Of a DNA stretch of 64,000 bases, positions 1-64,000 are shown piece by piece. The number at the start of each line of letters is the position of its first letter. The first letter of the stretch is position 1. Origin of the DNA: Phytohabitans maris. Its GTDB lineage: Bacteria; Actinomycetota; Actinomycetes; Mycobacteriales; Micromonosporaceae. Position numbers and translations under genes: made by a program. The stretch lies in assembly GCF_031085175.1 (NCBI RefSeq), contig NZ_JAVHUY010000007.1, forward strand, positions 186,001 to 250,000, written 5' to 3'. Under the pieces are notes generated by a model. It was given only the letters and a program-made list of their open reading frames with translations, was not told the DNA's origin and did not search any database.

Positions 1-276
1 CAGGCGGCGACCGAGTCGGGCAGCGCGCTCGCGATCGCGCGGGTACTCGTCGGGGTGGCGGATCTGGCGCTGCGCCAGGAGGAGTACGAGCAGGCGGCGC
101 GGCTGCTCGCGGCGAGCGCCGCCGTGGGCGGCCTGGCCGACCGTTCCCAGCCGGACGTTGCCCGGATCGAGCGGGAAGCGCGGCGCCGCCTCGGTGACAC
201 GCGGTTCACCGAGGCGGCGCGGGAGGGTGCGCAGGCGAGTTGGGGCGAGTTGGCCGCGGTCACGCTCGCTTCTTGA
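1..276 (+). CDS. AfsR/SARP-like transcriptional regulator, C-terminal end (partial)
   Basis: The frame is open from the first base and stops at 276, giving the last 91 residues. They are Ala/Arg/Glu-rich helices of the TPR type, with VLVGVADLALRQ followed by EEYEQAARLLAASAAVGG and SQPDVARIEREARRRLGD. This resembles the C-terminal TPR/ATPase tail of large AfsR/BTAD regulators. The DNA-binding part lies outside the window. The gene converges on the ABC permease and overlaps its end by 17 bp. SARP proteins bind heptamers repeated every 11 bp, and such repeats lie at 2002-2031, so this protein may control the exporter. That link is inference. Confidence 0.6.
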   Translation, partial: QAATESGSALAIARVLVGVADLALRQEEYEQAARLLAASAAVGGLADRSQPDVARIEREARRRLGDTRFTEAAREGAQASWGELAAVTLAS

Positions 277-994
277 ACGTGGAGGACGCCCAGAGGTAGC
301 CGACGAGGGCGAACCCGACGCACCAGGCGAGGGCGGGGATCACGTCGCCGGCGGAGGGCGCGCCGTTGAGCAGCCCGCGCAGGGTTTCGATGATCGGCGT
401 AAAGGGCTGGTACTCCGCGAACTCCCGGACGCCCGGGCCCATCTTGTCCGTCGGCGAGATCGCGCTGCTGAAGAACGGCAGCATGACCAGCGGCAGCGAG
501 GCCAGACCCGCGGTCTCCGGGGACTTCGCCGCCAGCCCCATGGCGATCGTGAGCCAGCCCGCCGCGAAGCTGAGCAGTACGACGAGGCCGACCACGCCGA
601 GCCAGTCCAACAGGCTCGCCGACGGACTGAATCCCAGCGCGAAGGCGACCCCGACGATCGCCGCGACGGCGAGCATGTTGGTCAGCACACTGGCGATGAC
701 GTGACCGGTCAGCACCGCGCTGCGCGGGACGTCCATGACCTTGAACCGGTTGATGATGCCCTTGGTCACGTCGGAGTTCACCGACACCGCAACAGACCCC
801 AGGCCGTAGCAGACGGCCAGCAGGAGCAGGCCCGGCGTCGCGTAGTCGACACCGACGCTGAAAGCGTCACCGAAGACGTACACGAACATCAACATGACCA
901 CGACCGGCATCAGGACCGCGTTGAACACCGTTGTCGGGTTCCGGGCGATGTGCTTGAAGTTGCGGCGCAACATCACTATCGACGGCGATTTCAT
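260..994 (-). CDS. ABC-2 type exporter permease (DrrB-like)
   Basis: The 244-residue membrane protein has about six hydrophobic segments. It begins MKSPSIVMLRRNFKHIARNP, typical of the drug-export ABC-2 permeases next to DrrA-type ATPases. The segment SDVTKGIINRFKVMDVPRSAVLTGH matches the family's cytoplasmic coupling region, and FTPIIETLRGLL lies near the C-terminus. The ATG overlaps the stop of the ATPase gene by four bases (ATGA at 991-994), so the two are translated together. Expected to work as a homodimer exporting a hydrophobic compound; the substrate is unknown. Confidence 0.9.
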   Translation of the reverse strand: MKSPSIVMLRRNFKHIARNPTTVFNAVLMPVVVMLMFVYVFGDAFSVGVDYATPGLLLLAVCYGLGSVAVSVNSDVTKGIINRFKVMDVPRSAVLTGHVIASVLTNMLAVAAIVGVAFALGFSPSASLLDWLGVVGLVVLLSFAAGWLTIAMGLAAKSPETAGLASLPLVMLPFFSSAISPTDKMGPGVREFAEYQPFTPIIETLRGLLNGAPSAGDVIPALAWCVGFALVGYLWASSTFKKRA

Positions 995-1980
995 TTCGCG
1001 ACTACCTCCGTGGTGTGGCCCGTCAGGGCGTCCGTCATGTGGCCTGTCAGGGCCTTCGTGGTGTGGCCCGTCAGGGCGAGGAAAACGTCATCGAGGTCCG
1101 GTGTGTGGACGGAAAAGCCTTCGGCGTCGAGCGAGTACTCGCCGAGCCGGTCCAGCAGGGCCCGCACCGCCTTGGTCCCGCCGTCGCTGGGCACCCGCAG
1201 GGTCAGGGCCTCGTCGTCCCGGGTGGAGTCGGGGAGGATCCGCGCGGCCGCGTCGAGCTCCTCGGCGGTGCTGAACCGGAGCCGCACGTGGGTACCGGGG
1301 ATCTGGCGCTTGAGCTCGTCGGGAGTCCCCTCGGCGACCAGGCGGCCCTGGTCGAGCACCGCGATCCGGTCGGCGAGCTGGTCGGCCTCGTCGAGGTACT
1401 GGGTGGTGAGGAAGATGGTCACGCCACCCGCCACCAGCTCGCGGATGATCGACCACATCGTGCGCCGGCTACGCGGATCCAGGCCCGTCGTCGGCTCGTC
1501 CAGGAAGATGATCCGCGGGTTGCCGACGAGCGTCATCGCCAGGTCGAGCTTGCGGCGCATGCCTCCGGAGTAGGTCGACGCCGGCTTCTGCGCCGAATCG
1601 ACCAGTTCGAAGCGCTCCAGCAGCTCGGCGACCATCCGCTTGCCGGCGCCCGCGGAAAGCTGGTTCAGGTCCACCATCAGTTGCAGGTTTTCCTGGCCCG
1701 TCAGCAGCTCGTCGACCGCCGCGAACTGACCGGTGACCCCGATGGCGGCGCGCACCGCCTTGGCCTCGGTCGCGACGTCGTAGCCGGCGACGTGAATCGT
1801 CCCGCCATCGGCCTTCGACAATGTGGTCAGTACGTTCACCGTCGTGGTCTTGCCGGCCCCATTCGGACCGAGCAGGGAAAAAACCGTTCCCGCGCGGACG
1901 TTCAGGTCGATGCCGTCAAGCACGACTTTGTCTTTGTATGCCTTCCGCAGATCGGAGGCCGTAATCGCGAAATCCGTCAT
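991..1980 (-). CDS. ABC exporter ATPase (DrrA-like) with repeated C-terminal tail
   Basis: A 329-residue ATP-binding subunit. It shows Walker A GPNGAGKTTT, signature YSGGMRRKLDL, Walker B IIFLDEPTTGLD and the LTTQYLDEADQLAD switch region, all typical of DrrA drug-resistance ATPases. The ATG at 1980 is chosen because MTDFAITASDLRKAY is the usual N-terminus; an upstream in-frame start at 2031 would add 17 atypical residues. The C-terminus carries three eight-residue repeats (ALTGHTTK, ALTGHMTD, ALTGHTTE) encoded by 24-bp tandem repeats. The permease gene follows with an ATGA overlap. The divergent DUF4097 gene probably shares the control region. Confidence 0.92.
   Translation of the reverse strand: MTDFAITASDLRKAYKDKVVLDGIDLNVRAGTVFSLLGPNGAGKTTTVNVLTTLSKADGGTIHVAGYDVATEAKAVRAAIGVTGQFAAVDELLTGQENLQLMVDLNQLSAGAGKRMVAELLERFELVDSAQKPASTYSGGMRRKLDLAMTLVGNPRIIFLDEPTTGLDPRSRRTMWSIIRELVAGGVTIFLTTQYLDEADQLADRIAVLDQGRLVAEGTPDELKRQIPGTHVRLRFSTAEELDAAARILPDSTRDDEALTLRVPSDGGTKAVRALLDRLGEYSLDAEGFSVHTPDLDDVFLALTGHTTKALTGHMTDALTGHTTEVVAK
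1010..1081 (-). repeat. three 24-bp tandem repeats inside the ABC ATPase gene
   Basis: Near-identical 24-bp units begin at 1010, 1034 and 1058 and share the core GGCCCGTCAGGGC with small changes. They keep the reading frame and encode the ALTGHxT repeats at the C-terminus of the ATPase, just before the four-base overlap with the permease gene. Slipped-strand duplication is the simplest origin. Confidence 0.9.
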
Positions 1981-2001
1981 GCGCCCACTGTCATCGGGCG
2001 G

Positions 2002-2077
2002 CCTGACACCGACCTGACACGCCCCTGTCACGGCAGGTGGCGGCGCCGCGTCAGGGCGGTGGCGGTCCGGTGTCAGG
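2002..2077. promoter_or_regulatory. SARP-like heptamer repeats between divergent genes
   Basis: CCTGACAC occurs at 2002 and 2013 and CCTGTCAC at 2024, exactly 11 bp apart. The reverse-oriented copies GCGTCAGG (2048) and GTGTCAGG (2070) are 22 bp apart. Direct heptamers with 11-bp period are the known operator layout of AfsR/SARP activators. The region lies between the ABC ATPase start (1980) and the DUF4097 start (2135) and could serve both. The match to SARP sites is by spacing, not by a known consensus. Confidence 0.5.
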
Positions 2078-2134
2078 AGGGCGGGCGACCGTGGCTACGT
2101 CAACAAACACGCACACGACAAAGGGGAGATCGTC

Positions 2135-2971
2135 ATGCCTACGTTCGCCACGCCAGAGCTGATCACGGCCACGCTGACCACCGCGGGCGCCGAGGTGCGG
2201 ATCACCGCGAGCGACCGGCTGGACACGGTAGTGCTGGTCGAACCCATCAACGGCGGAAACAAGACGGACGTGAAGGTGGCCGAGAAGACCGAGGTCGACT
2301 TCACCGCCGGCGAACTGTCCGTGAAGACGATCAAGGCGGGTGACAAGGACGGCTCCGTCGCCATCACGATCGAACTGCCGGCCGGATCCAAGCTGGTCCT
2401 CAACACCGCCTGGACGGACGTGCACGCCGACGGCCCGTTCGGGGACTGCGAGCTGAGCCTGGCCTCGGGGCAGGTACAGCTCGACCGGATCGCCACGCTG
2501 CGCGGAAACCTGGCGGCCGGCGGGGTCGCGATCGGGCACGTCGCCGGGACCGTCGACATCGAAGGCGGCGCGGCCAGCGTGCGGATCGGCGAGGTCGAGG
2601 GCACCGTCAAGTACCGGGGCTCGACCGGAAAGGTCTGGATCGGCCACGCCCGGTCCGACGTCGACCTGAACGGCGCCAGCGGCAGCTTCGACATCGACCG
2701 CGCCGAGGGCAGCGTCACCGCCAAGGCGGCCAACTGCCCCATCCGGGTCGGCCGGATGACGCGCGGCCAGGCGGAGCTGATGAACGCTTCCGGGGGCATC
2801 GACGTCGGCATCCGCGAGGGCGCCGCCGCCGCGGTCGACGCCGAGAGCACCAAGGGGCAGGTGCGCAACTCGCTGCCCGCCCAGGACGGCCCGGGCGGGT
2901 CCGACGACAAGGTCACGGTCTACGCCCGTACCCGGCGCGACGACATCGTCATCCACCGCGCGGCCGTCTGA
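2135..2971 (+). CDS. DUF4097 family beta-strand repeat protein
   Basis: A 278-residue protein without signal peptide, rich in short alternating beta strands, such as GDCELSLASGQVQLDRI and GKVWIGHARSDVDLNGASGSFDIDRAEGSVTAKAANCP. This is the right-handed beta-helix-like pattern of the DUF4097 (adhesin-like) family. The ATG follows a strong ribosome site (AAGGGGAG). Such genes often neighbour ABC-2 exporters in actinomycetes, as here. Molecular role unknown. A perfect 12-bp hairpin follows the stop. Confidence 0.8.
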   Translation: MPTFATPELITATLTTAGAEVRITASDRLDTVVLVEPINGGNKTDVKVAEKTEVDFTAGELSVKTIKAGDKDGSVAITIELPAGSKLVLNTAWTDVHADGPFGDCELSLASGQVQLDRIATLRGNLAAGGVAIGHVAGTVDIEGGAASVRIGEVEGTVKYRGSTGKVWIGHARSDVDLNGASGSFDIDRAEGSVTAKAANCPIRVGRMTRGQAELMNASGGIDVGIREGAAAAVDAESTKGQVRNSLPAQDGPGGSDDKVTVYARTRRDDIVIHRAAV

Positions 2972-2980
2972 GCCGGATCC

Positions 2981-3007
2981 GCAGTGGCGCCGTTACGGCG
3001 CCACTGC
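2981..3007 (+). terminator. hairpin terminator after the DUF4097 gene
   Basis: GCAGTGGCGCCG at 2981-2992 pairs perfectly with CGGCGCCACTGC at 2996-3007 across a TTA loop. No T-tract follows, which is common for actinobacterial terminators. Its position makes a GTG start at 3009 for the next gene unlikely. Confidence 0.75.
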
Positions 3008-3059
3008 GGTGGCCGGTTTCCGGTCGGGCGCGGGCGGCGCCTTGGCGACGTCGGATGAA

Positions 3060-4580
3060 ATGAGGACCATGACGTCGATAGGGAAGGTCTCGGCAGCGGC
3101 AGCCCGTCCTCTCGCTCGGGTACGGCTGGAACTGCTCAGGGTGCGGCCAGGCCAGTGGCGATTGGGCATCTCAGTTCTGGCGACGCTGGCCGGCGCGGCG
3201 TGGCTGGTACCCGGCTCGTGGTGGCGGGCCGGCGCGCGGCTGCTCGCCGCGCCGGACTGGCGGTGGTGGCTACCGGTCCTTCTGCTGGCAGGCGGTCTGG
3301 CGGGGATCGCCGGAGCGGTGATCCGTGGCTGGGCCAGCGACGGGCGGCGGCCCGCGACGTCACGGGCGCCCCTGTTCGCGCATGTGGCGCTGTTGCTGCT
3401 GGTCGGCCTGCTGGTGGCGGTCGCCGCTGGGGCGAGCCTGTGGTGGTTGCTCGGCCGCCCGGATCTGGCGGCTACCGGCTCGGCGTCTTCGCGGGCGGCA
3501 TCCGCTGGGGCGCAGGCCTGGAGCACGCAAAACACGTTCGACGCTATGAAGATCGTCCTGTCGGTGGTAGCCGGGATCGGCGGCGTCGTGGCGCTGACCG
3601 TCGCCTATCGAAGACAGGGCCACAGCGAGGCAGCCGAGCGCCGCGAGGAGACCAAGCTGTTCAACGAACGCTTCGGCAAGGCGACTGACCAACTCGGCTC
3701 GGACAAGGCCGCCATCCGGCTCGCCGGCGTGTACGCGATGGCCGGACTCGCCGACGACTGGACCGAAGGGCGCCAGACCTGCCTCGACGTCCTCTGCGCC
3801 TACCTTCGGATGCCATACACCCCGCCGGCAGCCGAATCCGCCCCGTCCGGCACCAAGTCTGGACGTCCGCCAGGCGTCCAGAAGGACGCCGGCGACGACA
3901 ACGCCCGCCAGGAACGACAGGTTCGGCACACCGTCATCGCCGTGATTCGAGACCATCTCCAAGAGCCGACCGCCAGCAACAGGAAGCACTGGCACGGTCA
4001 CCGCTTCGACCTGATGGGCACCGTCTTCGACGGCGGCGACTTCAGGGGCATCCACGTCGCACGCGGGACCGAGTTGAACCTCCAGGGCGCGACGTTCGCC
4101 CGCGGCCACGTCAGCTTCTTCGAGGCGACTTTCTCCGGAGGCTTCGTCGACTTCGGCGGCGCGAGGTTCGCCGGAGCCTTTCTCGACCTGGCCGCAGCGA
4201 CGTTCTCCGGCGGCCGGGTCAATTTTGGTGGGGTCCTGTCTGCCGGAGAGATCAACTTCAACAGCTCAAGATTCAGCGGCAGTACCGTCGACCTTCGTCA
4301 CATGGAGATCTCCGGGGGCAGCATCGCCCTCATCCACACAGCTCTCACCGGCGGTCACATCTGGTTGGACGAGACGGCGATCCGCGGCGGCACGGTCAGC
4401 TTCACCGGTGCGGCATTCTCCGGCACCGAAGTCACCTTCAGGAAAACAGAGATCGCCGGGGGCCTGCTCGACCTGAGCCAACCGACCAACTGGAGTCGGC
4501 CGCCAGCGGGACTGACCGGTCAAGAACCCGGCGTGGCCTGGCCAAGTAGCGAAGAGCTTGCTTCGCTGGGAGATAGGTAG
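3060..4580 (+). CDS. membrane-anchored pentapeptide-repeat-like protein
   Basis: About 506 residues. The N-terminal third has four hydrophobic segments: LGISVLATLAGAAWLVPG, WLPVLLLAGGLAGIAGAVI, LFAHVALLLLVGLLVAVAAG and MKIVLSVVAGIGGVVALTV. Next comes the conserved ERREETKLFNERFGKATDQL / AAIRLAGVYAMAGLADDW region seen in actinobacterial pentapeptide-repeat membrane proteins. The C-terminal 160 residues form roughly 12-residue repeats (ATFSGGFVDFGG, ARFAGAFLDLAA, ATFSGGRVNFGG) expected to make a beta-helix. The start is uncertain: an in-frame GTG at 3009 abuts the preceding terminator hairpin, so ATG 3060 (or 3069) is preferred. Role unknown. Confidence 0.75.
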   Translation: MRTMTSIGKVSAAAARPLARVRLELLRVRPGQWRLGISVLATLAGAAWLVPGSWWRAGARLLAAPDWRWWLPVLLLAGGLAGIAGAVIRGWASDGRRPATSRAPLFAHVALLLLVGLLVAVAAGASLWWLLGRPDLAATGSASSRAASAGAQAWSTQNTFDAMKIVLSVVAGIGGVVALTVAYRRQGHSEAAERREETKLFNERFGKATDQLGSDKAAIRLAGVYAMAGLADDWTEGRQTCLDVLCAYLRMPYTPPAAESAPSGTKSGRPPGVQKDAGDDNARQERQVRHTVIAVIRDHLQEPTASNRKHWHGHRFDLMGTVFDGGDFRGIHVARGTELNLQGATFARGHVSFFEATFSGGFVDFGGARFAGAFLDLAAATFSGGRVNFGGVLSAGEINFNSSRFSGSTVDLRHMEISGGSIALIHTALTGGHIWLDETAIRGGTVSFTGAAFSGTEVTFRKTEIAGGLLDLSQPTNWSRPPAGLTGQEPGVAWPSSEELASLGDR

Positions 4581-4727
4581 AGCGTGCTCGTTGGTGGAGC
4601 CGACGGAGGCCGGGTGCCAGGTGCGACAGAACCGCGATGACCGGCCTCGCTCTGCTCATGTGGACCGGCGGGCGACGACGGTTCCAACACTGGCACCTAC
4701 TCCTGGACGGCAACCAAACATTGTCCA

Positions 4728-5489
4728 CTATGGACGGATGCCAACGGCGCCGAACGCGCGGCCGATCTCCTCGGCGGCGTCGAGTAGGGGGGTGGCGAAT
4801 TCGGCAGCTCTGTCAGGGCTGAGGTCGTACTCCAGTCCGGAGATGCTGATGCCTGCCACCGGAACGCCGCGGTCGTCCAGGACCGCGGCGGCGATGCAGC
4901 GGGTGTGCTGTTCGTTTTCGCCGTCGTCCCAGGCCCAGCCTCGCGCCCGGATCTGTGCGAGGTGTGCGGTCAGCTGTGCCGGGTCGGTGATGGTGGCCGG
5001 GGTCATGGCGGGTAGTCCGGTGCGGGCGGCGATCGCGGTGACCTCGGGCTCGGGTAGGCGGGCCAGGATGGCCTTGCCCATCGCGGTGGAGTGCAGGTGT
5101 ACAGCCTGGCCGATGTACGAGCGCATCTGGTACGCCCGCTGGCCGTCCAGCTTTTCGGTGTAGAGCACCTGGTCGCCCTGCCGTACCCCGAGGTGGATGG
5201 TGTAGCCGGTGGTCTCGTTGAGGCGGTGTATCGCGTGCCGGACCAGCTCGGCGTGGCCGCCCTTGTTGATCAGACGCCCGGCGAGGCCGAGCAGCCTGGT
5301 GTGCGGTGCGTAGCCGCGGTCGTGGTCCTGCCGGACCCAGCCGGCGGCGGCCAGCTCGTTGAGGATGCGGTGCGCGGTGCTCAGCGGCAGGCCGGTGGCC
5401 CGGCAGATGTCCGAGAGCCGCCGCTCGGTGGTCACCGCGTCGAGGACGAGCAACACCTTCTCGACGGCGGAGGGCGGTTCGGCGGTCAC
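4728..5489 (-). CDS. IclR-family transcriptional regulator (KdgR-like)
   Basis: A 253-residue regulator. The N-terminal winged helix is VEKVLLVLDAVTTERRLSDICRATGLPLSTAHRILNELAAAGWV. The effector domain includes VLYTEKLDGQRAYQMRSYIGQAVHLHSTAMGKAILA and a late GWAWDDGENEQHTRCIAAAV, as in IclR/KdgR proteins. The start is GTG 5489, five bases after the kduD stop (5495), so it is the last gene of a kduI-kduD-iclR operon. It probably represses that operon through the two 17-bp palindromes at 7067-7103. Its ligand would be a uronate breakdown product such as KDG; this is inference. Confidence 0.88.
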   Translation of the reverse strand: MTAEPPSAVEKVLLVLDAVTTERRLSDICRATGLPLSTAHRILNELAAAGWVRQDHDRGYAPHTRLLGLAGRLINKGGHAELVRHAIHRLNETTGYTIHLGVRQGDQVLYTEKLDGQRAYQMRSYIGQAVHLHSTAMGKAILARLPEPEVTAIAARTGLPAMTPATITDPAQLTAHLAQIRARGWAWDDGENEQHTRCIAAAVLDDRGVPVAGISISGLEYDLSPDRAAEFATPLLDAAEEIGRAFGAVGIRP

Positions 5490-5494
5490 GGGTA

Positions 5495-6247
5495 TCAGCG
5501 TCCCATCCAACCACCGTCGACGACGAGCACGTGTCCGTGTACGTAGCGGGAGTCGGGACCGGCCAGGAATACCACCGGCCCGGCGATGTCCTCGGGCGTA
5601 CCCCACCGGCCGGCGGGGATGCGTTCGCTGATGGCCCGCTGCCGGTCCGGATCCCGGCGCAGCGGCGCGGTGTTTTCGGTCACGACGTAGCCAGGGGCGA
5701 CGGCGTTGACGTTCACGCCGCGGCCGGCCCACTCGTTGGCCAGTGCCCTGGTCAGGCCCACGATTCCGTGCTTGCTGGCCGCGTAGGCCGGCACGGTCAC
5801 GCCACCTTGGAAGGACAGCAGGGAGGCGATCGTGATGATCCGCCCATCGCCGTTGGCCAGCATCTGGCGACCGACCGCGACGCTCATCGCGAAGACGGCG
5901 TCGAGGTTGAGGGTCAGCACGCGGCGCCAGTCCGGCATCGAGGTCTGCTCGGCCGGCTCGCGGTGGATCGTCCCGGCGTTGTTCACCAGGATGTCGATCC
6001 GGCGGCGCGCGAGCAGCGCGTCCAGTTCGTCGGCGGCCCGGTCCGCGTCGGTCAGGTCGCTGACGACCGACTCGGCGGCGCGGCCGAGGGCCCGTGCCTG
6101 GTCGGGTACGTCGCCGGACGTGGCCCGGTCCCAGCAGACCAGGTCGGCGCCGGCCGCCGCCAGCGCCAGTGCGCTCGCCCGGCCGATACCGGTGCGAGCA
6201 CCGGTGACCAGCGCGGTACGGCCGGCCAGCGGCAGGCCGCCGCTCAC
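5495..6247 (-). CDS. kduD: 2-dehydro-3-deoxy-D-gluconate 5-dehydrogenase (SDR)
   Basis: A 250-residue short-chain dehydrogenase. It has TGARTGIGRA (NAD-binding), NNAG, the serine of IASLLSFQGG, YAASK (catalytic Tyr/Lys) and the C-terminal GHVLVVDGGW. The adjacent kduI and IclR genes point to KduD, which interconverts 2,5-diketo-3-deoxygluconate and 2-keto-3-deoxygluconate in unsaturated uronate catabolism. The GTG start overlaps the kduI stop (GTGA at 6244-6247), so the two are coupled. Other sugar-acid SDRs cannot be excluded by sequence alone. Confidence 0.85.
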   Translation of the reverse strand: MSGGLPLAGRTALVTGARTGIGRASALALAAAGADLVCWDRATSGDVPDQARALGRAAESVVSDLTDADRAADELDALLARRRIDILVNNAGTIHREPAEQTSMPDWRRVLTLNLDAVFAMSVAVGRQMLANGDGRIITIASLLSFQGGVTVPAYAASKHGIVGLTRALANEWAGRGVNVNAVAPGYVVTENTAPLRRDPDRQRAISERIPAGRWGTPEDIAGPVVFLAGPDSRYVHGHVLVVDGGWMGR

Positions 6248-7059
6248 CGCAGATCCCGGGTCGGGACGACTTCGACGTCCGCGTAGTCGACGTTCTCGCC
6301 GGCCATCGCCCAGACGAACGAGTACGCCCTGGTGCCGGCGCCGCTGTGCACCGACCACGGTGGCGACACGACGGCCTGCCGGTCCGCCATGATCAGGCTG
6401 CGCGTGTTGTCCGGCTCGCCGCAGAGGTGCACGACGCGACCCTCCTCGCCGAGCCCGAAGTACAGGTAGATCTCGGTACGCCGCTCGTGCACGTGGCACG
6501 GCATGGTGTTCCACACGCTGCCCTCGGCAAGCTCGGTGATGCCGACGACGAGCTGGTTGGAGGTAACGCCGCCGGCGTGCACGTACTTGCGGATGGTGCG
6601 CACGTTGGACTCCGCCGGTGTGCCCAGATGCAGGGCCTCCACCTCGTCACGGCGGGCCAGCCGCGTGGGGTCGGGCCGGCGCGCGGGTGCGGAGACCAGG
6701 TAGTAGACGGCCGTGCCGGCCAGCCGTACCTCCCGGCTGCCCATCCCCACGTAGAGCACGTCTCCCGCGACCAGCTCGTAGCCGCTGTCGTCGGCGGTGA
6801 CCGCGCCGGTGCCGTCCAGGCAGATCACCGCTAGTTCCCGCCGCTCGCAGAAGTAGCTGGCGCGTAGCTGGTCCGGCGTGGGCAGCGTGAGCGACCGGCC
6901 GGCCGGGACGGCGCCACCGATCAGCATCCGGTCGTGGTGGGTCATGGACAGCCGGATCTCGCCCGGTGCGAACAGGTCGGGCACGACGAACCGCTCGCGC
7001 AGGGCGGCGGTGGTGAGGCCGGCCATCTCAGCGGGGTGGGTCGCGTGTTGAACGCGCAT
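6244..7059 (-). CDS. kduI: 5-dehydro-4-deoxy-D-glucuronate isomerase
   Basis: A 271-residue cupin enzyme, close to the usual KduI length of about 275. Family features include LTTAALRERFVVPDLF, the metal-binding MPCHVHERRTEIYLYF and the late PPWSVHSGAGTRAYSFVWAMAGEN. It isomerises the 5-keto-4-deoxyuronate released from pectin, alginate or glycosaminoglycan lyase products. ATG 7059 is preferred over a longer frame because MRVQHATHPAEM is the normal start. It leads a minus-strand operon with kduD and iclR, and the divergent aldo/keto reductase shares the control region. Confidence 0.93.
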   Translation of the reverse strand: MRVQHATHPAEMAGLTTAALRERFVVPDLFAPGEIRLSMTHHDRMLIGGAVPAGRSLTLPTPDQLRASYFCERRELAVICLDGTGAVTADDSGYELVAGDVLYVGMGSREVRLAGTAVYYLVSAPARRPDPTRLARRDEVEALHLGTPAESNVRTIRKYVHAGGVTSNQLVVGITELAEGSVWNTMPCHVHERRTEIYLYFGLGEEGRVVHLCGEPDNTRSLIMADRQAVVSPPWSVHSGAGTRAYSFVWAMAGENVDYADVEVVPTRDLR

Positions 7060-7066
7060 AACATTC

Positions 7067-7103
7067 CTTCCATCTGGCGGAAGCTCTTTCCTTCTCACGG
7101 AAG
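7067..7103. promoter_or_regulatory. two tandem palindromic operators, kduI/AKR intergenic region
   Basis: CTTCCATCTGGCGGAAG (7067-7083) and TTTCCTTCTCACGGAAG (7087-7103) share the form CTTCC-N7-GGAAG and start 20 bp apart, on the same helix face. IclR proteins bind such 17-bp palindromes as dimer pairs. The IclR gene at 4728 is the obvious candidate. The sites sit just upstream of kduI and about 60 bp upstream of the divergent reductase. Confidence 0.6.
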
Positions 7104-7162
7104 ATGCCTGATACTGGGGTCGAACGCAAGGCCAGCACGAGGAGTTTCTGGAGAGTTGATCC

Positions 7163-8032
7163 ATGCAGTTAGCGGGTAGGGAGGTCGGAGGTATCGGCCT
7201 GGGCTTGCTTCCGCTGGCCGCCGAGGGCCGACCCGACTACGACGACGCGATTGCCACGGTGCGTCACGCCGTCGAGGTGGGCGTGCCGTTCCTGGACACC
7301 GCAGACTGCTACGGCCTGACCAGTCACGAGCACGGCTACGGCGAGCGGCTCGCCGCGGCGGCGCTGGCCACGTTCGGCCGGGACTGGCCAGACCGGGTGT
7401 TGATCGCGACGAAGGGCGGGCTGCTTCGCGGCGAGACGGGCGGCTGGATCAACGACGCGCGTCCCGAGCACCTCGTCCGGGCCTGCGACGCCAGCCTCCA
7501 GCGGCTCGGGCTGGAGTCGATTCCGCTCTACCAGCTCCACCGTCCGGATCCGGCGGTGCCGATCGAGGAGTCGGTCGGCACTCTGGCCGAGCTGCGACGG
7601 CAGGGCAAGATCCAGCACATCGGGATCAGCAACTTCAGCGTCGACATGATCGAGCGGGTCCGCCCGATCACACCGATCGGCAGTGTGCAAAACCGGCTCT
7701 CCCTCTTCGACCGGGAGGAGCTGGCGACGGTGGCGCACTGCCAGCGGCTCGGCATCGCGTTCCTCGCCTGGGGCCCGCTGGGCGGCCGGCGGCGGGCGCC
7801 CCGGCTCGCCGCCGCCTTGCCGGCGCTGGCCCCGGTCGCCGCCCGGCACCGCGCCACCCCGCACGAGATCGCACTGGCGTGGCTGCTGGCCCAAGGGCCG
7901 AATGTCGTGGCGATCCCGGGCTGCACCACGCCGTCGATGGTGGACAGTGCGCGCCGCGCCGCCATCGTGTGCCTCTCCCCCACCGACCTCGCCGAGGTGA
8001 GCGCCGCCGTCGCGGTCGGCGAGCCGGCATGA
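7163..8032 (+). CDS. aldo/keto reductase
   Basis: A 289-residue TIM-barrel oxidoreductase. The catalytic tetrad is visible as Asp and Tyr in FLDTADCYG, Lys in IATKGG and His in YQLHRPDP. The NADPH-binding end is represented by ISNFS, VAIPGCTTPSMVDSA and the helix after it. It probably reduces or oxidises a sugar or sugar-acid aldehyde in the uronate pathway, judging by its neighbours. The stop codon lies inside the first unit of a 30-bp tandem repeat, so the final VGEPA residues are repeat-encoded. Confidence 0.88.
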   Translation: MQLAGREVGGIGLGLLPLAAEGRPDYDDAIATVRHAVEVGVPFLDTADCYGLTSHEHGYGERLAAAALATFGRDWPDRVLIATKGGLLRGETGGWINDARPEHLVRACDASLQRLGLESIPLYQLHRPDPAVPIEESVGTLAELRRQGKIQHIGISNFSVDMIERVRPITPIGSVQNRLSLFDREELATVAHCQRLGIAFLAWGPLGGRRRAPRLAAALPALAPVAARHRATPHEIALAWLLAQGPNVVAIPGCTTPSMVDSARRAAIVCLSPTDLAEVSAAVAVGEPA

Positions 8033-8140
8033 CCCGCCCTCGCACCTGGCGAGCCGGCATGCCCCGCCCTGGCGCGGGGCGAGCCGGCATGCCCCGCCGT
8101 CGCGCGTGGCGAGCCGGCATGACCCGCCCTCGCGGTAGGG
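8021..8140. repeat. four 30-bp tandem repeats (minisatellite)
   Basis: GAGCCGGCATG begins units at 8021, 8051, 8081 and 8111, exactly 30 bp apart. The rest of the unit varies only slightly (MCCCGCCSTSGCRCSTGGC). The array starts in the last codons of the aldo/keto reductase gene and ends about 60 bp before the oxidoreductase gene. The units are contiguous with no spacers, so this is not CRISPR. Each unit holds an ATG in another frame, but no convincing protein results. Confidence 0.92.
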
Positions 8141-8201
8141 ACACCGAAATGACCAGCACGAGCCCCGCCGCTCCGGAGGGGTCGGGAAAGGAAGATTCGT
8201 C

Positions 8202-9230
8202 ATGACGCACCGCAGCGCGCTGCCGATCGCCGTGGTCGGCGCCGGCATCTTCGGCCAGCGGCACGCCCGTGTACTGTCCGAGAACCCGCATGCGGACCTA
8301 CGGCTCATCGTCGATCCCAACGTGGAGCAGGGTCGTGCGGTCGCCGACCGGTTCGGCTGCGGTCATGTCTCCACTGTGGAGGAAGCGCTCGCCCAGGGCG
8401 AAATCGAGGCGTTCACCGTCGCGGTGCCGGACCGGCTGCACCTGGAGGCGGCCGAGCCGCTGCTGGCCGCTGGTAAGGCGGTCCTGGTGGAAAAGCCGAT
8501 GGCGCACAGCCTGGAGGCGGCCCAGCGGATGCGCGAGGTGGCCGACAAGTCCGGCGCGCGCCTGATGGTCGGGCAGCTCTTCCGCTTCGACGGCCGATAC
8601 CTGTCGATGCGCAAGGCGGTCGAGGCGGGTGCGATCGGCACCTTCCTGCACGGGGCCGCCAGCCGGCTCAGCTTCGCCCGGGTCGGGCAGCGCAACCGCG
8701 GCAACAGCTCCGTGCTGTGGTACCTGGGCATCCACGAGGTCGACGCGATCCAGTGGATCAGCGGCGAGCGGATCACCGAGGTCTCCGCGGCCAAGGTCGC
8801 CAAGCACATGCCGACGCTCGGTGTCGACTCCGAGGACGCCATCGTCGCGATCGTCAGGTTCGCGTCGGGCGCGGTCGGGCAGCTCTGCTTCGGCTGGTCG
8901 ATGGCCGAGCACATGCCGGCCGGTCTGCGGATCGGGATGGAACTGGTCGGCACCGCCGGCACCGTCGAGCTCAACACGCAGGGCAGCGGTGTGACCGTGT
9001 ACGCGACGGGGCAGACCCAGATGCCGGAGTTCATCTACTCCGCCGAGGTGGACGACCGGTTGGTGGGCAGCCTCGCGGCCGAGTTCGGGCACTTCGTCCG
9101 GTCGGTCGTCGAGGGCACCGAGTTCGCGGTGCCGGTCTCCGACGCGATGGCCAACGTGGCGGTCAACGACGCCATCCTCCGCTCTGTCCGGTCTGGACAG
9201 TGGGAGAAGGTCGAGCCGGTGGCCGGCTGA
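8202..9230 (+). CDS. Gfo/Idh/MocA-family oxidoreductase
   Basis: A 342-residue NAD(P)-dependent dehydrogenase. The Rossmann N-terminus is IAVVGAGIFGQRHARVLSE, then the family's LVEKPMAHSLEAAQRM (catalytic Lys of EKP) and GIHEVDAIQWISGERI (His/Asp). The C-terminal beta sheet is the usual open-faced one. The ATG follows AAGGAAG. It lies in a plus-strand run with the aldo/keto reductase and the SMP-30 lactonase (3 bases downstream). Together they could oxidise a sugar to a lactone and open it. The sugar is unknown. Confidence 0.9.
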   Translation: MTHRSALPIAVVGAGIFGQRHARVLSENPHADLRLIVDPNVEQGRAVADRFGCGHVSTVEEALAQGEIEAFTVAVPDRLHLEAAEPLLAAGKAVLVEKPMAHSLEAAQRMREVADKSGARLMVGQLFRFDGRYLSMRKAVEAGAIGTFLHGAASRLSFARVGQRNRGNSSVLWYLGIHEVDAIQWISGERITEVSAAKVAKHMPTLGVDSEDAIVAIVRFASGAVGQLCFGWSMAEHMPAGLRIGMELVGTAGTVELNTQGSGVTVYATGQTQMPEFIYSAEVDDRLVGSLAAEFGHFVRSVVEGTEFAVPVSDAMANVAVNDAILRSVRSGQWEKVEPVAG

Positions 9231-9233
9231 GCC

Positions 9234-10076
9234 GTGGCGGAGACACGCCTGCTCGCCACCGGGTTCGGCTTCACCGAAGGGCCGCTGTTCGACGCGTCCG
9301 CCGGTGAGGTCATCTTCAGCGACCTGTTGATGGACGTACGCCGCGCCTGGCATCCGCAGCACGGGCTGCGGGTGGTGAAGGCACCCACGCATCGGGCGAA
9401 CGGGTTGGCGTTCGACCGGGAGCACCGGCTGATCGCCTGCGAGCACACCACGAGCCGGGTGGTACGCGAGGAGCCCGACGGCGAGTGCCGCGTGCTGGCC
9501 GACCGCTGGGACGGGCGGCAACTGAACTCCCCCAACGACGTGATCGTCTCCCGATCCGGGCAGGTCTACTTCACTGACCCGACGTACGGGCGGCGGGCTC
9601 GGCTGGGCCTGGCCCGCCCTACCGAGCTGAACTTCCAGGGCGTGTACCGGATCGACCCGGCCACCGGCGGTCTGGCCCTGCTCGCCACCGACTTCGTCCA
9701 GCCCAACGGCCTGTGCCTGGCACCGGACGAGCGGACGCTCTACGTGGCCGACACCGAGCGCGCCGAGGTGCGTCGGGTCGCGCTGGTCGACGGAGCACCG
9801 GCGGGGCCGTGGTCCGTGTTCGCCGGAGGGTTGGCCACGCCCGGCCGGCCCGGGCGTCCGGACGGGATGGCCTGCACCGAGCGGGGCGACGTGCTGGTCA
9901 CCGGCCCCCAGGGCATCCACGCCTTCACGCCGGAGGGGGTACCGGCCGGCGTGATAACGGTCCCCGAGCGGGTGCACAACATGGCGTGGGGCGGGCCGGA
10001 CCGGCGCGACCTGTACATCACCGCCGGCGGTTCCCTGTACGTGCGACGGATGACGGTACGTGGTGCCCCGCAGTGA
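9234..10076 (+). CDS. SMP-30/gluconolactonase/LRE family protein
   Basis: A 280-residue six-bladed beta-propeller lactonase. Metal ligands are visible: Glu in GFTEGPLFD, Asn in LNSPNDVIVS, Asn in FVQPNGLCLAPDE, and Asp in GRPDGMACTE. It probably hydrolyses the lactone made by the upstream Gfo/Idh enzyme, since it starts (GTG) only three bases after that gene. This gives a dehydrogenase-lactonase-dehydratase series with the enolase-superfamily gene nearby. Confidence 0.88.
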   Translation: MAETRLLATGFGFTEGPLFDASAGEVIFSDLLMDVRRAWHPQHGLRVVKAPTHRANGLAFDREHRLIACEHTTSRVVREEPDGECRVLADRWDGRQLNSPNDVIVSRSGQVYFTDPTYGRRARLGLARPTELNFQGVYRIDPATGGLALLATDFVQPNGLCLAPDERTLYVADTERAEVRRVALVDGAPAGPWSVFAGGLATPGRPGRPDGMACTERGDVLVTGPQGIHAFTPEGVPAGVITVPERVHNMAWGGPDRRDLYITAGGSLYVRRMTVRGAPQ

Positions 10077-10087
10077 CCTCACGGCAA

Positions 10088-10642
10088 TCAAGACACCGCG
10101 AAGACGTCCATCTGCAGCGCTAGCAGGCTGTAGTAGCCCACCAGCGTGACCACCTCGAACAGCGCCGGCGCACCGACTGTCGCCACCGCGGCCGCGTACG
10201 CCTCGTCGTCCAGGCCGCGGTACCGCAGTAGCCGCCGGGTCAGCGTCTGCACGGCCGCCTCGTAAGGGTTCGGGTCGGGCAGGGCGGTCATCGCCCGCAC
10301 CGCTGCCAGGTCCGCGTCGTTCAGCCCTGCGTCGCGGGCGATCGGCTCGTGCGTCCGCCATTCGAAGGCGCAGTCGTGGTGCGCGGCGACGGTCAGGATC
10401 GCGATCTCCCGCGCCCGGGACGGCAGCGTGCCGTGATACCGGATGGCGGAGCCGAGTCGCTGCAGCGCATCCCCCAGCACCGGGCTGAGCAGCATGGCGT
10501 TGAACGGTCCGGGCAGTGCGCCGTCCGCCTCCGGCACGGGAGCGCCACCGGCCGCCGCCCGATCGCCTCCGGTGATCTCGGCGTAGAGGTCCTGCTGGGC
10601 GGCGGTCAGGCGCTCCGGTGTCAACCGCGGGATCCTGCTCAC
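10088..10642 (-). CDS. carboxymuconolactone decarboxylase/AhpD-like protein
   Basis: A 184-residue helical protein with REIAILTVAAHHDCAFEWRTHEPIARDAGL, the hallmark of the carboxymuconolactone decarboxylase/AhpD superfamily. A single Cys replaces the CxxC of peroxidase members, which favours the decarboxylase-like branch. GTG 10642 is chosen because it lies one base after the stop of the upstream hydroxyacid dehydrogenase gene. It is the last gene of the minus-strand sugar-acid operon. Substrate unknown. Confidence 0.8.
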   Translation of the reverse strand: MSRIPRLTPERLTAAQQDLYAEITGGDRAAAGGAPVPEADGALPGPFNAMLLSPVLGDALQRLGSAIRYHGTLPSRAREIAILTVAAHHDCAFEWRTHEPIARDAGLNDADLAAVRAMTALPDPNPYEAAVQTLTRRLLRYRGLDDEAYAAAVATVGAPALFEVVTLVGYYSLLALQMDVFAVS

Positions 10643-10643
10643 A

Positions 10644-11597
10644 TCAGTACCCCCGCGCCGGGTCGACAACGTTGCGCAGTGGCCGGCCGGTGAGGAAGCG
10701 GTCGAGGTTGTCGGCGAAGAGCTCCCGCCGGCGCCGGGACCGATGTGGACTCACGCCGACCGAGTGGGACGTGAGGATCACGTTGTCCAGGGTCCAGAGT
10801 GGACTCGACGGTGGCGGCGGCTCCTCGGCGGACACGTCCAGGCCGGCCCCCGCGAGGGTGCCGGCGGCGAGCCGCTCGATCAGCGCCGGCTCGTCCAGCA
10901 CCGCGCCGCGCCCCACGTTGACCAGCAGCGCGCGCGGGCGTAGCGCGGCGACCGCGGCCCGGTCGAACAGGCCGGCGGTACCCGGCGTGTGCGGCAGCGC
11001 CAGCACCACGACGTCAGCGCCGGCCACCGCGGCGACGAGTTGGTCAGCCGGTACCACCGCGGACACGTACGGCGGGATCGGCCCGTCCAGCCGCCGCCGG
11101 ATTCCCACCACTGTGCAGCCGAGGCCGTGGAGGCGCTGGGCCACGGCCATACCGATGTCGCCGAGTCCGACCACCAGCGCGGTGGAGCCGGTCAGCTCGA
11201 GGCACGCGTCGTTGCGCCGCCACACCCCCTCACGCGCCTGCCGGACGTGTACGTCGATCCTCCGGCACAGCGCCAGGGTCAGCGCCACCGCGTGCTCCGC
11301 GGCCGGGATCGTGAACACCCCACGCGCGTTGGTCACCAGCAGCCCTTGCGGGAAGCGGTGGCCGTCCAGCCCGACGCTCGGCAGTTGCAGCCAGCGCAGC
11401 CGCCGACCGCCGAGCAGTTCGGCCGGCGGCGTACCCATCATCACGTCGACCGTGTCCACATCGGCCGGTCCGATCGCCGAGACGTCGGTCTCGGCGAAGC
11501 GGACGCGCGGGAACTGGTGTCGTAGCTCGGCCACGTCGGCCGCATCCAGCCGGAAGTGCCCGGCGTAGGCCAACAGCACCTCGGTCGCGGCGGTCAC
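10644..11597 (-). CDS. D-2-hydroxyacid dehydrogenase family protein
   Basis: A 317-residue NAD(P)-dependent enzyme. It shows the Rossmann motif VVGLGDIGMAVAQRL, VNVGRGAVLDEPAL (substrate-binding Arg), a Glu in LDVSAEEPPPPSSPLW and the late His of ILTSHSVGVSPH. These are the Arg-Glu-His catalytic residues of the family. The GTG start overlaps the stop of the enolase-superfamily gene (GTGA at 11594-11597). Likely reduces a 2-keto sugar acid made by that dehydratase, or works in the reverse direction. Confidence 0.87.
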   Translation of the reverse strand: MTAATEVLLAYAGHFRLDAADVAELRHQFPRVRFAETDVSAIGPADVDTVDVMMGTPPAELLGGRRLRWLQLPSVGLDGHRFPQGLLVTNARGVFTIPAAEHAVALTLALCRRIDVHVRQAREGVWRRNDACLELTGSTALVVGLGDIGMAVAQRLHGLGCTVVGIRRRLDGPIPPYVSAVVPADQLVAAVAGADVVVLALPHTPGTAGLFDRAAVAALRPRALLVNVGRGAVLDEPALIERLAAGTLAGAGLDVSAEEPPPPSSPLWTLDNVILTSHSVGVSPHRSRRRRELFADNLDRFLTGRPLRNVVDPARGY

Positions 11598-12742
11598 CTC
11601 GGTCGGTCCTGCAGGTGCGGCGAACCCGCGATGGCCGGGAACTCCGCGAACAGCGACTCGTCGACCTCGACGCCCAGCCCCGGCGCGTCCGGCGCGCGCA
11701 CCAGCCCCTCGGCGTCGATGGCGAGCGGGGCCGTGCAGAGCGCCTCGGCGAACCGGTTGTCGGTCGCGTCCGCCTCGAAGATGTACGAGCAGGAGACCGC
11801 GGACATCACGTGCAGCACGGCGGCGTGGTTGAGCCGTGAGTTGCTGATGTGCGGGGCGAACCGGACGTGGAACGCCTTCGCCAGGTCACCGATCTTCTTC
11901 AGCTCGGTGATGCCGCCGCCGCTGCTGGGGTCGGGCTGGAGGAAGTCCACCGCCTCCGCTTGCAGCAGCGGAAGGAACTCGTGCACGCCGAACAGGTGTT
12001 CACCGGTCGCGACCGGCACCGGCGAGCGGCGGCGCAACTGCCGCAGCGAGCCGACATCGGTACGTTCGAACGGCTCCTCGACCCAGGTCACCGCGCACTC
12101 GCCAAGGACCGGAAGGAGCCGGTACATCTCGTCGAAGGAGTAGCCGAGGTTGATGTCCACCATGATGTCGAAGTCGTCACCGACCTCTTCGCGCACGCGA
12201 CGCAGCCGGGCCATGTCGTTGGCGTACGAGTCGCCGAGCCGGATCTTCACCGCCGTGTAGCCGAGCTCGCGTAGCCGGGTCACCTCCTGCGCGAGCTGCT
12301 CCGGAGGCTGGAAGCCGAGCCGGATCCCACCCGCGTACGCCCGGAAGGCCCGCCGCTCCCCGCCCAGCAACCGGTAGACCGGCACGCCGAGGCGCTTGCC
12401 GCGCAGATCCCACAGGGCCATGTCGATGCCGCCCAGGCCAGCCATGGCGGCGGCGCCGGTGCCCGCGCCGCGCACCTGGCGGCGAAAGACCTTGGTCCAG
12501 ATCCCCTCGGTGTTGTCCGCCTCCTCTCCCACGACCAGGTCGGCGAGTGTGGTGTTGATCAGCTCGGCCATAGCGGTCGGCGCCTTGCCGTGGTACGCCT
12601 CGCCGTACCCGACCGCGCCGTCGGCGTCGCGCACCCGCACGATCACGGTGTCCCGCTTGTACGACTGCCCTGTCGCCAACGGCATCGGCAGCTCCTTGTA
12701 CCGGTACGACAACGGCACGGCGGTCACGTGGGCGATCTTCAC
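11594..12742 (-). CDS. enolase-superfamily sugar-acid dehydratase (mandelate racemase/MLE type)
   Basis: A 382-residue protein. The N-terminal capping domain is MKIAHVTAVPLSYRYKELP. Barrel residues include the KxR base motif AVKIRLG, metal ligands in MVDINLGYS, WVEEPFE and VATGEHL, and the catalytic His in FAPHISNS. This is the pattern of acid-sugar dehydratases in the mandelate racemase subgroup. It heads a tight operon with a hydroxyacid dehydrogenase and the AhpD-like protein, downstream of a sugar ABC importer. The exact aldonate or uronate cannot be told. Confidence 0.88.
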   Translation of the reverse strand: MKIAHVTAVPLSYRYKELPMPLATGQSYKRDTVIVRVRDADGAVGYGEAYHGKAPTAMAELINTTLADLVVGEEADNTEGIWTKVFRRQVRGAGTGAAAMAGLGGIDMALWDLRGKRLGVPVYRLLGGERRAFRAYAGGIRLGFQPPEQLAQEVTRLRELGYTAVKIRLGDSYANDMARLRRVREEVGDDFDIMVDINLGYSFDEMYRLLPVLGECAVTWVEEPFERTDVGSLRQLRRRSPVPVATGEHLFGVHEFLPLLQAEAVDFLQPDPSSGGGITELKKIGDLAKAFHVRFAPHISNSRLNHAAVLHVMSAVSCSYIFEADATDNRFAEALCTAPLAIDAEGLVRAPDAPGLGVEVDESLFAEFPAIAGSPHLQDRPR

Positions 12743-12788
12743 GAAGTGCTTCCTCTCTACTGGTGATGACGCGTCTCTCGGTGTGTGC

Positions 12789-13664
12789 TCAGCCCTTGGC
12801 CGCGCCCGCCGTCAGGCCGCTGATGATCCAGCGCTGCACGGCGAGGGTGAAGATGATCACCGGCGTCATGATCAGGACGGTGACCGCGCCGAGTTGCCCC
12901 CAGGCCACGCCCTCCTCCTCGCGCACCTGGGACGCGAACGGCGGCAGCGTGACCGCGTCGGACAGGGTCAGCGGCAGCGCGATGACCATGTCGTTCCAGG
13001 AGAGGATGAACGAGAAGATGCTGGCGGCCGCGATCCCCGGACCGGCCAGCGGCAGGATGACCCGCCAGAACGCCGACCACCGGTTGCAGCCGTCGACGAG
13101 CGCCGCCTCTTCCAGCTCCCTGGGCAGGTCCATGAAGAAGCCTTGGAGCATCCAGGTGGCGAGCGGGATGTTCAGCGCGATGTACGGCACGATCAGCGCG
13201 GTCCGCGTGTCAAACAGGTCCGCCCGGTTGGCGATGACGTAGAGCGGGACCACCAGCGCGACCGGTGGCAGCATCCGCGTGGCCAGGATGACGAGGCTGA
13301 GCTGGGCGTGGCCGCGCGGGCGCAGCCGGGCCAGCCCGTACGCGGCCAGCACGGACAGGGCCACGGCTCCGACCGTGGAGACCACCGTCACCACGATCGA
13401 GTTGACCAGGTTGTCCGTCACCGACGACCGCGTGGATTGGAAGATCGCTCGGTAGTGGTCCAGCGTCGGTTCGAACACGAATGTGGGGTCCGCGCGGAGG
13501 ATGAGATTCTCCGGCATGAACGAGACCAGAAACAGCCAGGCGATCGGAAACAACGCGACAAAGACCAGCGCGGCGGCGACGGCGTACGCCAGCAGGCGCC
13601 CTGGTGTGGGAATCCGCCGCGCGCCGGGACGGGACGGCGCGGGCGCCTCAGGTGAGCGGCTCAC
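12789..13664 (-). CDS. sugar ABC transporter permease, MalG-type
   Basis: A 291-residue inner-membrane protein with six transmembrane segments. The coupling (EAA) loop ELEEAALVDGCNRWSAFWRVILPLAGPG is seen near residue 200. The Pro/Arg-rich N-terminus precedes the first helix (LLAYAVAAALVFVALFPIAWLF). The GTG start lies 17 bases inside the MalF-type gene. It pairs with the MalF-type permease and binding protein to import a carbohydrate. No ATPase is encoded here, so a shared MsiK-type ATPase elsewhere is expected. Confidence 0.92.
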   Translation of the reverse strand: MSRSPEAPAPSRPGARRIPTPGRLLAYAVAAALVFVALFPIAWLFLVSFMPENLILRADPTFVFEPTLDHYRAIFQSTRSSVTDNLVNSIVVTVVSTVGAVALSVLAAYGLARLRPRGHAQLSLVILATRMLPPVALVVPLYVIANRADLFDTRTALIVPYIALNIPLATWMLQGFFMDLPRELEEAALVDGCNRWSAFWRVILPLAGPGIAAASIFSFILSWNDMVIALPLTLSDAVTLPPFASQVREEEGVAWGQLGAVTVLIMTPVIIFTLAVQRWIISGLTAGAAKG

Positions 13665-14655
13665 GCTTCAACCACCTCATGTAGATGATCGCGACGATCA
13701 GGTTGATGGCGACCAGGAACCAGGAGAGCGTGGAGGCCAGACCCACGTCGTAGCTCTGCAACGCGACCCGGAAGATGTCGATGGACAGCAGCGTCGTCGC
13801 GGTGCCCGGGCCGCCCTCGGTGAGGATCCAGATCGTGCCGAAGGCGCGGATGGCGAACATGGTTTGGAAGATGAGCACCAGCAGCACGGCCGGCTGCACG
13901 ATCGGGAGGATGACCCGCCTGATCCGCACCCAACCGCTCGCCCCGTCGAGATCGGCGGCCTCCAGCAGCTCGTTCGGCATTGTCTGGAGGGCCGCGAAGA
14001 TGACCAGGGTGACGAACGGCGCGTTCTGCCACACGTCGGTGAGCACGATACTGGCGAACGCCATGTCCGGGCCGAGCCAGAAGACCCGGTCGATGCCGAC
14101 CAGCCCGAGCGCCCAGTTGAGCAGCCCGCCGTCGTAGTTGTAGAGCAGCCGCCACATGTTTCCGACCGCAACCTCGGAGACCATCATCGGCAGCAGCAGC
14201 GCCACGCGCAGCGCCCGCGCGCGGGGGAAGTGCTTGTGGAGGAAGAGCGCGACGCCGAAGCCGATCACGACCTGCAGCCCCACGGTGAGCACCACGAACG
14301 CGGCGGTACGCACGATGGTGTCCCGCCACCGCGGCGTCCACAGCACCTCGACGTAGTTGTCGAGGCCGACGAACTCCGGTCCGCCCACGTCGGTAAGCCG
14401 CCAACTGTGCAGGCTCACCCACATGTTGTAGACGATCGGCACGATCAGCACGGCAAACAGGAACAGCATGGGCGCCAGCACGAAGAGCAGGCCGAGCCCA
14501 TCACGGCCACGCCACCACCGCGGCCGGGCCGGCGCCGCATGCGCCGGCGCCTTCCCCCGACCGTCCGACATGGACGGCCGGGATGCGTCCCCGGACGGTA
14601 CGGACGCCGGCTCCACGCTGGCGCCCGTACGCCCGGACTCGTGATCCACTGTCAT
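13648..14655 (-). CDS. sugar ABC transporter permease, MalF-type
   Basis: A 335-residue permease with a long basic and Pro-rich N-terminus, six membrane helices and the EAA loop LLEAADLDGASGWVRIRRVILPIVQPA. The sequence VLIVPIVYNMWVSLHSWRLTD is typical of MalF/UgpA-type partners. It lies between the binding protein (18 bases upstream) and the MalG-type permease (17-base overlap), forming one transcription unit. Confidence 0.92.
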   Translation of the reverse strand: MTVDHESGRTGASVEPASVPSGDASRPSMSDGRGKAPAHAAPARPRWWRGRDGLGLLFVLAPMLFLFAVLIVPIVYNMWVSLHSWRLTDVGGPEFVGLDNYVEVLWTPRWRDTIVRTAAFVVLTVGLQVVIGFGVALFLHKHFPRARALRVALLLPMMVSEVAVGNMWRLLYNYDGGLLNWALGLVGIDRVFWLGPDMAFASIVLTDVWQNAPFVTLVIFAALQTMPNELLEAADLDGASGWVRIRRVILPIVQPAVLLVLIFQTMFAIRAFGTIWILTEGGPGTATTLLSIDIFRVALQSYDVGLASTLSWFLVAINLIVAIIYMRWLKREPLT

Positions 14656-14673
14656 CTCCAGTCCCGCTTTGGG

Positions 14674-15951
14674 TCAGCCGGCCAGAATCTTGTTGACCTT
14701 GCCTTCGGCGTCCGCCAGGGCCTGTTCAGCGGTCATCTTGCCCAGGAACATCTGCTGGAGGGACTCACCGAGCACCGACTCGATCTCGCCCCACTGCACG
14801 ACTCCAGGCCTGGTCTCCGGTGATTCCAGCGCCTTGCGAACGATGTCGATCTGCCCGTCCGGGAAGATCTCCTGCGTCTTGGGGTTGGCGAACGCGGTGT
14901 TGGAAGCGGGCCGGATCAACTGCTCCGGGTCCGCGTCGGCGCCCGGACGCTGGAACTTGTCGTTGAGAAACTTGAGCAGCGTCCAAGCGTTGTCCGCGTT
15001 CTTGGTGTGCTTGGACAACCCGTACCCCCAGCCGGTGACCACATACCGGGCGGTGCTCACGCCAGCGGCGGTGGGCATCGGCGCGATCCGGAACTGGCCG
15101 GCGTGCGGTGACGCGCTCTTGTCGTTCATCGCGCGCAAGAAGGTGATCGGCAGGATCGTCATCGCGGCCTGCCCCTTCTGCATCGCGACCAGCGTGCCGT
15201 CGTGGGCGAACTCGATCGAGTCCTTGGGCATCAGGCCACCGGTGTAGAGATCGCCCATAAGCTTGAACGCCGCCACGCCGGCCGGGTTGTTGAACGCGGC
15301 CTTCTTCCCATCCGGACTCAGCGCGCTCTCCAGCCCGTGGTTGAACGCCAACTCCAGCCAGATCGACACGTTGCTGGACGCCCGCCCCCACGGCCCCACG
15401 AAGCCGGAGACCCCACCGGTGTTGAGCTTGCGGGCATAGTCCAGGAACTCGTCGTAGGTCGTCGGCGGCCGGGTCAGCCCGGCGGCCTCGAACAGGTCGG
15501 CCCGGTAGATCAACGTCCGCGGGCTCACGCCCAGCGGAAACGCGTACTGCTTGTCGTCGATATTGAACACGTCCACCAACTGCGGCAGGAAGTCGCCGAT
15601 GTCGACGTTGTCCGCGGCCATCCGCTCGTCCAGCGGCTCCAGCTGCGCGGCCACCTCGCTGAGCCACGCCACGTCATCCAGCAGGATCAGGTCGATGTTG
15701 CCGGCCCGGTTGTTCAGGTCGAGAACTTGACGCGACCGGGCGTCCTCCTGCGGCATGGAGATCGCCTCGACCTTGATGCCGGTCTCCTTGGTGAACGCCG
15801 CCAGGACGGGCTGCATGGACCGCTCGAACGCCCCCGTGGGGAGCAGGAGCCGGACCGGGCCTGGCTCGGACCCGCCGTCGCCACCACCGCAGGCGGCAAC
15901 CGTTGAGAGCAGCGCCGTCGCGGCCAGCAGAGCTACTATCCGTCTCTTCAT
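14674..15951 (-). CDS. sugar-binding lipoprotein of ABC transporter
   Basis: A 425-residue extracellular solute-binding protein of family 1. The signal peptide MKRRIVALLAATALLSTVAAC ends in a lipobox cysteine, so the protein is a membrane-anchored lipoprotein. Family features are LLLPTGAFERSMQPVLAAFTKETGIKVE, PPTTYDEFLDYARKL and the late WTLLKFLNDKFQRP. ATG 15951 is chosen over an upstream ATG because it starts the signal peptide. It is the first gene of the importer operon; the minus-strand promoter at 16157-16184 would leave a leader of about 200 bases. Confidence 0.93.
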   Translation of the reverse strand: MKRRIVALLAATALLSTVAACGGGDGGSEPGPVRLLLPTGAFERSMQPVLAAFTKETGIKVEAISMPQEDARSRQVLDLNNRAGNIDLILLDDVAWLSEVAAQLEPLDERMAADNVDIGDFLPQLVDVFNIDDKQYAFPLGVSPRTLIYRADLFEAAGLTRPPTTYDEFLDYARKLNTGGVSGFVGPWGRASSNVSIWLELAFNHGLESALSPDGKKAAFNNPAGVAAFKLMGDLYTGGLMPKDSIEFAHDGTLVAMQKGQAAMTILPITFLRAMNDKSASPHAGQFRIAPMPTAAGVSTARYVVTGWGYGLSKHTKNADNAWTLLKFLNDKFQRPGADADPEQLIRPASNTAFANPKTQEIFPDGQIDIVRKALESPETRPGVVQWGEIESVLGESLQQMFLGKMTAEQALADAEGKVNKILAG

Positions 15952-16116
15952 GGGCCTATCTCTCCCATACATTCACATATCTGAGCAAACCGGGTATCGA
16001 CGCACGTAGGCAAGCAGGGACCCGTGACATGAGTCGCGGCGGACGGATCCGCCTGAAGGGCGCCGGTCCGGGACGCTCGTCGCGGAACCGGCCGTCGCTC
16101 GCTTGGCCATCGCGCT

Positions 16117-16153
16117 GTTGCCCTGGCGGCAACGCTATTGCCTTGTTGACATC
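16117..16153. promoter_or_regulatory. tandem operator-like palindromes upstream of importer operon
   Basis: GTTGCCCTGGCGGCAAC (16117-16133) is a perfect palindrome with six-base arms. A weaker copy, ATTGCCTTGTTGACATC, starts 20 bp later (16137-16153) and matches at 11 of 17 positions. They lie just downstream of the -10 of the minus-strand promoter, where a repressor would block it. The divergent IclR gene at 16237 is the likely regulator. Confidence 0.5.
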
Positions 16154-16156
16154 CGA

Positions 16157-16184
16157 ACTATAACCTCGTCACAGTCGCTGTCAA
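16157..16184 (-). promoter_or_regulatory. sigma-70-like promoter for the sugar importer operon
   Basis: Reading the minus strand, TTGACA (16184-16179) is followed after 16 bases by TATAGT (16162-16157). Both hexamers are close to the housekeeping consensus. It points toward the binding-protein gene that starts at 15951. Confidence 0.6.
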
Positions 16185-16236
16185 CATCCCGGAAACAACG
16201 AGGCGGCCAGGGGAAACGAACGGAGGACCAAGCACA

Positions 16237-17031
16237 GTGGACCCGAGCGAACGCGAACCCCCACGCGCCAACCAGGGCGTCGAGCGCGCACTGACCGCGT
16301 TGACCGTCCTCGCCGAGGAGCCCGCGACGCTGGCGCAGCTCGCCACACGCCTCGGCGTACACAAGTCGTCCGTCCTGCGCATGCTTCAGACGATGGAGGC
16401 TCGCTCGTTCGTACGCCGAGACGACCAGCAGCGCTACCACCTCGGCAGCCAACTCTTCGCGCTGGCCAACCGCGCCCTTGAGGACATGGACCTGCGCGAG
16501 GTCGCCGCCGACGCCCTCACCAAGCTGGCCAACTCCTGCGGCCACACCGTCAAGCTCGCCGAGCGGCAGGGCACCGACGTGGTCTACATCGACAAGCGGG
16601 AAAGCCGGATGCCGGTCCGGTCGTACTCCCGGGTCGGCGCCCGGCTGCCGATGCACTGCACCGCGCTGGGCAAGGCCATGCTCGCTTTCCGCCCGCCGAC
16701 CGAAGCCGACGACATCATCGCCCGCTGCACCCTGCTCCCCCGCACCGAGCGCACCCACACCACCCCAGAGACGCTGCGCGACGACCTGACCGAGGTGCGC
16801 CGCCGCGGCTTCGCCATAGACGAGCGGGAGAACGAGGACTCGGTACGGTGCATCGCCGCACCCATTCGCAACGTCCACAGTGTCGCCGAGGCAGCCGTCT
16901 CAATCTCCGTACCGACCGCACTGGCCACCCTGGACGAGCTTCTCGAGCTCCATCCACTTCTCATCGAGGCCGCCGACACCGTGTCATCCCGCTTCGGATG
17001 GAACCCGACACCGAAAGCCATACACCTATGA
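16237..17031 (+). CDS. IclR-family transcriptional regulator
   Basis: A 264-residue regulator. The winged helix GVERALTALTVLAEEPATLAQLATRLGVHKSSVLRMLQTMEARSFVRR is followed by the effector domain with DVVYIDKRESRMPVRSYSRVGARLPMHCTALGKAML and FAIDERENEDSVRCIAAPI. The start is GTG 16237. It is divergent from the sugar ABC importer and probably represses it through the palindromes at 16117-16153. The RidA gene overlaps its stop by four bases. Confidence 0.9.
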   Translation: MDPSEREPPRANQGVERALTALTVLAEEPATLAQLATRLGVHKSSVLRMLQTMEARSFVRRDDQQRYHLGSQLFALANRALEDMDLREVAADALTKLANSCGHTVKLAERQGTDVVYIDKRESRMPVRSYSRVGARLPMHCTALGKAMLAFRPPTEADDIIARCTLLPRTERTHTTPETLRDDLTEVRRRGFAIDERENEDSVRCIAAPIRNVHSVAEAAVSISVPTALATLDELLELHPLLIEAADTVSSRFGWNPTPKAIHL

Positions 17032-17465
17032 CGACCGCAGACAACCGGATCTCGCCCCGCTCGCGGATCTTCCTGCCCCGGCTCGAACACGCGTCGCCGA
17101 TCCCGGCCGGCGTACGGATCGGCGACATGATCTTCTCCTCCGCAATCACGGGCAAGGACCCGGCCACCGGCCGCCTCCACCTCGACCCGCACACCCAGAT
17201 CAGCCAGGCCTTCGCCAACCTCGACAGCTTCCTCGACGCCGCCGGCATCACAGTCGACCACATCGGACACATGACGATCTTCCTGCAAGACCTCGCCGAC
17301 CGGGCGATCGTCAACCAGGAGTGGGAACGCCGATTCCCCGACCCCGACAACCGCCCGGCCCGGCACGCCATCGTCGCCCCGCTCGCCGACTTCCACGAGG
17401 AACTACGTCTCCAGCTGGAAATCATCGCCGTCGCCACACCACGCGGCGACAGCGCGCTGGACTGA
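17028..17465 (+). CDS. RidA family (YjgF/YER057c/UK114) protein
   Basis: A 145-residue protein with GVRIGDMIFSSAITGKDPATG, QISQAFANLDSFLDAAGIT and ARHAIVAPLADFHEELRLQLEIIAVA, matching RidA trimers. Known members hydrolyse reactive enamine/imine intermediates or act on related compounds. The Arg that usually binds the substrate carboxylate (here in PARHAIVAP) is kept. It is translated with the IclR gene (ATGA at 17028-17031). Confidence 0.85.
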   Translation: MTTADNRISPRSRIFLPRLEHASPIPAGVRIGDMIFSSAITGKDPATGRLHLDPHTQISQAFANLDSFLDAAGITVDHIGHMTIFLQDLADRAIVNQEWERRFPDPDNRPARHAIVAPLADFHEELRLQLEIIAVATPRGDSALD

Positions 17466-17603
17466 GAACGCGCAGGCCGGCCTCAGCCGCGCACCGAGGG
17501 CGCCGCTTTCGGCCGGCCGGGGCCGCCGGGGCAAGACGCTGCGGTCCGGCCCCGGCGGCGAGAGGTCACACGTAGGGGCCGAAGTTGGGCAGGCGCTACT
17601 CGC

Positions 17604-17717
17604 CGAAACGCGGTCGGCTACCTCACCGAGTCGATGCACGGCGCGGGATCGCCGCAGGGCCAACGGATCGTCATGCAGCGGCTCATGGATCTCGACGCCA
17701 AGCGGGGCCTCGCACCC
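17604..17717 (+). pseudogene. remnant resembling the C-terminus of a HpaB-type flavin monooxygenase
   Basis: The frame encodes RNAVGYLTESMHGAGSPQGQ then RIVMQRLMDLDAKRGLA, similar to the conserved C-terminal region (GY-TE--HG-GSP) of 4-hydroxyphenylacetate 3-hydroxylase family proteins. The rest of such a gene (about 450 codons) is missing upstream. It runs directly into a reductase fragment. The family assignment rests on one motif. Confidence 0.4.
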
Positions 17718-17958
17718 GACCTCGTCGTGCTCGCCAGCCAGACCGCCTCGTCGGACGTCGCGGTGCTGAGCCTCGGCCGGCCAGAACGGCGGCGACCTGC
17801 CGCCGTGGACGCCTGGGGCGCGCATCGACATCAGCACCGGGCCGGATCGGATTCGGCAGTACTCCCTGACCGGAGACTGGTCCGACCGGACACACTGGAC
17901 GGTCGCGGTCCTTCGGAAACCGCAGGGCCGCGGTGGATCCGCGTGGATCTGGGCATAA
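17718..17958 (+). pseudogene. frameshifted remnant of a VanB-type ferredoxin reductase N-terminus
   Basis: DLVVLASQTASSDVAVLSLGR in one frame continues after a +1 shift near 17782 as QNGGDLPPWTPGARID, ISTGPDRIRQYSLTGDWSDR and THWTVAVLRKPQGRGGSAW before TAA at 17956. PPWTPGA-ID, RQYSL-GD and AVLR-P-GRGGS are the FAD-binding signature of phthalate/vanillate demethylase reductases. The NAD and ferredoxin domains are gone. Shows that an aromatic-oxygenase system once stood here. Confidence 0.7.
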
Positions 17959-17967
17959 CCCCGATCT

Positions 17968-18139
17968 GGCCAATGGTCCTGTGGGCCCGGCGCGCCGGCG
18001 CGCCGCGACCGCCGCAACGCTGGCCGGCGAAGGGGCGCGGGTCTACGCCGTCGACCTCGCCCAGAGCATCGACAAGGCGGCGAGGATCCCGGGCGTGGAG
18101 TACGTTGAGGCCGACGTCACCACCCCCGACGGCGAGTGA
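17968..18139 (+). pseudogene. remnant of a short-chain dehydrogenase N-terminus
   Basis: The frame contains AATAATLAGEGARVYAVDLA and PGVEYVEADVTTPDGE and then stops at 18137. This is the first beta-alpha-beta of a Rossmann SDR plus the D-V strand. The glycine motif is degraded (GPARRRA) and the catalytic part is missing. Third decayed fragment in a row in the gap between RidA and the MMPL gene. Confidence 0.55.
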
Positions 18140-18211
18140 CGAAACCTGCTGCCGTCGACATGCGGAGAATCCGCGTCCCACCACCGTACGGCTTCGGGAC
18201 CTCCACCGCCT

Positions 18212-20548
18212 TCACCGTTCAGCCACGAGTGGGTCAGTCGCGGTCGCCGGGGTGGTCAGTGGTGTGTGGGGTGGGGTGGCGAGCTGCTGTGCGAGTTTGT
18301 CGCCTTCGACGTCGAGATCGGGCAGGATGCGGTCGAGCCAGCGGGGGATCCACCAGGCTTTGTCGCCGACCAGCGCCATGATGGCGGGGACGAGGGTGAG
18401 GCGGACGAGGAAGGCGTCGATGAGGATGCCGGCGGCCAGAGCGAAGCCGACTTGTTTGATCATGGGGTCGGCGTTGAAGACGAAGCCGCCGAAGACGGAG
18501 AACATGATCACCGCGGCGGCGACCACGACGCGGCTGGCGTGGCGGAACCCGTCGACGACGGCTCGGCGGCCGTGTCCACCGTGGACGTACGCTTCGCGCA
18601 TCGCGGTGACCAGAAACATCTCGTAGTCCATGGCAAGCCCGTAGAGCACGCCGGTGATGACGATGGGCAGCAGGCTCAGGACCGGGGTGGTGGCGTCGGT
18701 GCCGAGCAGTTGTTGCAGCCATCCCCACTGGAACACGGCGGTGGTGAGGCCGAAGGTGGCCATGACCGACAGCAGGAACCCGGCTGTGGCTTTGACCGGG
18801 ACGACGATGGAGCGGAAGACCAGCAGCAGGATCAGCAGGGACAGTACGAGGATCACGCCGATGTAGGTCGGCAGGACGTCGGCGAGCTTGTCCGACACGT
18901 CGATGGCCAGGGCGGAGAAGCCGGTGACGCCGATGTCGACGCCGTATCGGGTGTGCGACTGTGTCGACTGCGCCCGCAGGGCGTTGATCAGGTCCTTGGT
19001 CTGCTGGTCGTCGGGTCCGGTGGCCGGCACGACGGTGAGCAGCCCGGTGTCGCCGTCCTGGTTCGTCCCGGCCAGCGAGATCGCGGAGACGCCGCTGATG
19101 CCGCGCAGGTCCTGGTAGACGCCGGCCAGCGCGGTGGGCAGGGTCTGTGCGGGCGTCGTGGTGTGGACGACGACGAGCAGTGGCGCGTTGTAGCCGGGGC
19201 CGAACCGGTCGGCGACCAGGTCGTAGCTTCGCCGTTGCGGGGTGTCGCTGTTGTAGCTGGCGCCGGAGGGCAGGCCGAGGTCCATGCTCGCCGCGGGGAC
19301 GGCGACGGTGCCGGCGACCACGACCACGACGGCCAAGGTCGCCCACCGGTGGCGGACGATCCACCTCGACCATCGGGTGGCGACCGTGTGCCGCTCGACG
19401 GTGTGCCTGGCCCGGGCCGCCGGTGAGCAGATACGTTCCTCGACCAGCCCGAGCAGCGCGGGCAGCAGGGTTACGGCCAGCAGCACGGCGATCGCGACCG
19501 TGGCGGCGGCGACCAGCGCCATGATGGTCAGTAGCTCGATCCGGACCAGCAGCAGGCCCAGCAGGGCGACGATGACGGTCGAACCGGCGAACACCACAGC
19601 GCTGCCGGCGGTGCCGACCGCGCGGGCGGCGGCCTCGCCGCTGGTCAGGTTCTGGTCGAGGATCAGCCGACGCTGCCGGTTCACGATGAACAGCGCGTAG
19701 TCGATACCGACCGCCAACCCGAGCATCAACGCCAATACGACACCGAGCGAGTGCATCTGAAACAGTGCGGACAGGCAGAGTGCGCCACCGACACCGAGCG
19801 CGACGCCCGTGACGGCCAGCAGCAACGGCAGCCCGGCGGCGACGACCGAGCCGAGCGTGACCAGCAGCACCACGGCGGCGACCGCGACGCCGACGACCTC
19901 GCCGACCCCGACCACGTCGGGTATCTCCATCATCGCGGCGGACGGCAGTACGGTCATGCCGACCGGCTCGGCGGCGGACCGTGCGGCATCGATGACCGCG
20001 GCCACGGTACCCCCGGGCAACTCGAACGTCTGCGCGTCGAACTGGAACTGCAACAGCGCCGCCGACCCGTCCGCAGCGACCAACACGCCCGGGACCGGCT
20101 GACCCTGGACGGTCAGCGGGGACGGTCCGGCGCCGGTGGACGGCGTGACCCGCGCGATCGCTGCGCCGGCCTGAGCCAGGTGGCTGCCGGCGCCCTTGGC
20201 GGCCTCCGCGGCCAGCAGGTCACGCGGATCCACCACCCGGTCGGCGGTGTAGACCGCGTCCACCGCCGCGACCAACGCATTCACATTCTCGGGGTCATGG
20301 AATGTCGTACCCGAGGCGGCCTCGAACGCCAGCGTGCCCTGACCACCGGCCGCCTCCGGCATCGACACCGCCAACTCGTCGATGACATCCTGCGCGGCCG
20401 TCCCTTCGATCCGTACCTCGCTGGTCAGCTGCGGCGGGTTCAGCACCAACACGCCGGCGACCAGGACCGACACCGCCAGCCAGAGGCCGATGACCCGCCA
20501 CGGCCGCGCGTACGCGAGCCGGCCGAGCCGATACAACAACGCAGACAA
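18212..20548 (-). CDS. MMPL-family transporter (RND superfamily)
   Basis: About 778 residues with two sets of one plus five to six membrane helices around two extracellular loops. Signature parts are LALMLGLAVGIDYALFIVNRQRR and, in the second half, VLYGLAMDYEMFLVTAMREAY, with GxxxDY motifs typical of actinobacterial MMPL proteins. The start is uncertain: TTG 20548 (SALLYRLGRLAYARPWRVIGLW) fits the family. A GTG at 20593 would add 15 residues. It exports lipids or drugs in known cases. The divergent TetR gene at 20739 and the repeated GATAG/CTATC boxes between them suggest inducible control. Confidence 0.9.
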   Translation of the reverse strand: MSALLYRLGRLAYARPWRVIGLWLAVSVLVAGVLVLNPPQLTSEVRIEGTAAQDVIDELAVSMPEAAGGQGTLAFEAASGTTFHDPENVNALVAAVDAVYTADRVVDPRDLLAAEAAKGAGSHLAQAGAAIARVTPSTGAGPSPLTVQGQPVPGVLVAADGSAALLQFQFDAQTFELPGGTVAAVIDAARSAAEPVGMTVLPSAAMMEIPDVVGVGEVVGVAVAAVVLLVTLGSVVAAGLPLLLAVTGVALGVGGALCLSALFQMHSLGVVLALMLGLAVGIDYALFIVNRQRRLILDQNLTSGEAAARAVGTAGSAVVFAGSTVIVALLGLLLVRIELLTIMALVAAATVAIAVLLAVTLLPALLGLVEERICSPAARARHTVERHTVATRWSRWIVRHRWATLAVVVVVAGTVAVPAASMDLGLPSGASYNSDTPQRRSYDLVADRFGPGYNAPLLVVVHTTTPAQTLPTALAGVYQDLRGISGVSAISLAGTNQDGDTGLLTVVPATGPDDQQTKDLINALRAQSTQSHTRYGVDIGVTGFSALAIDVSDKLADVLPTYIGVILVLSLLILLLVFRSIVVPVKATAGFLLSVMATFGLTTAVFQWGWLQQLLGTDATTPVLSLLPIVITGVLYGLAMDYEMFLVTAMREAYVHGGHGRRAVVDGFRHASRVVVAAAVIMFSVFGGFVFNADPMIKQVGFALAAGILIDAFLVRLTLVPAIMALVGDKAWWIPRWLDRILPDLDVEGDKLAQQLATPPHTPLTTPATATDPLVAER

Positions 20549-20608
20549 AGGGATCCGACCCCGCCTTCCAGACGCGGCAGGGGCAGCCGACACACACCCC
20601 CACGAACT

Positions 20609-20713
20609 GATAGTCAACTACCGCAGACGATAGTTCGCTATCACCTTGGAGCGCAGCGTGGGCCATCTCACCGAAGTGAGAGTTTGCTATCGAAGTCGTA
20701 GTAAGCTATCGGC
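20609..20713. promoter_or_regulatory. TetR-type operator boxes between MMPL and TetR genes
   Basis: GATAGTTCGCTATC at 20629-20642 is a palindrome (GATAG-N4-CTATC). Half-sites GATAG/CTATC recur at about 20609, 20696 and 20706, giving two spaced pairs across the divergent region. CTCACCGAAGTGAG at 20667-20680 is another hairpin. The TetR protein encoded at 20739 is the likely binder. Confidence 0.6.
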
Positions 20714-20738
20714 ACCCGGGTCGGACGAAGGGAGCGTC

Positions 20739-21362
20739 ATGGCAAGCCAGGGCCACACGCTGCGCATCGACGCGTTCTCCAGCATTACCCGGATCCTCGA
20801 CGCCGCGCGCCGGGTCTTCGCCACCGGCGACGGTGCCGGCACACTCGACCGGATCGCACGGGAAGCGGGAGTCGGCATCGCCACCCTCTACCGGCACTTT
20901 CCCAACCGCCAGACGCTGGCCCGCGCCGTCTACGAACGCATCTTCACCGAAGAGATCCAGCCGATCCTCGCTCAGATCAGCGACGGCGACGCACCCAGAC
21001 CAGTCCTGCTCGACGTCGCCGAACGCCTCAGCGACATCGCCCAACGCGAGCGCGGGCTGGTCTCCTCCATCGGCAACCTCACCGAAGCCACCACCGAACT
21101 GCTGCAACGAAGCACCGAAGCCATCACCCCCATCGTCCAGCGCGCCCAACAGGCCGGCACCATCCGCCCCGACATCGACGCCGACGACATCCCCCACCTA
21201 CTGGCCATGGTCGCCGCGGCGCTGGGCGTCCTCGACGCCGACCGCACCACCCGCCGCCGCTACCTCAGCCTCCTGCTCGACGCACTCAACCCCGCCCAGG
21301 CCACACCCCTACCCACACGCCAGCCACGACGACCAGCCAAACGCGGCCCGACCCGCACGTAA
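20739..21362 (+). CDS. TetR-family repressor of the MMPL exporter
   Basis: A 207-residue regulator. The N-terminal helix-turn-helix is ILDAARRVFATGDGAGTLDRIAREAGVGIATLYRHFPNRQTLARAVY, and the helical ligand domain fits the TetR C-terminal family seen beside MMPL genes. ATG 20739 gives the usual short N-terminal arm. The Arg/Pro-rich tail (TRQPRRPAKRGPTRT) is unstructured. It probably represses the divergent exporter gene. Confidence 0.88.
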   Translation: MASQGHTLRIDAFSSITRILDAARRVFATGDGAGTLDRIAREAGVGIATLYRHFPNRQTLARAVYERIFTEEIQPILAQISDGDAPRPVLLDVAERLSDIAQRERGLVSSIGNLTEATTELLQRSTEAITPIVQRAQQAGTIRPDIDADDIPHLLAMVAAALGVLDADRTTRRRYLSLLLDALNPAQATPLPTRQPRRPAKRGPTRT

Positions 21363-21364
21363 AC

Positions 21365-21490
21365 ACCATCGGACCAGCCCTCAGCGGCAGCGCGGCCCTC
21401 GGCGCCGCCCACCTCGGCGTCCTGCAAGTCCTCGACGAGCGCGGCATCCGACCCCACCTGATCGCCGGCGCCGCCGCTCGTCCCGAAGCG
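21365..21490 (+). pseudogene. patatin-like phospholipase N-terminal fragment
   Basis: Right after the TetR stop the frame reads TIGPALSGSAALGAAHLGVL then QVLDERGIRPHLIAGAAA. This matches the start of bacterial patatins (GG-ARG-AHLGVL--L-E-GI-PD-I-GTSAGA). The oxyanion glycines are altered and the serine box is lost (GAAA instead of GxSxG). A remnant only, about 42 residues. Confidence 0.5.
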
Positions 21491-21555
21491 ACGGCGTCGA
21501 GTCGAGACGATCTATCTTGTGGACGCGTGTCTAGAAGTGGGCGTAGGCTGGTGGC

Positions 21556-22182
21556 ATGGCCGATGCGGATCCAGCGCCGCTGTCGCTCGGTGAGGTGCGA
21601 CGCGTCATCCACGCGTCCCCGGACCCACGAGTCGCGCGCACCCGAGAGGCGATCGTCAAGGCGCTGGAGTCTTTGGAGACCGGCGGCACCGCGCTGAGCG
21701 TGAGCTCCCTCGCGCGCGAGGCGGGCATCAGCCGCAGCGCCTTCTACACGCACTTCTCCGGCCTCGACGAGCTCGCACTCTTCATCCTCTCGCGGGCGTT
21801 CGACGAGATCGGCGCAGCGGACATCGAGCTTCGCCGCACCCAGACGCTGTCGGGCGCACAGACCGCCCGCCGCTCACTGACCCTGCTCACCCAGCACCTG
21901 GACCGGCACCGCGCCCTGTACGCGAACGTGTTCGCGGCCCCGGTGAGCGCCCGCGCACACCTCGCCGCGATCGAGCTGTTCGCCGCCGAGACCCGGGCGA
22001 TCCTCCCCTACACCGACGCCGCGCCGGACGCAGTCGACGCCGAGGCCGTGACCGCGTTCGTAGCGGCCGGAGTGATGGGACTGCTCGGCAGCTGGCTGCG
22101 CGGGGACGTGGTCATGGACGCCGACCGACTCGTGGACCACCTGATGATGTTCATCCCAGCCTGGATGGCAGCAGACCAGTGA
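21556..22182 (+). CDS. TetR/AcrR-family transcriptional regulator
   Basis: A 208-residue protein with the DNA-binding domain TREAIVKALESLETGGTALSVSSLAREAGISRSAFYTHFSGLDELALFIL and a helical C-terminal region with EAVTAFVAAGVMGLLGSWLRGD. It is transcribed with the SDR gene 65 bases downstream, which it probably regulates. Ligand unknown. Confidence 0.87.
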   Translation: MADADPAPLSLGEVRRVIHASPDPRVARTREAIVKALESLETGGTALSVSSLAREAGISRSAFYTHFSGLDELALFILSRAFDEIGAADIELRRTQTLSGAQTARRSLTLLTQHLDRHRALYANVFAAPVSARAHLAAIELFAAETRAILPYTDAAPDAVDAEAVTAFVAAGVMGLLGSWLRGDVVMDADRLVDHLMMFIPAWMAADQ

Positions 22183-22246
22183 CCCGGAAGTGGACGGCTG
22201 TCGCTCGGCACCGCCGGCGGCAGCCGCTCGGAAGGAAGGAAACACC

Positions 22247-23017
22247 ATGCAACTGGAAGGTAAGCGCACGATCGTTACCGGTGGAGCCAGCGGCATCGCC
22301 GCCGCCACCGTCCTGGCCTACGCGCGAGAAGGAGCATCGGTCGTCTCCGTCGACATCAACGACGAGGCCGGCCAACGCATCGCCGACGAAGCCAACCGGC
22401 TCGGCTCCGGAAAGGTGACCTACCGGCACCTGGACATCTCCGACCAGGACGCGGTCAACCACGTCTTCGACGAAGCCGTCACACTCCTGGGAGGCCTGGA
22501 CGTCCTGGCGAACATCGCCGGAAACGAAGCCCAGAAACCCGCCGAAGACGTCACCGCCGAAGACATCGACAAAATCTTCAACGTACACGTCAAAGGCATG
22601 TTCTTCACCAACGCCGCCGCCTACCGCGCCATGCAGGCTCACGGCGGCTCGATCATCAACGCCTCCTCAGGCGCCGGAGTGACCGGCTATCCCGGATCAC
22701 CGGTCTACTCCGCCGCCAAAGCGGCAATGCTCGGATACATCCGCACCGTCGCCTTCGACTGGGGAGACAAGCTCATCCGCATCAACGCGATCCTCCCCGC
22801 AGCAGAAACCGACATGACCAAAGAACACTTCGGCGCGATGGACCCCGAGACCCTCGCCCGCTACAAAGCCCTCTACAAGTCGAAAATCCCGCTCGGCGGC
22901 TGGCTCGGCACCGTAGAACAGATCGCCGCCGTCAACGTCTTCCTCGCCAGCGACGCGTCATCCTTCATCACCGGCCAAGCAATCGCCGTCGACGGCGGCT
23001 GGACCATGGTCCGCTGA
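22247..23017 (+). CDS. short-chain dehydrogenase/reductase (classical SDR)
   Basis: A 256-residue oxidoreductase. It has TGGASGIAAA (nucleotide binding), VDIN (NAD-preferring Asp), NIAGN, INASSGAG (Ser), YSAAK (Tyr/Lys) and ITGQAIAVDGGW. ATG 22247 follows AAGGAAGGA. The end overlaps the convergent esterase gene by 60 bp, a long antiparallel overlap. The substrate cannot be inferred from sequence. Confidence 0.9.
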   Translation: MQLEGKRTIVTGGASGIAAATVLAYAREGASVVSVDINDEAGQRIADEANRLGSGKVTYRHLDISDQDAVNHVFDEAVTLLGGLDVLANIAGNEAQKPAEDVTAEDIDKIFNVHVKGMFFTNAAAYRAMQAHGGSIINASSGAGVTGYPGSPVYSAAKAAMLGYIRTVAFDWGDKLIRINAILPAAETDMTKEHFGAMDPETLARYKALYKSKIPLGGWLGTVEQIAAVNVFLASDASSFITGQAIAVDGGWTMVR

Positions 23018-24958
23018 CCGACAACCCCAGGCACCAATCAGCTTCTTGTCTTCGGGAGGGCGGAAGCCTGATCGGCTGTAGTAGCGGGTCACGTTTCCGT
23101 GGGTGTCGACTTTGCGGCTGTAGTGCTTGAGGAAGTCCCACATCAGGGGGGACTCCTCTGGGATGGTGTTGTGCGAGCGGTAGAGGTTCTTGGTGAGCTT
23201 CAGCACCGGGACGTGGGTGTCGCGGGCGTGCCACGTCCAGGTCTGGAAGCGGTCGTGCCATCCGCTGCGCTGGCCGGCAAGAGTGTCGACATCGGACAGT
23301 TGGAGGCCGTTGAGGCGTAGGTGGTGCCGCGCCCAGCTGTCGAGACTGTTTTCGGTGTCGTCCCAGAGTCCGCCGGCGAGGAAGCTGAGGTCGCCGTAGC
23401 CGTAGATCTGGTAGTTGGGGATCGTCTGGCTGCTGGCCGGATACTCGATGCCGTCGAGGGTGACGGTGCCGGAGGCGCTTGGGGCGGCGGTGAAGGAAGT
23501 CGAGGCGACGGCTGCGAAGTACTCCGGAAACGCGATGGCCAGGTTCTGGGTCACTCCGCTGCCGGCGGATTGTCCGGTGGAGTAGAACCTGGTCGGGTCG
23601 ACCGGGTACTGGCTGACCATGATGTCGCGCAGCTGGCGGAAGAACGCGACCGAGTCCCGGTGGCTGACCGAGACGGACGTGTTGCTGTACTGCTCGCAGA
23701 TGGTGACGAGGATGCATCCTTCGCGTTCGGCGACTTTCCACCACTGTGCGGCGTCGAAGAACACCTTGTCGGTCTGGCTGTTGCCGGGCCACACGAACAC
23801 GACGGGCGCCTTGGTGCGCCACAGCTTGCGGGCCGAGCGGGGGACGTAGACGAGGTACTCCCTCAGGAATCCTTCGACCATCATCGTTCGTACCTGGACG
23901 CCAAGCTTGGCGTAGTCGGCGCGTTCGAACAGTTGGTTTCCGTAGGCGAAGAAGTTCTCATAGCGGGTGTACGTGGTGAGGAAGTCGACGATCTGGCTGG
24001 TGCTGACCGTGCTCGCGGGCCGGCTCTGCCGGTTGTGGACGGCGACCTGGGATATCGGTCCGGCGTACGAGGTCATCCACCGGCCGGATCCGCGGCGTTG
24101 CTTGTAGACGGTGCCGAGCGTGCCATGCCTGGCGCCGGTGCTGACGGTGTCGTTGGCCCGCTTCCAGTAGGCCAGGCTCGGGCCGATGGACCGCTGGTCC
24201 GGGTGGATGTACCAGGTGGGCAGGACGGTCTGGTCGTAGCGGATGAGGTCGAAACCGTCAGGGAACACGACGTCGGTGTAGGTGCCTTCGGTCTCGCCGC
24301 CGAACTCCTGGGCTGCGTACGAACTGAGGTACGCGGTGCTCAGTCCGGCCGAGTCGATGTAGGCCTGGCTGATCACCCGTAGCGGATGCGCGACCGCCCA
24401 CGCCTCCAAGGCGGGTGCGCCGCTGCCGTACCCGACGAGGTAGTGCTCGCCGAAGATGGAGAAGTAGCGATTGCTCTGGTAGAAGGCCATCGCCGCCTCG
24501 ACGTACGCGGCCTCGTTCGCGGGGGCACCCCACCCGCCCTCGCCGGGCTCGAGGACGAACAGGCCCTCCTGTCGCCGGCGCGCGATGTCGAGCCAGGACG
24601 ACGTTCGCAGGAAGGCGCTTGTGGTGATGCCGTCGGGGACCGCGATGACCGTGAAGTAGGAGCGGATCGGCGTCTCGGGTGAGATGTAGACCTTCGCGGT
24701 GCGTGGCTGGCCGTCGATGTCGAACGACTTCGTCCAGTAGCCGGTCATCTCCTTCGGCAGCTTGTTCGCCCGGCTGTAGTCGTAGGCCGGGAACGGGCGG
24801 CCGTCGAGCGGGCGCGCTTCGCCGGGGTCCGCGCCCGGTTGGCCGCCGCTGCCATGGGCGTGCGCGGCCGACATAGCCGGTGCCTGCGTCGCCAGGGCCG
24901 CGGTCAGCGCAAGGGTGCCGGTTGCCCGCAGCATCTGACGTCGGTCGATTGTGTTCAT
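22958..24958 (-). CDS. secreted alpha/beta-hydrolase (PHB-depolymerase/tannase/feruloyl-esterase-like)
   Basis: A 666-residue exported protein. The Tat-like signal is MNTIDRRQMLRATGTLALTAALATQAPAMSAAHA. The second half has the lipase-like fold: APVVFVWPGNSQTDKVFFD, the nucleophile elbow STGQSAGSGVTQ (GxSxG), NYQIYGYGDLSFLAGG and a late His in SGWHDRFQTWTWH. This fits the LpqC/feruloyl-esterase group. The N-terminal 330 residues look like a degenerate copy of the same fold. The promoter carries the paired operators of the IclR regulon (25120-25157), tying it to the PQQ enzymes. Release of a hydroxy acid such as quinate from plant esters is a hypothesis. Confidence 0.75.
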   Translation of the reverse strand: MNTIDRRQMLRATGTLALTAALATQAPAMSAAHAHGSGGQPGADPGEARPLDGRPFPAYDYSRANKLPKEMTGYWTKSFDIDGQPRTAKVYISPETPIRSYFTVIAVPDGITTSAFLRTSSWLDIARRRQEGLFVLEPGEGGWGAPANEAAYVEAAMAFYQSNRYFSIFGEHYLVGYGSGAPALEAWAVAHPLRVISQAYIDSAGLSTAYLSSYAAQEFGGETEGTYTDVVFPDGFDLIRYDQTVLPTWYIHPDQRSIGPSLAYWKRANDTVSTGARHGTLGTVYKQRRGSGRWMTSYAGPISQVAVHNRQSRPASTVSTSQIVDFLTTYTRYENFFAYGNQLFERADYAKLGVQVRTMMVEGFLREYLVYVPRSARKLWRTKAPVVFVWPGNSQTDKVFFDAAQWWKVAEREGCILVTICEQYSNTSVSVSHRDSVAFFRQLRDIMVSQYPVDPTRFYSTGQSAGSGVTQNLAIAFPEYFAAVASTSFTAAPSASGTVTLDGIEYPASSQTIPNYQIYGYGDLSFLAGGLWDDTENSLDSWARHHLRLNGLQLSDVDTLAGQRSGWHDRFQTWTWHARDTHVPVLKLTKNLYRSHNTIPEESPLMWDFLKHYSRKVDTHGNVTRYYSRSGFRPPEDKKLIGAWGCRSADHGPAAVDGDCLAGDEG

Positions 24959-25119
24959 GGCGGTGCCCTTCGCCTGGTGATCGAGTCGTCTGGTGTGGCA
25001 TGGATGGGTGCCGGGTTGCCGGTGTGCCGGGGGCTGGAGCCGGGGAGGTTCGGCCGCGACCGGCCATGTTCGGATCAGGCGAGGCACTTGAGGGGCCTGC
25101 CGCCGATACGTTCACACGA

Positions 25120-25157
25120 GGTCCATCTAGTGGACCGATAGTTCTGCTAGGCAGACC
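25120..25157. promoter_or_regulatory. paired 17-bp operators of the IclR regulon (esterase promoter)
   Basis: GGTCCATCTAGTGGACC (25120-25136) and GTTCTGCTAGGCAGACC (25141-25157) start 21 bp apart, about two helical turns. They match the palindromes found in the same arrangement at four other promoters in the window. They lie 162 bp upstream of the esterase start and could also affect the divergent QsuB-like gene. Confidence 0.75.
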
Positions 25158-25246
25158 ATAACGTGGACGGCGATCGGCCGGCAAGACCTGGTTTCACGGA
25201 GGTTTGGAGGCCCCACGCCTCCTTCCGATGCCCACCCGGCAGGCGT

Positions 25247-25275
25247 ATAACTAACGTACTAGTTCGTACATTAGG
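25247..25275. promoter_or_regulatory. TetR operator upstream of the QsuB-like gene
   Basis: This 29-bp sequence is identical, in reverse complement, to 49704-49732 beside a TetR gene. It contains an imperfect 22-bp palindrome TAAnGTAC-N6-GTACnTTA. It lies 55 bp before the start codon at 25330, as expected for a repressor site. Confidence 0.8.
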
Positions 25276-25329
25276 TCTCTGTCGGGAAGAACGCCGCGAC
25301 GTGCGGTCGTCGCCAGGAGGGCAGCTGGG

Positions 25330-28101
25330 ATGCTCACCGCCGCACAGGTCTGCGGGCCGGGATCCACCGCCGAGCCGCGCACGCCTCCGCGTACTGCCAT
25401 CGCCACCGTGTGTCTGTCCGGGAGCCTCGAGGACAAGCTGGCGGCCGCAGCCGCGGCCGGTTTCACCGGGGTGGAGCTCTTCGAGGACGACCTCGTCGCA
25501 TCGGATTGGTCGCCGGAGCGGGTGCGGCGGGAGTGCGATCGCCGCGGCCTGTCGATCGACCTCTATCAGCCGTTCCGGGACTTCGAGGCGGTGCCCCCTG
25601 ATCTCCTCCAGGCGAACCTGCGTCGGGCCGAGCGCAAGTTCGACCTGATGCAGCGGCTCGGTGCCGCCACGATGCTGGTCTGCTCGTCGGTCTGCGCGGA
25701 GGCGGTCGACGACGATGACCTCGCCGCCGAGCAGCTCCACGAGCTGGCCGCACGGGCGGCCGACCGCGGCATGCGGATCGCGTACGAGGCTCTGGCGTGG
25801 GGCCGCTTCGTAAACACGTACGCGCACGCCTGGCGGATCGTGCGCCACGCCGACCATCCCGCGCTGGGTCTGTGCCTGGACAGCTTCCATGTGTTGTCCC
25901 GCGGTGCCGACCCCGGCGGAATCCGGGTCATACCCGGGTCGAAGGTCTTTCACCTGCAACTGGCGGACGCGCCGCCGCTGAAGATGGACGTGGTGGAGTG
26001 GAGCCGGCACCATCGGCTCTTTCCCGGCCTGGGGTCGTTCGACCTGTCCGGCTTCGTCAGCCACGTGCTGACCACCGGGTACGCCGGCCCGTGGGCGCTA
26101 GAGGTGTTCAACGACGTCTACCGCCAGGCGGACCCGCGGCAGGCGGCGATCGACGGTATGCGATCTCTGTTGGTCCTTCAGGAGTCCATCGACCGCCGCG
26201 AGCCGGCCGCCGCCGGCCGCGAGGTGGTCCGGCCGGCCGGCTTGCCCGCGCCTCCTCGGTTGGGTGGCCTGGTGTTCACCGAGCTTGCCGTCGACGAGAT
26301 CTCCGGACCGGTTGTCGCGCGGACGTTGACCGCGCTCGGCTTCACCCACCGCGGACAGCATCGCTCCAAGCCGGTCCAGCTGTGGGAGCAGGCCGACGCC
26401 CGGATCCTGTTGAACTCCGCGCCACAAAGGACGGTCCCGCCGGGGACGGCGGCGATCTGCGCGGTGGCCGTGGAGAGCACGGATCCGACCGCTTCGGCTC
26501 TTCGGGCGCAGCGGCTGCTGGCGCCGGTACTGCCCCGGGTGCGCCAACCGGACGAAGCCGAGCTGAGCTCGGTGGCCGCCCCCGACGGGACCGCGGTCTT
26601 CTTCTGCCGCGGCGGCGCGGCGGACGAAGGGTGGCTGCACGACTTCGTTCCCACCGGGCGGACGCCACGATCCGACGGCTTGGTGACCGGAACCGACCAC
26701 ATCTCGCTCACCGAATCGGTGGACGACTTCGACCAGGTCGCGCTCTTCTACCGCTCGGTGCTCGGGCTGCGGTCCGGCACCACGACCGAGCTCGCCGCGC
26801 CGTTCGGCCTGATCCGCAGCCGGGCCGCGACCGACCCGGGCCATCGGGTCCGGATCACCCTCAACACCGCGCCGCTGCGCCGGGGCGCCTGGGCACCAAC
26901 GATTCCCAACCCGCAGCACATCGCGTTCGCCACGGACGACGCGATCGCCACCGCCACCGCCATGCGCCACCTCGGCGCCCCGCTGTTGAAGATTCCCGAC
27001 AACTACTACGACGACCTGGACGCCCGCCTGGCACCGCCGCCGCGGACGCTGGCGGCGCTGCGCGAGAACTCGATCCTCTACGACCGTGACGACCAGGGCG
27101 AGTACCTGCACTTCTATACGGAGATGCTGGGCTCCCGGGTGTTCTTCGAGGTGGTGCAGCGGATCGGCGGGTACGCCGGCTACGGCGCCGCGGGCAGCAT
27201 CCCGGTGCGGATGGCCGCGCACCGGCAGCGCCGGCTGATCGCGCTCCGCGAAGGCTCGCGGGCCGGGGACAGTGGCGCACACGAGTATTCGCTGGCGCAC
27301 CTGACCGCGCTGAGTCTGTCCCCGCCCGAGTTGGTGGAGGCCGCCGCGGAGGCCGGCTACCGGTATGTCGGCCTGCGCCTGACCCGGGTCACCGCGCAGG
27401 AGCCGCACCACCCACTCGCCACCGACCCGGCCTTGATGAGGACCACGAAGATTCGCCTCGCCGCCACCGGAATCGAGGTCCTGGACATCGAACTGGCCCG
27501 GATCAGCCCGCGCGAGGAGCCGCGTGACTTCCTCCGTTTCCTCGAGGCGGGCGCGGAGCTGGGCGCCCGGCACGTCATCACCCAACTGCCCGACCCGGAC
27601 CGCACCCGCAAGATCGACCGATTCGCCGAGCTGTGCCAACTGGCCAAGCCGCTCGGGCTCACCGTCGATCTCGAGTTTCCCTCGTGGACCGAGACCCCGG
27701 ACCTCACCGAGGCGACGCGTGTGCTGCGGGCAGCCGACCAACCCAACGCCGGCATCCTGGTCGACCTGTTGCACTTCGCCCGATCCGGATCCAGCATCGC
27801 CGACCTTCGTGACCTTCCGGCCGGCTGGTTCCACTTCGCCCACGTCTGCGACGCCCCGGCCGCCGTCCCCGCCACGATCGACGGTGTCATCCACACCGCA
27901 CGGTTCGAGCGGTTGTTTCCCGGCGAGGGCGGTATCGACGTGCACGGCATCCTCGCCGCTCTGCCACCCGGCATCCCGTACGCGCTGGAGATCCCCCGGG
28001 CGACACTCGTGGCCCAGGTCGGCGCGAAGGAGCACGCTCGCATGGCCATCGCCGCGGCCCGCGAGCATCTTGACCGGGCGCGGCGACGGCCAGCGGCATA
28101 G
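25330..28101 (+). CDS. QsuB-like 3-dehydroshikimate dehydratase with extra C-terminal TIM barrel
   Basis: A 923-residue, three-part enzyme. Residues about 20-290 are a sugar-phosphate-isomerase-type TIM barrel with the metal set of 3-dehydroshikimate dehydratases: Glu153 (AYEALAWG), Asp184 (CLDSFHV), Gln210 (HLQLAD) and Glu258 (LEVFND). Residues about 300-625 are a 4-hydroxyphenylpyruvate-dioxygenase-like VOC pair with His457, His530 and Glu607 as ligands. This order matches QsuB. Residues about 650-923 add a second TIM barrel with Glu782, Asp812, His838 and Glu887. The first part should turn 3-dehydroshikimate into protocatechuate; the role of the last barrel is unknown. A TetR operator lies 55 bp upstream. 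Confidence 0.85.
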   Translation: MLTAAQVCGPGSTAEPRTPPRTAIATVCLSGSLEDKLAAAAAAGFTGVELFEDDLVASDWSPERVRRECDRRGLSIDLYQPFRDFEAVPPDLLQANLRRAERKFDLMQRLGAATMLVCSSVCAEAVDDDDLAAEQLHELAARAADRGMRIAYEALAWGRFVNTYAHAWRIVRHADHPALGLCLDSFHVLSRGADPGGIRVIPGSKVFHLQLADAPPLKMDVVEWSRHHRLFPGLGSFDLSGFVSHVLTTGYAGPWALEVFNDVYRQADPRQAAIDGMRSLLVLQESIDRREPAAAGREVVRPAGLPAPPRLGGLVFTELAVDEISGPVVARTLTALGFTHRGQHRSKPVQLWEQADARILLNSAPQRTVPPGTAAICAVAVESTDPTASALRAQRLLAPVLPRVRQPDEAELSSVAAPDGTAVFFCRGGAADEGWLHDFVPTGRTPRSDGLVTGTDHISLTESVDDFDQVALFYRSVLGLRSGTTTELAAPFGLIRSRAATDPGHRVRITLNTAPLRRGAWAPTIPNPQHIAFATDDAIATATAMRHLGAPLLKIPDNYYDDLDARLAPPPRTLAALRENSILYDRDDQGEYLHFYTEMLGSRVFFEVVQRIGGYAGYGAAGSIPVRMAAHRQRRLIALREGSRAGDSGAHEYSLAHLTALSLSPPELVEAAAEAGYRYVGLRLTRVTAQEPHHPLATDPALMRTTKIRLAATGIEVLDIELARISPREEPRDFLRFLEAGAELGARHVITQLPDPDRTRKIDRFAELCQLAKPLGLTVDLEFPSWTETPDLTEATRVLRAADQPNAGILVDLLHFARSGSSIADLRDLPAGWFHFAHVCDAPAAVPATIDGVIHTARFERLFPGEGGIDVHGILAALPPGIPYALEIPRATLVAQVGAKEHARMAIAAAREHLDRARRRPAA

Positions 28102-28105
28102 GCTG

Positions 28106-30211
28106 TCAGTACACCTCGACCTTGCCGGTGGGGCGGGCGCTGTGCGGGTCGTTGAAGAAGTACTCGCCCTTCTTGGTGAAGGTGTACTGGAACGACTCGC
28201 CCGGCTGGAGGCGGATGTCGAAGAGGCCTTCGAAGAACTGGGTCGCGCCGTGGACGTGGATGTTGTCGGCCGGGTTGCGGAAGGTGACCGTGGTGCCGAC
28301 CGGTACCCGTAGGTGGGTGGGGGCCATCGCGTTGACCGCGGTCGACTCGGTGGTGCCGACCTGCCCGGTCGCGGCGTTGTAGGTGCGGGCGAGCACGATC
28401 GTGTTGTCGACGGCGATCCCCTCGACCGGTCCGCCGGAGACGGGGCGGCGCACGATTGGCGGCGGTGGTGTGGGGGCGGGTGCGACGGTGCCGCCGACCT
28501 TGAACGCCCACAGGTAGTCGCCGCGCGGCGCGGAGTCGCCGTACGGGATACCGGTGCCGCCGGCGTACACGGCGACGTACTGCACACCGTCCACTTCGTA
28601 CGCGATGGGGCTGCTGCTGATCGCCGCACCGGTCTGGAACCGCCACAGCTCGCGGCCGGTCCTGGCGTCGAGGCAGAGCAGGTTGCCGTCTGGCTGTCCG
28701 ATGTAGAGCAGGTCGCTGGCGGTGGTGAGGATGCCGTTGCCGTGGGCCAGGGAGTACGGCATCCGCTTCTTCCACCGCACCTGGTTGGTGCTCGGATCCA
28801 CGGCCACCACTCCGCCGGTCATGTACTCCCCCGGCGGCCGTAGTCCGTTGCTGCTCTCGGTCAGCGAGTGGGCGGCGGCCACGTACCCGTACCCGGTGTA
28901 GACGAGCTTGGTGCTGTGGCTGAACGACTGGTGGTTCCAGTCGGCGCCGCCGCCGTGGCCGGGGATGGACAGGATCGGCACGTCCCAGTGCGGGTCGTAG
29001 AGCTTGCCCCGCACGTAGTTGGGTACGGCGCGGTTGGGGTCGCCGGGCACCGCGGTGCCCAGTGGCTGGTCGACGACGCGGTTTTCGGTCCAGCCGCCCT
29101 GGCGGGGGAAGGGTTGAGTGGGCCAGGTCTTCTGGCGGGGTTCCTGCGGTACTGGCACCTCGTCGATGCCTAGTGGGGCGCTGCCGTCGGCGCGGTCGAG
29201 GATGAAGTACATGCCGGATTTGCTGCCGTAGACGACGAGCTTGCGCATCCGGCCGCGGATCCGCACGTCGGCCAGGACCGGCGCCATGCTGTTGTCCATG
29301 TCCCAGATGTCGTGGTGCACCGACTGGAAGTGCCAGCGGTAGGCGCCGGTCTTCAGGTCCAGGGCCACGAGCGAGTTGGCGAACAGGTTCTGGCCGCCGC
29401 GGGCGGAGCCGTCCTGTGAGGAGTTGTTGCCGCGGGCGTTGCCGAACGTCCAGTAGCTGAGCCCCAGCTCCGGGTCGAGGGCCGGGTGCAGCCACGGGGT
29501 GGCGCCGCCGACCTGCCAGGAGTCGCCCTCCCAGGTGTCGTTGCCGAACTCGCCCGGGCCGGGGGTGCCCCAGAAGTGCCAGACCACGTCGCCGTTCGCG
29601 GCGTCGAGGGCGAGTGCCGCGCCGCGGGCGCCGTCGTTGGTGCCGCAGTAGAGCATCCCGTCGTGGTAGGTGACGGCGACCTTCTCCACGTTGCCGTACC
29701 CGTTTACCTGCCGTTCCCAGGCGACCTGCCCGGTCCGTCGGTCCAGCGCGATCACCCAGTTGCCGCGGCCGTGGGTGTAGACCAGCCCTGCGCCGACGGC
29801 CACCCCGCGGCGGGTGAGGCTGCCGCGGGTCTGCTGGTAGGTCCACCGGGTCTGGCCGGTGGCACCGTCGACGGCGTGCACGTTGCCGAGGGCGGACTCG
29901 ATGTAGAGCACCCCGTCGACCGCGACCGCGGTGCTCTGGTTGGTGCCGGTGTTGAGGCCGCCCTCGATGCGGTTGACCCAGGCCGCGCCGAGGCGCTGGA
30001 CGTTGCCGCGGTGGATGCGGGCCAGGGACGAGTAGTTCTGGTTTCCCAGGTTGCCGCCGACCTTGGGAAAGTCGTGGCCGCCCGGGGTCGTGCACCGCGC
30101 TCGCGCACGGGTGCCGGCCGCTGCCGGGGCGGTGCCCGCCTCGGTGACGGCCACGCCGACCGCGGTCGCGGCGGCACCTTTGAGGAGGTCTCTTCGCTGG
30201 ATCTTTGCCAT
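28106..30211 (-). CDS. Tat-exported PQQ-dependent dehydrogenase with C-terminal cupredoxin-like domain (1)
   Basis: A 701-residue quinoprotein. The twin-arginine signal is MAKIQRRDLLKGAAATAVG. About 560 residues form the eight-bladed PQQ propeller, with W-docking repeats and the catalytic region SVHHDIWDMDNSMAPVLADV as in PQQ dehydrogenases. The last 100 residues fold like a plastocyanin (MAPTHLRVPVGTTVTFRNPA, HVHGATQF, YFFNDPHSARPTGKVEVY). The Cys and Met copper ligands are absent; the usual YxFxCxxH-type motif reads YFFNDPH. Paired IclR-regulon operators lie just upstream. Substrate likely an alcohol, sugar or hydroaromatic polyol. Paralogue of the enzyme at 45144. Confidence 0.88.
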   Translation of the reverse strand: MAKIQRRDLLKGAAATAVGVAVTEAGTAPAAAGTRARARCTTPGGHDFPKVGGNLGNQNYSSLARIHRGNVQRLGAAWVNRIEGGLNTGTNQSTAVAVDGVLYIESALGNVHAVDGATGQTRWTYQQTRGSLTRRGVAVGAGLVYTHGRGNWVIALDRRTGQVAWERQVNGYGNVEKVAVTYHDGMLYCGTNDGARGAALALDAANGDVVWHFWGTPGPGEFGNDTWEGDSWQVGGATPWLHPALDPELGLSYWTFGNARGNNSSQDGSARGGQNLFANSLVALDLKTGAYRWHFQSVHHDIWDMDNSMAPVLADVRIRGRMRKLVVYGSKSGMYFILDRADGSAPLGIDEVPVPQEPRQKTWPTQPFPRQGGWTENRVVDQPLGTAVPGDPNRAVPNYVRGKLYDPHWDVPILSIPGHGGGADWNHQSFSHSTKLVYTGYGYVAAAHSLTESSNGLRPPGEYMTGGVVAVDPSTNQVRWKKRMPYSLAHGNGILTTASDLLYIGQPDGNLLCLDARTGRELWRFQTGAAISSSPIAYEVDGVQYVAVYAGGTGIPYGDSAPRGDYLWAFKVGGTVAPAPTPPPPIVRRPVSGGPVEGIAVDNTIVLARTYNAATGQVGTTESTAVNAMAPTHLRVPVGTTVTFRNPADNIHVHGATQFFEGLFDIRLQPGESFQYTFTKKGEYFFNDPHSARPTGKVEVY

Positions 30212-30231
30212 GGGTCTCCCCTGATCGATAA

Positions 30232-30269
30232 GGTCCACCTGGTGGACCGATAGATCCGCTTGATGGTCG
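30232..30269. promoter_or_regulatory. paired 17-bp operators of the IclR regulon (PQQ dehydrogenase 1 promoter)
   Basis: GGTCCACCTGGTGGACC (30232-30248) is a perfect palindrome. GATCCGCTTGATGGTCG (30253-30269) starts 21 bp further. They lie 21-58 bp upstream of the PQQ dehydrogenase ATG (30211), overlapping the expected promoter. Confidence 0.8.
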
Positions 30270-30316
30270 CACGGTACGCTGGTTAACACGTTCGTGACAA
30301 GAGGGGCCTTGGCTGT

Positions 30317-31180
30317 CTACAAGGGACGTTTGGCGGTGAGCATCCAGCGCAGGCCGAGGAGCGTGCCGGCCATGCCGAGAAGGCTGAGCGGTGGCACTGG
30401 TTCGTCGAGCAGCAGCCATCCCCAGCCGACGCCGAACAGCGGGACCAGCAGGGTGACGCTCGATGTGTAGACCGGTCCTTCCCGGTCGATGAGCCGGTAG
30501 AACAGCAGGTAGGCCAGGCCGCTGCCGAGCACGCCGAGCGCCGCGAGCTGGACCACGGCGACGCCGGTCACGTGGGTCGGCGCAGGGACGACCAGCAGCG
30601 CGGGAGCCAGCGCGGCCGTGGCGCCCAGTTGCTGTCCGGCGGCGAGCGTCAGCGGCGGTACGTCGCCGAACCGGCGGGCCGCGTAGGCGGCGCCGTACGC
30701 GAACACGGCCGCGCCGGCGAGGCCGAGAAGCAGGCCGATGAGGTCGTCCCGATCGAGCCCGAGCTCGCGTTGGGCCATCACCACGGCGACGCTGACCCAG
30801 CTCACCACCAGGCCGGCGGCCGCGCGCCTGGTCGGCCACCGACGCGCGGCGGACGCCTCGATGGCCAGCGCGAACGCCGGCGTGGACGCGTTGAGCACGG
30901 CGGCGGTGCCCGCGTTGAGGCTGAGCATCGCGGCGGAGATGAGGGTGAAGGGCGCCGCCGCCGACAGTACGCCGAGGATCGCGTAGCTCCACAAAGGACG
31001 GCCGCGTAGTGGATGGCGGCCAGCGACCGCGGCCACCAGCAGCAGCACCCCTCCAATCAGTGTGCGCCCAGCCGTGACCGGCACCGGACCGAGGACCGGG
31101 ACGACCGCGCGGACGAACACGTATGACAGGCCGAAGAGCGCGCCGCAGGCCACCAGGAGCGGGACGGAACCGCGGCGCAC
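30317..31180 (-). CDS. EamA/DMT-family permease
   Basis: A 287-residue membrane protein with ten predicted helices in two EamA repeats (VPLLVACGALFGLSYVFVRA and the second half with LLGLAGAAVFAYGAAYAARR). The family exports or imports small metabolites. GTG 31180 lies three bases after the livF stop, so it is the last gene of the ALDH-ThDP-Liv operon. Its cargo may be a pathway substrate or product. The start codon is the least certain part. Confidence 0.85.
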   Translation of the reverse strand: MRRGSVPLLVACGALFGLSYVFVRAVVPVLGPVPVTAGRTLIGGVLLLVAAVAGRHPLRGRPLWSYAILGVLSAAAPFTLISAAMLSLNAGTAAVLNASTPAFALAIEASAARRWPTRRAAAGLVVSWVSVAVVMAQRELGLDRDDLIGLLLGLAGAAVFAYGAAYAARRFGDVPPLTLAAGQQLGATAALAPALLVVPAPTHVTGVAVVQLAALGVLGSGLAYLLFYRLIDREGPVYTSSVTLLVPLFGVGWGWLLLDEPVPPLSLLGMAGTLLGLRWMLTAKRPL

Positions 31181-31183
31181 CCG

Positions 31184-31894
31184 TCAGAGGCCGAGGTAGA
31201 TCTGGCGGACCCGGGGGTCTTCCCGGAGCTGCTCGGACGTGCCGTTCATGGCGACGATCCCGTTCTCCATCACCAGGCATTCGGTGGTGACCTCGAAGGT
31301 CAGCTTGGCGTTCTGTTCGACCAGCAGGATGCCCAGCCCGTCGCGGTTGAGCTTCTGCAGGACGGCGACGATGTTTTCGACGAGCTTTGGGGACAGGCCC
31401 ATCGACGGCTCGTCCAGCAGCATCAGGCGCGGGGCGGACATCAGCGCCCGGCCGATGGCGAGCATCTGTTGCTGCCCGCCTGACAGGGCGCCGGCGAGCC
31501 GGTGCCGCATCTCGCCGAGCACCGGGAAGAGGGTGTAGACCTCGTCGAGGGTGTCGAGGGTGGCGCCCTTCCACGGCTTGCTGTATGCGCCCAGGAGCAG
31601 GTTCTTCTCCACCGGCAGGCCGGGGAAGACGTGCCGGCCTTCGGGCACGTAGCCGATGCCGTACCGGACCATCTTGCGGCCGGGCACCCGGGTCAGGTCG
31701 TGCTCGCCGAACCGGATGGAGCGGACCGTGCGGGGTACGAGCCCCATCAGCGCTTTGAGGGTGGAGGTCTTGCCCGCCCCGTTGGCCCCGATGATGCCGA
31801 CCGACTGTCCAGGTGCGACAGTGAACCCGATGTCCTGGGCCGCGCAAACGCCACCGTAGTGGACGGACAGCCCGTCGACCACGAGGGTGGTCAC
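31184..31894 (-). CDS. branched-chain/organic-acid ABC transporter ATPase, LivF-type
   Basis: A 236-residue ATPase. It shows Walker A GANGAGKTSTLKALMG, signature ALSGGQQQMLAIGRALM, Walker B LMLLDEPSMGLSP and LVEQNAKLTFEV, typical of LivF. The GTG start overlaps the stop of the LivM-LivG gene (GTGA at 31891-31894). In this context the HAAT-family importer more probably carries an aromatic or hydroxy acid than an amino acid; that is inference from neighbours. Confidence 0.92.
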   Translation of the reverse strand: MTTLVVDGLSVHYGGVCAAQDIGFTVAPGQSVGIIGANGAGKTSTLKALMGLVPRTVRSIRFGEHDLTRVPGRKMVRYGIGYVPEGRHVFPGLPVEKNLLLGAYSKPWKGATLDTLDEVYTLFPVLGEMRHRLAGALSGGQQQMLAIGRALMSAPRLMLLDEPSMGLSPKLVENIVAVLQKLNRDGLGILLVEQNAKLTFEVTTECLVMENGIVAMNGTSEQLREDPRVRQIYLGL

Positions 31895-33717
31895 AGCTTC
31901 ACCTCCGTAGCCTGCGTAGCCTCCTCGGCGGCCGGTACGTCGATGACCGTGCTGTCGCCGAGGTACGCCTCGATCACGTGTGGGTCGACCGCGACCCGTG
32001 CCGGTTCGCCGTCGGCGATGATCCGCCCGTTGGACAGGACCGTGACCTGGTCGCACAGTGACATGACCAGACCCATGTTGTGTTCGATGACCACGACGGT
32101 GACGCCGGCGCCGCGGATCGAGCGGACGATCTCAGCGAGCTGGCGCACCTCCTCGCCGTTGAGGCCGGCGGCCGGCTCGTCGAGCAGCAGCAGCCGTGGT
32201 GTGGCGGCCATGGCCCGGGCGACTTCGACCCGGCGCTGGATGCCGTACGGCAGGGCGCCGGGCAGGCTGTCCGCGAAGTCGGTCAGCCCGAAGCGTTCCA
32301 GGATCTGGTCGGCCCGGCGGCGCAGCTCGCGGTCGTGCCGCCAGACGCCCACCTGCCAGACCGCGTACCGCCAGATGCTGCGGATCCGGCTGCGGTCCAG
32401 TGCCACGAGGACGTTCTCCCGCACGGTGAGGGCGGCAAACAGGCGCAGGTTCTGGAAGGTCCGGGCGATGCCGGCCTGGGCCAGGCGGTACGGGCGGGCC
32501 GCGGTCAGGTCGGTGCCGGCGATGGCCACCCGTCCGGCGCTGGGTTTGTAGAGGCCGCTGACCACGTTGAACAGGGTGGTCTTGCCGGAGCCGTTCGGGC
32601 CGACGATGCCGCGGATCTGTCCGGCCGGGACGGTCAGCGTGATGTCCTGCAACGCGGTCAGGCCGCGGAAGTGCTTGCTCACACCGGTGACCTCGAGCAT
32701 CGGTCCGGCCTGGGGCGCCGGCGCCTGGCCGTAGGGTTGGAAGGGGCGTAGCGCGCCGGCGGTGGCCGCACCGCCGGGCAGCCAGCCGCGTCGACGCAGC
32801 CAGCCCGTCACCCGCCTGGGCAGGCCGGCCAGGCCGGTGGGGGCGAACACGACGGTGAGCACGACGACCGAGCCGTAGGCGACCTGGGCGTAGGTCGGGT
32901 AGTCCACGAGCAGTTCGCGGACCAGGGCGAGGCTGATCGCGCCGATGACGCATCCGACCAGGCTCTGCCGCCCGCCGATGATCACCATGGCGAGCAGCAG
33001 GAACATGTTGGCGATGCTGAACGTCTCCGGGGCCACGTACCGGATCAGGCCGGCGTAGAGCACGCCCGCGATACCGCCGTACACGCCGGCGAACAGGAAC
33101 GCCGTCATCCGCAGCATCGGCACCTCGACACCGACCGCGCCGGCGGCGAGGGCGTCGTCGCGCATGGCCCGCATCCGCCGGCCCAGCGGGGTGCGGACCA
33201 CGAAGATGCCGAACGCCAACGCGACGGCGAAGACGATCAGTTCGACGTAGTAGAACAGGTACTCGCTGGACAGGTCGACGCCGGGCAGCTGCGGGCGGGG
33301 GATGCCGGTGATGCCCTCCGCTCCCCCGGCCAGGTGGGAGTTGGTGACCCAGTTGGTGAAGGCCAGCGCCAGCCCGAGCGTGACGATGCCCAGGTAGTGC
33401 GACTGCATGCGCAGCGCGGGGGTACCCACCAGCAGGCCGATGGCGGCCGCGGCCAGGATCGCCACGACCGCGGCGGCCCAGAACCCCCACCCGGACTTGG
33501 TGGTGAGGATGGCGGTGACGTACGCGCCGACGCCGAAGAACGCGACCTGGGCGAGGTTGATCTGGCCGGCGATGCCCATGGCGAGGCCGAGCCCGATGGC
33601 CAGCAGCGCGTACAGCAGCATCACGTTGACCACGTGGATGGCGTACGAGTCCAGCTGGTACGGCAGTAGCCAGGCGGCCACGCCGAGCAGGGCGATGCCG
33701 CCGACGCGGTACCTCAT
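31891..33717 (-). CDS. LivM-LivG fusion: ABC permease plus ATPase
   Basis: A 608-residue fusion. Residues 1-330 are a LivM permease (LGLAMGIAGQINLAQVAFFGVGAYVTAIL, MVIIGGRQSLVGCVIGA). After a Gly/Ala/Pro linker, residues about 355-595 are a LivG ATPase with GPNGSGKTTLFNVVSG, ARTFQNLRLF, LPYGIQRRVEVARAM and LLLDEPAAGLN. The acidic C-terminus ends EEATQATEVKL. Such fusions are known in HAAT transporters. The ATG overlaps the LivH stop by four bases. Confidence 0.93.
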   Translation of the reverse strand: MRYRVGGIALLGVAAWLLPYQLDSYAIHVVNVMLLYALLAIGLGLAMGIAGQINLAQVAFFGVGAYVTAILTTKSGWGFWAAAVVAILAAAAIGLLVGTPALRMQSHYLGIVTLGLALAFTNWVTNSHLAGGAEGITGIPRPQLPGVDLSSEYLFYYVELIVFAVALAFGIFVVRTPLGRRMRAMRDDALAAGAVGVEVPMLRMTAFLFAGVYGGIAGVLYAGLIRYVAPETFSIANMFLLLAMVIIGGRQSLVGCVIGAISLALVRELLVDYPTYAQVAYGSVVVLTVVFAPTGLAGLPRRVTGWLRRRGWLPGGAATAGALRPFQPYGQAPAPQAGPMLEVTGVSKHFRGLTALQDITLTVPAGQIRGIVGPNGSGKTTLFNVVSGLYKPSAGRVAIAGTDLTAARPYRLAQAGIARTFQNLRLFAALTVRENVLVALDRSRIRSIWRYAVWQVGVWRHDRELRRRADQILERFGLTDFADSLPGALPYGIQRRVEVARAMAATPRLLLLDEPAAGLNGEEVRQLAEIVRSIRGAGVTVVVIEHNMGLVMSLCDQVTVLSNGRIIADGEPARVAVDPHVIEAYLGDSTVIDVPAAEEATQATEVKL

Positions 33718-34583
33718 GCGCGGTTCACCGTCCTTTCCCCGAAGATGCCGGTCGGCCGGACCATGATGATCACGGTGAAGACCAGGAACGTGACCAGTTC
33801 CGAGTAGCCCTGGAAGTGGCCGGCGGTGAAGCCGTCGAGCACCCCGATGCACAGGCCGCCGATGATCGCGCCGGGAATGCTGCCGAAGCCGCCGAGGATC
33901 GCCGCGGCGAACCCCTTGATGCCGAGCGTGCCGCCCATCGCCGGGCTGACGTACAGCAGCGGGCCGACCAGCCCGCCGGCGAGGGCGGCGAGTCCGGCGC
34001 CGATCATGAACGCGATGGAGTTGCTGCGGCCCACGTGGATGCCGACCGCGGTGGCCGCCTGGTGGTCCATGGCGACGGCTTGCATCGCGGCGCCCCGCTT
34101 GGTGCGCTGTAGGAACAGCACCAGCACGGCAGTGGCGGCCGCGGCGATGGCGAGCACGACCAGGTCGTAGGTGCGGATCCGGATGCCGAACACGTCCAGC
34201 GGCGCGCCTGGCACGGGTGAGGGCACCGCCCGGCCGGTGGCGCCCCAGATGATGATCGCGAGGGCCTCCAGGACGATGCCGAACCCGATCGTGCCGATGA
34301 GCATCAGGTCGAAGTCCTTGTTTTCCAGCGGGCGCAGCACGCGTTCGATGACGATGCCGATAAGGCCGGTCACCACCAGAGCGATCACCATCGCCGCCGC
34401 GAACGGCAGCTTCGCGGACAGGTAGAAGGTGGAGGCGAAGTAGGCGCCGATCATGACGACGTTGCCGTGCGCGAAGTTGACCAGCCCCATGGTGCGGTAG
34501 ACCAGCGAGAAGCCCATCGCGACCAACGCGTAGATCGCGCCGAGGCTCAGCCCTCCGATGAACGTCTGGATGGTGACTTGCAT
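33714..34583 (-). CDS. ABC transporter permease, LivH-type
   Basis: A 289-residue inner-membrane permease with eight helices. LivH motifs are MGFSLVYRTMGLVNFAHGNVVMIGAY at the N-terminus and GLAALAGGLVGPLLYVSPAMGG then GGFGSIPGAIIGGLCIGVLDGF near the end. It partners the LivM half of the downstream fusion. It lies 66 bases after the binding-protein gene. Confidence 0.93.
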   Translation of the reverse strand: MQVTIQTFIGGLSLGAIYALVAMGFSLVYRTMGLVNFAHGNVVMIGAYFASTFYLSAKLPFAAAMVIALVVTGLIGIVIERVLRPLENKDFDLMLIGTIGFGIVLEALAIIIWGATGRAVPSPVPGAPLDVFGIRIRTYDLVVLAIAAAATAVLVLFLQRTKRGAAMQAVAMDHQAATAVGIHVGRSNSIAFMIGAGLAALAGGLVGPLLYVSPAMGGTLGIKGFAAAILGGFGSIPGAIIGGLCIGVLDGFTAGHFQGYSELVTFLVFTVIIMVRPTGIFGERTVNRA

Positions 34584-34649
34584 GGTTCTCCCTGTGGGTG
34601 GGCAAACCCCGGGGCCGCGGTGAGCGCCGCCCCGGGGATCACGACATCG

Positions 34650-35810
34650 TCAGGCGTCGGTGGCGGCGATCAGCTTGCCGCTGGTGATGGTGCCGATGGA
34701 GGTTTCGAAGATGCCCACGCCGGTCTCGTCGAAGGTGAAGTTGCCGAGCAGGCCGGCGTGTTTGGTGGACCGGATGGCATCCGCGAGCGGCTTGCCGGTC
34801 GCCAGGTTGCTGTTCTTCAGGGCGGTCAGCATGATCTGCGCGCCGTCGTACGCCTTGGCACCGTGCATTTCGGCGTCCTCACCGTGCATCGCCTTGTACG
34901 CGGCGGCGAACGTGCGGGAGGCGTCGCTGATCTCGTTGCTCAGGTACGGCGAGCTGACGATGGTGCCCTCGGCGTTGGCCGCGCCGGCGGTGTCGATGAA
35001 CACCGGCGTGCCCTGCGGTGCGGCGCCCGCGAACGGCGCCTTGATGCCCAGGTCCCGGGCCTGCTTGACGATCAGTCCCGACTGCACCTCCTCCGCGCCC
35101 ACGAAGATCAGCTGAGGGTTCTTCTGCCGGATGCTGGTCAGCGCGGCGCTGAAGTCCTTCTGGTCGGTGGTCACCGCGTGGTCGGCGACCGGTGTGACAC
35201 CGCGGCTGGACAGAGCCTTGAGGAACGCGTCGTGCTCGCCCTTGCCGTAGGAGCCGTTGTTGGTAATCACCGCGATGCTTTTGATGCCCTTGGTGTCGAC
35301 GATGTACTTGGCGAGGGTCTCGTCGTAGGTGGTGCTGGTCGGTCCGTTGAGGAACAGGAACGGGCTCTTGACCGCGACCAGGCCGGGCGACTGGCCGGAG
35401 GTGATGTTCGGGATCTCCTCCTGCTGCAGGATCGGCGCCATCGCGATGGTCACCGCGCTCTCCGCCGTGCCGAGCATCGCGACGTAGCCCTCGCTGGCGA
35501 TCTTGCGGGCCAGGTTGGTGCCGACCGTCGGGTCACCCTGGTCGTCGAAGACGCCGAGCTCGATCTGCCGGCCGCCGACGCCGCCGGCCTTGTTCCACTC
35601 GTCGACGGCGAGCTTGACGCCCTTGAGCTCCCAAGCTCCGAGTGAGCTGAGCTGTCCACTTTGGGCGTTCACCACAGCGATCTTGATGGGGCCGTCACCG
35701 GACGAGCTCGACTCCTCGTCCTCACCCGGTGCCGAACAGGCGGACAGCGCGATCGTGGCGGCGGCCACAGTGGACAGTATGGCGACACGTCGTCGGGCGA
35801 ACAGGGACAT
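34650..35810 (-). CDS. Leu/Ile/Val-type periplasmic binding lipoprotein
   Basis: A 386-residue type-I solute-binding protein. The signal peptide MSLFARRRVAILSTVAAATIALSAC ends in a lipobox. Family features are IKIAVVNAQSGQLSSLGAWELKGVKLAVDEWN, GYVAMLGTAESAVTIAMAPI, SIAVITNNGSYGKGEHDAFLKAL and AKAYDGAQIMLTAL. Domain and operon context make it the receptor of the Liv-type importer. The ligand is unknown; aromatic or hydroxy acids are common for homologues beside catabolic genes. Confidence 0.92.
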   Translation of the reverse strand: MSLFARRRVAILSTVAAATIALSACSAPGEDEESSSSGDGPIKIAVVNAQSGQLSSLGAWELKGVKLAVDEWNKAGGVGGRQIELGVFDDQGDPTVGTNLARKIASEGYVAMLGTAESAVTIAMAPILQQEEIPNITSGQSPGLVAVKSPFLFLNGPTSTTYDETLAKYIVDTKGIKSIAVITNNGSYGKGEHDAFLKALSSRGVTPVADHAVTTDQKDFSAALTSIRQKNPQLIFVGAEEVQSGLIVKQARDLGIKAPFAGAAPQGTPVFIDTAGAANAEGTIVSSPYLSNEISDASRTFAAAYKAMHGEDAEMHGAKAYDGAQIMLTALKNSNLATGKPLADAIRSTKHAGLLGNFTFDETGVGIFETSIGTITSGKLIAATDA

Positions 35811-35842
35811 GACACATCACCTCGTGGGTTTCGGGGGTGGGT

Positions 35843-37612
35843 TCAGTCGAAGATGCCTTGATAGATGTCCTTGATGTTCCAGTGGCCCGGGGTCGGGACC
35901 GGTTCGTTGACCATCGGAACGTCCAGTACCGCCGGTCGGCGGGCCGCGACGGCCGCCCGCAGCGCGGGTTCGAGGTCTTCGGCGGCGGCGATGGTGTATC
36001 CGTCGGCGCCGCAGGAACGGCCGAAGGCGGCGAAGTCGGGGCTGTACGGCTCGCCGTCGGGGCCGAGGAAGTCGCAGCCGAAGCTGCGGCCGAAGTTGCT
36101 GGCCTGCAGGTCGGAGATGGTGCCGTGGGACCGGTTGTTCATCACGACGAAGATCACCGGTGCGCCCTGCTCCACGGCCATGGGTACGGCCGGCAACTGG
36201 GCGCTCATCCCGCCGTCGCCGACGAGGGCGACGACCGTCCGGTCCGGCTGGGCGATCTGCGCGCCGACCGCGGCGGCCGGGCCGAAGCCCATGGTGGAGG
36301 CACCGCCTGGGGTGATGAAGCGGCCCGGCTCGGGCAGCTCGTAGCACTGGGCGACGCCGTTCTTGTTCCAGCCGACGTCGGTTACCAGGACCGCGTCGGC
36401 CGGCAGAGCTTGGCGCAGGTCGGTCAGGATCCGCTCGGGGCGCAGCGGGAACTGGTCGCTGCGGCCTCGTTCGCGGCTGGCGGTAAACAGGCTGGTCCGC
36501 GCCGCGCGGATCTGTTCGCGCAGATCCGGGCGGTGTACCGGTTCCGGCCGCAGGTCGGGCACGGCGCCGGCGATCGCCTCGACCGCCTGGTTGACGTCCG
36601 CGACCGCGCCGATCTCCACCGGGTAGTTACGGCCGATCTCGGCCGGGTCCAGGTCGATCTGGATCAGCCGGGTGGGCGGGAACCGCCAGGTGTGCCGGCG
36701 GTCCCAGGAGCTGGCGTCGGTCTCGGCGAACCGGGTGGCCAGCGCAAGCACGACATCGGCCTCGCGGGTGTATTCGTTGGTCAGCTCCAGGCCCCAGAAG
36801 CCGGGCATGCCCAACAGCAGCGGGTGCGAGTCGGGCAGCGTGCCCTTGGCCATCAGCGAATGGGCCACCGGGATGTCCAGGTGCTCGACCAGCGCGCGGA
36901 GCGCGGCGACGCCGCTGTCGCGGCGTAGGCCACCGCCGACGTAGACCAGCGGGCGGCGCGCTCCCGCGAGGGCCTCGGCGATCCGCCGCGCCACGCTCTT
37001 GGCCAACGCCGGTGCGGGGGCATCGGCGACCAGTGGGTACGTCGCGGCTGGCGCGGGTCGGGAGAAGTGGTCCATCGGCACGTTGAGCAGCACGGCGCCG
37101 GGGCGTCCGGAGGTGGCGGTCCAGAAGGCGCGCTCGGTGAAGCGGGCCAGGTCGCGCACGTGGTGCACGTTCCAGGCGCGTTTGACGAACGGGCGGAAGA
37201 TGGCCGCCTGGTCGGCGTCGGCGTGCAGGTTCACCTCCTGGTGCGGGTGCCGGCCGTAGAAGTACGACGGGATGTCGCCGGAGATGACCACCATCGGCAC
37301 CGAGTCGAGCGCGGCGGTCAGCACGCCGGTGACCGCGTTGGTCAGGCCAGGCCCCACGTGGGTCAGCAGGACGCCGGGTTTGCCGGTGGTGCGGGCGTAG
37401 CCGTCGGCGGCGTGCGCGGCGGCCTGCTCGTGCCGGCTGATGACGAACTTGATCCGGCTGCGACCAAGCGCGTCCAGCAGCGCGATGTTGGTGTGTCCAC
37501 AGAGGCCGAACACGTACTCCACGCCGTACGACTCCAGCTGTGCGACCATCGCCTGGGCGCCGGTCCGGGCCGGTTCGGTGACCGCCGGTCGGGGGAGTTG
37601 GTCGAGCGTCAT
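35843..37612 (-). CDS. ThDP-dependent enzyme, acetolactate-synthase-like
   Basis: A 589-residue protein with the three domains of the acetolactate synthase/benzoylformate decarboxylase superfamily. The catalytic Glu is in VISRHEQAAAHAADGYAR near residue 60, and the ThDP/Mg motif is VVALVGDGGMSAQLPAVPMA ending FVVMNNRSHGT. The substrate loop does not identify a known member. The ATG overlaps the aldehyde dehydrogenase stop (ATGA at 37609-37612). With that gene it could form or cleave a 2-keto acid and pass an aldehyde on. This is inference. Confidence 0.88.
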   Translation of the reverse strand: MTLDQLPRPAVTEPARTGAQAMVAQLESYGVEYVFGLCGHTNIALLDALGRSRIKFVISRHEQAAAHAADGYARTTGKPGVLLTHVGPGLTNAVTGVLTAALDSVPMVVISGDIPSYFYGRHPHQEVNLHADADQAAIFRPFVKRAWNVHHVRDLARFTERAFWTATSGRPGAVLLNVPMDHFSRPAPAATYPLVADAPAPALAKSVARRIAEALAGARRPLVYVGGGLRRDSGVAALRALVEHLDIPVAHSLMAKGTLPDSHPLLLGMPGFWGLELTNEYTREADVVLALATRFAETDASSWDRRHTWRFPPTRLIQIDLDPAEIGRNYPVEIGAVADVNQAVEAIAGAVPDLRPEPVHRPDLREQIRAARTSLFTASRERGRSDQFPLRPERILTDLRQALPADAVLVTDVGWNKNGVAQCYELPEPGRFITPGGASTMGFGPAAAVGAQIAQPDRTVVALVGDGGMSAQLPAVPMAVEQGAPVIFVVMNNRSHGTISDLQASNFGRSFGCDFLGPDGEPYSPDFAAFGRSCGADGYTIAAAEDLEPALRAAVAARRPAVLDVPMVNEPVPTPGHWNIKDIYQGIFD

Positions 37613-39099
37613 TCCTGTCCTTCCTGACCCGTCCAGAGGGAGATGCCGCGCAGCATCAGCGTCTTGACGACGGTGTAGTCCTCGATCATGAATCGGGGCG
37701 ATTCCCGGCCGAACCCGGAGTCCTTGACCCCGCCGAACGGCACGTGGTCCAACCGGAAGTTGGAGGAGCCGTTCACGACCAGACCACCCACCTGCAGGTC
37801 GCGCCAGGCCGTGACGATGCGGTGGATGTCCGATGTGAACAGTCCGGCCTGTAGCCCGTACCGGCTCTCGTTGCAAGTGGCCAGGACCGCGTCGAAGTCG
37901 TCGTACGGCAGCACGCTTACCAGCGCGCCGAAGACCTCCTCGCGGACCACGGCGGCGTCGGCGGGTGGGGCGGCCACGACCGTCGGCACGACCGTGGCGC
38001 CGTCTCGCTGGCCACCCGTCGTGACGGTAGCGCCGGCGGCGACCGCCTCGGCGGTCCACCGCACGACCCGCTCGGCGGCCGCGTCGTCCACCATGGACCC
38101 GACGTCGGTGGCGGCGTCGAGCGGGTCACCAAGCCGCAACGCGCGTACCGCGTCGGTGAGCGCGGCTACGAACCGCTCGTAGCGGGATCGGTGCACGTAC
38201 ACCCGCTGCACCGAGATGCAGCTCTGGCCCGAGTTGCTGTAACCGGTACGGGCGCACACTTTCGCGGCGTGGTCGATGTCGGCGTCCTCGCACACGATGG
38301 TGGCCGCGTTGCCGCCCAGCTCCAGCACCAGCCGCTTGGCGCCGGCGGCTCGGGCCACCGCGGCGCCGGTGTCGGCGCCGCCGGTGAAGCTGATCACCGC
38401 TACCTCCGGTGCCGCGCACAGCCGCGCACCCATCTCGGCGTCGCCGTGCAGCAGCTGCACCGCCTCCGGCGGCATTCCCGCCTCCAGCAGCAGTGAAACG
38501 AGGGCGGCGGAGGCCGCTGGGGCCTGCGGCGGCGGCTTGACGATCGTGGTATTTCCGGCCGCGAACGAGGCGGCGAGCTTGTGCGCCAGCAGGTTGGCCG
38601 GTGCGTTGAACGGCGTGATCGCGAGCGCGACGCCCGCCGGCGCCCGGTAGGTGAAGGCCGTGTTGCCCACGCCGCGGGCCCAGCCGGCGACCGGCAGCAC
38701 CTCGCCGTTGATCTGGCGGGCCTCGGCGGCCGAGACGGCGAAGGTGTCGGCGACCCGGTCCATCTCGCCGAGGCCGTCCTTGAGTGGCTTGCCCAGCTCC
38801 AACGCGAGCAGGCGGGCGACCTCGGAACGCCGCTCGCCGGCCAGCGCCGCCGCCCGCTCCAGCACCGCGGCCCGGGCTGCTGGGGCGAGCCGGGCGACGG
38901 TGCCGGCAGCACGGCGCGCGTACTCCCGTGCGACATCGATATCCGCATGGTCCGCCTGACGGGCCCGGCTGACCACGGCACGCACCCAGGGGCCGGTGCG
39001 CTCGGACTGCTCCCCCGCCGTGATCCACTCCCCGGCGACCAGGCAGCCGACCTCGCGGACCGGGTCCTGCAATCGGGGCCGAGCTGGACTGTCGAGCAT
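37609..39099 (-). CDS. aldehyde dehydrogenase family protein
   Basis: A 496-residue NAD(P)-dependent dehydrogenase. It has NTTIVKPPPQAP (cofactor), the catalytic Glu in LVLELGGNAATIV, the catalytic Cys in YSNSGQSCISVQRV, and the C-terminal FGGVKDSGFGRESPRFMIEDYT. ATG 39099 follows AGAGGA. It heads a long minus-strand operon (ALDH, ThDP enzyme, Liv importer, EamA) and is divergent from the IclR gene, with paired operators at 39117-39154. Possible substrates are the aldehydes made by the PQQ dehydrogenases or the ThDP enzyme. Confidence 0.92.
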   Translation of the reverse strand: MLDSPARPRLQDPVREVGCLVAGEWITAGEQSERTGPWVRAVVSRARQADHADIDVAREYARRAAGTVARLAPAARAAVLERAAALAGERRSEVARLLALELGKPLKDGLGEMDRVADTFAVSAAEARQINGEVLPVAGWARGVGNTAFTYRAPAGVALAITPFNAPANLLAHKLAASFAAGNTTIVKPPPQAPAASAALVSLLLEAGMPPEAVQLLHGDAEMGARLCAAPEVAVISFTGGADTGAAVARAAGAKRLVLELGGNAATIVCEDADIDHAAKVCARTGYSNSGQSCISVQRVYVHRSRYERFVAALTDAVRALRLGDPLDAATDVGSMVDDAAAERVVRWTAEAVAAGATVTTGGQRDGATVVPTVVAAPPADAAVVREEVFGALVSVLPYDDFDAVLATCNESRYGLQAGLFTSDIHRIVTAWRDLQVGGLVVNGSSNFRLDHVPFGGVKDSGFGRESPRFMIEDYTVVKTLMLRGISLWTGQEGQE

Positions 39100-39116
39100 G
39101 ATCAATCCTCTCCAGT

Positions 39117-39154
39117 GATCCGCTGGACGGTACTTCTGGACCGTTGTGCGGACT
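39117..39154. promoter_or_regulatory. paired operators between ALDH operon and IclR gene
   Basis: GATCCGCTGGACGGTAC (39117-39133) and GGACCGTTGTGCGGACT (39138-39154) start 21 bp apart; the second fits best in reverse orientation. They lie in the divergent region of the IclR gene at 39246, which marks that protein as the likely binder of all five operator pairs. Confidence 0.75.
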
Positions 39155-39245
39155 AGGTGTAACGTACGGGCGGCGAGGCCCGCTGGCAATAGCCGGTTCC
39201 GAAACCGTTACGCGGACGTGAACCCGTCCGGGGAGGCACGAGAAC

Positions 39246-40058
39246 ATGGAGTCCGTGACCAAACACCAAGCACCCACACCGCGGTCGGACGCCGCCGATG
39301 TGTCCGAAGCCGGCGGCGTGCGCAGCGTGCAGCGGGCCATGGACATCCTGTCGCTGCTGACCGACGCCCGGCCGGTGGTGAGCATCCGCGAGATCGTCGA
39401 CGAGACCGGCCTGGCCAAGACCACGGTCATCCGGCTGGTGCAGACGCTCGAGCAGGTCGGCCTGCTGTGGGCCACCGCCAAGGGCTACACCGCCGGTCCC
39501 GGCCTGTGGCGCTGGGCGCACCTGGCTCGCCGGGCCTGGGAGCTGCCGCCGGAGACACAGCAGCTGATGCGCGAGCTGGCCGCCCGCCAGCGGGAGACGG
39601 TCAACCTCTACGTCGCCCGCGACATCTACCGGGTGTGCGTGGCCCAGCAGGAGAGCCCGCAGCCGCTGCGGCACGTGGTGCAGGTCGGCGACGAGTTGCC
39701 GATGTGGGCCGGTGCCTCCTCCAAGGTGCTGCTGCGCGACGCCTCCCCCGCGCTGCTCACCCGGGTGGCGCTCAGTTCCCCGTACGGGGAGTCGCATGTG
39801 GACACCCTGCGCGAGTGGGTCGACGGCGTGCTGAAGACCGGCTACGCCACCAGCGCCGGTGAGCGCGAGCCGGGCCTGTCCGCGGTCGCGGTGCCGGTCA
39901 CCGGCCGTTCCGTGGCTGTGGTCGCGGCGCTGTCGCTCAGCGGCCCGACGATCCGGTTCACCGACGACCGGATCGCCGATTTCATCGACGACCTCAAACG
40001 CGTTGCGGCGCGCATGTCCGAGCGTGGGTTCGACCATCCCCTCGCGAGTCCGGCCTGA
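39246..40058 (+). CDS. IclR-family regulator, probable master regulator of the PQQ/catabolic genes
   Basis: A 270-residue regulator. The winged helix is VQRAMDILSLLTDARPVVSIREIVDETGLAKTTVIRLVQTLEQVGLLW. The effector domain includes ETVNLYVARDIYRVCVAQQE, ELPMWAGASSKVLL and YATSAGEREPGLSAVAVPV. It is divergent from the ALDH operon and followed after 48 bases by the CaiB gene. Its own upstream region carries one of five operator pairs of the same design, so autoregulation and a wider regulon are likely. Activator or repressor cannot be told. Confidence 0.9.
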   Translation: MESVTKHQAPTPRSDAADVSEAGGVRSVQRAMDILSLLTDARPVVSIREIVDETGLAKTTVIRLVQTLEQVGLLWATAKGYTAGPGLWRWAHLARRAWELPPETQQLMRELAARQRETVNLYVARDIYRVCVAQQESPQPLRHVVQVGDELPMWAGASSKVLLRDASPALLTRVALSSPYGESHVDTLREWVDGVLKTGYATSAGEREPGLSAVAVPVTGRSVAVVAALSLSGPTIRFTDDRIADFIDDLKRVAARMSERGFDHPLASPA

Positions 40059-40106
40059 CCGGCCGGTCCGGATGCCTGTCCGCGGCGCCCACGAAGGAGT
40101 ACGCGA

Positions 40107-41282
40107 ATGCCTGACCGACCGCTCAGCGGTGTCCGGGTCCTCGACCTGACCAACGTTCTGGCCGGGCCCTACTGCAGCTACCAGCTGATGCTGCTCGGCG
40201 CCGAGGTGGTCAAGGTCGAGATCCCGGGCCACGGCGACCTCGCGCGACGCCTCGGCCCGGATCCGGAGCTGAACGAGGCAGGCATCGGTGCCTCGTTCCT
40301 GGCCCAGAACGCCGGCAAGAAGTCGGTGGAGCTGGATCTCAAGGACGCCGCCGACCGGGCCCGGTTTCAGCACATGCTGGGCGAGGCGGACGTGCTGCTG
40401 GAGAACTTCCGGGCCGGCACGCTGGCCCGGATGGGCTACGGCTGGGATCGGCTGCGCGAGCTCAACCCGCGGCTGGTCTACTGCGCGATCTCGGGCTTCG
40501 GTCAAAGCGGGCCGATGAGCCAGGCCCCGGCGTACGACCAGATCATCCAGGGCCTGTCCGGGATGATGAGCATCACCGGCACCTCCGACACCGCCCCGCT
40601 GCGGGTCGGGTTTCCGGTCTGTGACTCGGTCGGCGGGCTGGTCGCCGCGCTCTCGATCGCGGCGGCGCTGGCCGGCCGGGCCCGCACCGGGCAAGGCGTC
40701 TTCCTCGACGTGTCCATGTTGGAGGCGTCCCTGTCCGCGATGGGCTGGGCCGTCTCCAACTATCTGGTCAGCGGCGTACCGCCGGAGCCGATGGGCGACC
40801 AGAACGCCACCGCCGCGCCGTCCGGCACGTTCGACGCCGCCGACGGGCCGTTGAACATCGCCGCCAACAAGCAGGAACAGTTCGAGACCCTGTGCCGGCT
40901 GGTCGGTCGGGAGGACCTGATCGGCGACGTCCGGTTTGCCGCCCGCGACGCTCGCAAACGCCACCGCGCCGCGCTGAACGCCGAACTCAACGCGGCACTG
41001 CGCAAGCGGCCAGCAGCCGAGTGGGAGACCGCACTGTCGCGCGCCGGCGTCCCAGCGGCGCGGATCCTGACCGTCCCGGAAGCCGTCGAGCTGGACCAGC
41101 TGGCGCATCGGGGCTTCTTCACCGACCTGCCGTTTCCGGACGGATCGCCCCGGACACTGCGGGTCAGCGGCAACGGCGTGCTCGTCGACGGGCGGCCGCT
41201 GCGCCCGACCAACCCACCACCGCTGCTGGGCCAGCACAACAGCGACCTGCGTCATCCCGCTACCTCCGGAGAAGCCGCATGA
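40107..41282 (+). CDS. CaiB/BaiF-family CoA-transferase
   Basis: A 391-residue type-III CoA-transferase. It begins PLSGVRVLDLTNVLAGPYCSYQLMLLGAEVVKVEIPGHGD. It has SFLAQNAGKKSVELDLKD and the region VLLENFRAGTLARMGYGWDRL with the usual catalytic Asp region earlier than residue 180. GQGVFLDVSMLEASLSAMGW closes the active site. It should move CoA to a carboxylic acid. Its stop overlaps the start of the citryl-CoA-lyase-like gene, so the two probably act in sequence: activation, then C-C cleavage. Confidence 0.92.
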   Translation: MPDRPLSGVRVLDLTNVLAGPYCSYQLMLLGAEVVKVEIPGHGDLARRLGPDPELNEAGIGASFLAQNAGKKSVELDLKDAADRARFQHMLGEADVLLENFRAGTLARMGYGWDRLRELNPRLVYCAISGFGQSGPMSQAPAYDQIIQGLSGMMSITGTSDTAPLRVGFPVCDSVGGLVAALSIAAALAGRARTGQGVFLDVSMLEASLSAMGWAVSNYLVSGVPPEPMGDQNATAAPSGTFDAADGPLNIAANKQEQFETLCRLVGREDLIGDVRFAARDARKRHRAALNAELNAALRKRPAAEWETALSRAGVPAARILTVPEAVELDQLAHRGFFTDLPFPDGSPRTLRVSGNGVLVDGRPLRPTNPPPLLGQHNSDLRHPATSGEAA

Positions 41283-42082
41283 CCACGGTGCAGGACGTAT
41301 CCGACTGGTGGGCCACTGGTGTGTCGCGCGTCGAGCCGGGGGTGATCGAGCTGCGTGGCCGCCCGGTCCAGGAGCTCATCGGCACCACCAGCTTCGCTTC
41401 GACGATCTGGCTGATGCTGCGCGGTGATCTGCCCACCGCCACCCAGGAACGGCTGCTGGAGGCGGCGCTGGTGGCGTCGGTGGACCACGGTCCGCACGCG
41501 CCGTCGATCGCGGCCGCGCGGATCGCCGCGACCTGCGGTGTGGGCCTGAACAACGCGGTGGCGACCGGGGTCAACCTGCTCGGTGACACGCACGGCGGTG
41601 CCGGCCAGCAGTGCCTGGAGCTGCTCGCGGACGTGCTGGCCCGCCAAGCCCGCGGCGACAGCCTGGAGACGGCCGCCACGGCCGCCATCGCGGCCTGGCG
41701 GGACCGTTCCCGGTACCTGCCCGGCTTCGGTCATCGCTTCCACACCGTCGATCCCCGCCGCGAGCCGCTGCTGTCCCTTGTGGACGAGGCGGTGTCGGAG
41801 GGCGCGGTGAAAGGGGACATCCTGCGGGCGGGCCGGGCGGTCGAGGCCGTCCTCAACGAGGGTCGGGCCCGCCCGATCCCGATGAACGTGGACGGTGCCA
41901 CCGCGATCATCTACGGCGAGCTGGGTTTTCCCGCACCACTGGCGCGTGGGCTCTTCGTACTCGGCCGCAGCGTGGGGATCCTCGCGCACGCCTGGGAGGA
42001 AAGCCAGCAGGGCCGGCGAAACAAAGGGCCCATGCCGCCCGGCATCGCACCGACGTTCCTGGGATCCCCGGCTACAGGGTGA
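41279..42082 (+). CDS. citryl-CoA lyase-like protein (citrate synthase superfamily)
   Basis: A 267-residue protein, far shorter than citrate synthase. It corresponds to the C-terminal lyase domain of ATP-citrate lyase and free citryl-CoA lyases. Shared features are LIGTTSFASTIWLMLRGDLPT, the His of LLGDTHGGAGQQCLE, YLPGFGHRFHTVDPRREPLL (second His and CoA-binding) and MNVDGATAIIYGELGFP. It should cleave or form a 3-hydroxyacyl-CoA of the citryl type. Coupled to the CaiB gene (ATGA at 41279-41282) and converging with pqqB by an 11-bp overlap. Substrate unknown. Confidence 0.82.
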   Translation: MTTVQDVSDWWATGVSRVEPGVIELRGRPVQELIGTTSFASTIWLMLRGDLPTATQERLLEAALVASVDHGPHAPSIAAARIAATCGVGLNNAVATGVNLLGDTHGGAGQQCLELLADVLARQARGDSLETAATAAIAAWRDRSRYLPGFGHRFHTVDPRREPLLSLVDEAVSEGAVKGDILRAGRAVEAVLNEGRARPIPMNVDGATAIIYGELGFPAPLARGLFVLGRSVGILAHAWEESQQGRRNKGPMPPGIAPTFLGSPATG

Positions 42083-42911
42083 GGGTGAGGCCGTCCTCGG
42101 CAACGTCCTCGCCTCCTCCGACCGCCAGCGGGTTGGTGTTGTTCAGGTGGGTGTACAGCAGCCGCCGCACCCCGGGCCGGGTCAGCGTCCGGCGCGACAC
42201 GCTCACCGGCAGGTGTCCCATGGCGGTGGCCGAACGGCCCCCGCCGGTGGCCCGGACCATCTCGTCCTCGTCCAGGAAGGTGCCGTCCAGCAGCGCGCAG
42301 TCGGCACCCTCCACAAGAGACGGGTCGAACGCCGGCAGGCAGGGTGCGTAGACGAGCACACCACCGGTACGGGGATCGGTGATCCGGTACGCCACCACCC
42401 AGTCGCCGCCGTCGGCGTCGGCCGCGTACCGCGGTCGCTTGGCGCCAACCACCGTGGCGCACACCCGCAGGCCGCCGTTCAAGTGGATGTCTTCGCCAGG
42501 AGCCAGTGCCTGCCACGACACGTCGGTGTAGGCCGCCAGCGCCCGGCGCAACCCGAGCGGACCGTCCAGCGCGGCGAGCACGGTGGCGCTGGCGTAGACC
42601 GACAGGGCCTCAGCCTCGCGCAGGGTGAGCAGGCCCAGCGCATGGTCCAGCTCGGCGGTGCTCAGCAGGACACCCCGGATCGGGGTGTCGCGTCGCCCCG
42701 GGCCCGGCGCCAACTCCGGCGCGGAGAGGATCTGGGCTCGCAGGTCGGGCGAGGCGTTCAGCAGGTACCACGACCGCTGGTCGCCGCTGATCGCCACGCA
42801 ATCCTGGCTGCGCGCCACGCCCGCGCGCCGGGCCGCCGCACAGCCGTCGCAGGCGCAGTTCCACTGTGGAACGCCGCCGCCCGCGGCGGTGCCGAGCAGC
42901 CGGACTTTCAT
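42072..42911 (-). CDS. pqqB: PqqB, PQQ biosynthesis metallo-hydrolase/hydroxylase
   Basis: A 279-residue metallo-beta-lactamase-fold protein. Its start MKVRLLGTAAGGGVPQWNCACDGC is diagnostic for PqqB, with the structural zinc cysteines. Later parts are SWYLLNASPDLRAQIL, VLLSTAELDHALGLLTLREAE and LLYTHLNNTNPL. PqqB acts on the tyrosine ring of the processed PqqA peptide. Last gene of the pqq operon; its ATG overlaps the pqqDE stop by four bases. Confidence 0.95.
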   Translation of the reverse strand: MKVRLLGTAAGGGVPQWNCACDGCAAARRAGVARSQDCVAISGDQRSWYLLNASPDLRAQILSAPELAPGPGRRDTPIRGVLLSTAELDHALGLLTLREAEALSVYASATVLAALDGPLGLRRALAAYTDVSWQALAPGEDIHLNGGLRVCATVVGAKRPRYAADADGGDWVVAYRITDPRTGGVLVYAPCLPAFDPSLVEGADCALLDGTFLDEDEMVRATGGGRSATAMGHLPVSVSRRTLTRPGVRRLLYTHLNNTNPLAVGGGEDVAEDGLTLTL

Positions 42912-44302
42912 CGCGGCCGCCGCGGTATGGCCGGTGGCCGGGCGGCGGCCGCGGCCGTGACGGCGCCCGCCATCAGCCCGTGGTGCGCAGACAGGCCGCA
43001 GGCCGGGTCGGTGGCCGCCGGGTCGCCGGTGAGCTGGTACGCCTGGCAACGGCAGCCGCCGAAATCGACGTGCCGCAGGTCGCAGGCGCGACATGGGTCC
43101 GGCATCCAGGCCGTGCCACGAAACCGGTTGAAGGCCGGCGACTCGTACCAGATTTCGGCGAGCGAGGCCGCCCGGGCGTTGACCACACCCAGGTCCGGCA
43201 GCTGGCCGGCGGCCAGGCAGGGCAGCACGTCCCCGTTCGGGGCCACGACGAGCTGGCGGCTGCCCCAGCCGTACATGCAGGGTTTGGGCCGGTCGGCGTG
43301 GTAGTCGGCAGCGACGTAGACGATCTCTATCTGGTGGCCGTGCCGGGCTTGGACGGTCTGGGCGGCCGCTCGCGCCCGCTCGACCTGAGCGGCGCTGGGC
43401 ATCAACGCGGCCCGGTTGCGCCAGCCCCAGCCGTAGTACTGGGTGTGCGCCAGTTCCAGGCGGTCGGCTCCCCAGGCCACACCGAGCTCGGCGATGGCCT
43501 CCAGCCGGTCGATGTTGCCCGCGTGCAGGACGGCGTTGACGGTGAACGCCAGACCGCTGGCCCGCACCAGGGCCGCGGACGCCCGCTTGCGGTCGTGGGC
43601 GCGGATCCCGGCGAACGCGTCGGCCGGGCCGGCGTCGGCGTCCTGGATGGACAGTTGCAGGTGGTCCAGGCCCGCCGCGACGAGTGCGTCGAGCCTGGCC
43701 GCGTCGAGTGGGACGCCGCTGGTGACAAGGTTCGTGTACATGCCGAGGACGTGCGCGTGCCCGACCAGCTCGGCCAGGTCAGGACGGAGCAGCGGCTCGC
43801 CGCCGGAGAAGTGCGCCTGCAGCACACCTAGCCCGCGTGCCTCGTCGAGCACCCGCCGCCAGTCCATCGTGGACAGCTCATCCCGGTATGCGGAAAGCTC
43901 CACCGGGTTCGAGCAGTAGGCGCAGCGCAGCGGGCAGCGGTAGGTGAGCTCGGCCAGCAGCCCGGTCGGCACCGGCAGCCGCGGCACTATGGCTGCCGGC
44001 GCCGGCGGCTCCGGTCCGGACACCGGCACACCGGTGCCGTCCACGGTGAGCACCCGCCGGCCCACCAGGTCGGCGACGAGCGTGCGCACGTCCTCGACGC
44101 GGACGCCGTCGAACTCTCCGGCCAGGTCGCCGGCGATTTCCGCGACGGTACCGCCGGTGCAGCGGGTGACCACGGCACCGGCGGTCTCGTTGAGCAGCAG
44201 CACGCCTTCCGGGTACTGCAGCGCCCGCTGGCCGCGCACCCGGTCGTACGTCAGCCGCACGCCTCGACGCAGCGTGGGCCGGGCCGCGGCGGTGACGGTC
44301 AT
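42908..44302 (-). CDS. pqqE: PqqD-PqqE fusion: peptide chaperone plus radical SAM enzyme
   Basis: A 464-residue fusion. Residues 1-90 are PqqD (LRRGVRLTYDRVRGQRALQYPEGVLLLNETAGAVVTRC, then VAEIAGDLAGEFDG), which binds PqqA. Residues about 110-455 are PqqE, with the radical SAM cluster CPLRCAYC, FSGGEPLLRPDL, and C-terminal auxiliary-cluster cysteines (PCMYGWG, CRACDLRHVDFGGCRCQAYQL, DPACGLS). PqqE links the Glu and Tyr of PqqA. Both ends are coupled by ATGA overlaps to pqqC and pqqB. Confidence 0.95.
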   Translation of the reverse strand: MTVTAAARPTLRRGVRLTYDRVRGQRALQYPEGVLLLNETAGAVVTRCTGGTVAEIAGDLAGEFDGVRVEDVRTLVADLVGRRVLTVDGTGVPVSGPEPPAPAAIVPRLPVPTGLLAELTYRCPLRCAYCSNPVELSAYRDELSTMDWRRVLDEARGLGVLQAHFSGGEPLLRPDLAELVGHAHVLGMYTNLVTSGVPLDAARLDALVAAGLDHLQLSIQDADAGPADAFAGIRAHDRKRASAALVRASGLAFTVNAVLHAGNIDRLEAIAELGVAWGADRLELAHTQYYGWGWRNRAALMPSAAQVERARAAAQTVQARHGHQIEIVYVAADYHADRPKPCMYGWGSRQLVVAPNGDVLPCLAAGQLPDLGVVNARAASLAEIWYESPAFNRFRGTAWMPDPCRACDLRHVDFGGCRCQAYQLTGDPAATDPACGLSAHHGLMAGAVTAAAAARPPAIPRRPR

Positions 44303-45018
44303 GGCCGCGCGTTCGCGTAGTCGATGGCGTCCAGCATCGCCCGCAGCACGTCGCACTTGAACGCCAGCGCCGCGACGGCCGCGTCCTGCTCCTCGCGGCT
44401 GACACAGTGGGTCAGCACCAGGTCCAGCGTGTATCCGCTCTCCGCGCGCACCGTGGGGACGCGGCGTTCGAAGTAGGCGTACCCGTCCGGCTTGATCCAG
44501 TCGTAGTGGCGTCGCCACGCGACCACCCGGCCGGCCATCAGGTCGGGAGCGAACAGCTCGGTGAGCGCGGCGGCGGCACCCTGCTTCCACGGCCGGGTCC
44601 GGCAGAAGGCGACGTAGGCGTCGACCGCGAACCGGACACCGGGCAGCACGTGCCGTTCGTCGAGCACCTGCCGCCGGTCGAGCCCGACGGCCTCGGCGAG
44701 GACGAGCCAGTCTTCCAGCCCACCCTCACCGCCGGCGTTGCCATCCTGCCGTTCAGGTCCGTCCTGCCAGAGGATCCGCTCGACCCACCGGCGGCGTACC
44801 TCGGGCAGTGGGCAGTTGGCCACGATGGCCGCGTTCTTCTGGGACATGTGCCGCTGGTAGTACCAGCGGTTGGCCACCCACGCGCGCACCTCGTCCGGCG
44901 TGCACGCACCAGCGTGCAGCCGGACGTGGAACGGGTGCCGGTCCCAGTAACGCACCGACAGGCCACGCAGTCGCGCCTCGAACGCCTCCCGGCTCAGCGA
45001 CCGCGGGTCGCCAGCCAC
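44299..45018 (-). CDS. pqqC: PqqC, pyrroloquinoline-quinone synthase
   Basis: A 239-residue helical oxidase. Motifs include YWDRHPFHVRLHAG, ANRWYYQRHMSQKNAAIVANCP and WIKPDGYAYFERRVPTVRAESGYTLDLVL, all conserved in PqqC. It performs the final ring closure and eight-electron oxidation to PQQ. GTG 45018 is preferred because it gives normal length; it overlaps the pqqA end by 25 bases. Confidence 0.95.
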   Translation of the reverse strand: MAGDPRSLSREAFEARLRGLSVRYWDRHPFHVRLHAGACTPDEVRAWVANRWYYQRHMSQKNAAIVANCPLPEVRRRWVERILWQDGPERQDGNAGGEGGLEDWLVLAEAVGLDRRQVLDERHVLPGVRFAVDAYVAFCRTRPWKQGAAAALTELFAPDLMAGRVVAWRRHYDWIKPDGYAYFERRVPTVRAESGYTLDLVLTHCVSREEQDAAVAALAFKCDVLRAMLDAIDYANARP

Positions 45019-45128
45019 GGCCCGGTGTCCCCGGAGTACGCGGTCACCTCGGGTCGGGTCTCCAGGCACTCGATCCGTGGCCGGGTCCAGGCCCGCCGTG
45101 TCTTGGTCTGCTGTTTGGTGGCCGCCAT
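44994..45128 (-). CDS. pqqA: PqqA, PQQ precursor peptide
   Basis: A 44-residue peptide: MAATKQQTKTRRAWTRPRIE, then CLETRPEVTAY with the conserved Glu27 and Tyr31 (E-V-T-A-Y) that become PQQ, then SGDTGPWLATRGR. ATG 45128 is eight bases after GGAGG; a second ATG at 45134 would be too close. It is longer at the C-terminus than the usual 23-30 residues. It lies 15 bases after the PQQ dehydrogenase gene and overlaps pqqC. Confidence 0.93.
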   Translation of the reverse strand: MAATKQQTKTRRAWTRPRIECLETRPEVTAYSGDTGPWLATRGR

Positions 45129-45143
45129 GGCCATCACCTCCAA

Positions 45144-47273
45144 CTAATAGACGACGATCTTTCCGGTGCTCTGTGGGTAGATGGCGTCGTTGAAGAAGAA
45201 CTCCCCACGCTTGTTGAACGTGTGCTGGTGCGACTGCCCGGGCAGCAGCGTCCCGGTGTCGAACTCGTCCTCCCAGAACGACACCGCCGCATGGGCCGAG
45301 GCGTTGCCGGCCGGGTTGACGAAGGTGACCGTCGTGCCGAGCGGCACGCGCAGGTGCTGGGGCGCCATCGCGTTCTGCGCGATGAGGTTTTCGACGGCGC
45401 CGGGCGCCTGCGCCGCGGCGTCCCAGACCCGGCCGAGCGTCACGGTCGTGGTGCCGGTGACCGCGACCGCGCGGATCTGGTTGCGCTTGGACGGCGGTGT
45501 CGGCGCCACGGCCGGCGGCACGGTGCCGCCGAGCCTGAACGCCCAGAGGTGGTCGCCCTTGGGGATGTCCGGATACGGCAGGCCGTTGCCGCCGGCGAAC
45601 ACGGCCAGGTACTGCTCACCGTCCACTTCGTACGCGACCGGGCTGGTGTGCACACCGGCGCCGGTCTGGAAGCTCCACAACACGGTCCCGTCCCGGTCGT
45701 CCATCGCGTGCAGGACGCCGTCCGGACCGCCCTGGAACATCACCCCACCGCCGGTGGTGAGGATGCCGTTGCCGTGCGCCAGCGACCACGGCCCCTCCCG
45801 CCGCCAGACCACCGTGTTCGTGCGCGGGTCGACCGCCGCGATGCCGCCGGAGAAGTACTCCCCCAGCGGGCGGGAGGTGTTGACCCGCCCGTCGCGGGCG
45901 TTGGAGAAGCCGGAGTTGATCAGGCCGTAGCCGACGTAGATCCAGCCGGTGTGCGGGTTGAACGACAGATGTGACCAGTCCGCGCCGCCGCCCGCGCCGG
46001 GGAAGATGACCACCGGCCGGTCCCAGTGCGGGGTGAACAGCCCGCCGGCCTCGTAGAACGGCACCGGGCGGGTGGAGTTGGCATAGTCCGGATAGGGCGA
46101 GACGAACGGCTCCCCGCCCGGGATGGGCTGGGTCAGCGACGTCTTCTGCCGTGGCTCCTGCGGCACCGGGCGCTCCTCGACGCCGTGCACCGGCCGCCCG
46201 GTGGCCCGGTCGAGGATGTAGTAGTAGCAGGTCTTGCTGCCGTACACGACAACCTTGCGGGTCCGTCCGCCGATCCGCAGGTCGACCAGGACCGGGGCCA
46301 TGACGTTGTCCATGTCCCAGATGTCGTGGTGCACCGACTGGAAGTGCCAGCGCCGCCGCCCGGTCTTGGCGTCGATCGCCACGATCGAGTTGGCGAACAG
46401 GTTGTCACCGGCCCGGCTCGACCCGTCGGTGCGCGGGTACGGGCCGCTGAACGTCCAGTACACCAGGCCGAGGTCCGGGTCGATCGCCGGATGGATCCAC
46501 GGCACCGCCCCGCCGGTCTGCCACGACTCGCCCTCCCAGGTGTCGTGGCCGAACTCGCCCGGACCGGGCGCGCCCCAGAACCGCCAGGCGATCTCGCCGG
46601 TGCGCGCGTGCAGCGCGTACGCCCGGCCGCGGGCGCCGCCGGTGCTGCCCTGCATGCCGACGTAGATCAGCCCGTCCCAGTAGACGACCGCCCCGGCCAG
46701 CGTGCCGGTCAGGCCACCGCATTGGCCATTTTGCGGGTCGCAGCCGCTGTCGTTGCCGCCCTCGTCGGTGGTCAACAGCTGCTTCTGCCACACCACCTGA
46801 CCGGTGGCCTGGTCCAGGGCGTACACGATGTTGGCGCCGGAGGTGGAGAAGACCAGCCCTTCGCCGAGCGCGACGCCGCGCATGTTCGTGGTGCGCCCGC
46901 CCAGGTTGGTCTTCCACTTCACCGTGCCGGTGCGCCCGTCCACGGCGAAGACATTCTGCTGGGTGGTCTGCACGTACAGCACGCCGTCCTGGACCACGAC
47001 CGTGCTCTGCTGGTGCCGGCTCGTGTCGCCGCCCTCGAGGTTGACGTGCCAGGCGCCGCCGAGCCGGTGCACGTTACGCCGGGTGATGGCCTTGAGCGGC
47101 GAGTGGTTCTGGTTGCCCAGGTCGCCGCAGACCTTGGGAAAGTCGCGGCCGATCCGGCCGAATCCGGCCGGCTGGCGCGGCACCCCCATCGCCGCCGCTG
47201 GGCTCTGACCCATGACCGCCGCCGAGGTCGCACCCGCCGAGGTCGCCAGAAACGCGCGTCGCTGCATACCCAT
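45144..47273 (-). CDS. Tat-exported PQQ-dependent dehydrogenase with C-terminal cupredoxin-like domain (2)
   Basis: A 709-residue quinoprotein and paralogue of the protein at 28106. The signal is MGMQRRAFLATSAGATSAAV. The PQQ propeller contains SVHHDIWDMDNVMAPVLVDL and an insert with two cysteines (DSGCDPQNGQCGG) absent from the paralogue. The C-terminal 95 residues look like a cupredoxin (MAPQHLRVPLGTTVTFVNPAGN, FFFNDAIYPQSTGKIVVY) but all usual copper ligands are missing at the end. It is the first gene of an operon that continues into pqqA-pqqC-pqqDE-pqqB, so enzyme and cofactor are made together. Paired operators lie at 47284-47321. Confidence 0.9.
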   Translation of the reverse strand: MGMQRRAFLATSAGATSAAVMGQSPAAAMGVPRQPAGFGRIGRDFPKVCGDLGNQNHSPLKAITRRNVHRLGGAWHVNLEGGDTSRHQQSTVVVQDGVLYVQTTQQNVFAVDGRTGTVKWKTNLGGRTTNMRGVALGEGLVFSTSGANIVYALDQATGQVVWQKQLLTTDEGGNDSGCDPQNGQCGGLTGTLAGAVVYWDGLIYVGMQGSTGGARGRAYALHARTGEIAWRFWGAPGPGEFGHDTWEGESWQTGGAVPWIHPAIDPDLGLVYWTFSGPYPRTDGSSRAGDNLFANSIVAIDAKTGRRRWHFQSVHHDIWDMDNVMAPVLVDLRIGGRTRKVVVYGSKTCYYYILDRATGRPVHGVEERPVPQEPRQKTSLTQPIPGGEPFVSPYPDYANSTRPVPFYEAGGLFTPHWDRPVVIFPGAGGGADWSHLSFNPHTGWIYVGYGLINSGFSNARDGRVNTSRPLGEYFSGGIAAVDPRTNTVVWRREGPWSLAHGNGILTTGGGVMFQGGPDGVLHAMDDRDGTVLWSFQTGAGVHTSPVAYEVDGEQYLAVFAGGNGLPYPDIPKGDHLWAFRLGGTVPPAVAPTPPSKRNQIRAVAVTGTTTVTLGRVWDAAAQAPGAVENLIAQNAMAPQHLRVPLGTTVTFVNPAGNASAHAAVSFWEDEFDTGTLLPGQSHQHTFNKRGEFFFNDAIYPQSTGKIVVY

Positions 47274-47283
47274 CCCGCCTCGT

Positions 47284-47321
47284 GGTCCGCTAGACGGACT
47301 AGATGATCCGCTTGACGGACG
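47284..47321. promoter_or_regulatory. paired operators of the IclR regulon (PQQ dehydrogenase 2/pqq operon)
   Basis: GGTCCGCTAGACGGACT (47284-47300) and GATCCGCTTGACGGACG (47305-47321) start 21 bp apart and lie 11-48 bp before the dehydrogenase start. They are the closest pair to each other in the set and define the core GRTCCGCTWGACGGAC. Confidence 0.8.
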
Positions 47322-47429
47322 AACCATAAGCCTGATCATGGCGTCGCCACAAGACTCGGGATGGAAACAAATCCTTCACCTCGACGTACCAGAGGCTTGC
47401 TGGGCGGGCACACCGCCGATATATTCGGC

Positions 47430-47467
47430 AAACCTCTAGACGGTACATGCGGTCCACATAGCGGACC
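47430..47467. promoter_or_regulatory. paired operators of the IclR regulon (ThuA-like gene promoter)
   Basis: AAACCTCTAGACGGTAC (47430-47446) and GGTCCACATAGCGGACC (47451-47467) start 21 bp apart, 55-92 bp upstream of the ThuA-like gene at 47522. With the pair at 47284, this 250-bp divergent region holds two operator pairs, one per gene. Confidence 0.75.
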
Positions 47468-47521
47468 ACGATTCACCTCGCCGTTCCCCGCGAGAACCCA
47501 TCGACCGTTCCAGGAGTCCCC

Positions 47522-48496
47522 ATGGCCAAACGGCGTCCCACCCTGCTCGGCGCAGCCCTCGGCGCCGCGCTCACCGCGACCGTCCTGCTGCTCAGCACCG
47601 CCGTTCCCACCTCGGCGCACAACGGCGGCAGACCCGAGGACCGCGGTGCGCGAAACCTCGGCTACAGCGACTACGGCGTCTGCCGCGGCACCAACCCCGA
47701 CTGCTACCACGACTGGGACAACTTCGACCCCACCAACGGGTACCGCGTGCTGGTCTACAGCCGCACCGTCGGTCCCCGGCACGCCCACCTCGGACCCGCC
47801 CTCGGCCCCGGCCTCAACCCCCCACTCACCGAGGCCAACGCCGCCGTCAACGGCCTGCGCAAGCTCGGTGCCGACAACAACTTCGCGGTCGACTGGACCG
47901 AGGACGTCACCCAGCTCTCCTCGGCCGGCTCGCTGCAGCGCTACAACGCGGTCATCTTCATGAGCACCACCCGCGACACCCTCGACGACAACGCACAGAC
48001 CGCGCTGATGCAATACATCCGCTCCGGCGGCGGCTTCGTCGGCATCCACAACGCCTTCGGCACGGAGTACCACTGGAAGTGGTACGAAGGGCTGCTCGGC
48101 GGGGCCAACTTCTACGACCACGGCCCGAACCAGCCCGGCGTCGTGCAGATCGAGAGCCGCCGGGACGCCTCCACCGCCGGCCTGCCCCGTCGATGGGCGT
48201 TCACCGACGAGTGGTACAACCTCATCCCGTTCCCGTCCCAGGTACGGGTACTGGCCACAGTGGACGAAGACACCATGCTGCGCGGCACCACCGGAAACCT
48301 CGGCCACCCCGGCCACGGCGACAACCACCCGGTCTCCTGGTGCCAGTACTACGACGGCGGCCGCTCCTGGGTCACCACCCTCGGCCACTCCGTCGACGCC
48401 TGGACCGACACGCCCACCGAGGGCGACACCTACTTCCTGGCCCACGTCCTCGGCGGCATCGAATCCGCCATGGGCCGCAAGCCCTTCTGCCGCTAG
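47522..48496 (+). CDS. secreted ThuA-like domain protein
   Basis: A 324-residue exported protein. The signal peptide MAKRRPTLLGAALGAALTATVLLLSTAVPTSA ends in an AxA-type site. The ThuA (class-I glutamine-amidotransferase-like) fold is visible as YRVLVYSRTVGPRHAHLGPAL, YNAVIFMSTTRDTLDDNAQ, SGGGFVGIHNAFGTEYHWKWYEGLLGG, GDNHPVSWCQYYDGGRSWVTTLGHS and FLAHVLGGIESAMG. Many secreted ThuA proteins are of unknown activity. Its promoter bears the IclR-regulon operators, which links it to the PQQ enzymes. The stop codon sits in the target site of a small inverted-repeat element. Confidence 0.87.
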   Translation: MAKRRPTLLGAALGAALTATVLLLSTAVPTSAHNGGRPEDRGARNLGYSDYGVCRGTNPDCYHDWDNFDPTNGYRVLVYSRTVGPRHAHLGPALGPGLNPPLTEANAAVNGLRKLGADNNFAVDWTEDVTQLSSAGSLQRYNAVIFMSTTRDTLDDNAQTALMQYIRSGGGFVGIHNAFGTEYHWKWYEGLLGGANFYDHGPNQPGVVQIESRRDASTAGLPRRWAFTDEWYNLIPFPSQVRVLATVDEDTMLRGTTGNLGHPGHGDNHPVSWCQYYDGGRSWVTTLGHSVDAWTDTPTEGDTYFLAHVLGGIESAMGRKPFCR

Positions 48497-48733
48497 GCCC
48501 TGGTTCAAAAGGATTGTCGAGGCGAGCCGAGGTCCAGGGAGGCTACGAGCCAGCCGACTCGCCGGCACGTCCGTACGGGCTTCGTGCTCGCGCGGCGCCG
48601 GCGACTCGGCAAGCTCGCCGGCAAGTCGGGCGCAAGGTCGCATACCGGTGTTGTATGCGGCCTTACGCCCGGCGCCGCCGGTCGTCGTCTGGACCCGGCG
48701 CAGCCCGGCGAGGATTTTCGAAACAGGGCCTAG
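48493..48733. mobile_element. non-coding 241-bp inverted-repeat element (MITE-like, IS5-type ends)
   Basis: CTAGGCCCTGGTTCAAAAGG at 48493 and its counterpart ending CAGGGCCTAG at 48733 form terminal inverted repeats of about 16 bases (GGCCCTGnTTCnAAA). Both ends are flanked by CTAG, like the YTAR target duplication of IS5-family elements. The inside has an imperfect hairpin (AAGGTCGCATAC/GTATGCGGCCTT near 48642-48672) but no transposase frame. It inserted exactly at the ThuA-like stop codon. Nothing else is seen between 48734 and 48810. Confidence 0.6.
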
Positions 48734-48810
48734 CAGCCTGCGGCCGCGGTCCGGTCCACGGACGGGACCGCGGCCACCGCGCTCAGCGGCGGCCGGCGTC
48801 CGCACGCTGG

Positions 48811-49695
48811 TCACGGTCTCGCGTCCACACGGGTCAGGGACTCGAAGTGACGGAGCATCCGCTCCGGATCCGGCGCGACCCCCGCGAACAGACGGAACGC
48901 CTCGGCCGCCTGAAACACCACCATGCCGCCGCCGCCGAGCGTGCGGCAGCCCAGCCGGCGCGCGTGGGCGAGCAACTCTGTCTCCAACGGACGGTAGACG
49001 ACGTCCGCGACCCACAGCTCGGGGTGCAGCAACTCCAGCGGCAACGGAATCCCCGGGTGGCCGACCATCCCCACCGGGGTCGCGTTGACCAACCCGTCCG
49101 CCGCCCTCAGGCTCTCCTCGAGCAGGTCCGGCCCGCCACCGCCGACCCGGTCCACGCCGAACCTGCCGGCGAGCAACTCCACCAGCCGGGCCGCCCGGCC
49201 GGCGTCGGCGTCCACCACCGTGAGGCGATCCGCGCCGAGCCAGAGCACCGCGTGCGCCACGGCGGATCCCGCTCCACCGGCACCCAGCAGCACCACCCGC
49301 TCCACCGACGCACCCGGCAGCCCGCGCTCGAAGCTTCGCGTGAAGCCGGACCAGTCGGTGTTGTACCCGACCGCCGTACCGTCCGACCACACCACCGTGT
49401 TCACCGCGCCGATCGCCGCCGCGTCCGGCGACAGCCGATCCAGATGACCCACCGCCACCTGCTTGCACGGATGGGTGATGTTGAGTCCACGAAACCCCAT
49501 CCGCCGGGCCTGCCACAGCAACTCGCCGGTCGCCTCAACCGGCAGCCCGAGCGCACCGATGTCGATCAACTGGTACAGGTAGCGCAGACCCAGGTTGTCC
49601 GCCTCACGCTCGTGCAGCGGCGGACTCAGCGATGAATCGATACCGGCCCCGACCAGACCAACGAGGAACCGCCCCTCCGGCCAGGCTCGATCCAC
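48811..49695 (-). CDS. quinate/shikimate dehydrogenase (AroE superfamily)
   Basis: A 294-residue enzyme. It shows the substrate motif GIDSSLSPPLHE, catalytic Lys in FRGLNITHPCKQVAVGHLD, GAVNTVVW, YNTDWSGF, and the Rossmann motif LLGAGGAGSAVAHAVL followed by VVDAD, where the Asp suggests NAD preference. The NIT-PCKQ form resembles catabolic quinate/shikimate dehydrogenases more than anabolic AroE. GTG 49695 follows GGAGG. The TetR operator lies nine bases upstream, and the same operator controls the QsuB-like gene, which supports a role in hydroaromatic catabolism. Confidence 0.85.
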   Translation of the reverse strand: MDRAWPEGRFLVGLVGAGIDSSLSPPLHEREADNLGLRYLYQLIDIGALGLPVEATGELLWQARRMGFRGLNITHPCKQVAVGHLDRLSPDAAAIGAVNTVVWSDGTAVGYNTDWSGFTRSFERGLPGASVERVVLLGAGGAGSAVAHAVLWLGADRLTVVDADAGRAARLVELLAGRFGVDRVGGGGPDLLEESLRAADGLVNATPVGMVGHPGIPLPLELLHPELWVADVVYRPLETELLAHARRLGCRTLGGGGMVVFQAAEAFRLFAGVAPDPERMLRHFESLTRVDARP

Positions 49696-49703
49696 GCGAA
49701 CCT

Positions 49704-49732
49704 CCTAATGTACGAACTAGTACGTTAGTTAT
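49704..49732. promoter_or_regulatory. TetR operator between quinate/shikimate dehydrogenase and TetR genes
   Basis: This 29-bp sequence is the exact reverse complement of 25247-25275. The palindromic core is TAATGTAC-N6-GTACGTTA. It overlaps the ribosome site region of the dehydrogenase gene and lies 55 bp before the TetR start at 49787, so it could repress both. Confidence 0.82.
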
Positions 49733-49786
49733 CGCGTGCGGCACAATCAAACGTCAAGACCTCACCAACAAGTTGGAGCGAACGCG

Positions 49787-50434
49787 ATGACGGCACCCGC
49801 CCTCCCCGACCGCCAGCGGGACGCCGACCGCACCCGCGCGGAGATCCTGGAGGTCGCCACCCGCGAGTTCGCCGACCGCGGCTACAACGGCGCCCGGGTC
49901 GACGACATCGCCGCCCGGACCCGGACCACCAAGCGGATGATCTACTACTACTTCGGCGGCAAGGAACAGCTGTACATCGCCGTGCTGCAGCGCGCCTACG
50001 CGCAGATCCGCCAAGCCGAGCAGACCATCGACGTGGACCACCTCGACCCCGCCACCGCCATCCGCCGGCTAGCCGAGATCACCTTCGACCACCACGAAGC
50101 CCACCCCGACTTCATCCGCCTGGTCAGCACCGAAAACATCCACCGCGCCGAACACCTCAGCCAGGCCCACGACCTGGTCACCCTGAACACCCCAGCGATC
50201 CAGCTGATCCAGGGCATCCTCGAACGCGGACACACCACCGGCGTCTTCCACCGCGACGCCGACGCCATCGACATACACATGATGATCAGCGCCTACTGCT
50301 TCTTCCGGGTCGCCAACCGCCACACCTTCGGCACCATCTTCGGCCGCGACCTCATGGACCACAGCACCCGCGACCACTACCGCACCATGCTCGGCGACAT
50401 GATCGTCCGCTACCTCACCACCACGAATCACTGA
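49787..50434 (+). CDS. TetR-family regulator of hydroaromatic genes
   Basis: A 215-residue protein. The DNA-binding domain is RTRAEILEVATREFADRGYNGARVDDIAARTRTTKRMIYYYFGGKEQLYIAVLQ. The C-terminal domain has FIRLVSTENIHRAEHL and a helical core with DAIDIHMMISAYCFFRVANRHTF, as in TetR proteins of aromatic catabolism. ATG 49787 is preferred over an upstream ATG at 49736, which would overlap the operator. The identical operator copies at 49704 and 25247 define its likely targets. Confidence 0.88.
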   Translation: MTAPALPDRQRDADRTRAEILEVATREFADRGYNGARVDDIAARTRTTKRMIYYYFGGKEQLYIAVLQRAYAQIRQAEQTIDVDHLDPATAIRRLAEITFDHHEAHPDFIRLVSTENIHRAEHLSQAHDLVTLNTPAIQLIQGILERGHTTGVFHRDADAIDIHMMISAYCFFRVANRHTFGTIFGRDLMDHSTRDHYRTMLGDMIVRYLTTTNH

Positions 50435-50566
50435 CGACCCGCGAGCCTGGGCACCCAGTCCTCACGGTGCGCGGCCAGCCGGGTCTCGCGCTTTTCAACG
50501 CATCCACACGAGGACACAAGTGGGGCACCCTACTGGCCCCTGGCCCGCGGTGTTTCTGAACTGCCA

Positions 50567-50616
50567 TGTTGGGTGGAGCCGAGGGGACTCGAACCCCTGA
50601 CCCCCACACTGCCAGT
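50567..50616. repeat. att direct repeat, left copy (tRNA-Ala 3' fragment)
   Basis: Identical over 50 bp to 58969-59018. It contains the T-arm, variable loop and anticodon arm part of tRNA-Ala in minus orientation. The sequence diverges after GCCAGT, in the anticodon stem, so it is not a functional tRNA. Confidence 0.92.
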
Positions 50617-50893
50617 ACGGTCTACAGACGATGGTCACTGCCTGCGGCGCTCTGACCTCGGGTTGCCTGGTCGCAAGTGCCCGTGGTTCCCCGCGATCTC
50701 CTGTCGCCGCCCGGTCCATCTGGCGCGGATCTGGCGCGCTTGCCGGGGGATGCCGGAGGCCGCGTGATGCTGCTCCGGCAGGCTACTGGGTCCGACCCTA
50801 CCGCTGGCCCGTCGACAAGAACACCGTCAAGGAGAACTTGACACGGAAGGAGCTGGAAGGCTTCCCGTCGCGCGGGGCTCTGCCCCAATCGGG

Positions 50894-50943
50894 CCGCCCG
50901 CCGGGCGGCAAGCACGCTCCACCGCTTGCCGCCCGGCGGGCGG
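50894..50943. repeat. 20-bp perfect inverted repeat (strong hairpin)
   Basis: CCGCCCGCCGGGCGGCAAGC (50894-50913) pairs perfectly with its reverse complement at 50924-50943 around a 10-base loop. The stem is extremely stable and is followed by no T-tract. Could be a terminator isolating the element or part of an origin. Confidence 0.9.
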
Positions 50944-51096
50944 TCTGATTGCCTCTGGCGCGCGGCGGGGAGGCTTCCCGGAGCGCCCGCCGGAGGCACG
51001 GGTTTGAAGCCGGCCGCAGGCCGCCCCCGGCAGGGCCGCCGGAGGCATTGCCTGTGAGTCGACTGCCCGCGCCGTCCGTCGCGAGCTCGGGGATTC

Positions 51097-51240
51097 CGTC
51101 ACGCTCATCGACGGGCTTACGTCACGCCGCCCGCGGCTGATCGTCACGCGGGCCGGGGCACGTCCAGGGCGGTTTCGTCACGCGGTGAGGCGACCACGCC
51201 GGCGGCGTTTCGTCACGTGCCGCCGGCGCCTTCCGTTACG
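51097..51240. repeat. iteron-like CGTCACG direct repeats
   Basis: CGTCACG occurs at 51097, 51120, 51142, 51176 and 51211 and CGTTACG at 51234. Spacings are 23, 22, 34, 35 and 23 bp, so all copies have one orientation and about two or three helical turns between them. This looks like a binding array for a replication, transfer or integrase protein of the element. Confidence 0.65.
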
Positions 51241-51502
51241 GCCGTCCGCCGTCCCGCCGTAGTCGCGTCTTTGTCTCGCAAGCCCAGTTTCGGCCGTCCC
51301 CGGTCGAGGCTGGGCTTTTCGTCGTGTCCGGCCGCAAGGTTCGCGGCGCTGCCGGGGTCGCGCGCCGTCGCCGAAGGCAGAGGCGCGCGATTCCTCGGCT
51401 CGCGCGTGCGGGCCGCTCGCGGCCCGCCTTGAAGACGTATGGAAAGTTCTCACACGCTCCTACGGATAGCCGGTTGCCTGGTGCACAGGTATTGTCACAG
51501 GC

Positions 51503-51745
51503 ATGGCTACAGCGAATGTCACGGTCTCGCTCGATCCGGCGGTTGTCGACATGGCGCGGGAGCAGGCGCGGTCTGCCGGTATCAGCATGTCGGCGTGGGT
51601 GGCGCGGACGATCCGGTCCGCGACGATCGCGGAGGCGGCTCGCCGGTACGAGCAGTTCGACCGCGACGCGGCGGACGTGGACGCGATGGCCGCGTGGGAT
51701 GAGGCGCACGGACGTGGCCGGCGCCTGGCTGGCGCCGAGTGGTAA
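51503..51745 (+). CDS. putative antitoxin (ribbon-helix-helix type)
   Basis: An 80-residue protein. MATANVTVSLDPAVVDMAREQARSAGISMSAWVARTIRSAT fits a beta-strand plus two helices of ribbon-helix-helix DNA-binding antitoxins. The acidic C-terminal helix (FDRDAADVDAMAAWDEAHG) would wrap the toxin. The downstream MazF-like gene starts inside its last codons (7-base overlap), the standard toxin-antitoxin order. Confidence 0.75.
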   Translation: MATANVTVSLDPAVVDMAREQARSAGISMSAWVARTIRSATIAEAARRYEQFDRDAADVDAMAAWDEAHGRGRRLAGAEW

Positions 51746-52035
51746 GGCAGGGCGAGGTCTACGACTACGAAGTGGCCGGCCGCCGGTACCGGGTCCTGGT
51801 GGTCAGTGCGGATGCGCACAACGAGGTCCGTATGCCGTGGGTAGTCCCGATCCGCCATGGCGTGATGGACGCTCCGCCGTACCTGGTGGCACTGGTCGAC
51901 GCGGACCCCTTGGGCGGATCGGCCGACGTTGACCGCTTGGACCGCGCACCGATAGGTGGCGAGCCGATTGGCATGGTTACCGGCGCGACGATGCAACGCG
52001 TACGCGAAGCGCTGTATACACTCTTCGCCTCTTAG
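51739..52035 (+). CDS. MazF/PemK-like toxin
   Basis: A 98-residue protein beginning VRQGEVYDYEVAGRRYRVLVVSADAHN, with the R-GEV and R-VLVVS strands of the MazF/CcdB fold, and ending GEPIGMVTGATMQRVREALYTLF. MazF proteins cut RNA. The catalytic Arg/Thr positions are not clearly placed, so activity is uncertain. The start is GTG 51739 within the antitoxin gene. Stabilises the element if active. Confidence 0.65.
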   Translation: MVRQGEVYDYEVAGRRYRVLVVSADAHNEVRMPWVVPIRHGVMDAPPYLVALVDADPLGGSADVDRLDRAPIGGEPIGMVTGATMQRVREALYTLFAS

Positions 52036-52050
52036 ACGGTCGTGCCTCGC

Positions 52051-52458
52051 TCAGGCGCGCCAGGGCGAGCGTCGCGCCAACAATTCTGGGAATGTGGTTT
52101 GTAGGACACAAAACTCGTTGCCCCACGGGTCGCGGAGTACCCAGAAGTCGAAACCTCGTTCAGTCTGGTGATCCCAGCGAGCAGCGCCTAATGCCTCAAG
52201 TCGTTTGACCTCGGCTTCGACATCGTCAGTCTCGATGTCAAGGTGCATGCGTTCCTTGGCTGCCTTAGGGTCGTCGGTCCGCTGAAGAAGTATCCTAATG
52301 TCGGAGTCAGGTAGCCGTAACCGGCGGTAGACCTGCCGACTCGGCTCACCGATCGGCTCCTCAGCAGCATCGAGAGCACTTTTCCAGAATGCTACGGCCT
52401 GGTCAAGGTCATCGCAGTCGATGACGAAGTGGCAAAGCCGGCTACGATGATTTGTCAC
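52051..52458 (-). CDS. VOC-family (glyoxalase/bleomycin-resistance-like) protein
   Basis: A 135-residue single-unit VOC protein. RLCHFVIDCDDLDQAVAFWKSALDA, MHLDIETDDVEAEVKRLEALGA and WVLRDPWGNEFCVLQ are the two beta-alpha-beta-beta-beta modules. It probably binds a small molecule as a dimer. GTG 52458 abuts the cutA stop, so the two share a transcript in the XRE-cutA-VOC operon. Cargo of the element. Confidence 0.82.
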   Translation of the reverse strand: MTNHRSRLCHFVIDCDDLDQAVAFWKSALDAAEEPIGEPSRQVYRRLRLPDSDIRILLQRTDDPKAAKERMHLDIETDDVEAEVKRLEALGAARWDHQTERGFDFWVLRDPWGNEFCVLQTTFPELLARRSPWRA

Positions 52459-52809
52459 TTAGTTCTCCGTGGCCGTGGTGCCGGTCACCGGGCGGGTTTC
52501 CTCAAGAATCCACTGACGATAGGCGGGGTTAGCGGCAGTAATCGGCAGCGCGACGACACACGGCACTTCGTACGGGTGCAGTTCGTTCGTACGATTAATG
52601 ATCGTGGCCACCAGGGCGGTTCGGGTGTGCAGGGCAGCATGCGCTTCGGTGCGATCCTCGATGGAGCCTTGCCATCGGTAGATGGACCGAATCTCGGCAA
52701 GGTTGTGACCAGAGGCGCAGAGTCGTTCATTTACTAGGGTGTGCACGAAGTCAGCGAGCCACGATGAGTTCGGCGCCGTGATGATTACCTGGCAGATATC
52801 GTCGGTCAT
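52459..52809 (-). CDS. cutA: CutA-like divalent-cation tolerance protein
   Basis: A 116-residue protein matching CutA: ICQVIITAPNSSWLADFVHTLVNERLCASGHNLAEIRSIYRW, EDRTEAHAALHTRTALVATIINRTNELHPYEVPCVVALPI and YRQWILEET. CutA forms trimers resembling PII; its role is debated. The ATG overlaps the stop of the XRE gene. Unusual as cargo of an integrative element. Confidence 0.85.
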   Translation of the reverse strand: MTDDICQVIITAPNSSWLADFVHTLVNERLCASGHNLAEIRSIYRWQGSIEDRTEAHAALHTRTALVATIINRTNELHPYEVPCVVALPITAANPAYRQWILEETRPVTGTTATEN

Positions 52810-53414
52810 GTCGGTTCGCCTCGTTCTTTCAATCCTGCGATTAGCTCAGTTGCTTCGTCTCCACTGTGAGCCATGGCTGCCCACCCGGTGATGATCTTTC
52901 CGTCGTAACTAAGACCGACCCAGCGTCCCGACATCTTCTGCCCGTGCGGGTGTAGGACGAAGTACATGGTCCCCTTCGAGCGCGTACCACCATCGAGGGC
53001 GGCGTACCAGCCCATCAGGATTTCGTTATCCCATAGCCGGAGTTCGCCCCGCCAGTGATAGCCGCCTTCTTCTACCGTGATTCCCCTGGTAATGGTCTCG
53101 ACACTAATCAGCTCGCCCTGTTGACGGAATTGGACCTCTTGGAGGGTGATGACCTCCTTACGGTCCTTGAACGTCTGCCAACTTGCCCACCACTCGCCCG
53201 TGAGATCGACCTGGTGGCTAGGGATTCCGGCGAGTTCTCCCACAGAGATCTTCAAAGCGTCGGCTATCGCAACCGCTACCGACAGGACGGGTTGTTGTTC
53301 GCCGGCCTCGTATCGCCGGATTTGACGCTTGTCGACTCCGACAGCGCCCGCGAGGTCAGCCTGCGACATACCCAGCTCGGTGCGTCGCCGCCGCAGGACT
53401 TCGGCCATCTCCAC
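52806..53414 (-). CDS. XRE-family repressor of the integrative element
   Basis: A 202-residue protein. The helix-turn-helix is EVLRRRRTELGMSQADLAGAVGVDKRQIRRYEAGEQQPVLSVAVAIADAL. A C-terminal sensor-like domain follows (VDLTGEWWASWQTFKDRKEVITLQEVQFRQQG, MSGRWVGLSYDGKIITGWAAMAHS), found in other actinobacterial XRE proteins. GTG 53414 or ATG 53408 can start it. Four GTCCC/GGGAC boxes upstream (53441-53549) are the likely operators. It should repress the divergent early operon that leads to RepSA. Confidence 0.82.
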   Translation of the reverse strand: MEMAEVLRRRRTELGMSQADLAGAVGVDKRQIRRYEAGEQQPVLSVAVAIADALKISVGELAGIPSHQVDLTGEWWASWQTFKDRKEVITLQEVQFRQQGELISVETITRGITVEEGGYHWRGELRLWDNEILMGWYAALDGGTRSKGTMYFVLHPHGQKMSGRWVGLSYDGKIITGWAAMAHSGDEATELIAGLKERGEPT

Positions 53415-53440
53415 GTGCTACATCCTTCCCGGACTTACTG

Positions 53441-53549
53441 GTCCCTGTCAGTAGGACTGCCTGGTCCGCAAGGGGACTGATGAGACCTTGACAGTGGGAC
53501 CAACTCGTCCCATAGTAGTGAGAGGACGGATCAGTCCCATCAGTGGGAC
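53441..53549. promoter_or_regulatory. GTCCC/GGGAC operator boxes of the element repressor
   Basis: Boxes are GTCCCTGTCAGTAGGAC (53441-53457), GGTCCGCAAGGGGACTG (53463-53479), TGGGACCAACTCGTCCCA (53495-53512) and GTCCCATCAGTGGGAC (53534-53549). All have GTCC and GGAC arms in palindromic order. They fill the gap between the XRE gene and the first small gene of the rightward operon. Confidence 0.7.
53488..53516 (+). promoter_or_regulatory. early promoter of the element with operator in the spacer
   Basis: TTGACA (53488-53493) is followed after 17 bases by CATAGT (53511-53516). The palindromic box at 53495-53512 fills the spacer, so bound repressor would exclude RNA polymerase. It points to the operon starting at 53666. 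Confidence 0.6.
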
Positions 53550-53665
53550 CTAAAGATCCGCACGGCGGGCGGCCCACGGTGGGCACGCTCGCGAAAAGAA
53601 GGCCCCGACGGGGTGGAGCCCGTCGAGGCCGTGCATCGATCCGCCCTAGCGAAGGGAGTCAGTCA

Positions 53666-53887
53666 ATGCTGTCCCAAGGTACCTCTTCGAAGTCCCGTGT
53701 CCGTGTCGGAGCGGGTGATGGCCCGGTCGCGTCGCGCTGTGCCTGGTGCGGCCGTCCGGCCTGCCAGTGGTGTTCGGCTCGCGCTGTCTGCGCGAACGTG
53801 CCGGCGTGCCGCTGCGCGAACTGCGTGCAGGCTGACACCGGGTACGTGACGGTGTCCGCCGATGGTCGGCTGGCGGTGGCGGCATGA
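53666..53887 (+). CDS. small Cys-rich putative zinc-binding protein
   Basis: A 73-residue protein with eight cysteines in CAWCGRPACQWCSARAVC and ANVPACRCANC, likely a zinc-ribbon-like fold. The ATG follows GAAGGGAG and the stop overlaps the next gene by four bases. First gene of the rightward operon. Function unknown; no family recognised. Confidence 0.65.
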   Translation: MLSQGTSSKSRVRVGAGDGPVASRCAWCGRPACQWCSARAVCANVPACRCANCVQADTGYVTVSADGRLAVAA

Positions 53888-54165
53888 CCGAGCTGCGTCG
53901 GCTTCGGCTGTCTCGTGGGTGGGACCCGGTCCAGTTGATCGGCCGGATGAAGATCCTGGCCGCTGGCGACGGTACCGTCCTGCCTCCGGTGTATCTGCTG
54001 GTGCGGCTGCTTTTCCTGTGGGAGAACCACCGCGCGCCGATGCCCTCCTACTACGTGGGTCTTCTCGACCGCGTGTATGGCGGCCAGCTCATGACGCTGC
54101 CTACCCCTGCCCCGGTTCGCCGGGACAGCGGCCGGCGGGGTCTGACTGGGGCGGTGGCGGCATGA
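53884..54165 (+). CDS. small helical DNA-binding-like protein (WEN family, copy 1)
   Basis: A 93-residue protein. The pattern LRRLRLSRGWDPVQLIGRMKIL, then LLFLWENHRAPMPSYYVGLLDRVYG, resembles a lambda-repressor-like fold whose last helices carry W-E-N and VYG. The same signature occurs in the next two genes. Coupled on both sides by ATGA overlaps. Probably a regulator or replication accessory; function unknown. Confidence 0.65.
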   Translation: MTELRRLRLSRGWDPVQLIGRMKILAAGDGTVLPPVYLLVRLLFLWENHRAPMPSYYVGLLDRVYGGQLMTLPTPAPVRRDSGRRGLTGAVAA

Positions 54166-54590
54166 CCGTCGCTGTTGTGCCGATCGCTGACCTGTCGGCC
54201 CGCGTGGGTGCCGACTCGCGTTTCGCGTCCGCGTTCGCTGTCCTTCGGGACGTGGCGACCTCGGACCAGGCGCCCAACGAGACGACCGCACGCCTGGCGT
54301 CGGTCCTGCTCGATGTCCTGTCGGTCCTGGTGACCGACCCGGCTACTACCCCGGCCACCGGCTACGACTGGCGCACGTTGCGGCAGCGTCGCGGCTGGAC
54401 GCAGGCACAGATGTTCCGCCACCTGACCCGGGTCGCTGAGGACCTGGGCGAGCGGCTGCCCTCGTGGGCGTCGTTCAAGCGGAACCTGTCCCGCTGGGAG
54501 AACGGCACGGTCCGGCCGTCGCCGTACTATCAGCGGCTGCTCCTACCGCTGTTCGGCTTGGCCGACAGCACGACCGGCGGTGCGGCATGA
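54162..54590 (+). CDS. XRE-like protein (WEN family, copy 2)
   Basis: A 142-residue protein. A variable N-terminus (ARLASVLLDVLSVLVTD) precedes DWRTLRQRRGWTQAQMFRHL and SFKRNLSRWENGTVRPSPYYQRLLLPLFGLAD. This is the XRE helix-turn-helix with the W-E-N-G signature shared with its neighbours. Overlaps both flanking genes by four bases. Confidence 0.7.
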   Translation: MTVAVVPIADLSARVGADSRFASAFAVLRDVATSDQAPNETTARLASVLLDVLSVLVTDPATTPATGYDWRTLRQRRGWTQAQMFRHLTRVAEDLGERLPSWASFKRNLSRWENGTVRPSPYYQRLLLPLFGLADSTTGGAA

Positions 54591-54991
54591 CCGTTACCGC
54601 CGACACCGCGACCGTCACCCGGCATGGGTGGGCGGCGCGGGATGACCGCCCGGAGCACTTCCCGGGTGTGGCGCACGTGTGGAAGCGTCGCCGGCTGTCC
54701 GCCGGGTTGAAGCAGGCCACCGTGATCCGCCGGATGACCGAGCTGGCTACCCGTCAGGGTGTCAGCATCGCCGCGCCGACCTCCCTGAAGACGATGTTGT
54801 CCAAGTGGGAGAACGGCGCCAAGATGAGCCCTCTCTACGAGGAGCTGCTGTGCCTGGTCTACGGCGTCCGCCGTGCCGAGCACGTGAACCATCGTCCTGC
54901 CCGCTACCGCAACTCCGCCATCTATGACCGTCTGCTCCCCACCCGTACGGGTGTGGGGGCTGTCCGGCTGACCCAGCCTGGGCTGCGGTGA
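54587..54991 (+). CDS. XRE-like protein (WEN family, copy 3)
   Basis: A 134-residue protein with VWKRRRLSAGLKQATVIRRM, SLKTMLSKWENGAKMSPLYEELLCLVYGV and a basic C-terminal tail. The helix-turn-helix and WENG-S-YxxLLxxVYG pattern match copies 1 and 2. Last of three tandem paralogues. Confidence 0.7.
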   Translation: MTVTADTATVTRHGWAARDDRPEHFPGVAHVWKRRRLSAGLKQATVIRRMTELATRQGVSIAAPTSLKTMLSKWENGAKMSPLYEELLCLVYGVRRAEHVNHRPARYRNSAIYDRLLPTRTGVGAVRLTQPGLR

Positions 54992-54995
54992 CCTG

Positions 54996-55415
54996 ATGGC
55001 CTATCGAGCTGCCGTCGCCGGCCAGACCAGCCCTACGCACACCATCGTCTCGTACCGCCCGGCCACGCCGCCGGCGGCCGCCGACCTGGCGGCGCCGTGC
55101 CGGCCGTACGCCGGGCCGCCCGCGGTGAGGTGTCTGGCCCGTCCCGCCACCGACTTTCCTGTCATCGAGCCGGACCTGGCACAGCACACCACCACCGACG
55201 TGCCGCCCGCCGCTACGCGCTCGGCGCGTCGCTCTGCCCGCGTCGGAGAGCTGCCCGCATCGCGTGTGCCGACCGGTACCGGGCCGCTGGCGCCCGCGCT
55301 CGGCGTCGGTCTTGACCAGGCTGCGCGAGGCTTCGCCTCGGTGTACGTCGTCGGCCGCTCGATCGTCCCTGCCCACTACGCCGGTACTCGAAGCCTCCTG
55401 AGTTGGTTTCGATGA
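54996..55415 (+). CDS. hypothetical Ala/Pro-rich protein
   Basis: A 139-residue low-complexity protein with no recognised domain. It is kept because its ATG follows the previous stop by four bases and its stop overlaps the RepSA start (ATGA at 55412-55415), which implies coupled translation. Confidence 0.45.
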   Translation: MAYRAAVAGQTSPTHTIVSYRPATPPAAADLAAPCRPYAGPPAVRCLARPATDFPVIEPDLAQHTTTDVPPAATRSARRSARVGELPASRVPTGTGPLAPALGVGLDQAARGFASVYVVGRSIVPAHYAGTRSLLSWFR

Positions 55416-57172
55416 CCGTCTCGACGCTCAGCGCTGTACCCGAAGCTATCGCTTCGGGTACGGCCCCGTACGCCGAGCCGGACCTTGCCCTGCGTCTGGA
55501 GTGGCTGTCCCGCTCCACCGACGTACGCCGCCAGGCGGTCGCTCGGGCGGCCCGTCCCGACTTCGAAGCCTGGTTGTCGCACGTCCAACCTGCCTCCGCA
55601 TGCATGCGGCCGATCCGGCTTGCCGGCACCAGCCTCACCCTTGAAGCGGGTACCGGGCGCGTATTGGCCACTGTGGACACTGCCGGCCTGCCGGATGGGG
55701 TGATTTACAAGGCTTGTGGCAACCGTCGAGCGTCGGCGTGTCCGGCCTGCGCCGACCGTTACCGGCGTGACGCGTACCAGGTGATCCGGGCCGGCCTGGT
55801 CGGCGGCAAGGGTGTGCCGGAACATGTGGCCAGCCATCCGGCCCTGTTCGTCACCCTGACCGCACCCTCATTCGGACCGGTACACACCCGCTACGTCAAG
55901 CGGCACACCTGCGAGAGTCGGCGTCGCTGCGACTGCCGCGCCGAACCCTGCCATCCCCGCCGCGACGCGACCGTCTGCCCACACGGGATACCCCTGGTGT
56001 GTTACGCCCGGCACGAAGACGGTGACCGGCGGCCGGGTACCCCGCTGTGTGTCGACTGCTACGACCACGACGCCCAGGTGGTCTGGAACATCGAGGTCGG
56101 CGAGCTGTGGCGCCGGACCACCGAACACCTCCGTAAGCGGCTTCGCCGACTGGCCAAACAGCACGGCATCAACCCGGATCGGGTCAGGCTGTCGCTGGGC
56201 AAGGCCGCCGAGATGCAACGCCGCGCCGTGGTCCACTTGCACGCCATCATCCGCCTCGACGGCGCCGACCCGGACGACGCCACGGCCATCCTGCGGCCTC
56301 CTGCGCGGATCGACGCCCCGGACCTGGTCGACCTGGTCGAGCACGCCGCGTCCGCGGTCGCGTTCACCACCAAGCCGCACCCGGCTCACCCTGCCGGTTG
56401 GCGTATCGGCTGGGGCGTCCAGGTGGACGCCCGTGTTATCACCGTTGCGGCGGACGGTGAGGTCACTGATGGCATGGTCGCCGCCTACCTGGCCAAGTAC
56501 GCCACCAAATCCACCGAGGTCACCGGGCACGTCTCGGCCCGCCTCACCGACCAAACCGTCGATGACTTCGCCGACCCGGACGGCACCCACACCGAACGAC
56601 TGATCGACGCCTGCTGGCGGCTCGGCGGTACACGCTGGCCGCTGCAAGGGCCGGTCTGTCCTCGCGCGTGCCGGCACCGTAGCTGCGCTCTGATCGCCGG
56701 TGCACCGGCCTGGCGGCCCACCCTTAGCGGCCCGGTCTGTCCCCGCCAGTGCCTGCACCGCAGTTGCGCCGAAATCCGGGTCGCCACCAGCGACCCGGCT
56801 AAGCCGTGGCGGCGGCTGCGCCGCTGGGCGCACATGCTCGGCTTCGGCGGCCACTTCCTCACCAAGTCCCGCACCTACAGCGTGACCTTCACGGCCCTGC
56901 GCCACCAACGGATCGTCTACCGCCGCACCGAAAACGGCGCACTCCACGGCATCGAACCCATTGAAAACCTCCTGCCGCAGATGCCGACCGGCACGCGACC
57001 GGAAACCGACCTACGCGACACCGAGCCAACCACCCTGGTCGTCAACTTCCTCGAATTCGTCGGCGCCGGATGGCACACCACCGCAGACGCCCTACTCGCC
57101 AACACATCCGCCGCGATGGCCCGTGAACACCAGCGGATCGCGCGCGAGTACCTGGCCATCACGGCAGCGTGA
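55412..57172 (+). CDS. RepSA-type HUH replication initiator
   Basis: A 586-residue protein matching pSAM2 RepSA and AICE initiators. An N-terminal Cys cluster (ACGNRRASACPACADRYRRDAY) is followed by the HUH motif VVHLHAIIRLDG (His275-Leu-His277) and the catalytic tyrosine motif YLAKYATK (Tyr359/Tyr363). It starts rolling-circle replication of the excised element. A Cys-rich module GPVCPRxCxHRSCAxI is duplicated at residues 413 and 440. Start ATG 55412 by overlap with the preceding gene. Confidence 0.92.
   Translation: MTVSTLSAVPEAIASGTAPYAEPDLALRLEWLSRSTDVRRQAVARAARPDFEAWLSHVQPASACMRPIRLAGTSLTLEAGTGRVLATVDTAGLPDGVIYKACGNRRASACPACADRYRRDAYQVIRAGLVGGKGVPEHVASHPALFVTLTAPSFGPVHTRYVKRHTCESRRRCDCRAEPCHPRRDATVCPHGIPLVCYARHEDGDRRPGTPLCVDCYDHDAQVVWNIEVGELWRRTTEHLRKRLRRLAKQHGINPDRVRLSLGKAAEMQRRAVVHLHAIIRLDGADPDDATAILRPPARIDAPDLVDLVEHAASAVAFTTKPHPAHPAGWRIGWGVQVDARVITVAADGEVTDGMVAAYLAKYATKSTEVTGHVSARLTDQTVDDFADPDGTHTERLIDACWRLGGTRWPLQGPVCPRACRHRSCALIAGAPAWRPTLSGPVCPRQCLHRSCAEIRVATSDPAKPWRRLRRWAHMLGFGGHFLTKSRTYSVTFTALRHQRIVYRRTENGALHGIEPIENLLPQMPTGTRPETDLRDTEPTTLVVNFLEFVGAGWHTTADALLANTSAAMAREHQRIAREYLAITAA
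56648..56776 (+). repeat. internal duplication of a Cys module in RepSA
   Basis: Copies at 56648-56695 and 56729-56776 are 81 bp apart and encode GPVCPRACRHRSCALI and GPVCPRQCLHRSCAEI. Synonymous positions differ, so the duplication is not recent. The cysteines and His could bind zinc. Confidence 0.7.
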
Positions 57173-57317
57173 CGCGCGATTTGCCGTCAAGCCCACCTTG
57201 ACACCGTTCCTTGAGAACTACATAGCGACTACACCGGGATGCCGGTGTCCGTTCCGACGTCTCTGCGGCCCAACGTCTGTCCACATCGCAGTGTCTATAT
57301 AGGAAGGACCCAATACC

Positions 57318-57524
57318 GTGCCCCACCGTCCCCGTCCGCTGATCGCGGTTCGCCTCATTGGCCCAACCGACGTCGTTACCGCTCAGCGGGCTCAACTGAT
57401 TGATCACTTCGCTCGAACCTTCGGCGATCGCGCGGTTTGCCGGACGAGTACCCGTCCGGCCAGCTACGCCAATGAGATCCGTCTGTACATCACTGTCAGT
57501 GAAAAGGAGGTGCGTGATGGTTGA
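57318..57524 (+). CDS. small conserved-position protein upstream of xis
   Basis: A 68-residue protein (PLIAVRLIGPTDVVTAQRAQLIDHF, then ANEIRLYITVSEKEVRDG) with a strand-helix-strand look. The GTG follows AGGAAGGA and the stop overlaps the start of xis. Function unknown; position suggests a role in excision or its control. Confidence 0.6.
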   Translation: MPHRPRPLIAVRLIGPTDVVTAQRAQLIDHFARTFGDRAVCRTSTRPASYANEIRLYITVSEKEVRDG

Positions 57525-57741
57525 GCGTTATCTGTCAGTGCCCGAGGTTGCTGAGCGGCTGGGCACCAAGGAACGGTTCGCCCGGCGGCTGATCGAGGAA
57601 CGCCGGATCGAGTTCAAGCGCTTCGGCCGGCATGTCCGGGTCGCGGAGAGTGTGCTCCTGGCCTACATCGACTCGTGCACCGTGTCGACGGTCCGGCGTG
57701 CACCGACCCGCCAGCCTCGTCGGCTGCGTCGGGTGGCCTGA
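57517..57741 (+). CDS. xis: excisionase-like winged-helix protein
   Basis: A 74-residue protein: YLSVPEVAERLGTKERFARR, then LIEERRIEFKRFGRHVRVAESVLLAYID. This is the MerR-like winged helix of DNA-binding excisionases (HTH_17). The ATG follows AAAGGAGG. Its stop shares a base with the integrase start, the normal xis-int order of AICEs. Confidence 0.88.
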   Translation: MVERYLSVPEVAERLGTKERFARRLIEERRIEFKRFGRHVRVAESVLLAYIDSCTVSTVRRAPTRQPRRLRRVA

Positions 57742-58916
57742 TGGGCGGCAACAGCAAGGGCCGTAAGCGGCGGTTCGGCAGCGTCCGGCAGATGCGGTCC
57801 GGTCGCTGGCAAGCTCGGTACACCGGGCTCGATGGGCTTACCCGGACCGCGCCGGACACGTTCGACGCGAAGCGGGCCGCTGAGCAGTGGCTGGTGGAGG
57901 TCGAGGCGGAGATGCTGCGCGGCGACTGGGTAGACCCGGACGCCGGCAAGGTGCTACTGACGGACTACGCCGACCGCTGGGTGCGCGAGCGTGATCTGAA
58001 GCCGCGCACCCGGGAGGAGTACGCCCGCCTCCTGCGGCTGCACGTGCGCCCGTACCTCGATGGGCTGTCACTGGCCGAGGTCACCCCGCAGCGCGTCCGG
58101 ACGTGGCGCTCAGCCCTGCTGGCGGCCGGCATCGGCCGGTCGACCGTCGCCAAGACGTACCGGGTGCTGCATGCGATCTTCGCCACGGGCGTTGACGATG
58201 ATCTGATCCGGCGCAATCCCTGCCGGATCAAGGGCGCCGGACAGGACGACGCCGACGAGCGGCCGATGGCCACCCTCGATCAGGTCTTCGCGATCGCGGA
58301 GGCGATCCAACGCCGGTACCGGCTCCTGGTGTTGCTGGCCACGTTTGCGCAACTGCGCTTCGGCGAGCTGGTGGCACTGCGTCGGCGAGGCATCGACCTG
58401 GCCAAGATGGAGCTGCGCGTCCGCCAGGCGACGGCCGAGCTAGAGGACGGCACGCAGCTTGACGACGATCCGAAGTCGCAGGCAGGCAAACGGCCGATCG
58501 CACTACCTCACGGCTTGCGCGCGGACATCGAGATCCACCTGAGCCGCTACGCGCAGCCCGGGCCGGACGGGCGGCTGTTCGTCGGCCCGCAGGGCGGCGT
58601 TCCCCGGCGGCGCAACTTCAACCGGGTCTGGCACAAGGCGCTCCGCGACGCTGGCATCCCAGCGGACATGGATCTTCACCTGCACGACCTGCGGCACACC
58701 GGAAGCACCTGGTCGGCGCAGAGCGGCGCGACCCTGCGCGAGGTGATGAAGCGGATCGGCCACTCCAGTACCCGGGCCGCGATGATCTATCAGCACGCCA
58801 CCCGGGACCGGGACCGCGCGATCGCGACGGCGCTCGACGCGCTGATCGAGGAATCCCGACAGAAGATCGAAAACGCGTCTGGCACAGATCTGGCACGTGA
58901 GGCCGAGAGTGCCTGA
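57741..58916 (+). CDS. int: tyrosine-recombinase integrase
   Basis: A 391-residue site-specific recombinase. An N-terminal arm-binding region precedes the SAM-like core domain (LLTDYADRWVRERDLKPRTREEY). The catalytic domain has Arg in FAQLRFGELVAL, His-x-x-Arg in LHLHDLRHTGSTW, and IGHSSTRAAMIYQHATRDRD with the nucleophile Tyr. It ends 52 bp from the att repeat in tRNA-Ala, which it should use as core site. Confidence 0.95.
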   Translation: MGGNSKGRKRRFGSVRQMRSGRWQARYTGLDGLTRTAPDTFDAKRAAEQWLVEVEAEMLRGDWVDPDAGKVLLTDYADRWVRERDLKPRTREEYARLLRLHVRPYLDGLSLAEVTPQRVRTWRSALLAAGIGRSTVAKTYRVLHAIFATGVDDDLIRRNPCRIKGAGQDDADERPMATLDQVFAIAEAIQRRYRLLVLLATFAQLRFGELVALRRRGIDLAKMELRVRQATAELEDGTQLDDDPKSQAGKRPIALPHGLRADIEIHLSRYAQPGPDGRLFVGPQGGVPRRRNFNRVWHKALRDAGIPADMDLHLHDLRHTGSTWSAQSGATLREVMKRIGHSSTRAAMIYQHATRDRDRAIATALDALIEESRQKIENASGTDLAREAESA

Positions 58917-58968
58917 TGGTCGTCTATCCGCCGGTTCGTCGGATCATGCCGCTGAGCTGGGTCAACGG

Positions 58969-59018
58969 TGTTGGGTGGAGCCGAGGGGACTCGAACCCCT
59001 GACCCCCACACTGCCAGT
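58969..59018. repeat. att direct repeat, right copy (in tRNA-Ala)
   Basis: Identical over 50 bp to 50567-50616. It covers the 3' end to the anticodon loop of the intact tRNA-Ala, so insertion restores the tRNA. The crossover point lies somewhere inside. Confidence 0.92.
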
Positions 59019-59048
59019 GTGGTGCGCTACCAGCTGCGCCACGGCCCC
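58976..59048 (-). tRNA. tRNA-Ala (anticodon GGC)
   Basis: Reading the minus strand, the 73-nt cloverleaf begins GGGGCCGTGGCGCAGC and ends CCCTCGGCTCCA. Anticodon loop CTGGCAG gives GGC (59015-59013). The acceptor has one G-U pair. CCA is not encoded. It is the insertion site of the integrative element. Confidence 0.95.
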
Positions 59049-59148
59049 AACGTCCCCGGTCTCCCGGGCACCCGCGCAATAGTACACACCCCTTCCCCGC
59101 CGGTCATCTCGCAGGTGCCGACACGCTCGGGAGTACCCGTCCGGGGCC

Positions 59149-59703
59149 TCAGTTGAGGGCCACGTCCGGGGGGAAGTGGGCGACCGCGGCCAGGATGCCG
59201 CCCTGGCGGCGCAGGACCATCGGCCACAGGTCGTCCGGGCGCTCAACGAACGCGTCGCCGGGCAGGGCGTCGAACACGAACCACGAGCCCGAGGAGATCT
59301 CCTCCTCCAGCTGCCCCGCCGACCAGCCCGAGTACCCGGCGAACACCCGGATGCCGGCGAGGCTGCTCTGCAGCGACTCGGGGTCGACGGAGAGGTCGAC
59401 GGTGCCGATCGAGCCGGATACCCGATGGAAGCCGCGGGCCCGGCGCACGCCGGGGTGCGTGCGGGCCAGGCAGATCGCGGACTCGGGCTGCACCGGGCCA
59501 CCCTCGAAGAGGACGGCCGGGTCCTTCGCCATCGTGCCCCAGTTGCCCAGCACCTCGGAGACGGGCACCTCGGTGGCCCGGTTGAGTACCACGCCCAGGG
59601 CACCGCCTGGCTCGTGCGCGACCAGCAGCACCACGGTGCGGTCGAAGTTCGGATCCTTCAGGGCCGGGGTCGCGACCAGTAGCTGCCCGGTCATCGACTC
59701 CAT
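59149..59703 (-). CDS. YqgE/AlgH family protein (UPF0301)
   Basis: A 184-residue protein with GQLLVATPALKDPNFDRTVVLLVAHEPGGALGVVLNRAT, FEGGPVQPESAICLAR and RVFAGYSGWSAGQLEEEISSGSWFVFDA. This matches the conserved YqgE/AlgH family, whose biochemical role is unclear. Starts at 59703 (MESM) or 59694 (MTGQ). Monocistronic and divergent from mtnP. Confidence 0.93.
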   Translation of the reverse strand: MESMTGQLLVATPALKDPNFDRTVVLLVAHEPGGALGVVLNRATEVPVSEVLGNWGTMAKDPAVLFEGGPVQPESAICLARTHPGVRRARGFHRVSGSIGTVDLSVDPESLQSSLAGIRVFAGYSGWSAGQLEEEISSGSWFVFDALPGDAFVERPDDLWPMVLRRQGGILAAVAHFPPDVALN

Positions 59704-59836
59704 CGACCGCCCCCCGATCCGCTGCCCCTCTCCGTGCACGGAATGCCCCGCTACTCGTGGAGGCCAGGGATACAGGACTCGTATGCCATGGAAGGCACCA
59801 TAGCTTGCGCGTCTGCTCCTGGTTAAGGTCTCATTC

Positions 59837-60640
59837 GTGAGCCCACGCGCTGAGTTTGCCGTGATCGGCGGTTCTGGCCTGTACGCACTCCTGGATGGCG
59901 CGACGGAGCTCACCGTCGACACGCCGTACGGTCCACCGTCCGACCCCCTCACCATCGCCGAAGTGGGTGACCGGACCGTCGCGTTCCTGCCGCGGCACGG
60001 GCGCGACCACCGTTACCCGCCGCACCGCATCCCTTACCGGGCCAACCTGTGGGCGTTGCGCTCGATCGGTGTACGCCAGATCCTCGCGCCGTGCGCCGTG
60101 GGTGGGCTGCGGCCGGAGCTGGGGCCGGGCGCGTTCGTCATCCCTGACCAGCTGATCGACCGCACCAGCGGGCGCGCGCAGACCTACTACGACGAGGGTG
60201 CGGTGCACGTCTCGTTCGCCGATCCGTACTGCCCGGTGGGGCGCGAGACGGTGCGCGCCGCGGCCGGGCGGCACGGCATCGCCGCGGAGCCGACCGGCAC
60301 GATGGTGGTGGTCGAGGGGCCGCGCTTTTCGACGCGGGCGGAGTCGCGGTGGTTCACCGCGATCGGCGGCACGGTGGTCAACATGACCGGTCACCCGGAG
60401 GCGGTGCTCGCCCGGGAGCTGGCCCTCTGCTACACGGCGATCGCTCTCGTCACCGACCTCGACGCGGGCGTGGAGGGCGACCACGGGGTCACCCAGGAGG
60501 AGGTCTTCCGGGTCTTCGGGGAAAACACCGCCCGCCTCCGCGGCCTGCTCCTCGACGCCGTCACCGCGCTACCGGCCGACCGCGCCTGTCCGTGCGGGGA
60601 GGCGCTGGACGGCATCAAGCTACCGTTCGCGCTGCCCTAG
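59837..60640 (+). CDS. mtnP: S-methyl-5'-thioadenosine phosphorylase
   Basis: A 267-residue phosphorylase of the PNP/MTAP family. It shows AVIGGSGLYALLDGATEL, FLPRHGRDHRYPPHRIPYRANLWAL, VEGPRFSTRAESRWF and NMTGHPEAVLARELALCYTAIALVTDLDAG. It splits methylthioadenosine (or a related nucleoside) with phosphate in the methionine salvage path. The start is GTG 59837. Confidence 0.9.
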   Translation: MSPRAEFAVIGGSGLYALLDGATELTVDTPYGPPSDPLTIAEVGDRTVAFLPRHGRDHRYPPHRIPYRANLWALRSIGVRQILAPCAVGGLRPELGPGAFVIPDQLIDRTSGRAQTYYDEGAVHVSFADPYCPVGRETVRAAAGRHGIAAEPTGTMVVVEGPRFSTRAESRWFTAIGGTVVNMTGHPEAVLARELALCYTAIALVTDLDAGVEGDHGVTQEEVFRVFGENTARLRGLLLDAVTALPADRACPCGEALDGIKLPFALP

Positions 60641-60670
60641 CCGGGACCGTCGCACGTGGACGGTGGTGGG

Positions 60671-61138
60671 TCAGGTCTCGCCGCCGATGTCCGTCTCGTA
60701 CGCCTCGTAGACCAGGTCGGCCCCGCGCTGGCGGTGGCGGGACAGCTCGCGGAGCAGGTCGCTGGACCACGCCCGCAGCTCCTCCACCGACGGCCCGGGC
60801 TGGTCGACCCGCCCCTGCAACGCCGACATCGCGGTGGCCACGGCGGCGTGCTCGCGCACCAGCACGTGGACGCAGCGGGCGAGCCGGGGCGCGTGGTCGA
60901 GCAACTCCGCGTACAACCCCTCGGGGCCTTCGGTCACCACGATGTGCTCGGCGAACGCGCCACGCAGCCCGTGCAGCCGCGTGCTGACCCTCGGCCGCCA
61001 CCCGGGGTCACCCGCGGGCGCGGCGAGGGCCCGCTCGAAAGACTGGATGCTGTGCAGCAGCGTGGCGCGGTGGCGCCGGGCGACGGCGAGCGAGGCCGCG
61101 CTGTCTGCCGCTGTCGGGTGAGACGCTTCCGCCACCAT
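60671..61138 (-). CDS. helical-bundle protein, possibly hemerythrin-like
   Basis: A 155-residue all-helical protein with regularly spaced His/Glu: HRATLLHSIQSFERAL, FAEHIVVTEGPEGLYAELLDHAPRLARCVHVLVREHAAVATAM and LLRELSRHRQRGADLVYEAYETDIG. The pattern fits a hemerythrin-like four-helix bundle, but the exact iron ligands cannot be assigned. Function unknown. Confidence 0.45.
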   Translation of the reverse strand: MVAEASHPTAADSAASLAVARRHRATLLHSIQSFERALAAPAGDPGWRPRVSTRLHGLRGAFAEHIVVTEGPEGLYAELLDHAPRLARCVHVLVREHAAVATAMSALQGRVDQPGPSVEELRAWSSDLLRELSRHRQRGADLVYEAYETDIGGET

Positions 61139-61270
61139 GACGCACCTCCCGCCACGAGCTATTAGCCGATGGTCGCCCTGAGTTCACTCTCTGTCCAGAC
61201 CTGCGGTGCGGCTCATACAACCCATGAAAAACATGGGCATCAAGGACAACAGCGAGGCATAAGAGAAGCG

Positions 61271-61294
61271 GCGCCACCGTGTATGGTGGCGCCG
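61271..61294 (-). terminator. terminator of the tmRNA gene
   Basis: GGCGCCACC (61271-61279) pairs with GGTGGCGCC (61286-61294) around a six-base loop. On the minus strand it is followed by GCTTCTCTT, a weak T-rich tail. It lies 12 bases after the tmRNA 3' end. Confidence 0.85.
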
Positions 61295-61305
61295 CTCACA
61301 TGACT

Positions 61306-61680
61306 GGTGGAGGTGCCGGGAATCGAACCCGGGTCCTTCGGCGTCTTGTCAGGGCTTCTCCGAGCGCAGCTCGCTGTGCCTCTACTCGGCCCCTCCGATC
61401 ACGCGAGCGAGTCGGTGTGACGGGCCCAGTCGCTGATTGATCTCACCGCACGAGCCCCGCGACCGGGCTCGGTTGGCCAGCCTTCTAGCTGATGCCGGCT
61501 ACTGGACCGAAGGCGATTCCAGACCGACAGACTCGCTTACTCGTCTCAGGCGACGAGTGCGTAGTCAGCGCGCTTTTCGTTGGCGCTTATTGGTTTCCGA
61601 CGACCGATTCACGAGACGACGTCGGCTTCCTCGGCTCGCTTCCCCTGCCGCAACGTTCGAAGTCGAAACCAGTCACCCCC
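61306..61680 (-). ncRNA. ssrA: transfer-messenger RNA
   Basis: Reading the minus strand, the 5' end GGGGGTGACTGGTTTCGAC and 3' end GGGTTCGATTCCCGGCACCT plus CCACCA form the tRNA-Ala-like part. The tag frame at 61584-61546 encodes ANEKRADYALVA and then TGA. The 375-nt length and the CCA tail are typical. It rescues stalled ribosomes. A hairpin terminator follows. Confidence 0.95.
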
Positions 61681-61746
61681 TCGAGGATCTCCAGACCGTA
61701 AGCGTAACGCCTGCGGCAACCGGATACATTCCGCCCGCGCCAGTGG

Positions 61747-62796
61747 CTACGAGCAGGGCTTTCCGTCCACCTCGCAGGCCGTGGGGCCGGGGTCGCCCAG
61801 CGTCGAGTTGCCGATCTCGAACTGGAACGTCAGCGACGCCGCGGCGGCCAGCGGCGCGCCGGTAAAGGTCACCTTGCTGCCCTCCTGGCGGAAGTTCGCA
61901 CCGCTGACATCCGTCACCCGCGCCACACTACTACGCAAGGTGACGACAACGGCCCACTCCGTAGCCGCCCCTTTACCGGTGTTTCGGACGGTTACCTCTC
62001 CCTCGAACCCGGGTCGGAGAAGGCCCTGCTCAGTGGTCTCGTACGCGGCGGCGAGCACCGGCTGCGGCGCGGGCGCCGTCGTGCCCTCCCTGGTCGGGGC
62101 CGTGGTCGGGGTCCGGGACGGGGTAGGGGTGGTGGACGGGCTCGCGGACGGGGTGGGTGACGCCGCGCCGGTGCCGAGCCCGGCGACGCCACCCGGCGCG
62201 GAGATACCCGGCGGAGAGGGCGCCGCACCGGTCTGCGGGGGCGCGGCCGGTGCCTCCTCGTTGCCGCCGGAGAGCGCCGCCACGACCACGATGGCCACCA
62301 GCACGAGCCCGGCGGTGGAGAGCGCCACCACCCAGCGGGCACGGGGCTTGCGGTGGTCGGCGGGAGCCACGAACGGGATCACCTCGGTGACCGGTCCGGC
62401 CGGGCTGCCCGGCGGCGGCGCGTTGAGGTCGACCTCCTGGAACGCCAGCCAGTCGAGGATCGCCGGCAGCCGCTCGTGCAGCACCGCGTCGTACGCGGCG
62501 CGCACCTCCTCGCGCTCCTCGTCCTCCCACTCGCCGTAGACGCAGGACTGGCGGAGGGTCAGCGTGGCGCCGTCCGGGGTGGGACTCAGCTCCCAGACCA
62601 GCCGGGTGCTGAGCTCGTCGTTGCCCCAGAGCATCGCCAGCCGTCGCTGCCCCTCGATGCCGGTCACCTCGGCCTCGCCGACCGGCGCGAACCCGGGCAG
62701 CTCAAGCCACTGGGAAAGCAGCTTTTCCTCGGTCAGCGCCCGCCAGATCCGCTCGGCCGGGTGCTCGAGATCGATATCCATCCGGATTTCGCTCAC
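61747..62796 (-). CDS. SRPBCC-TM-CBM2-like protein (copy 1)
   Basis: A 349-residue protein with an unusual order. Residues 1-140 are an AHSA1/SRPBCC domain (IRMDIDLEHPAERIWRALTEEKLLSQWLELPGF, LVWELSPTPDGATLTL). A membrane helix (WVVALSTAGLVLVAIVVVAAL) and a Pro/Ser/Thr linker follow. The last 100 residues resemble a family-2 carbohydrate-binding module (GFEGEVTVRNTGKGAATEWAVVVTL, TACEVDGKPC). The SRPBCC part faces the cytoplasm and the CBM2 part the outside. Paralogue of the next gene. The start is GTG. Confidence 0.82.
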   Translation of the reverse strand: MSEIRMDIDLEHPAERIWRALTEEKLLSQWLELPGFAPVGEAEVTGIEGQRRLAMLWGNDELSTRLVWELSPTPDGATLTLRQSCVYGEWEDEEREEVRAAYDAVLHERLPAILDWLAFQEVDLNAPPPGSPAGPVTEVIPFVAPADHRKPRARWVVALSTAGLVLVAIVVVAALSGGNEEAPAAPPQTGAAPSPPGISAPGGVAGLGTGAASPTPSASPSTTPTPSRTPTTAPTREGTTAPAPQPVLAAAYETTEQGLLRPGFEGEVTVRNTGKGAATEWAVVVTLRSSVARVTDVSGANFRQEGSKVTFTGAPLAAAASLTFQFEIGNSTLGDPGPTACEVDGKPCS

Positions 62797-62865
62797 CCGG
62801 AGACCTTACAGACAGCCGCAACTCGACGCCGACCCCGCTGCCTGGCAGTACGCCCCGCAGCGGCG

Positions 62866-63957
62866 TCACAACCCGGCGCAGTCCTCGCCGCCGACCTCAC
62901 AGGTGAGTGGCTGGCCCGGCCCGAGCACATTGAGGACCACGTCGAACACCACCCGCGTCGATCCGCCGCCGGGCACCGGCGAGCCGCTGAAGGTCCACCC
63001 CGCGCCGGTCAGTCTCGGCTGCGGGCCCTCCACGCCGTTGACGACCGCCAGCAGCGGCACAGTGATCGTGAGGGTCCAGTCGCCGGACGTGGTGCCACCG
63101 GAGTTTTCCACCACCACCGCACCCCGGTAGACGAGCGCACCACTCGACACCGGCGAGTAACGAGCGGCCAGCACCGCCGGCGCCGGGGCGGCGGTCGTGG
63201 AGCGCTCCACCCGGGGAGGCGTGCTCGGCGCCACCGTGGTGGGCCGGGTGCTCGTCACGCTCGGGGTCGGCGACGGCGAGGCGCTCGGCGGCCGCTGGGT
63301 GGCGTCGATGGCCGTGGCGGTGGAGGCCGCGCTGGCCGACGTGTACACCGTGGACTGCCCGCTCGTCCCGCTCGCGCGGGCCTCGGCGGGCTCGCTGGTC
63401 TCCGAGGGCAGGTTGGCGATCAACGCGGACGCCAGCCCGATCACCAGCGCGGCGGCCACGATCGCGAGGATCTGGCGGCGGCGGTCCGGCTTGGGTGCGA
63501 CCGGCGCGGCCAGTCGCGGAGGTCGCGGCACGAGGGCGTCGGCCTTTCCGGCGAGCCCATCGAGTACGGCCGGGAGCCGCTCGCCGAACAGCCGGTCGTA
63601 CGTGGCGACGAGCGCCTGCCGCCGGGCACTCCCCCGCACGCCGAGGAAGCCGGACTGGCTCACCATCAGCAGGCAGCCCTCCGGCTTGGGCCGCAGCTCC
63701 CAGGCCACCCGGGCATGCAGCTGCTCGCCCTTCCACCGCATCACCAGCCGCCGCTCGGCGGAGACCTCCAGCACCTGCCCGGCGATCGGGCCGTCGAAGC
63801 CCGGCAGCGCGTCGGGGAGCAGCTGGAACTGGCTGCCCTGGATGGGCTCGAGGTCGCCCGGCATGAACCAGCGGGTGAGCTGCCGGCGCTCGGTGAGCGC
63901 CCGCCACACCAGCGCGGGTGGATGGCCGAAGTCGAAGTCGAGCCGAATTTCGGTCAC
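62866..63957 (-). CDS. SRPBCC-TM-CBM2-like protein (copy 2)
   Basis: A 363-residue paralogue of the protein at 61747 with the same layout: SRPBCC (IRLDFDFGHPPALVWRALTERRQLTRWFMPGDL), membrane helix (ILAIVAAALVIGLASALIANL), Ser/Thr-rich linker, CBM2-like end (ALVYRGAVVVENSGGTTSGDWTLTITV, TCEVGGEDC). GTG 63957 starts it. Lies 69 bases upstream of copy 1, so both are probably cotranscribed. Confidence 0.82.
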   Translation of the reverse strand: MTEIRLDFDFGHPPALVWRALTERRQLTRWFMPGDLEPIQGSQFQLLPDALPGFDGPIAGQVLEVSAERRLVMRWKGEQLHARVAWELRPKPEGCLLMVSQSGFLGVRGSARRQALVATYDRLFGERLPAVLDGLAGKADALVPRPPRLAAPVAPKPDRRRQILAIVAAALVIGLASALIANLPSETSEPAEARASGTSGQSTVYTSASAASTATAIDATQRPPSASPSPTPSVTSTRPTTVAPSTPPRVERSTTAAPAPAVLAARYSPVSSGALVYRGAVVVENSGGTTSGDWTLTITVPLLAVVNGVEGPQPRLTGAGWTFSGSPVPGGGSTRVVFDVVLNVLGPGQPLTCEVGGEDCAGL

Positions 63958-64000
63958 CGGGGAACTCTAAAGGGTAGGGGTGCGACTACTCCATGCCCTT

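Follow-up and report, generated by a model that had tools for sequence, protein, structure and literature searches.

An IclR-family regulator probably switches a cluster of actinomycete nutrient-breakdown genes through paired sites two helix turns apart

Gene content of the cluster

The cluster lies in a 64-kb window (the whole stretch of DNA analysed) and contains the following genes.

22958..24958, minus strand: secreted esterase, PHB-depolymerase/feruloyl-esterase-like, Tat-like signal (Pfam/NCBIfam matches below cut-offs)
25330..28101, plus strand: QuiC-like 3-dehydroshikimate dehydratase domain (NCBIfam QuiC) fused to an HPPD-like domain
28106..30211, minus strand: PQQ dehydrogenase 2, Tat-like signal, WDMD metal motif, no CxxCH
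31184..32056, minus strand: ABC transporter ATPase near the Liv genes
33714..34583, minus strand: Liv-type permease
34650..35810, minus strand: Liv-type solute-binding protein
35843..37582, minus strand: ThDP-dependent enzyme, acetolactate-synthase-like (start approximate)
37609..39099, minus strand: aldehyde dehydrogenase, ALDH (Pfam Aldedh, 457.9 bits)
39246..40058, plus strand: IclR-family regulator (Pfam IclR_C 84.5, cut-off 24; HTH_IclR 50.7, cut-off 22; phylogenetic footprint)
40107..41282, plus strand: class III CoA-transferase, CaiB family (Pfam, 391.8 bits)
41279..42082, plus strand: citryl-CoA-lyase-like gene (best PDB match 6hxp, citryl-CoA lyase)
42072..45069, minus strand: pqqB (42072-43094), fused pqqD/E (42908-44590) and pqqC (44299-45069)
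45144..47267, minus strand: PQQ dehydrogenase 1, twin-Arg-like signal, WDMD motif, leading the pqq operon
47522..48496, plus strand: secreted ThuA-domain protein (Pfam ThuA, 185.8 bits; N-terminal signal-like sequence)
49736-50434: TetR-family regulator

Likely starts that differ from the longest open reading frames are ATG 24958 (esterase), ATG 30211 (PQQ dehydrogenase 2), ATG 39099 (ALDH) and ATG 47267/47273 (PQQ dehydrogenase 1). The 39246 protein belongs to the IclR family, its winged helix-turn-helix and IclR_C effector domain both scoring above their cut-offs. All four PQQ synthesis functions exceed their NCBIfam equivalog cut-offs (PqqB 305.2/245, PqqC 269.1/240, PqqE 489.9/381.35, PqqD 55.6/46). 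The 41279 gene likewise exceeds that of citryl-CoA lyase (NF004864, 415.4 bits against 261), a putative activity; this gene was absent from the first-pass annotation. The nearest PDB chains to the CoA-transferase are YfdE, formyl-CoA transferase and succinate--hydroxymethylglutarate CoA-transferase. With 605.8 bits against a cut-off of 1200 for NF042435, the 25330 gene is QuiC-like rather than QuiC. The esterase has two weak PDB matches, one of them a feruloyl esterase, and a Pfam scan of 32132-33490 (minus strand), where further Liv parts were expected, returned no family.

Both window PQQ dehydrogenases carry WDMD, with an additional Asp two positions beyond the catalytic one. This Asp is present in 42 of the 46 homologues examined, the other four not being readable. 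An adjacent Cys pair near PQQ is a hallmark of quinoprotein alcohol dehydrogenases, and inspection of both window sequences found it in neither. WDxD with the additional Asp is the rule given for lanthanide-dependent PQQ dehydrogenases in passages of PMC10875860; because both window enzymes lack the Cys pair, we claim a lanthanide signature and not membership of that class.

Paired palindromes in the window and the genome

Five pairs of 17-bp palindromes with the consensus GGTCC-RYYNRRY-GGACC are candidate operators.

25120..25157, unstranded: pair 1, 37.1 bits (held out 28.0), with the esterase promoter on one side and the divergent QuiC-like gene on the other
30232..30269, unstranded: pair 2, 36.0 bits (held out 32.2)
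39117..39154, unstranded: pair 3, 29.5 bits (held out 21.7), common to the ALDH (minus) and iclR (plus) promoters
47284..47321, unstranded: pair 4, 37.7 bits (held out 34.7)
47430..47467, unstranded: pair 5, 32.9 bits (held out 28.3)

The first-pass annotation had placed these ten 17-mers correctly, and all five pairs are spaced 21 bp start to start with a 4-bp gap. A symmetric matrix was built from the ten sites, and each pair was scored as two sites 21 bp apart; the five pairs reach 29.5-37.7 bits, against 8.6 for the runner-up at that spacing in the window. When each pair was left out in turn and scored from the other four, the held-out pairs gave 21.7-34.7 bits versus 6.7-11.3 for the best other 21-bp position in the 64 kb, which bears out the earlier dismissal of a chance origin. 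The weakest single sites scored low when held out (25141, 7.9 bits; 47430, 9.0; 39138, 10.3), indicating that some sites are degenerate and that only the pair is diagnostic.

Genome-wide, the single degenerate motif with at most one mismatch has 97 matches versus 81 in a reversed control; the single palindrome is thus at chance level and of little use alone. The pair behaves differently from the single site: with a sequence-only pair model applied to 150 of 4697 first-look candidates, only the five window pairs were recovered at E<=1 in the 9.87 Mb genome. The genome search that had been proposed thus finds the pair, among the candidates scored, in the cluster only, and the concern that the motif might be common elsewhere holds for the lone palindrome and not for the pair. 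The same search, with 150 scored candidates each, covered 16 genomes, namely all seven with an orthologue of the 39246 IclR and nine picked from the 54 without. The best pair had E<=0.0074 in 7/7 genomes with the orthologue; in 9/9 without it, the best pair had E>=0.03 or there was none. In one genome (G001) a pair near an MMPL gene was considered as a target outside the cluster, but it lies at the gene's 3' side and no target could be named.

Pairs accompany the IclR gene in relatives

Operator pair 3 is conserved at IclR orthologue loci. A pair of at least 20 bits at 21 bp lies upstream of iclR at 59/80 loci (reversed control, 0/80), and two strong sites 31-32 bp apart are found at another 14, so that 73/80 have a pair of at least 20 bits at the iclR promoter with a spacing of 21, 31 or 32 bp. 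Two further loci have a weaker pair. The five orthologues without a pair near iclR (L059, L065, L067, L077 and L102) include four from one Nonomuraea clade, with 0/22 other reference families in the fetched flanks; flanks were at most 10 kb, and locus L102 is only 4.6 kb long. The pair accompanies the orthologue across nine named actinomycete families.

A scan of spacings from 17 to 59 bp found 145 pairs of at least 22 bits at 21 bp and at most nine at any other spacing. The 31-32 bp form is confined to one Actinoplanes clade. The constant 21 bp described earlier thus stands for the window but not for the 14 loci with 31 or 32 bp. Because that clade uses three turns, it is helical phase that is kept and not exact distance; the spacing of the predicted operators is two or three helical turns. 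Looping between pairs was also considered. The 39 inter-pair distances gave a vector length of 0.47 at 10.5 bp, which is suggestive, but the loci are related and we make no claim.

Of 170 pairs, 169 adjoin a recognised cluster gene; the loci counted were selected around iclR, so part of this adjacency is built in. Further genes with an adjoining pair in relatives are the CoA-transferase, a TRAP transporter and the citryl-CoA-lyase-like gene. In the window, the earlier target list is right but incomplete, as iclR itself also adjoins a pair. Presence or absence of the IclR (E<=1e-30) and of the citryl-CoA-lyase-like gene (E<=1e-60) agrees in 60/61 genomes.

Promoter geometry and mode of regulation

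In the cluster and in relatives, operators lie directly downstream of, or overlap, TTGnnn-N17/18-TANNNT promoters. Those predicted in the window are listed here.

25155..25184, minus strand: esterase promoter, TTGCCG-N18-TATGGT, read from sequence; its -10 overlaps the operator by 3 nt
30271..30300, minus strand: PQQ dehydrogenase 2 promoter, TTGTCA-N18-TACCGT, ending 1 nt from the operator
39161..39189, minus strand: ALDH promoter, TTGCCA-N17-TACGTT, ending 6 nt from the operator
39137..39165, plus strand: iclR promoter, TGGACC-N17-TAACGT, its spacer filled by operator site 2
47323..47352, minus strand: PQQ dehydrogenase 1 promoter, TTGTGG-N18-TATGGT, ending 1 nt from the operator
47397..47425, plus strand: ThuA-like gene promoter, TTGCTG-N17-TATATT, ending 4 nt from the operator

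A TTG-N16-19-TANNNT promoter abuts 128/175 pairs, compared to 0.23% of random positions, and is missing at the other 47. The predicted ALDH-side promoter is 5-8 nt from the operator in 69/93 distinct regions. Operator site 2 occupies the iclR -35/-10 spacer in 72/74, and the divergent -10s overlap in 68/74. Together, operator-promoter abutment and the position of site 2 point to repression and autorepression. At pair 1, the promoter does point at the esterase, as first annotated, with the added detail that the pair lies between this gene and the divergent QuiC-like gene. A role as QuiC operator was rejected, there being no TTG-N16-19-TANNNT toward QuiC in any of six QuiC-side regions.

The 39246 IclR is very probably the reader of the pairs. 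The earlier reading of the cluster as its regulon is supported at the level of sequence by the 73/80 orthologue loci, the presence contrast among the 16 genomes and the family motif match. We are confident that the pairs are tandem operators of this protein (39246-40058), which would repress the cluster promoters, including its own, until released by an inducer. The spacing suggests that two IclR dimers, as a tetramer, would sit on one DNA face. Bound IclR would occlude the promoters of the esterase, of both PQQ dehydrogenases with pqqBCDE, of the ALDH-ThDP-Liv operon and of thuA. The iclR-CoA-transferase-citryl-CoA-lyase unit would likewise be blocked, with autorepression through operator site 2 in the iclR -35/-10 spacer. 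Candidate inducers are plant-derived acids, quinate/shikimate-type or related, and oxidation products.

Less probably by far, the IclR could read the pairs as an activator or dual regulator, bound at its own promoter without inducer and activating the enzyme promoters with it. Among NCBIfam models the 39246 protein comes nearest to BhcR (equivalog NF045644, 108.5 bits, below the cut-off of 350). According to passages of PMC11323563, BhcR activates in vivo, and a dual role has been suggested for it. However, at many ALDH, PQQ dehydrogenase, ThuA, DctM and esterase promoters the operators are on the start-site side of the predicted -10 or overlap it, a position that suits blocking and not recruitment.

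It is very improbable that the neighbouring TetR-family regulator, rather than the IclR, reads the pairs. The cluster encodes it, some relatives have its gene beside iclR, and TetR proteins can bind tandem palindromes. Yet a TetR gene occurs in the flanks of only 16/80 loci (a distant tetR would be missed in flanks of at most 10 kb), 57/64 loci without a nearby TetR still have a pair at iclR, and a different 22-bp palindrome occurs both ahead of QuiC (25252) and at the promoter of the TetR gene itself (49706). This 22-bp palindrome is only partly tied to TetR, a homologue being within the fetched flanks at 7/18 loci with the palindrome. Finally, the pairs are almost certainly not a dispersed repeat or chance resemblance served by no regulator. 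Lone palindromes do occur genome-wide at chance level, but this reading is opposed by the scores of the held-out pairs, their fixed helical spacing, their restriction to one cluster, the promoter geometry and the conservation of the pairs in many genera.

A putative catabolic pathway

The paired sites probably let the regulator switch a set of nutrient-breakdown genes. The predicted targets tie one uptake system to PQQ synthesis, to secreted dehydrogenases of putative lanthanide type and to a citryl-CoA-lyase branch, and so point to an unassigned catabolic pathway. The gene set of the proposed regulon (ALDH, ThDP enzyme, CoA-transferase, citryl-CoA lyase, Liv uptake, PQQ synthesis and PQQ dehydrogenases with the lanthanide signature) looks new. 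Substrate naming was attempted, and NCBIfam and PDB searches yielded families, not substrates.

As a speculative proposal that we rate as rather unlikely, the regulon could encode an undescribed actinomycete route under one IclR tetramer on helically phased operators. The secreted lanthanide-type PQQ dehydrogenases would oxidise a cyclic or tertiary-hydroxy plant acid (quinate-like) released by the esterase, and the ThDP enzyme would break a C-C bond next to a keto group. ALDH might then turn the aldehyde into a citrate-like acid, to be activated by the CoA-transferase and split by the citryl-CoA-lyase-like enzyme into an oxo-acid and acetyl-CoA, a route around the beta-ketoadipate pathway. 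For the IclR itself, uncharacterised and found in many soil actinomycetes, an operator, a promoter arrangement and a list of targets are now defined, which makes it testable.

Comparison with known systems

Among solved structures, the orthologue profile matches best an IclR-type regulator from Rhodococcus RHA1, PDB 2o0y (206.3 bits; next, 81.0). Against the PcaR/PcaU/PobR model TIGR02431, the 39246 protein scores 102.0 bits, below the cut-off of 284.75. TtgV and PcaU/PobR use cooperative tetramers or multi-box operators, like the tetramer proposed here, with motif layouts and pathways other than those of the present system. These proteins are named in passages and in the reference list of PMC8222616. 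BhcR of Paracoccus denitrificans is likewise an IclR-family protein divergent from its target operon, but its target enzymes are others, and passages of PMC11323563 report one palindromic candidate site for it and activation in vivo.

XoxF-type lanthanide-dependent PQQ dehydrogenases share the WDxD motif and its additional Asp with the window enzymes. The latter reach only about 100-200 bits against XoxF and quinoprotein ethanol dehydrogenases of solved structure, have no haem motif and have an extra C-terminal stretch; their lanthanide use is putative.

Searches of titles and abstract beginnings, largely of openly available papers, gave no description of this cluster or regulator; the same was true of titles and abstract beginnings in the literature on BlcR spacing.

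The predicted operators are textbook IclR group-1 tandem operators, a known design (PMC8222616). The ten window sites match 11-17 of the 17 positions of the palindromic group-1 consensus GKTYCRYW3-4RYGRAMC (Suvorova & Gelfand 2021, PMC8222616), taken in its odd-length W3 form, with 6.6 expected, and 288 distinct 17-mers match 13.5 on average. That study reports 94 orthologous groups in which the centres of tandem palindromes are separated by 18-22 nt, a range into which all five window pairs fall at 21 bp; it also describes three- and four-turn distances as over-represented and a quinate/shikimate gene set among its regulogs. Unlike group 1 as given there, the present operators have a nearly invariant C4/G14, and the predicted targets include PQQ dehydrogenases and genes for PQQ synthesis and citryl-CoA lyase. 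Neither PQQ nor acetolactate occurs as a word in that paper's main text. A further difference is that the spacing changes at a single promoter within one orthologous group. This shift from two to three turns in one clade amounts to an experiment by nature on operator spacing for IclR tetramers.

Probable operator pairs in the window and in the genome

All ten 17-bp palindromes lie where the first-pass annotation had placed them, forming five pairs that start at 25120, 30232, 39117, 47284 and 47430, each 21 bp start to start. Scored with a symmetric matrix of the ten sites, the pairs reach 29.5–37.7 bits, and no other 21-bp pair in the window exceeds 8.6 bits. Because this matrix had been built from the sites themselves, each pair was held out in turn. 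Matrices lacking the tested pair gave 28.0, 32.2, 21.7, 34.7 and 28.3 bits in pair order, and the best non-pair position in these runs scored 6.7–11.3 bits. The five pairs were also turned into a sequence-only model and applied to both strands of the organism's own genome (9.87 Mb, 95 contigs); among the 150 of 4697 first-look candidates that were scored, it returned exactly those five at E ≤ 1. Taken singly, the motif occurs in the genome at chance level (97 matches vs 81 in the control); it is therefore the pair, not the palindrome, that is the signal, and it is not common outside the cluster.

Window features that bear on the analysis, or accompany the cluster, are:

39246–40058, plus strand: iclR gene
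41279–42082, plus strand: citryl-CoA-lyase-like gene, directly after the CoA-transferase gene, missed by longest-ORF picking; genome distribution nearly the same as that of IclR
51503–59049: pSAM2-like integrative element with HTH regulators
51503–52035: weak CcdA/PemK-like pair, below Pfam cut-offs
55403–57172: RepSA replication protein, part of the pSAM2-like element
57675–58916: integrase, beside tRNA-Ala (58972–59049)
61305–61680, minus strand: tmRNA gene

Conservation with the IclR regulator

The protein encoded at 39246 is an IclR-family regulator whose orthologue (E ≤ 1e-30) occurs in 7 of the 61 genomes searched, own genome included. An iclR-adjacent 21-bp pair of 25.9–34.1 bits is present at all seven loci in relatives (six genomes, with two copies in G005). 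The pair-model search covered 16 of the 61 genomes, namely all 7 with the orthologue and 9 picked from the 54 without. The best pair had E = 1.2e-4 to 0.0074 in each of the seven; among the nine, six had a best E of 0.03–0.69 and three gave no match.

A scan of species genomes, in which the best 80 of 141 confirmed orthologue candidates were kept (best-segment identity 66–77%, in one case 62%), overlaps the 61-genome set, with at least three records duplicating G001, G023 and G026. The loci come from Micromonosporaceae, Streptosporangiaceae, Thermomonosporaceae, Pseudonocardiaceae, Streptomycetaceae, Actinospicaceae, Kribbellaceae, Glycomycetaceae and Nakamurellaceae. At 59 of the 80 loci, the 450 bp upstream of iclR contain a 21-bp pair that scores 20 bits or more, and at 2 others one that scores 15 or more; nothing in the reversed-sequence control exceeds 18.7 bits. 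Counted over the 80 loci as a whole, 156 pairs reach 20 bits, against zero in the control. The pairs go with the orthologue. The observation on which the first-pass annotation based its IclR regulon is confirmed, and that interpretation is supported. One Nonomuraea clade of orthologues (L059, L065, L067, L102) has neither operator pair nor reference cluster gene in its flanks; two of its strains, PA05 and N. thailandensis, also carry an IclR copy with a pair.

Spacing of the paired sites

Across spacings of 17–59 bp in the 80 loci (at least 22 bits), 21 bp accounts for 145 pairs and no other spacing for more than 9. Nineteen loci lack a 21-bp pair at iclR: 14 carry two strong sites spaced 31 or 32 bp apart (28.5–35.5 bits) and 5 have none. 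All 14 group on the same side of a strongly supported branch (96/98) with 15 Actinoplanes-group sequences, inside which 31 and 32 bp interchange. Since 12 of the 14 have further pairs of 20 bits or more at 21 bp, one and the same regulator seems able to use either two or three helical turns.

Promoter layout and candidate regulators

Predicted TTGnnn-N17/18-TANNNT promoters in the window lie on the upstream side of the operator, their ends 6 nt from it for ALDH, 4 nt for ThuA and 1 nt for both PQQ dehydrogenases (PQQDHs); the esterase promoter, read from sequence, overlaps its operator by 3 nt. Over window and loci, 128 of 175 pairs have such a promoter at a distance of −6 to 12 nt on one or both sides, vs 0.23% of random positions; a promoter on a single side is directed at a recognised gene in 121 cases, and in 6 it is not. 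On the iclR side, in 72 of 74, a hexamer at the margin of site 2, the second palindrome, is followed by TANNNT after 17 or 18 nt; the hexamer is TGGACC in 47, and site 2 thus fills the iclR promoter spacer. The iclR −10 overlaps an opposite-strand TANNNT in 68 of 74. At 39160–39166 in the window, the predicted divergent iclR and ALDH promoters have overlapping −10 boxes on opposite strands (TAACGTA). In the 47 ALDH-type regions at 21 bp, the spacer base preceding site 2, which lies outside the palindrome, is almost always T; it is the first base of the predicted iclR-side hexamer.

This layout fits a repressor: IclR bound at the pair would block both divergent promoters and repress its own gene. 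IclR may instead act as an activator, for which the accessible text of PMC11323563 offers a precedent in BhcR. That the TetR encoded at 49736–50434 reads the pairs is highly improbable, as it is not found in the flanks of 64 of the 80 loci, 57 of which have a pair at iclR.

A second, unrelated 22-bp palindrome, TAAYGTAC-N6-GTACRTTA, occurs at 25252–25273 before QuiC and at 49706–49727 between the shikimate dehydrogenase gene and tetR. With at most 2 mismatches it is found in 18 of the 80 loci (none in the reversed control), and 17 of the 19 copies in these loci are close to the beginning of a shikimate dehydrogenase/TetR, QuiC, Liv binding protein or lyase gene. It is probably a second regulator's operator; assigning it to TetR is a guess, because a TetR homologue is in the flanks of only 7 of the 18.

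Putative target genes and pathway enzymes

In the annotated blocks of relatives, pairs precede esterase, PQQ dehydrogenase, ALDH/CoA-transferase, ThuA, BNR/QuiC and iclR genes. Another contig of G001 has a strong pair before an esterase gene (36.3 bits). A further strong pair (L045:8221–8258, G001:C401, another contig; 32.6 bits) lies 3′ of a gene for an MMPL transporter and has no obvious target gene. With loci chosen around iclR and 6 of 23 reference families drawn from the relatives themselves, 169 of 170 pairs (at least 20 bits; 21, 31 or 32 bp) stand next to a gene that belongs to a recognised cluster family: ALDH/IclR 81, PQQDH1/ThuA 15, DctM/IclR 11, ALDH/CoA-transferase 11, citryl-CoA-lyase-like/ThuA 10, ThuA with an unrecognised partner 10, and others. 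The commonest families in the 80 loci are ThDP (72), ALDH (72), CoA-transferase (71), citryl-CoA-lyase-like (68), ThuA (61) and Liv parts (59–60); PQQDH2 (35), QuiC-like (33), shikimate dehydrogenase (28), PQQDH1 (17), TetR (16) and esterase (8) are rarer. At E ≤ 1e-60 the citryl-CoA-lyase-like gene is found in 8 of the 61 genomes: the 7 that have the IclR orthologue, and G010, a genome 69% complete.

NCBIfam models for PqqB, C, D and E and citryl-CoA lyase score above cut-off; those for QuiC, BhcR, ThDP and CoA-transferase score below. PQQDH1 (45144–47267, minus strand) and PQQDH2 (28106–30211, minus strand) are both secreted, and both end in an extra ~100 residues, cupredoxin-like by eye, with incomplete copper ligands. 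Adjacent Cys residues are usual in this PQQ dehydrogenase class. A CxxCH haem motif and adjacent Cys were looked for in both window enzymes and are absent. Both carry WDMD, a WDxD lanthanide signature, whereas the quinohaemoproteins 1kb0 and 1yiq show WDYT at this place in the PQQDH2 alignments; the position is D in 42 of 46 homologues, the other 4 being unreadable by regular expression. According to PMC10875860, several XoxF types cannot use lanthanides without the additional Asp. For the pathway, we infer the substrate and the order of steps.

Comparison with known IclR operators

No description of a regulon with these targets was found in the literature searched. The accessible text of Suvorova and Gelfand (PMC8222616) gives group-1 motifs as GKTYCRYW3-4RYGRAMC, reports tandem sites 18–22 nt apart in 94 orthologous groups, with three and four turns over-represented, and includes a quinate/shikimate gene set among its regulogs. 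The window sites match this group-1 consensus at 11–17 of 17 positions (6.6 expected), which makes the operator an ordinary one for the IclR family, its kind already known. GylR is a further actinomycete example, with a different motif in the accessible text of PMC9732521.
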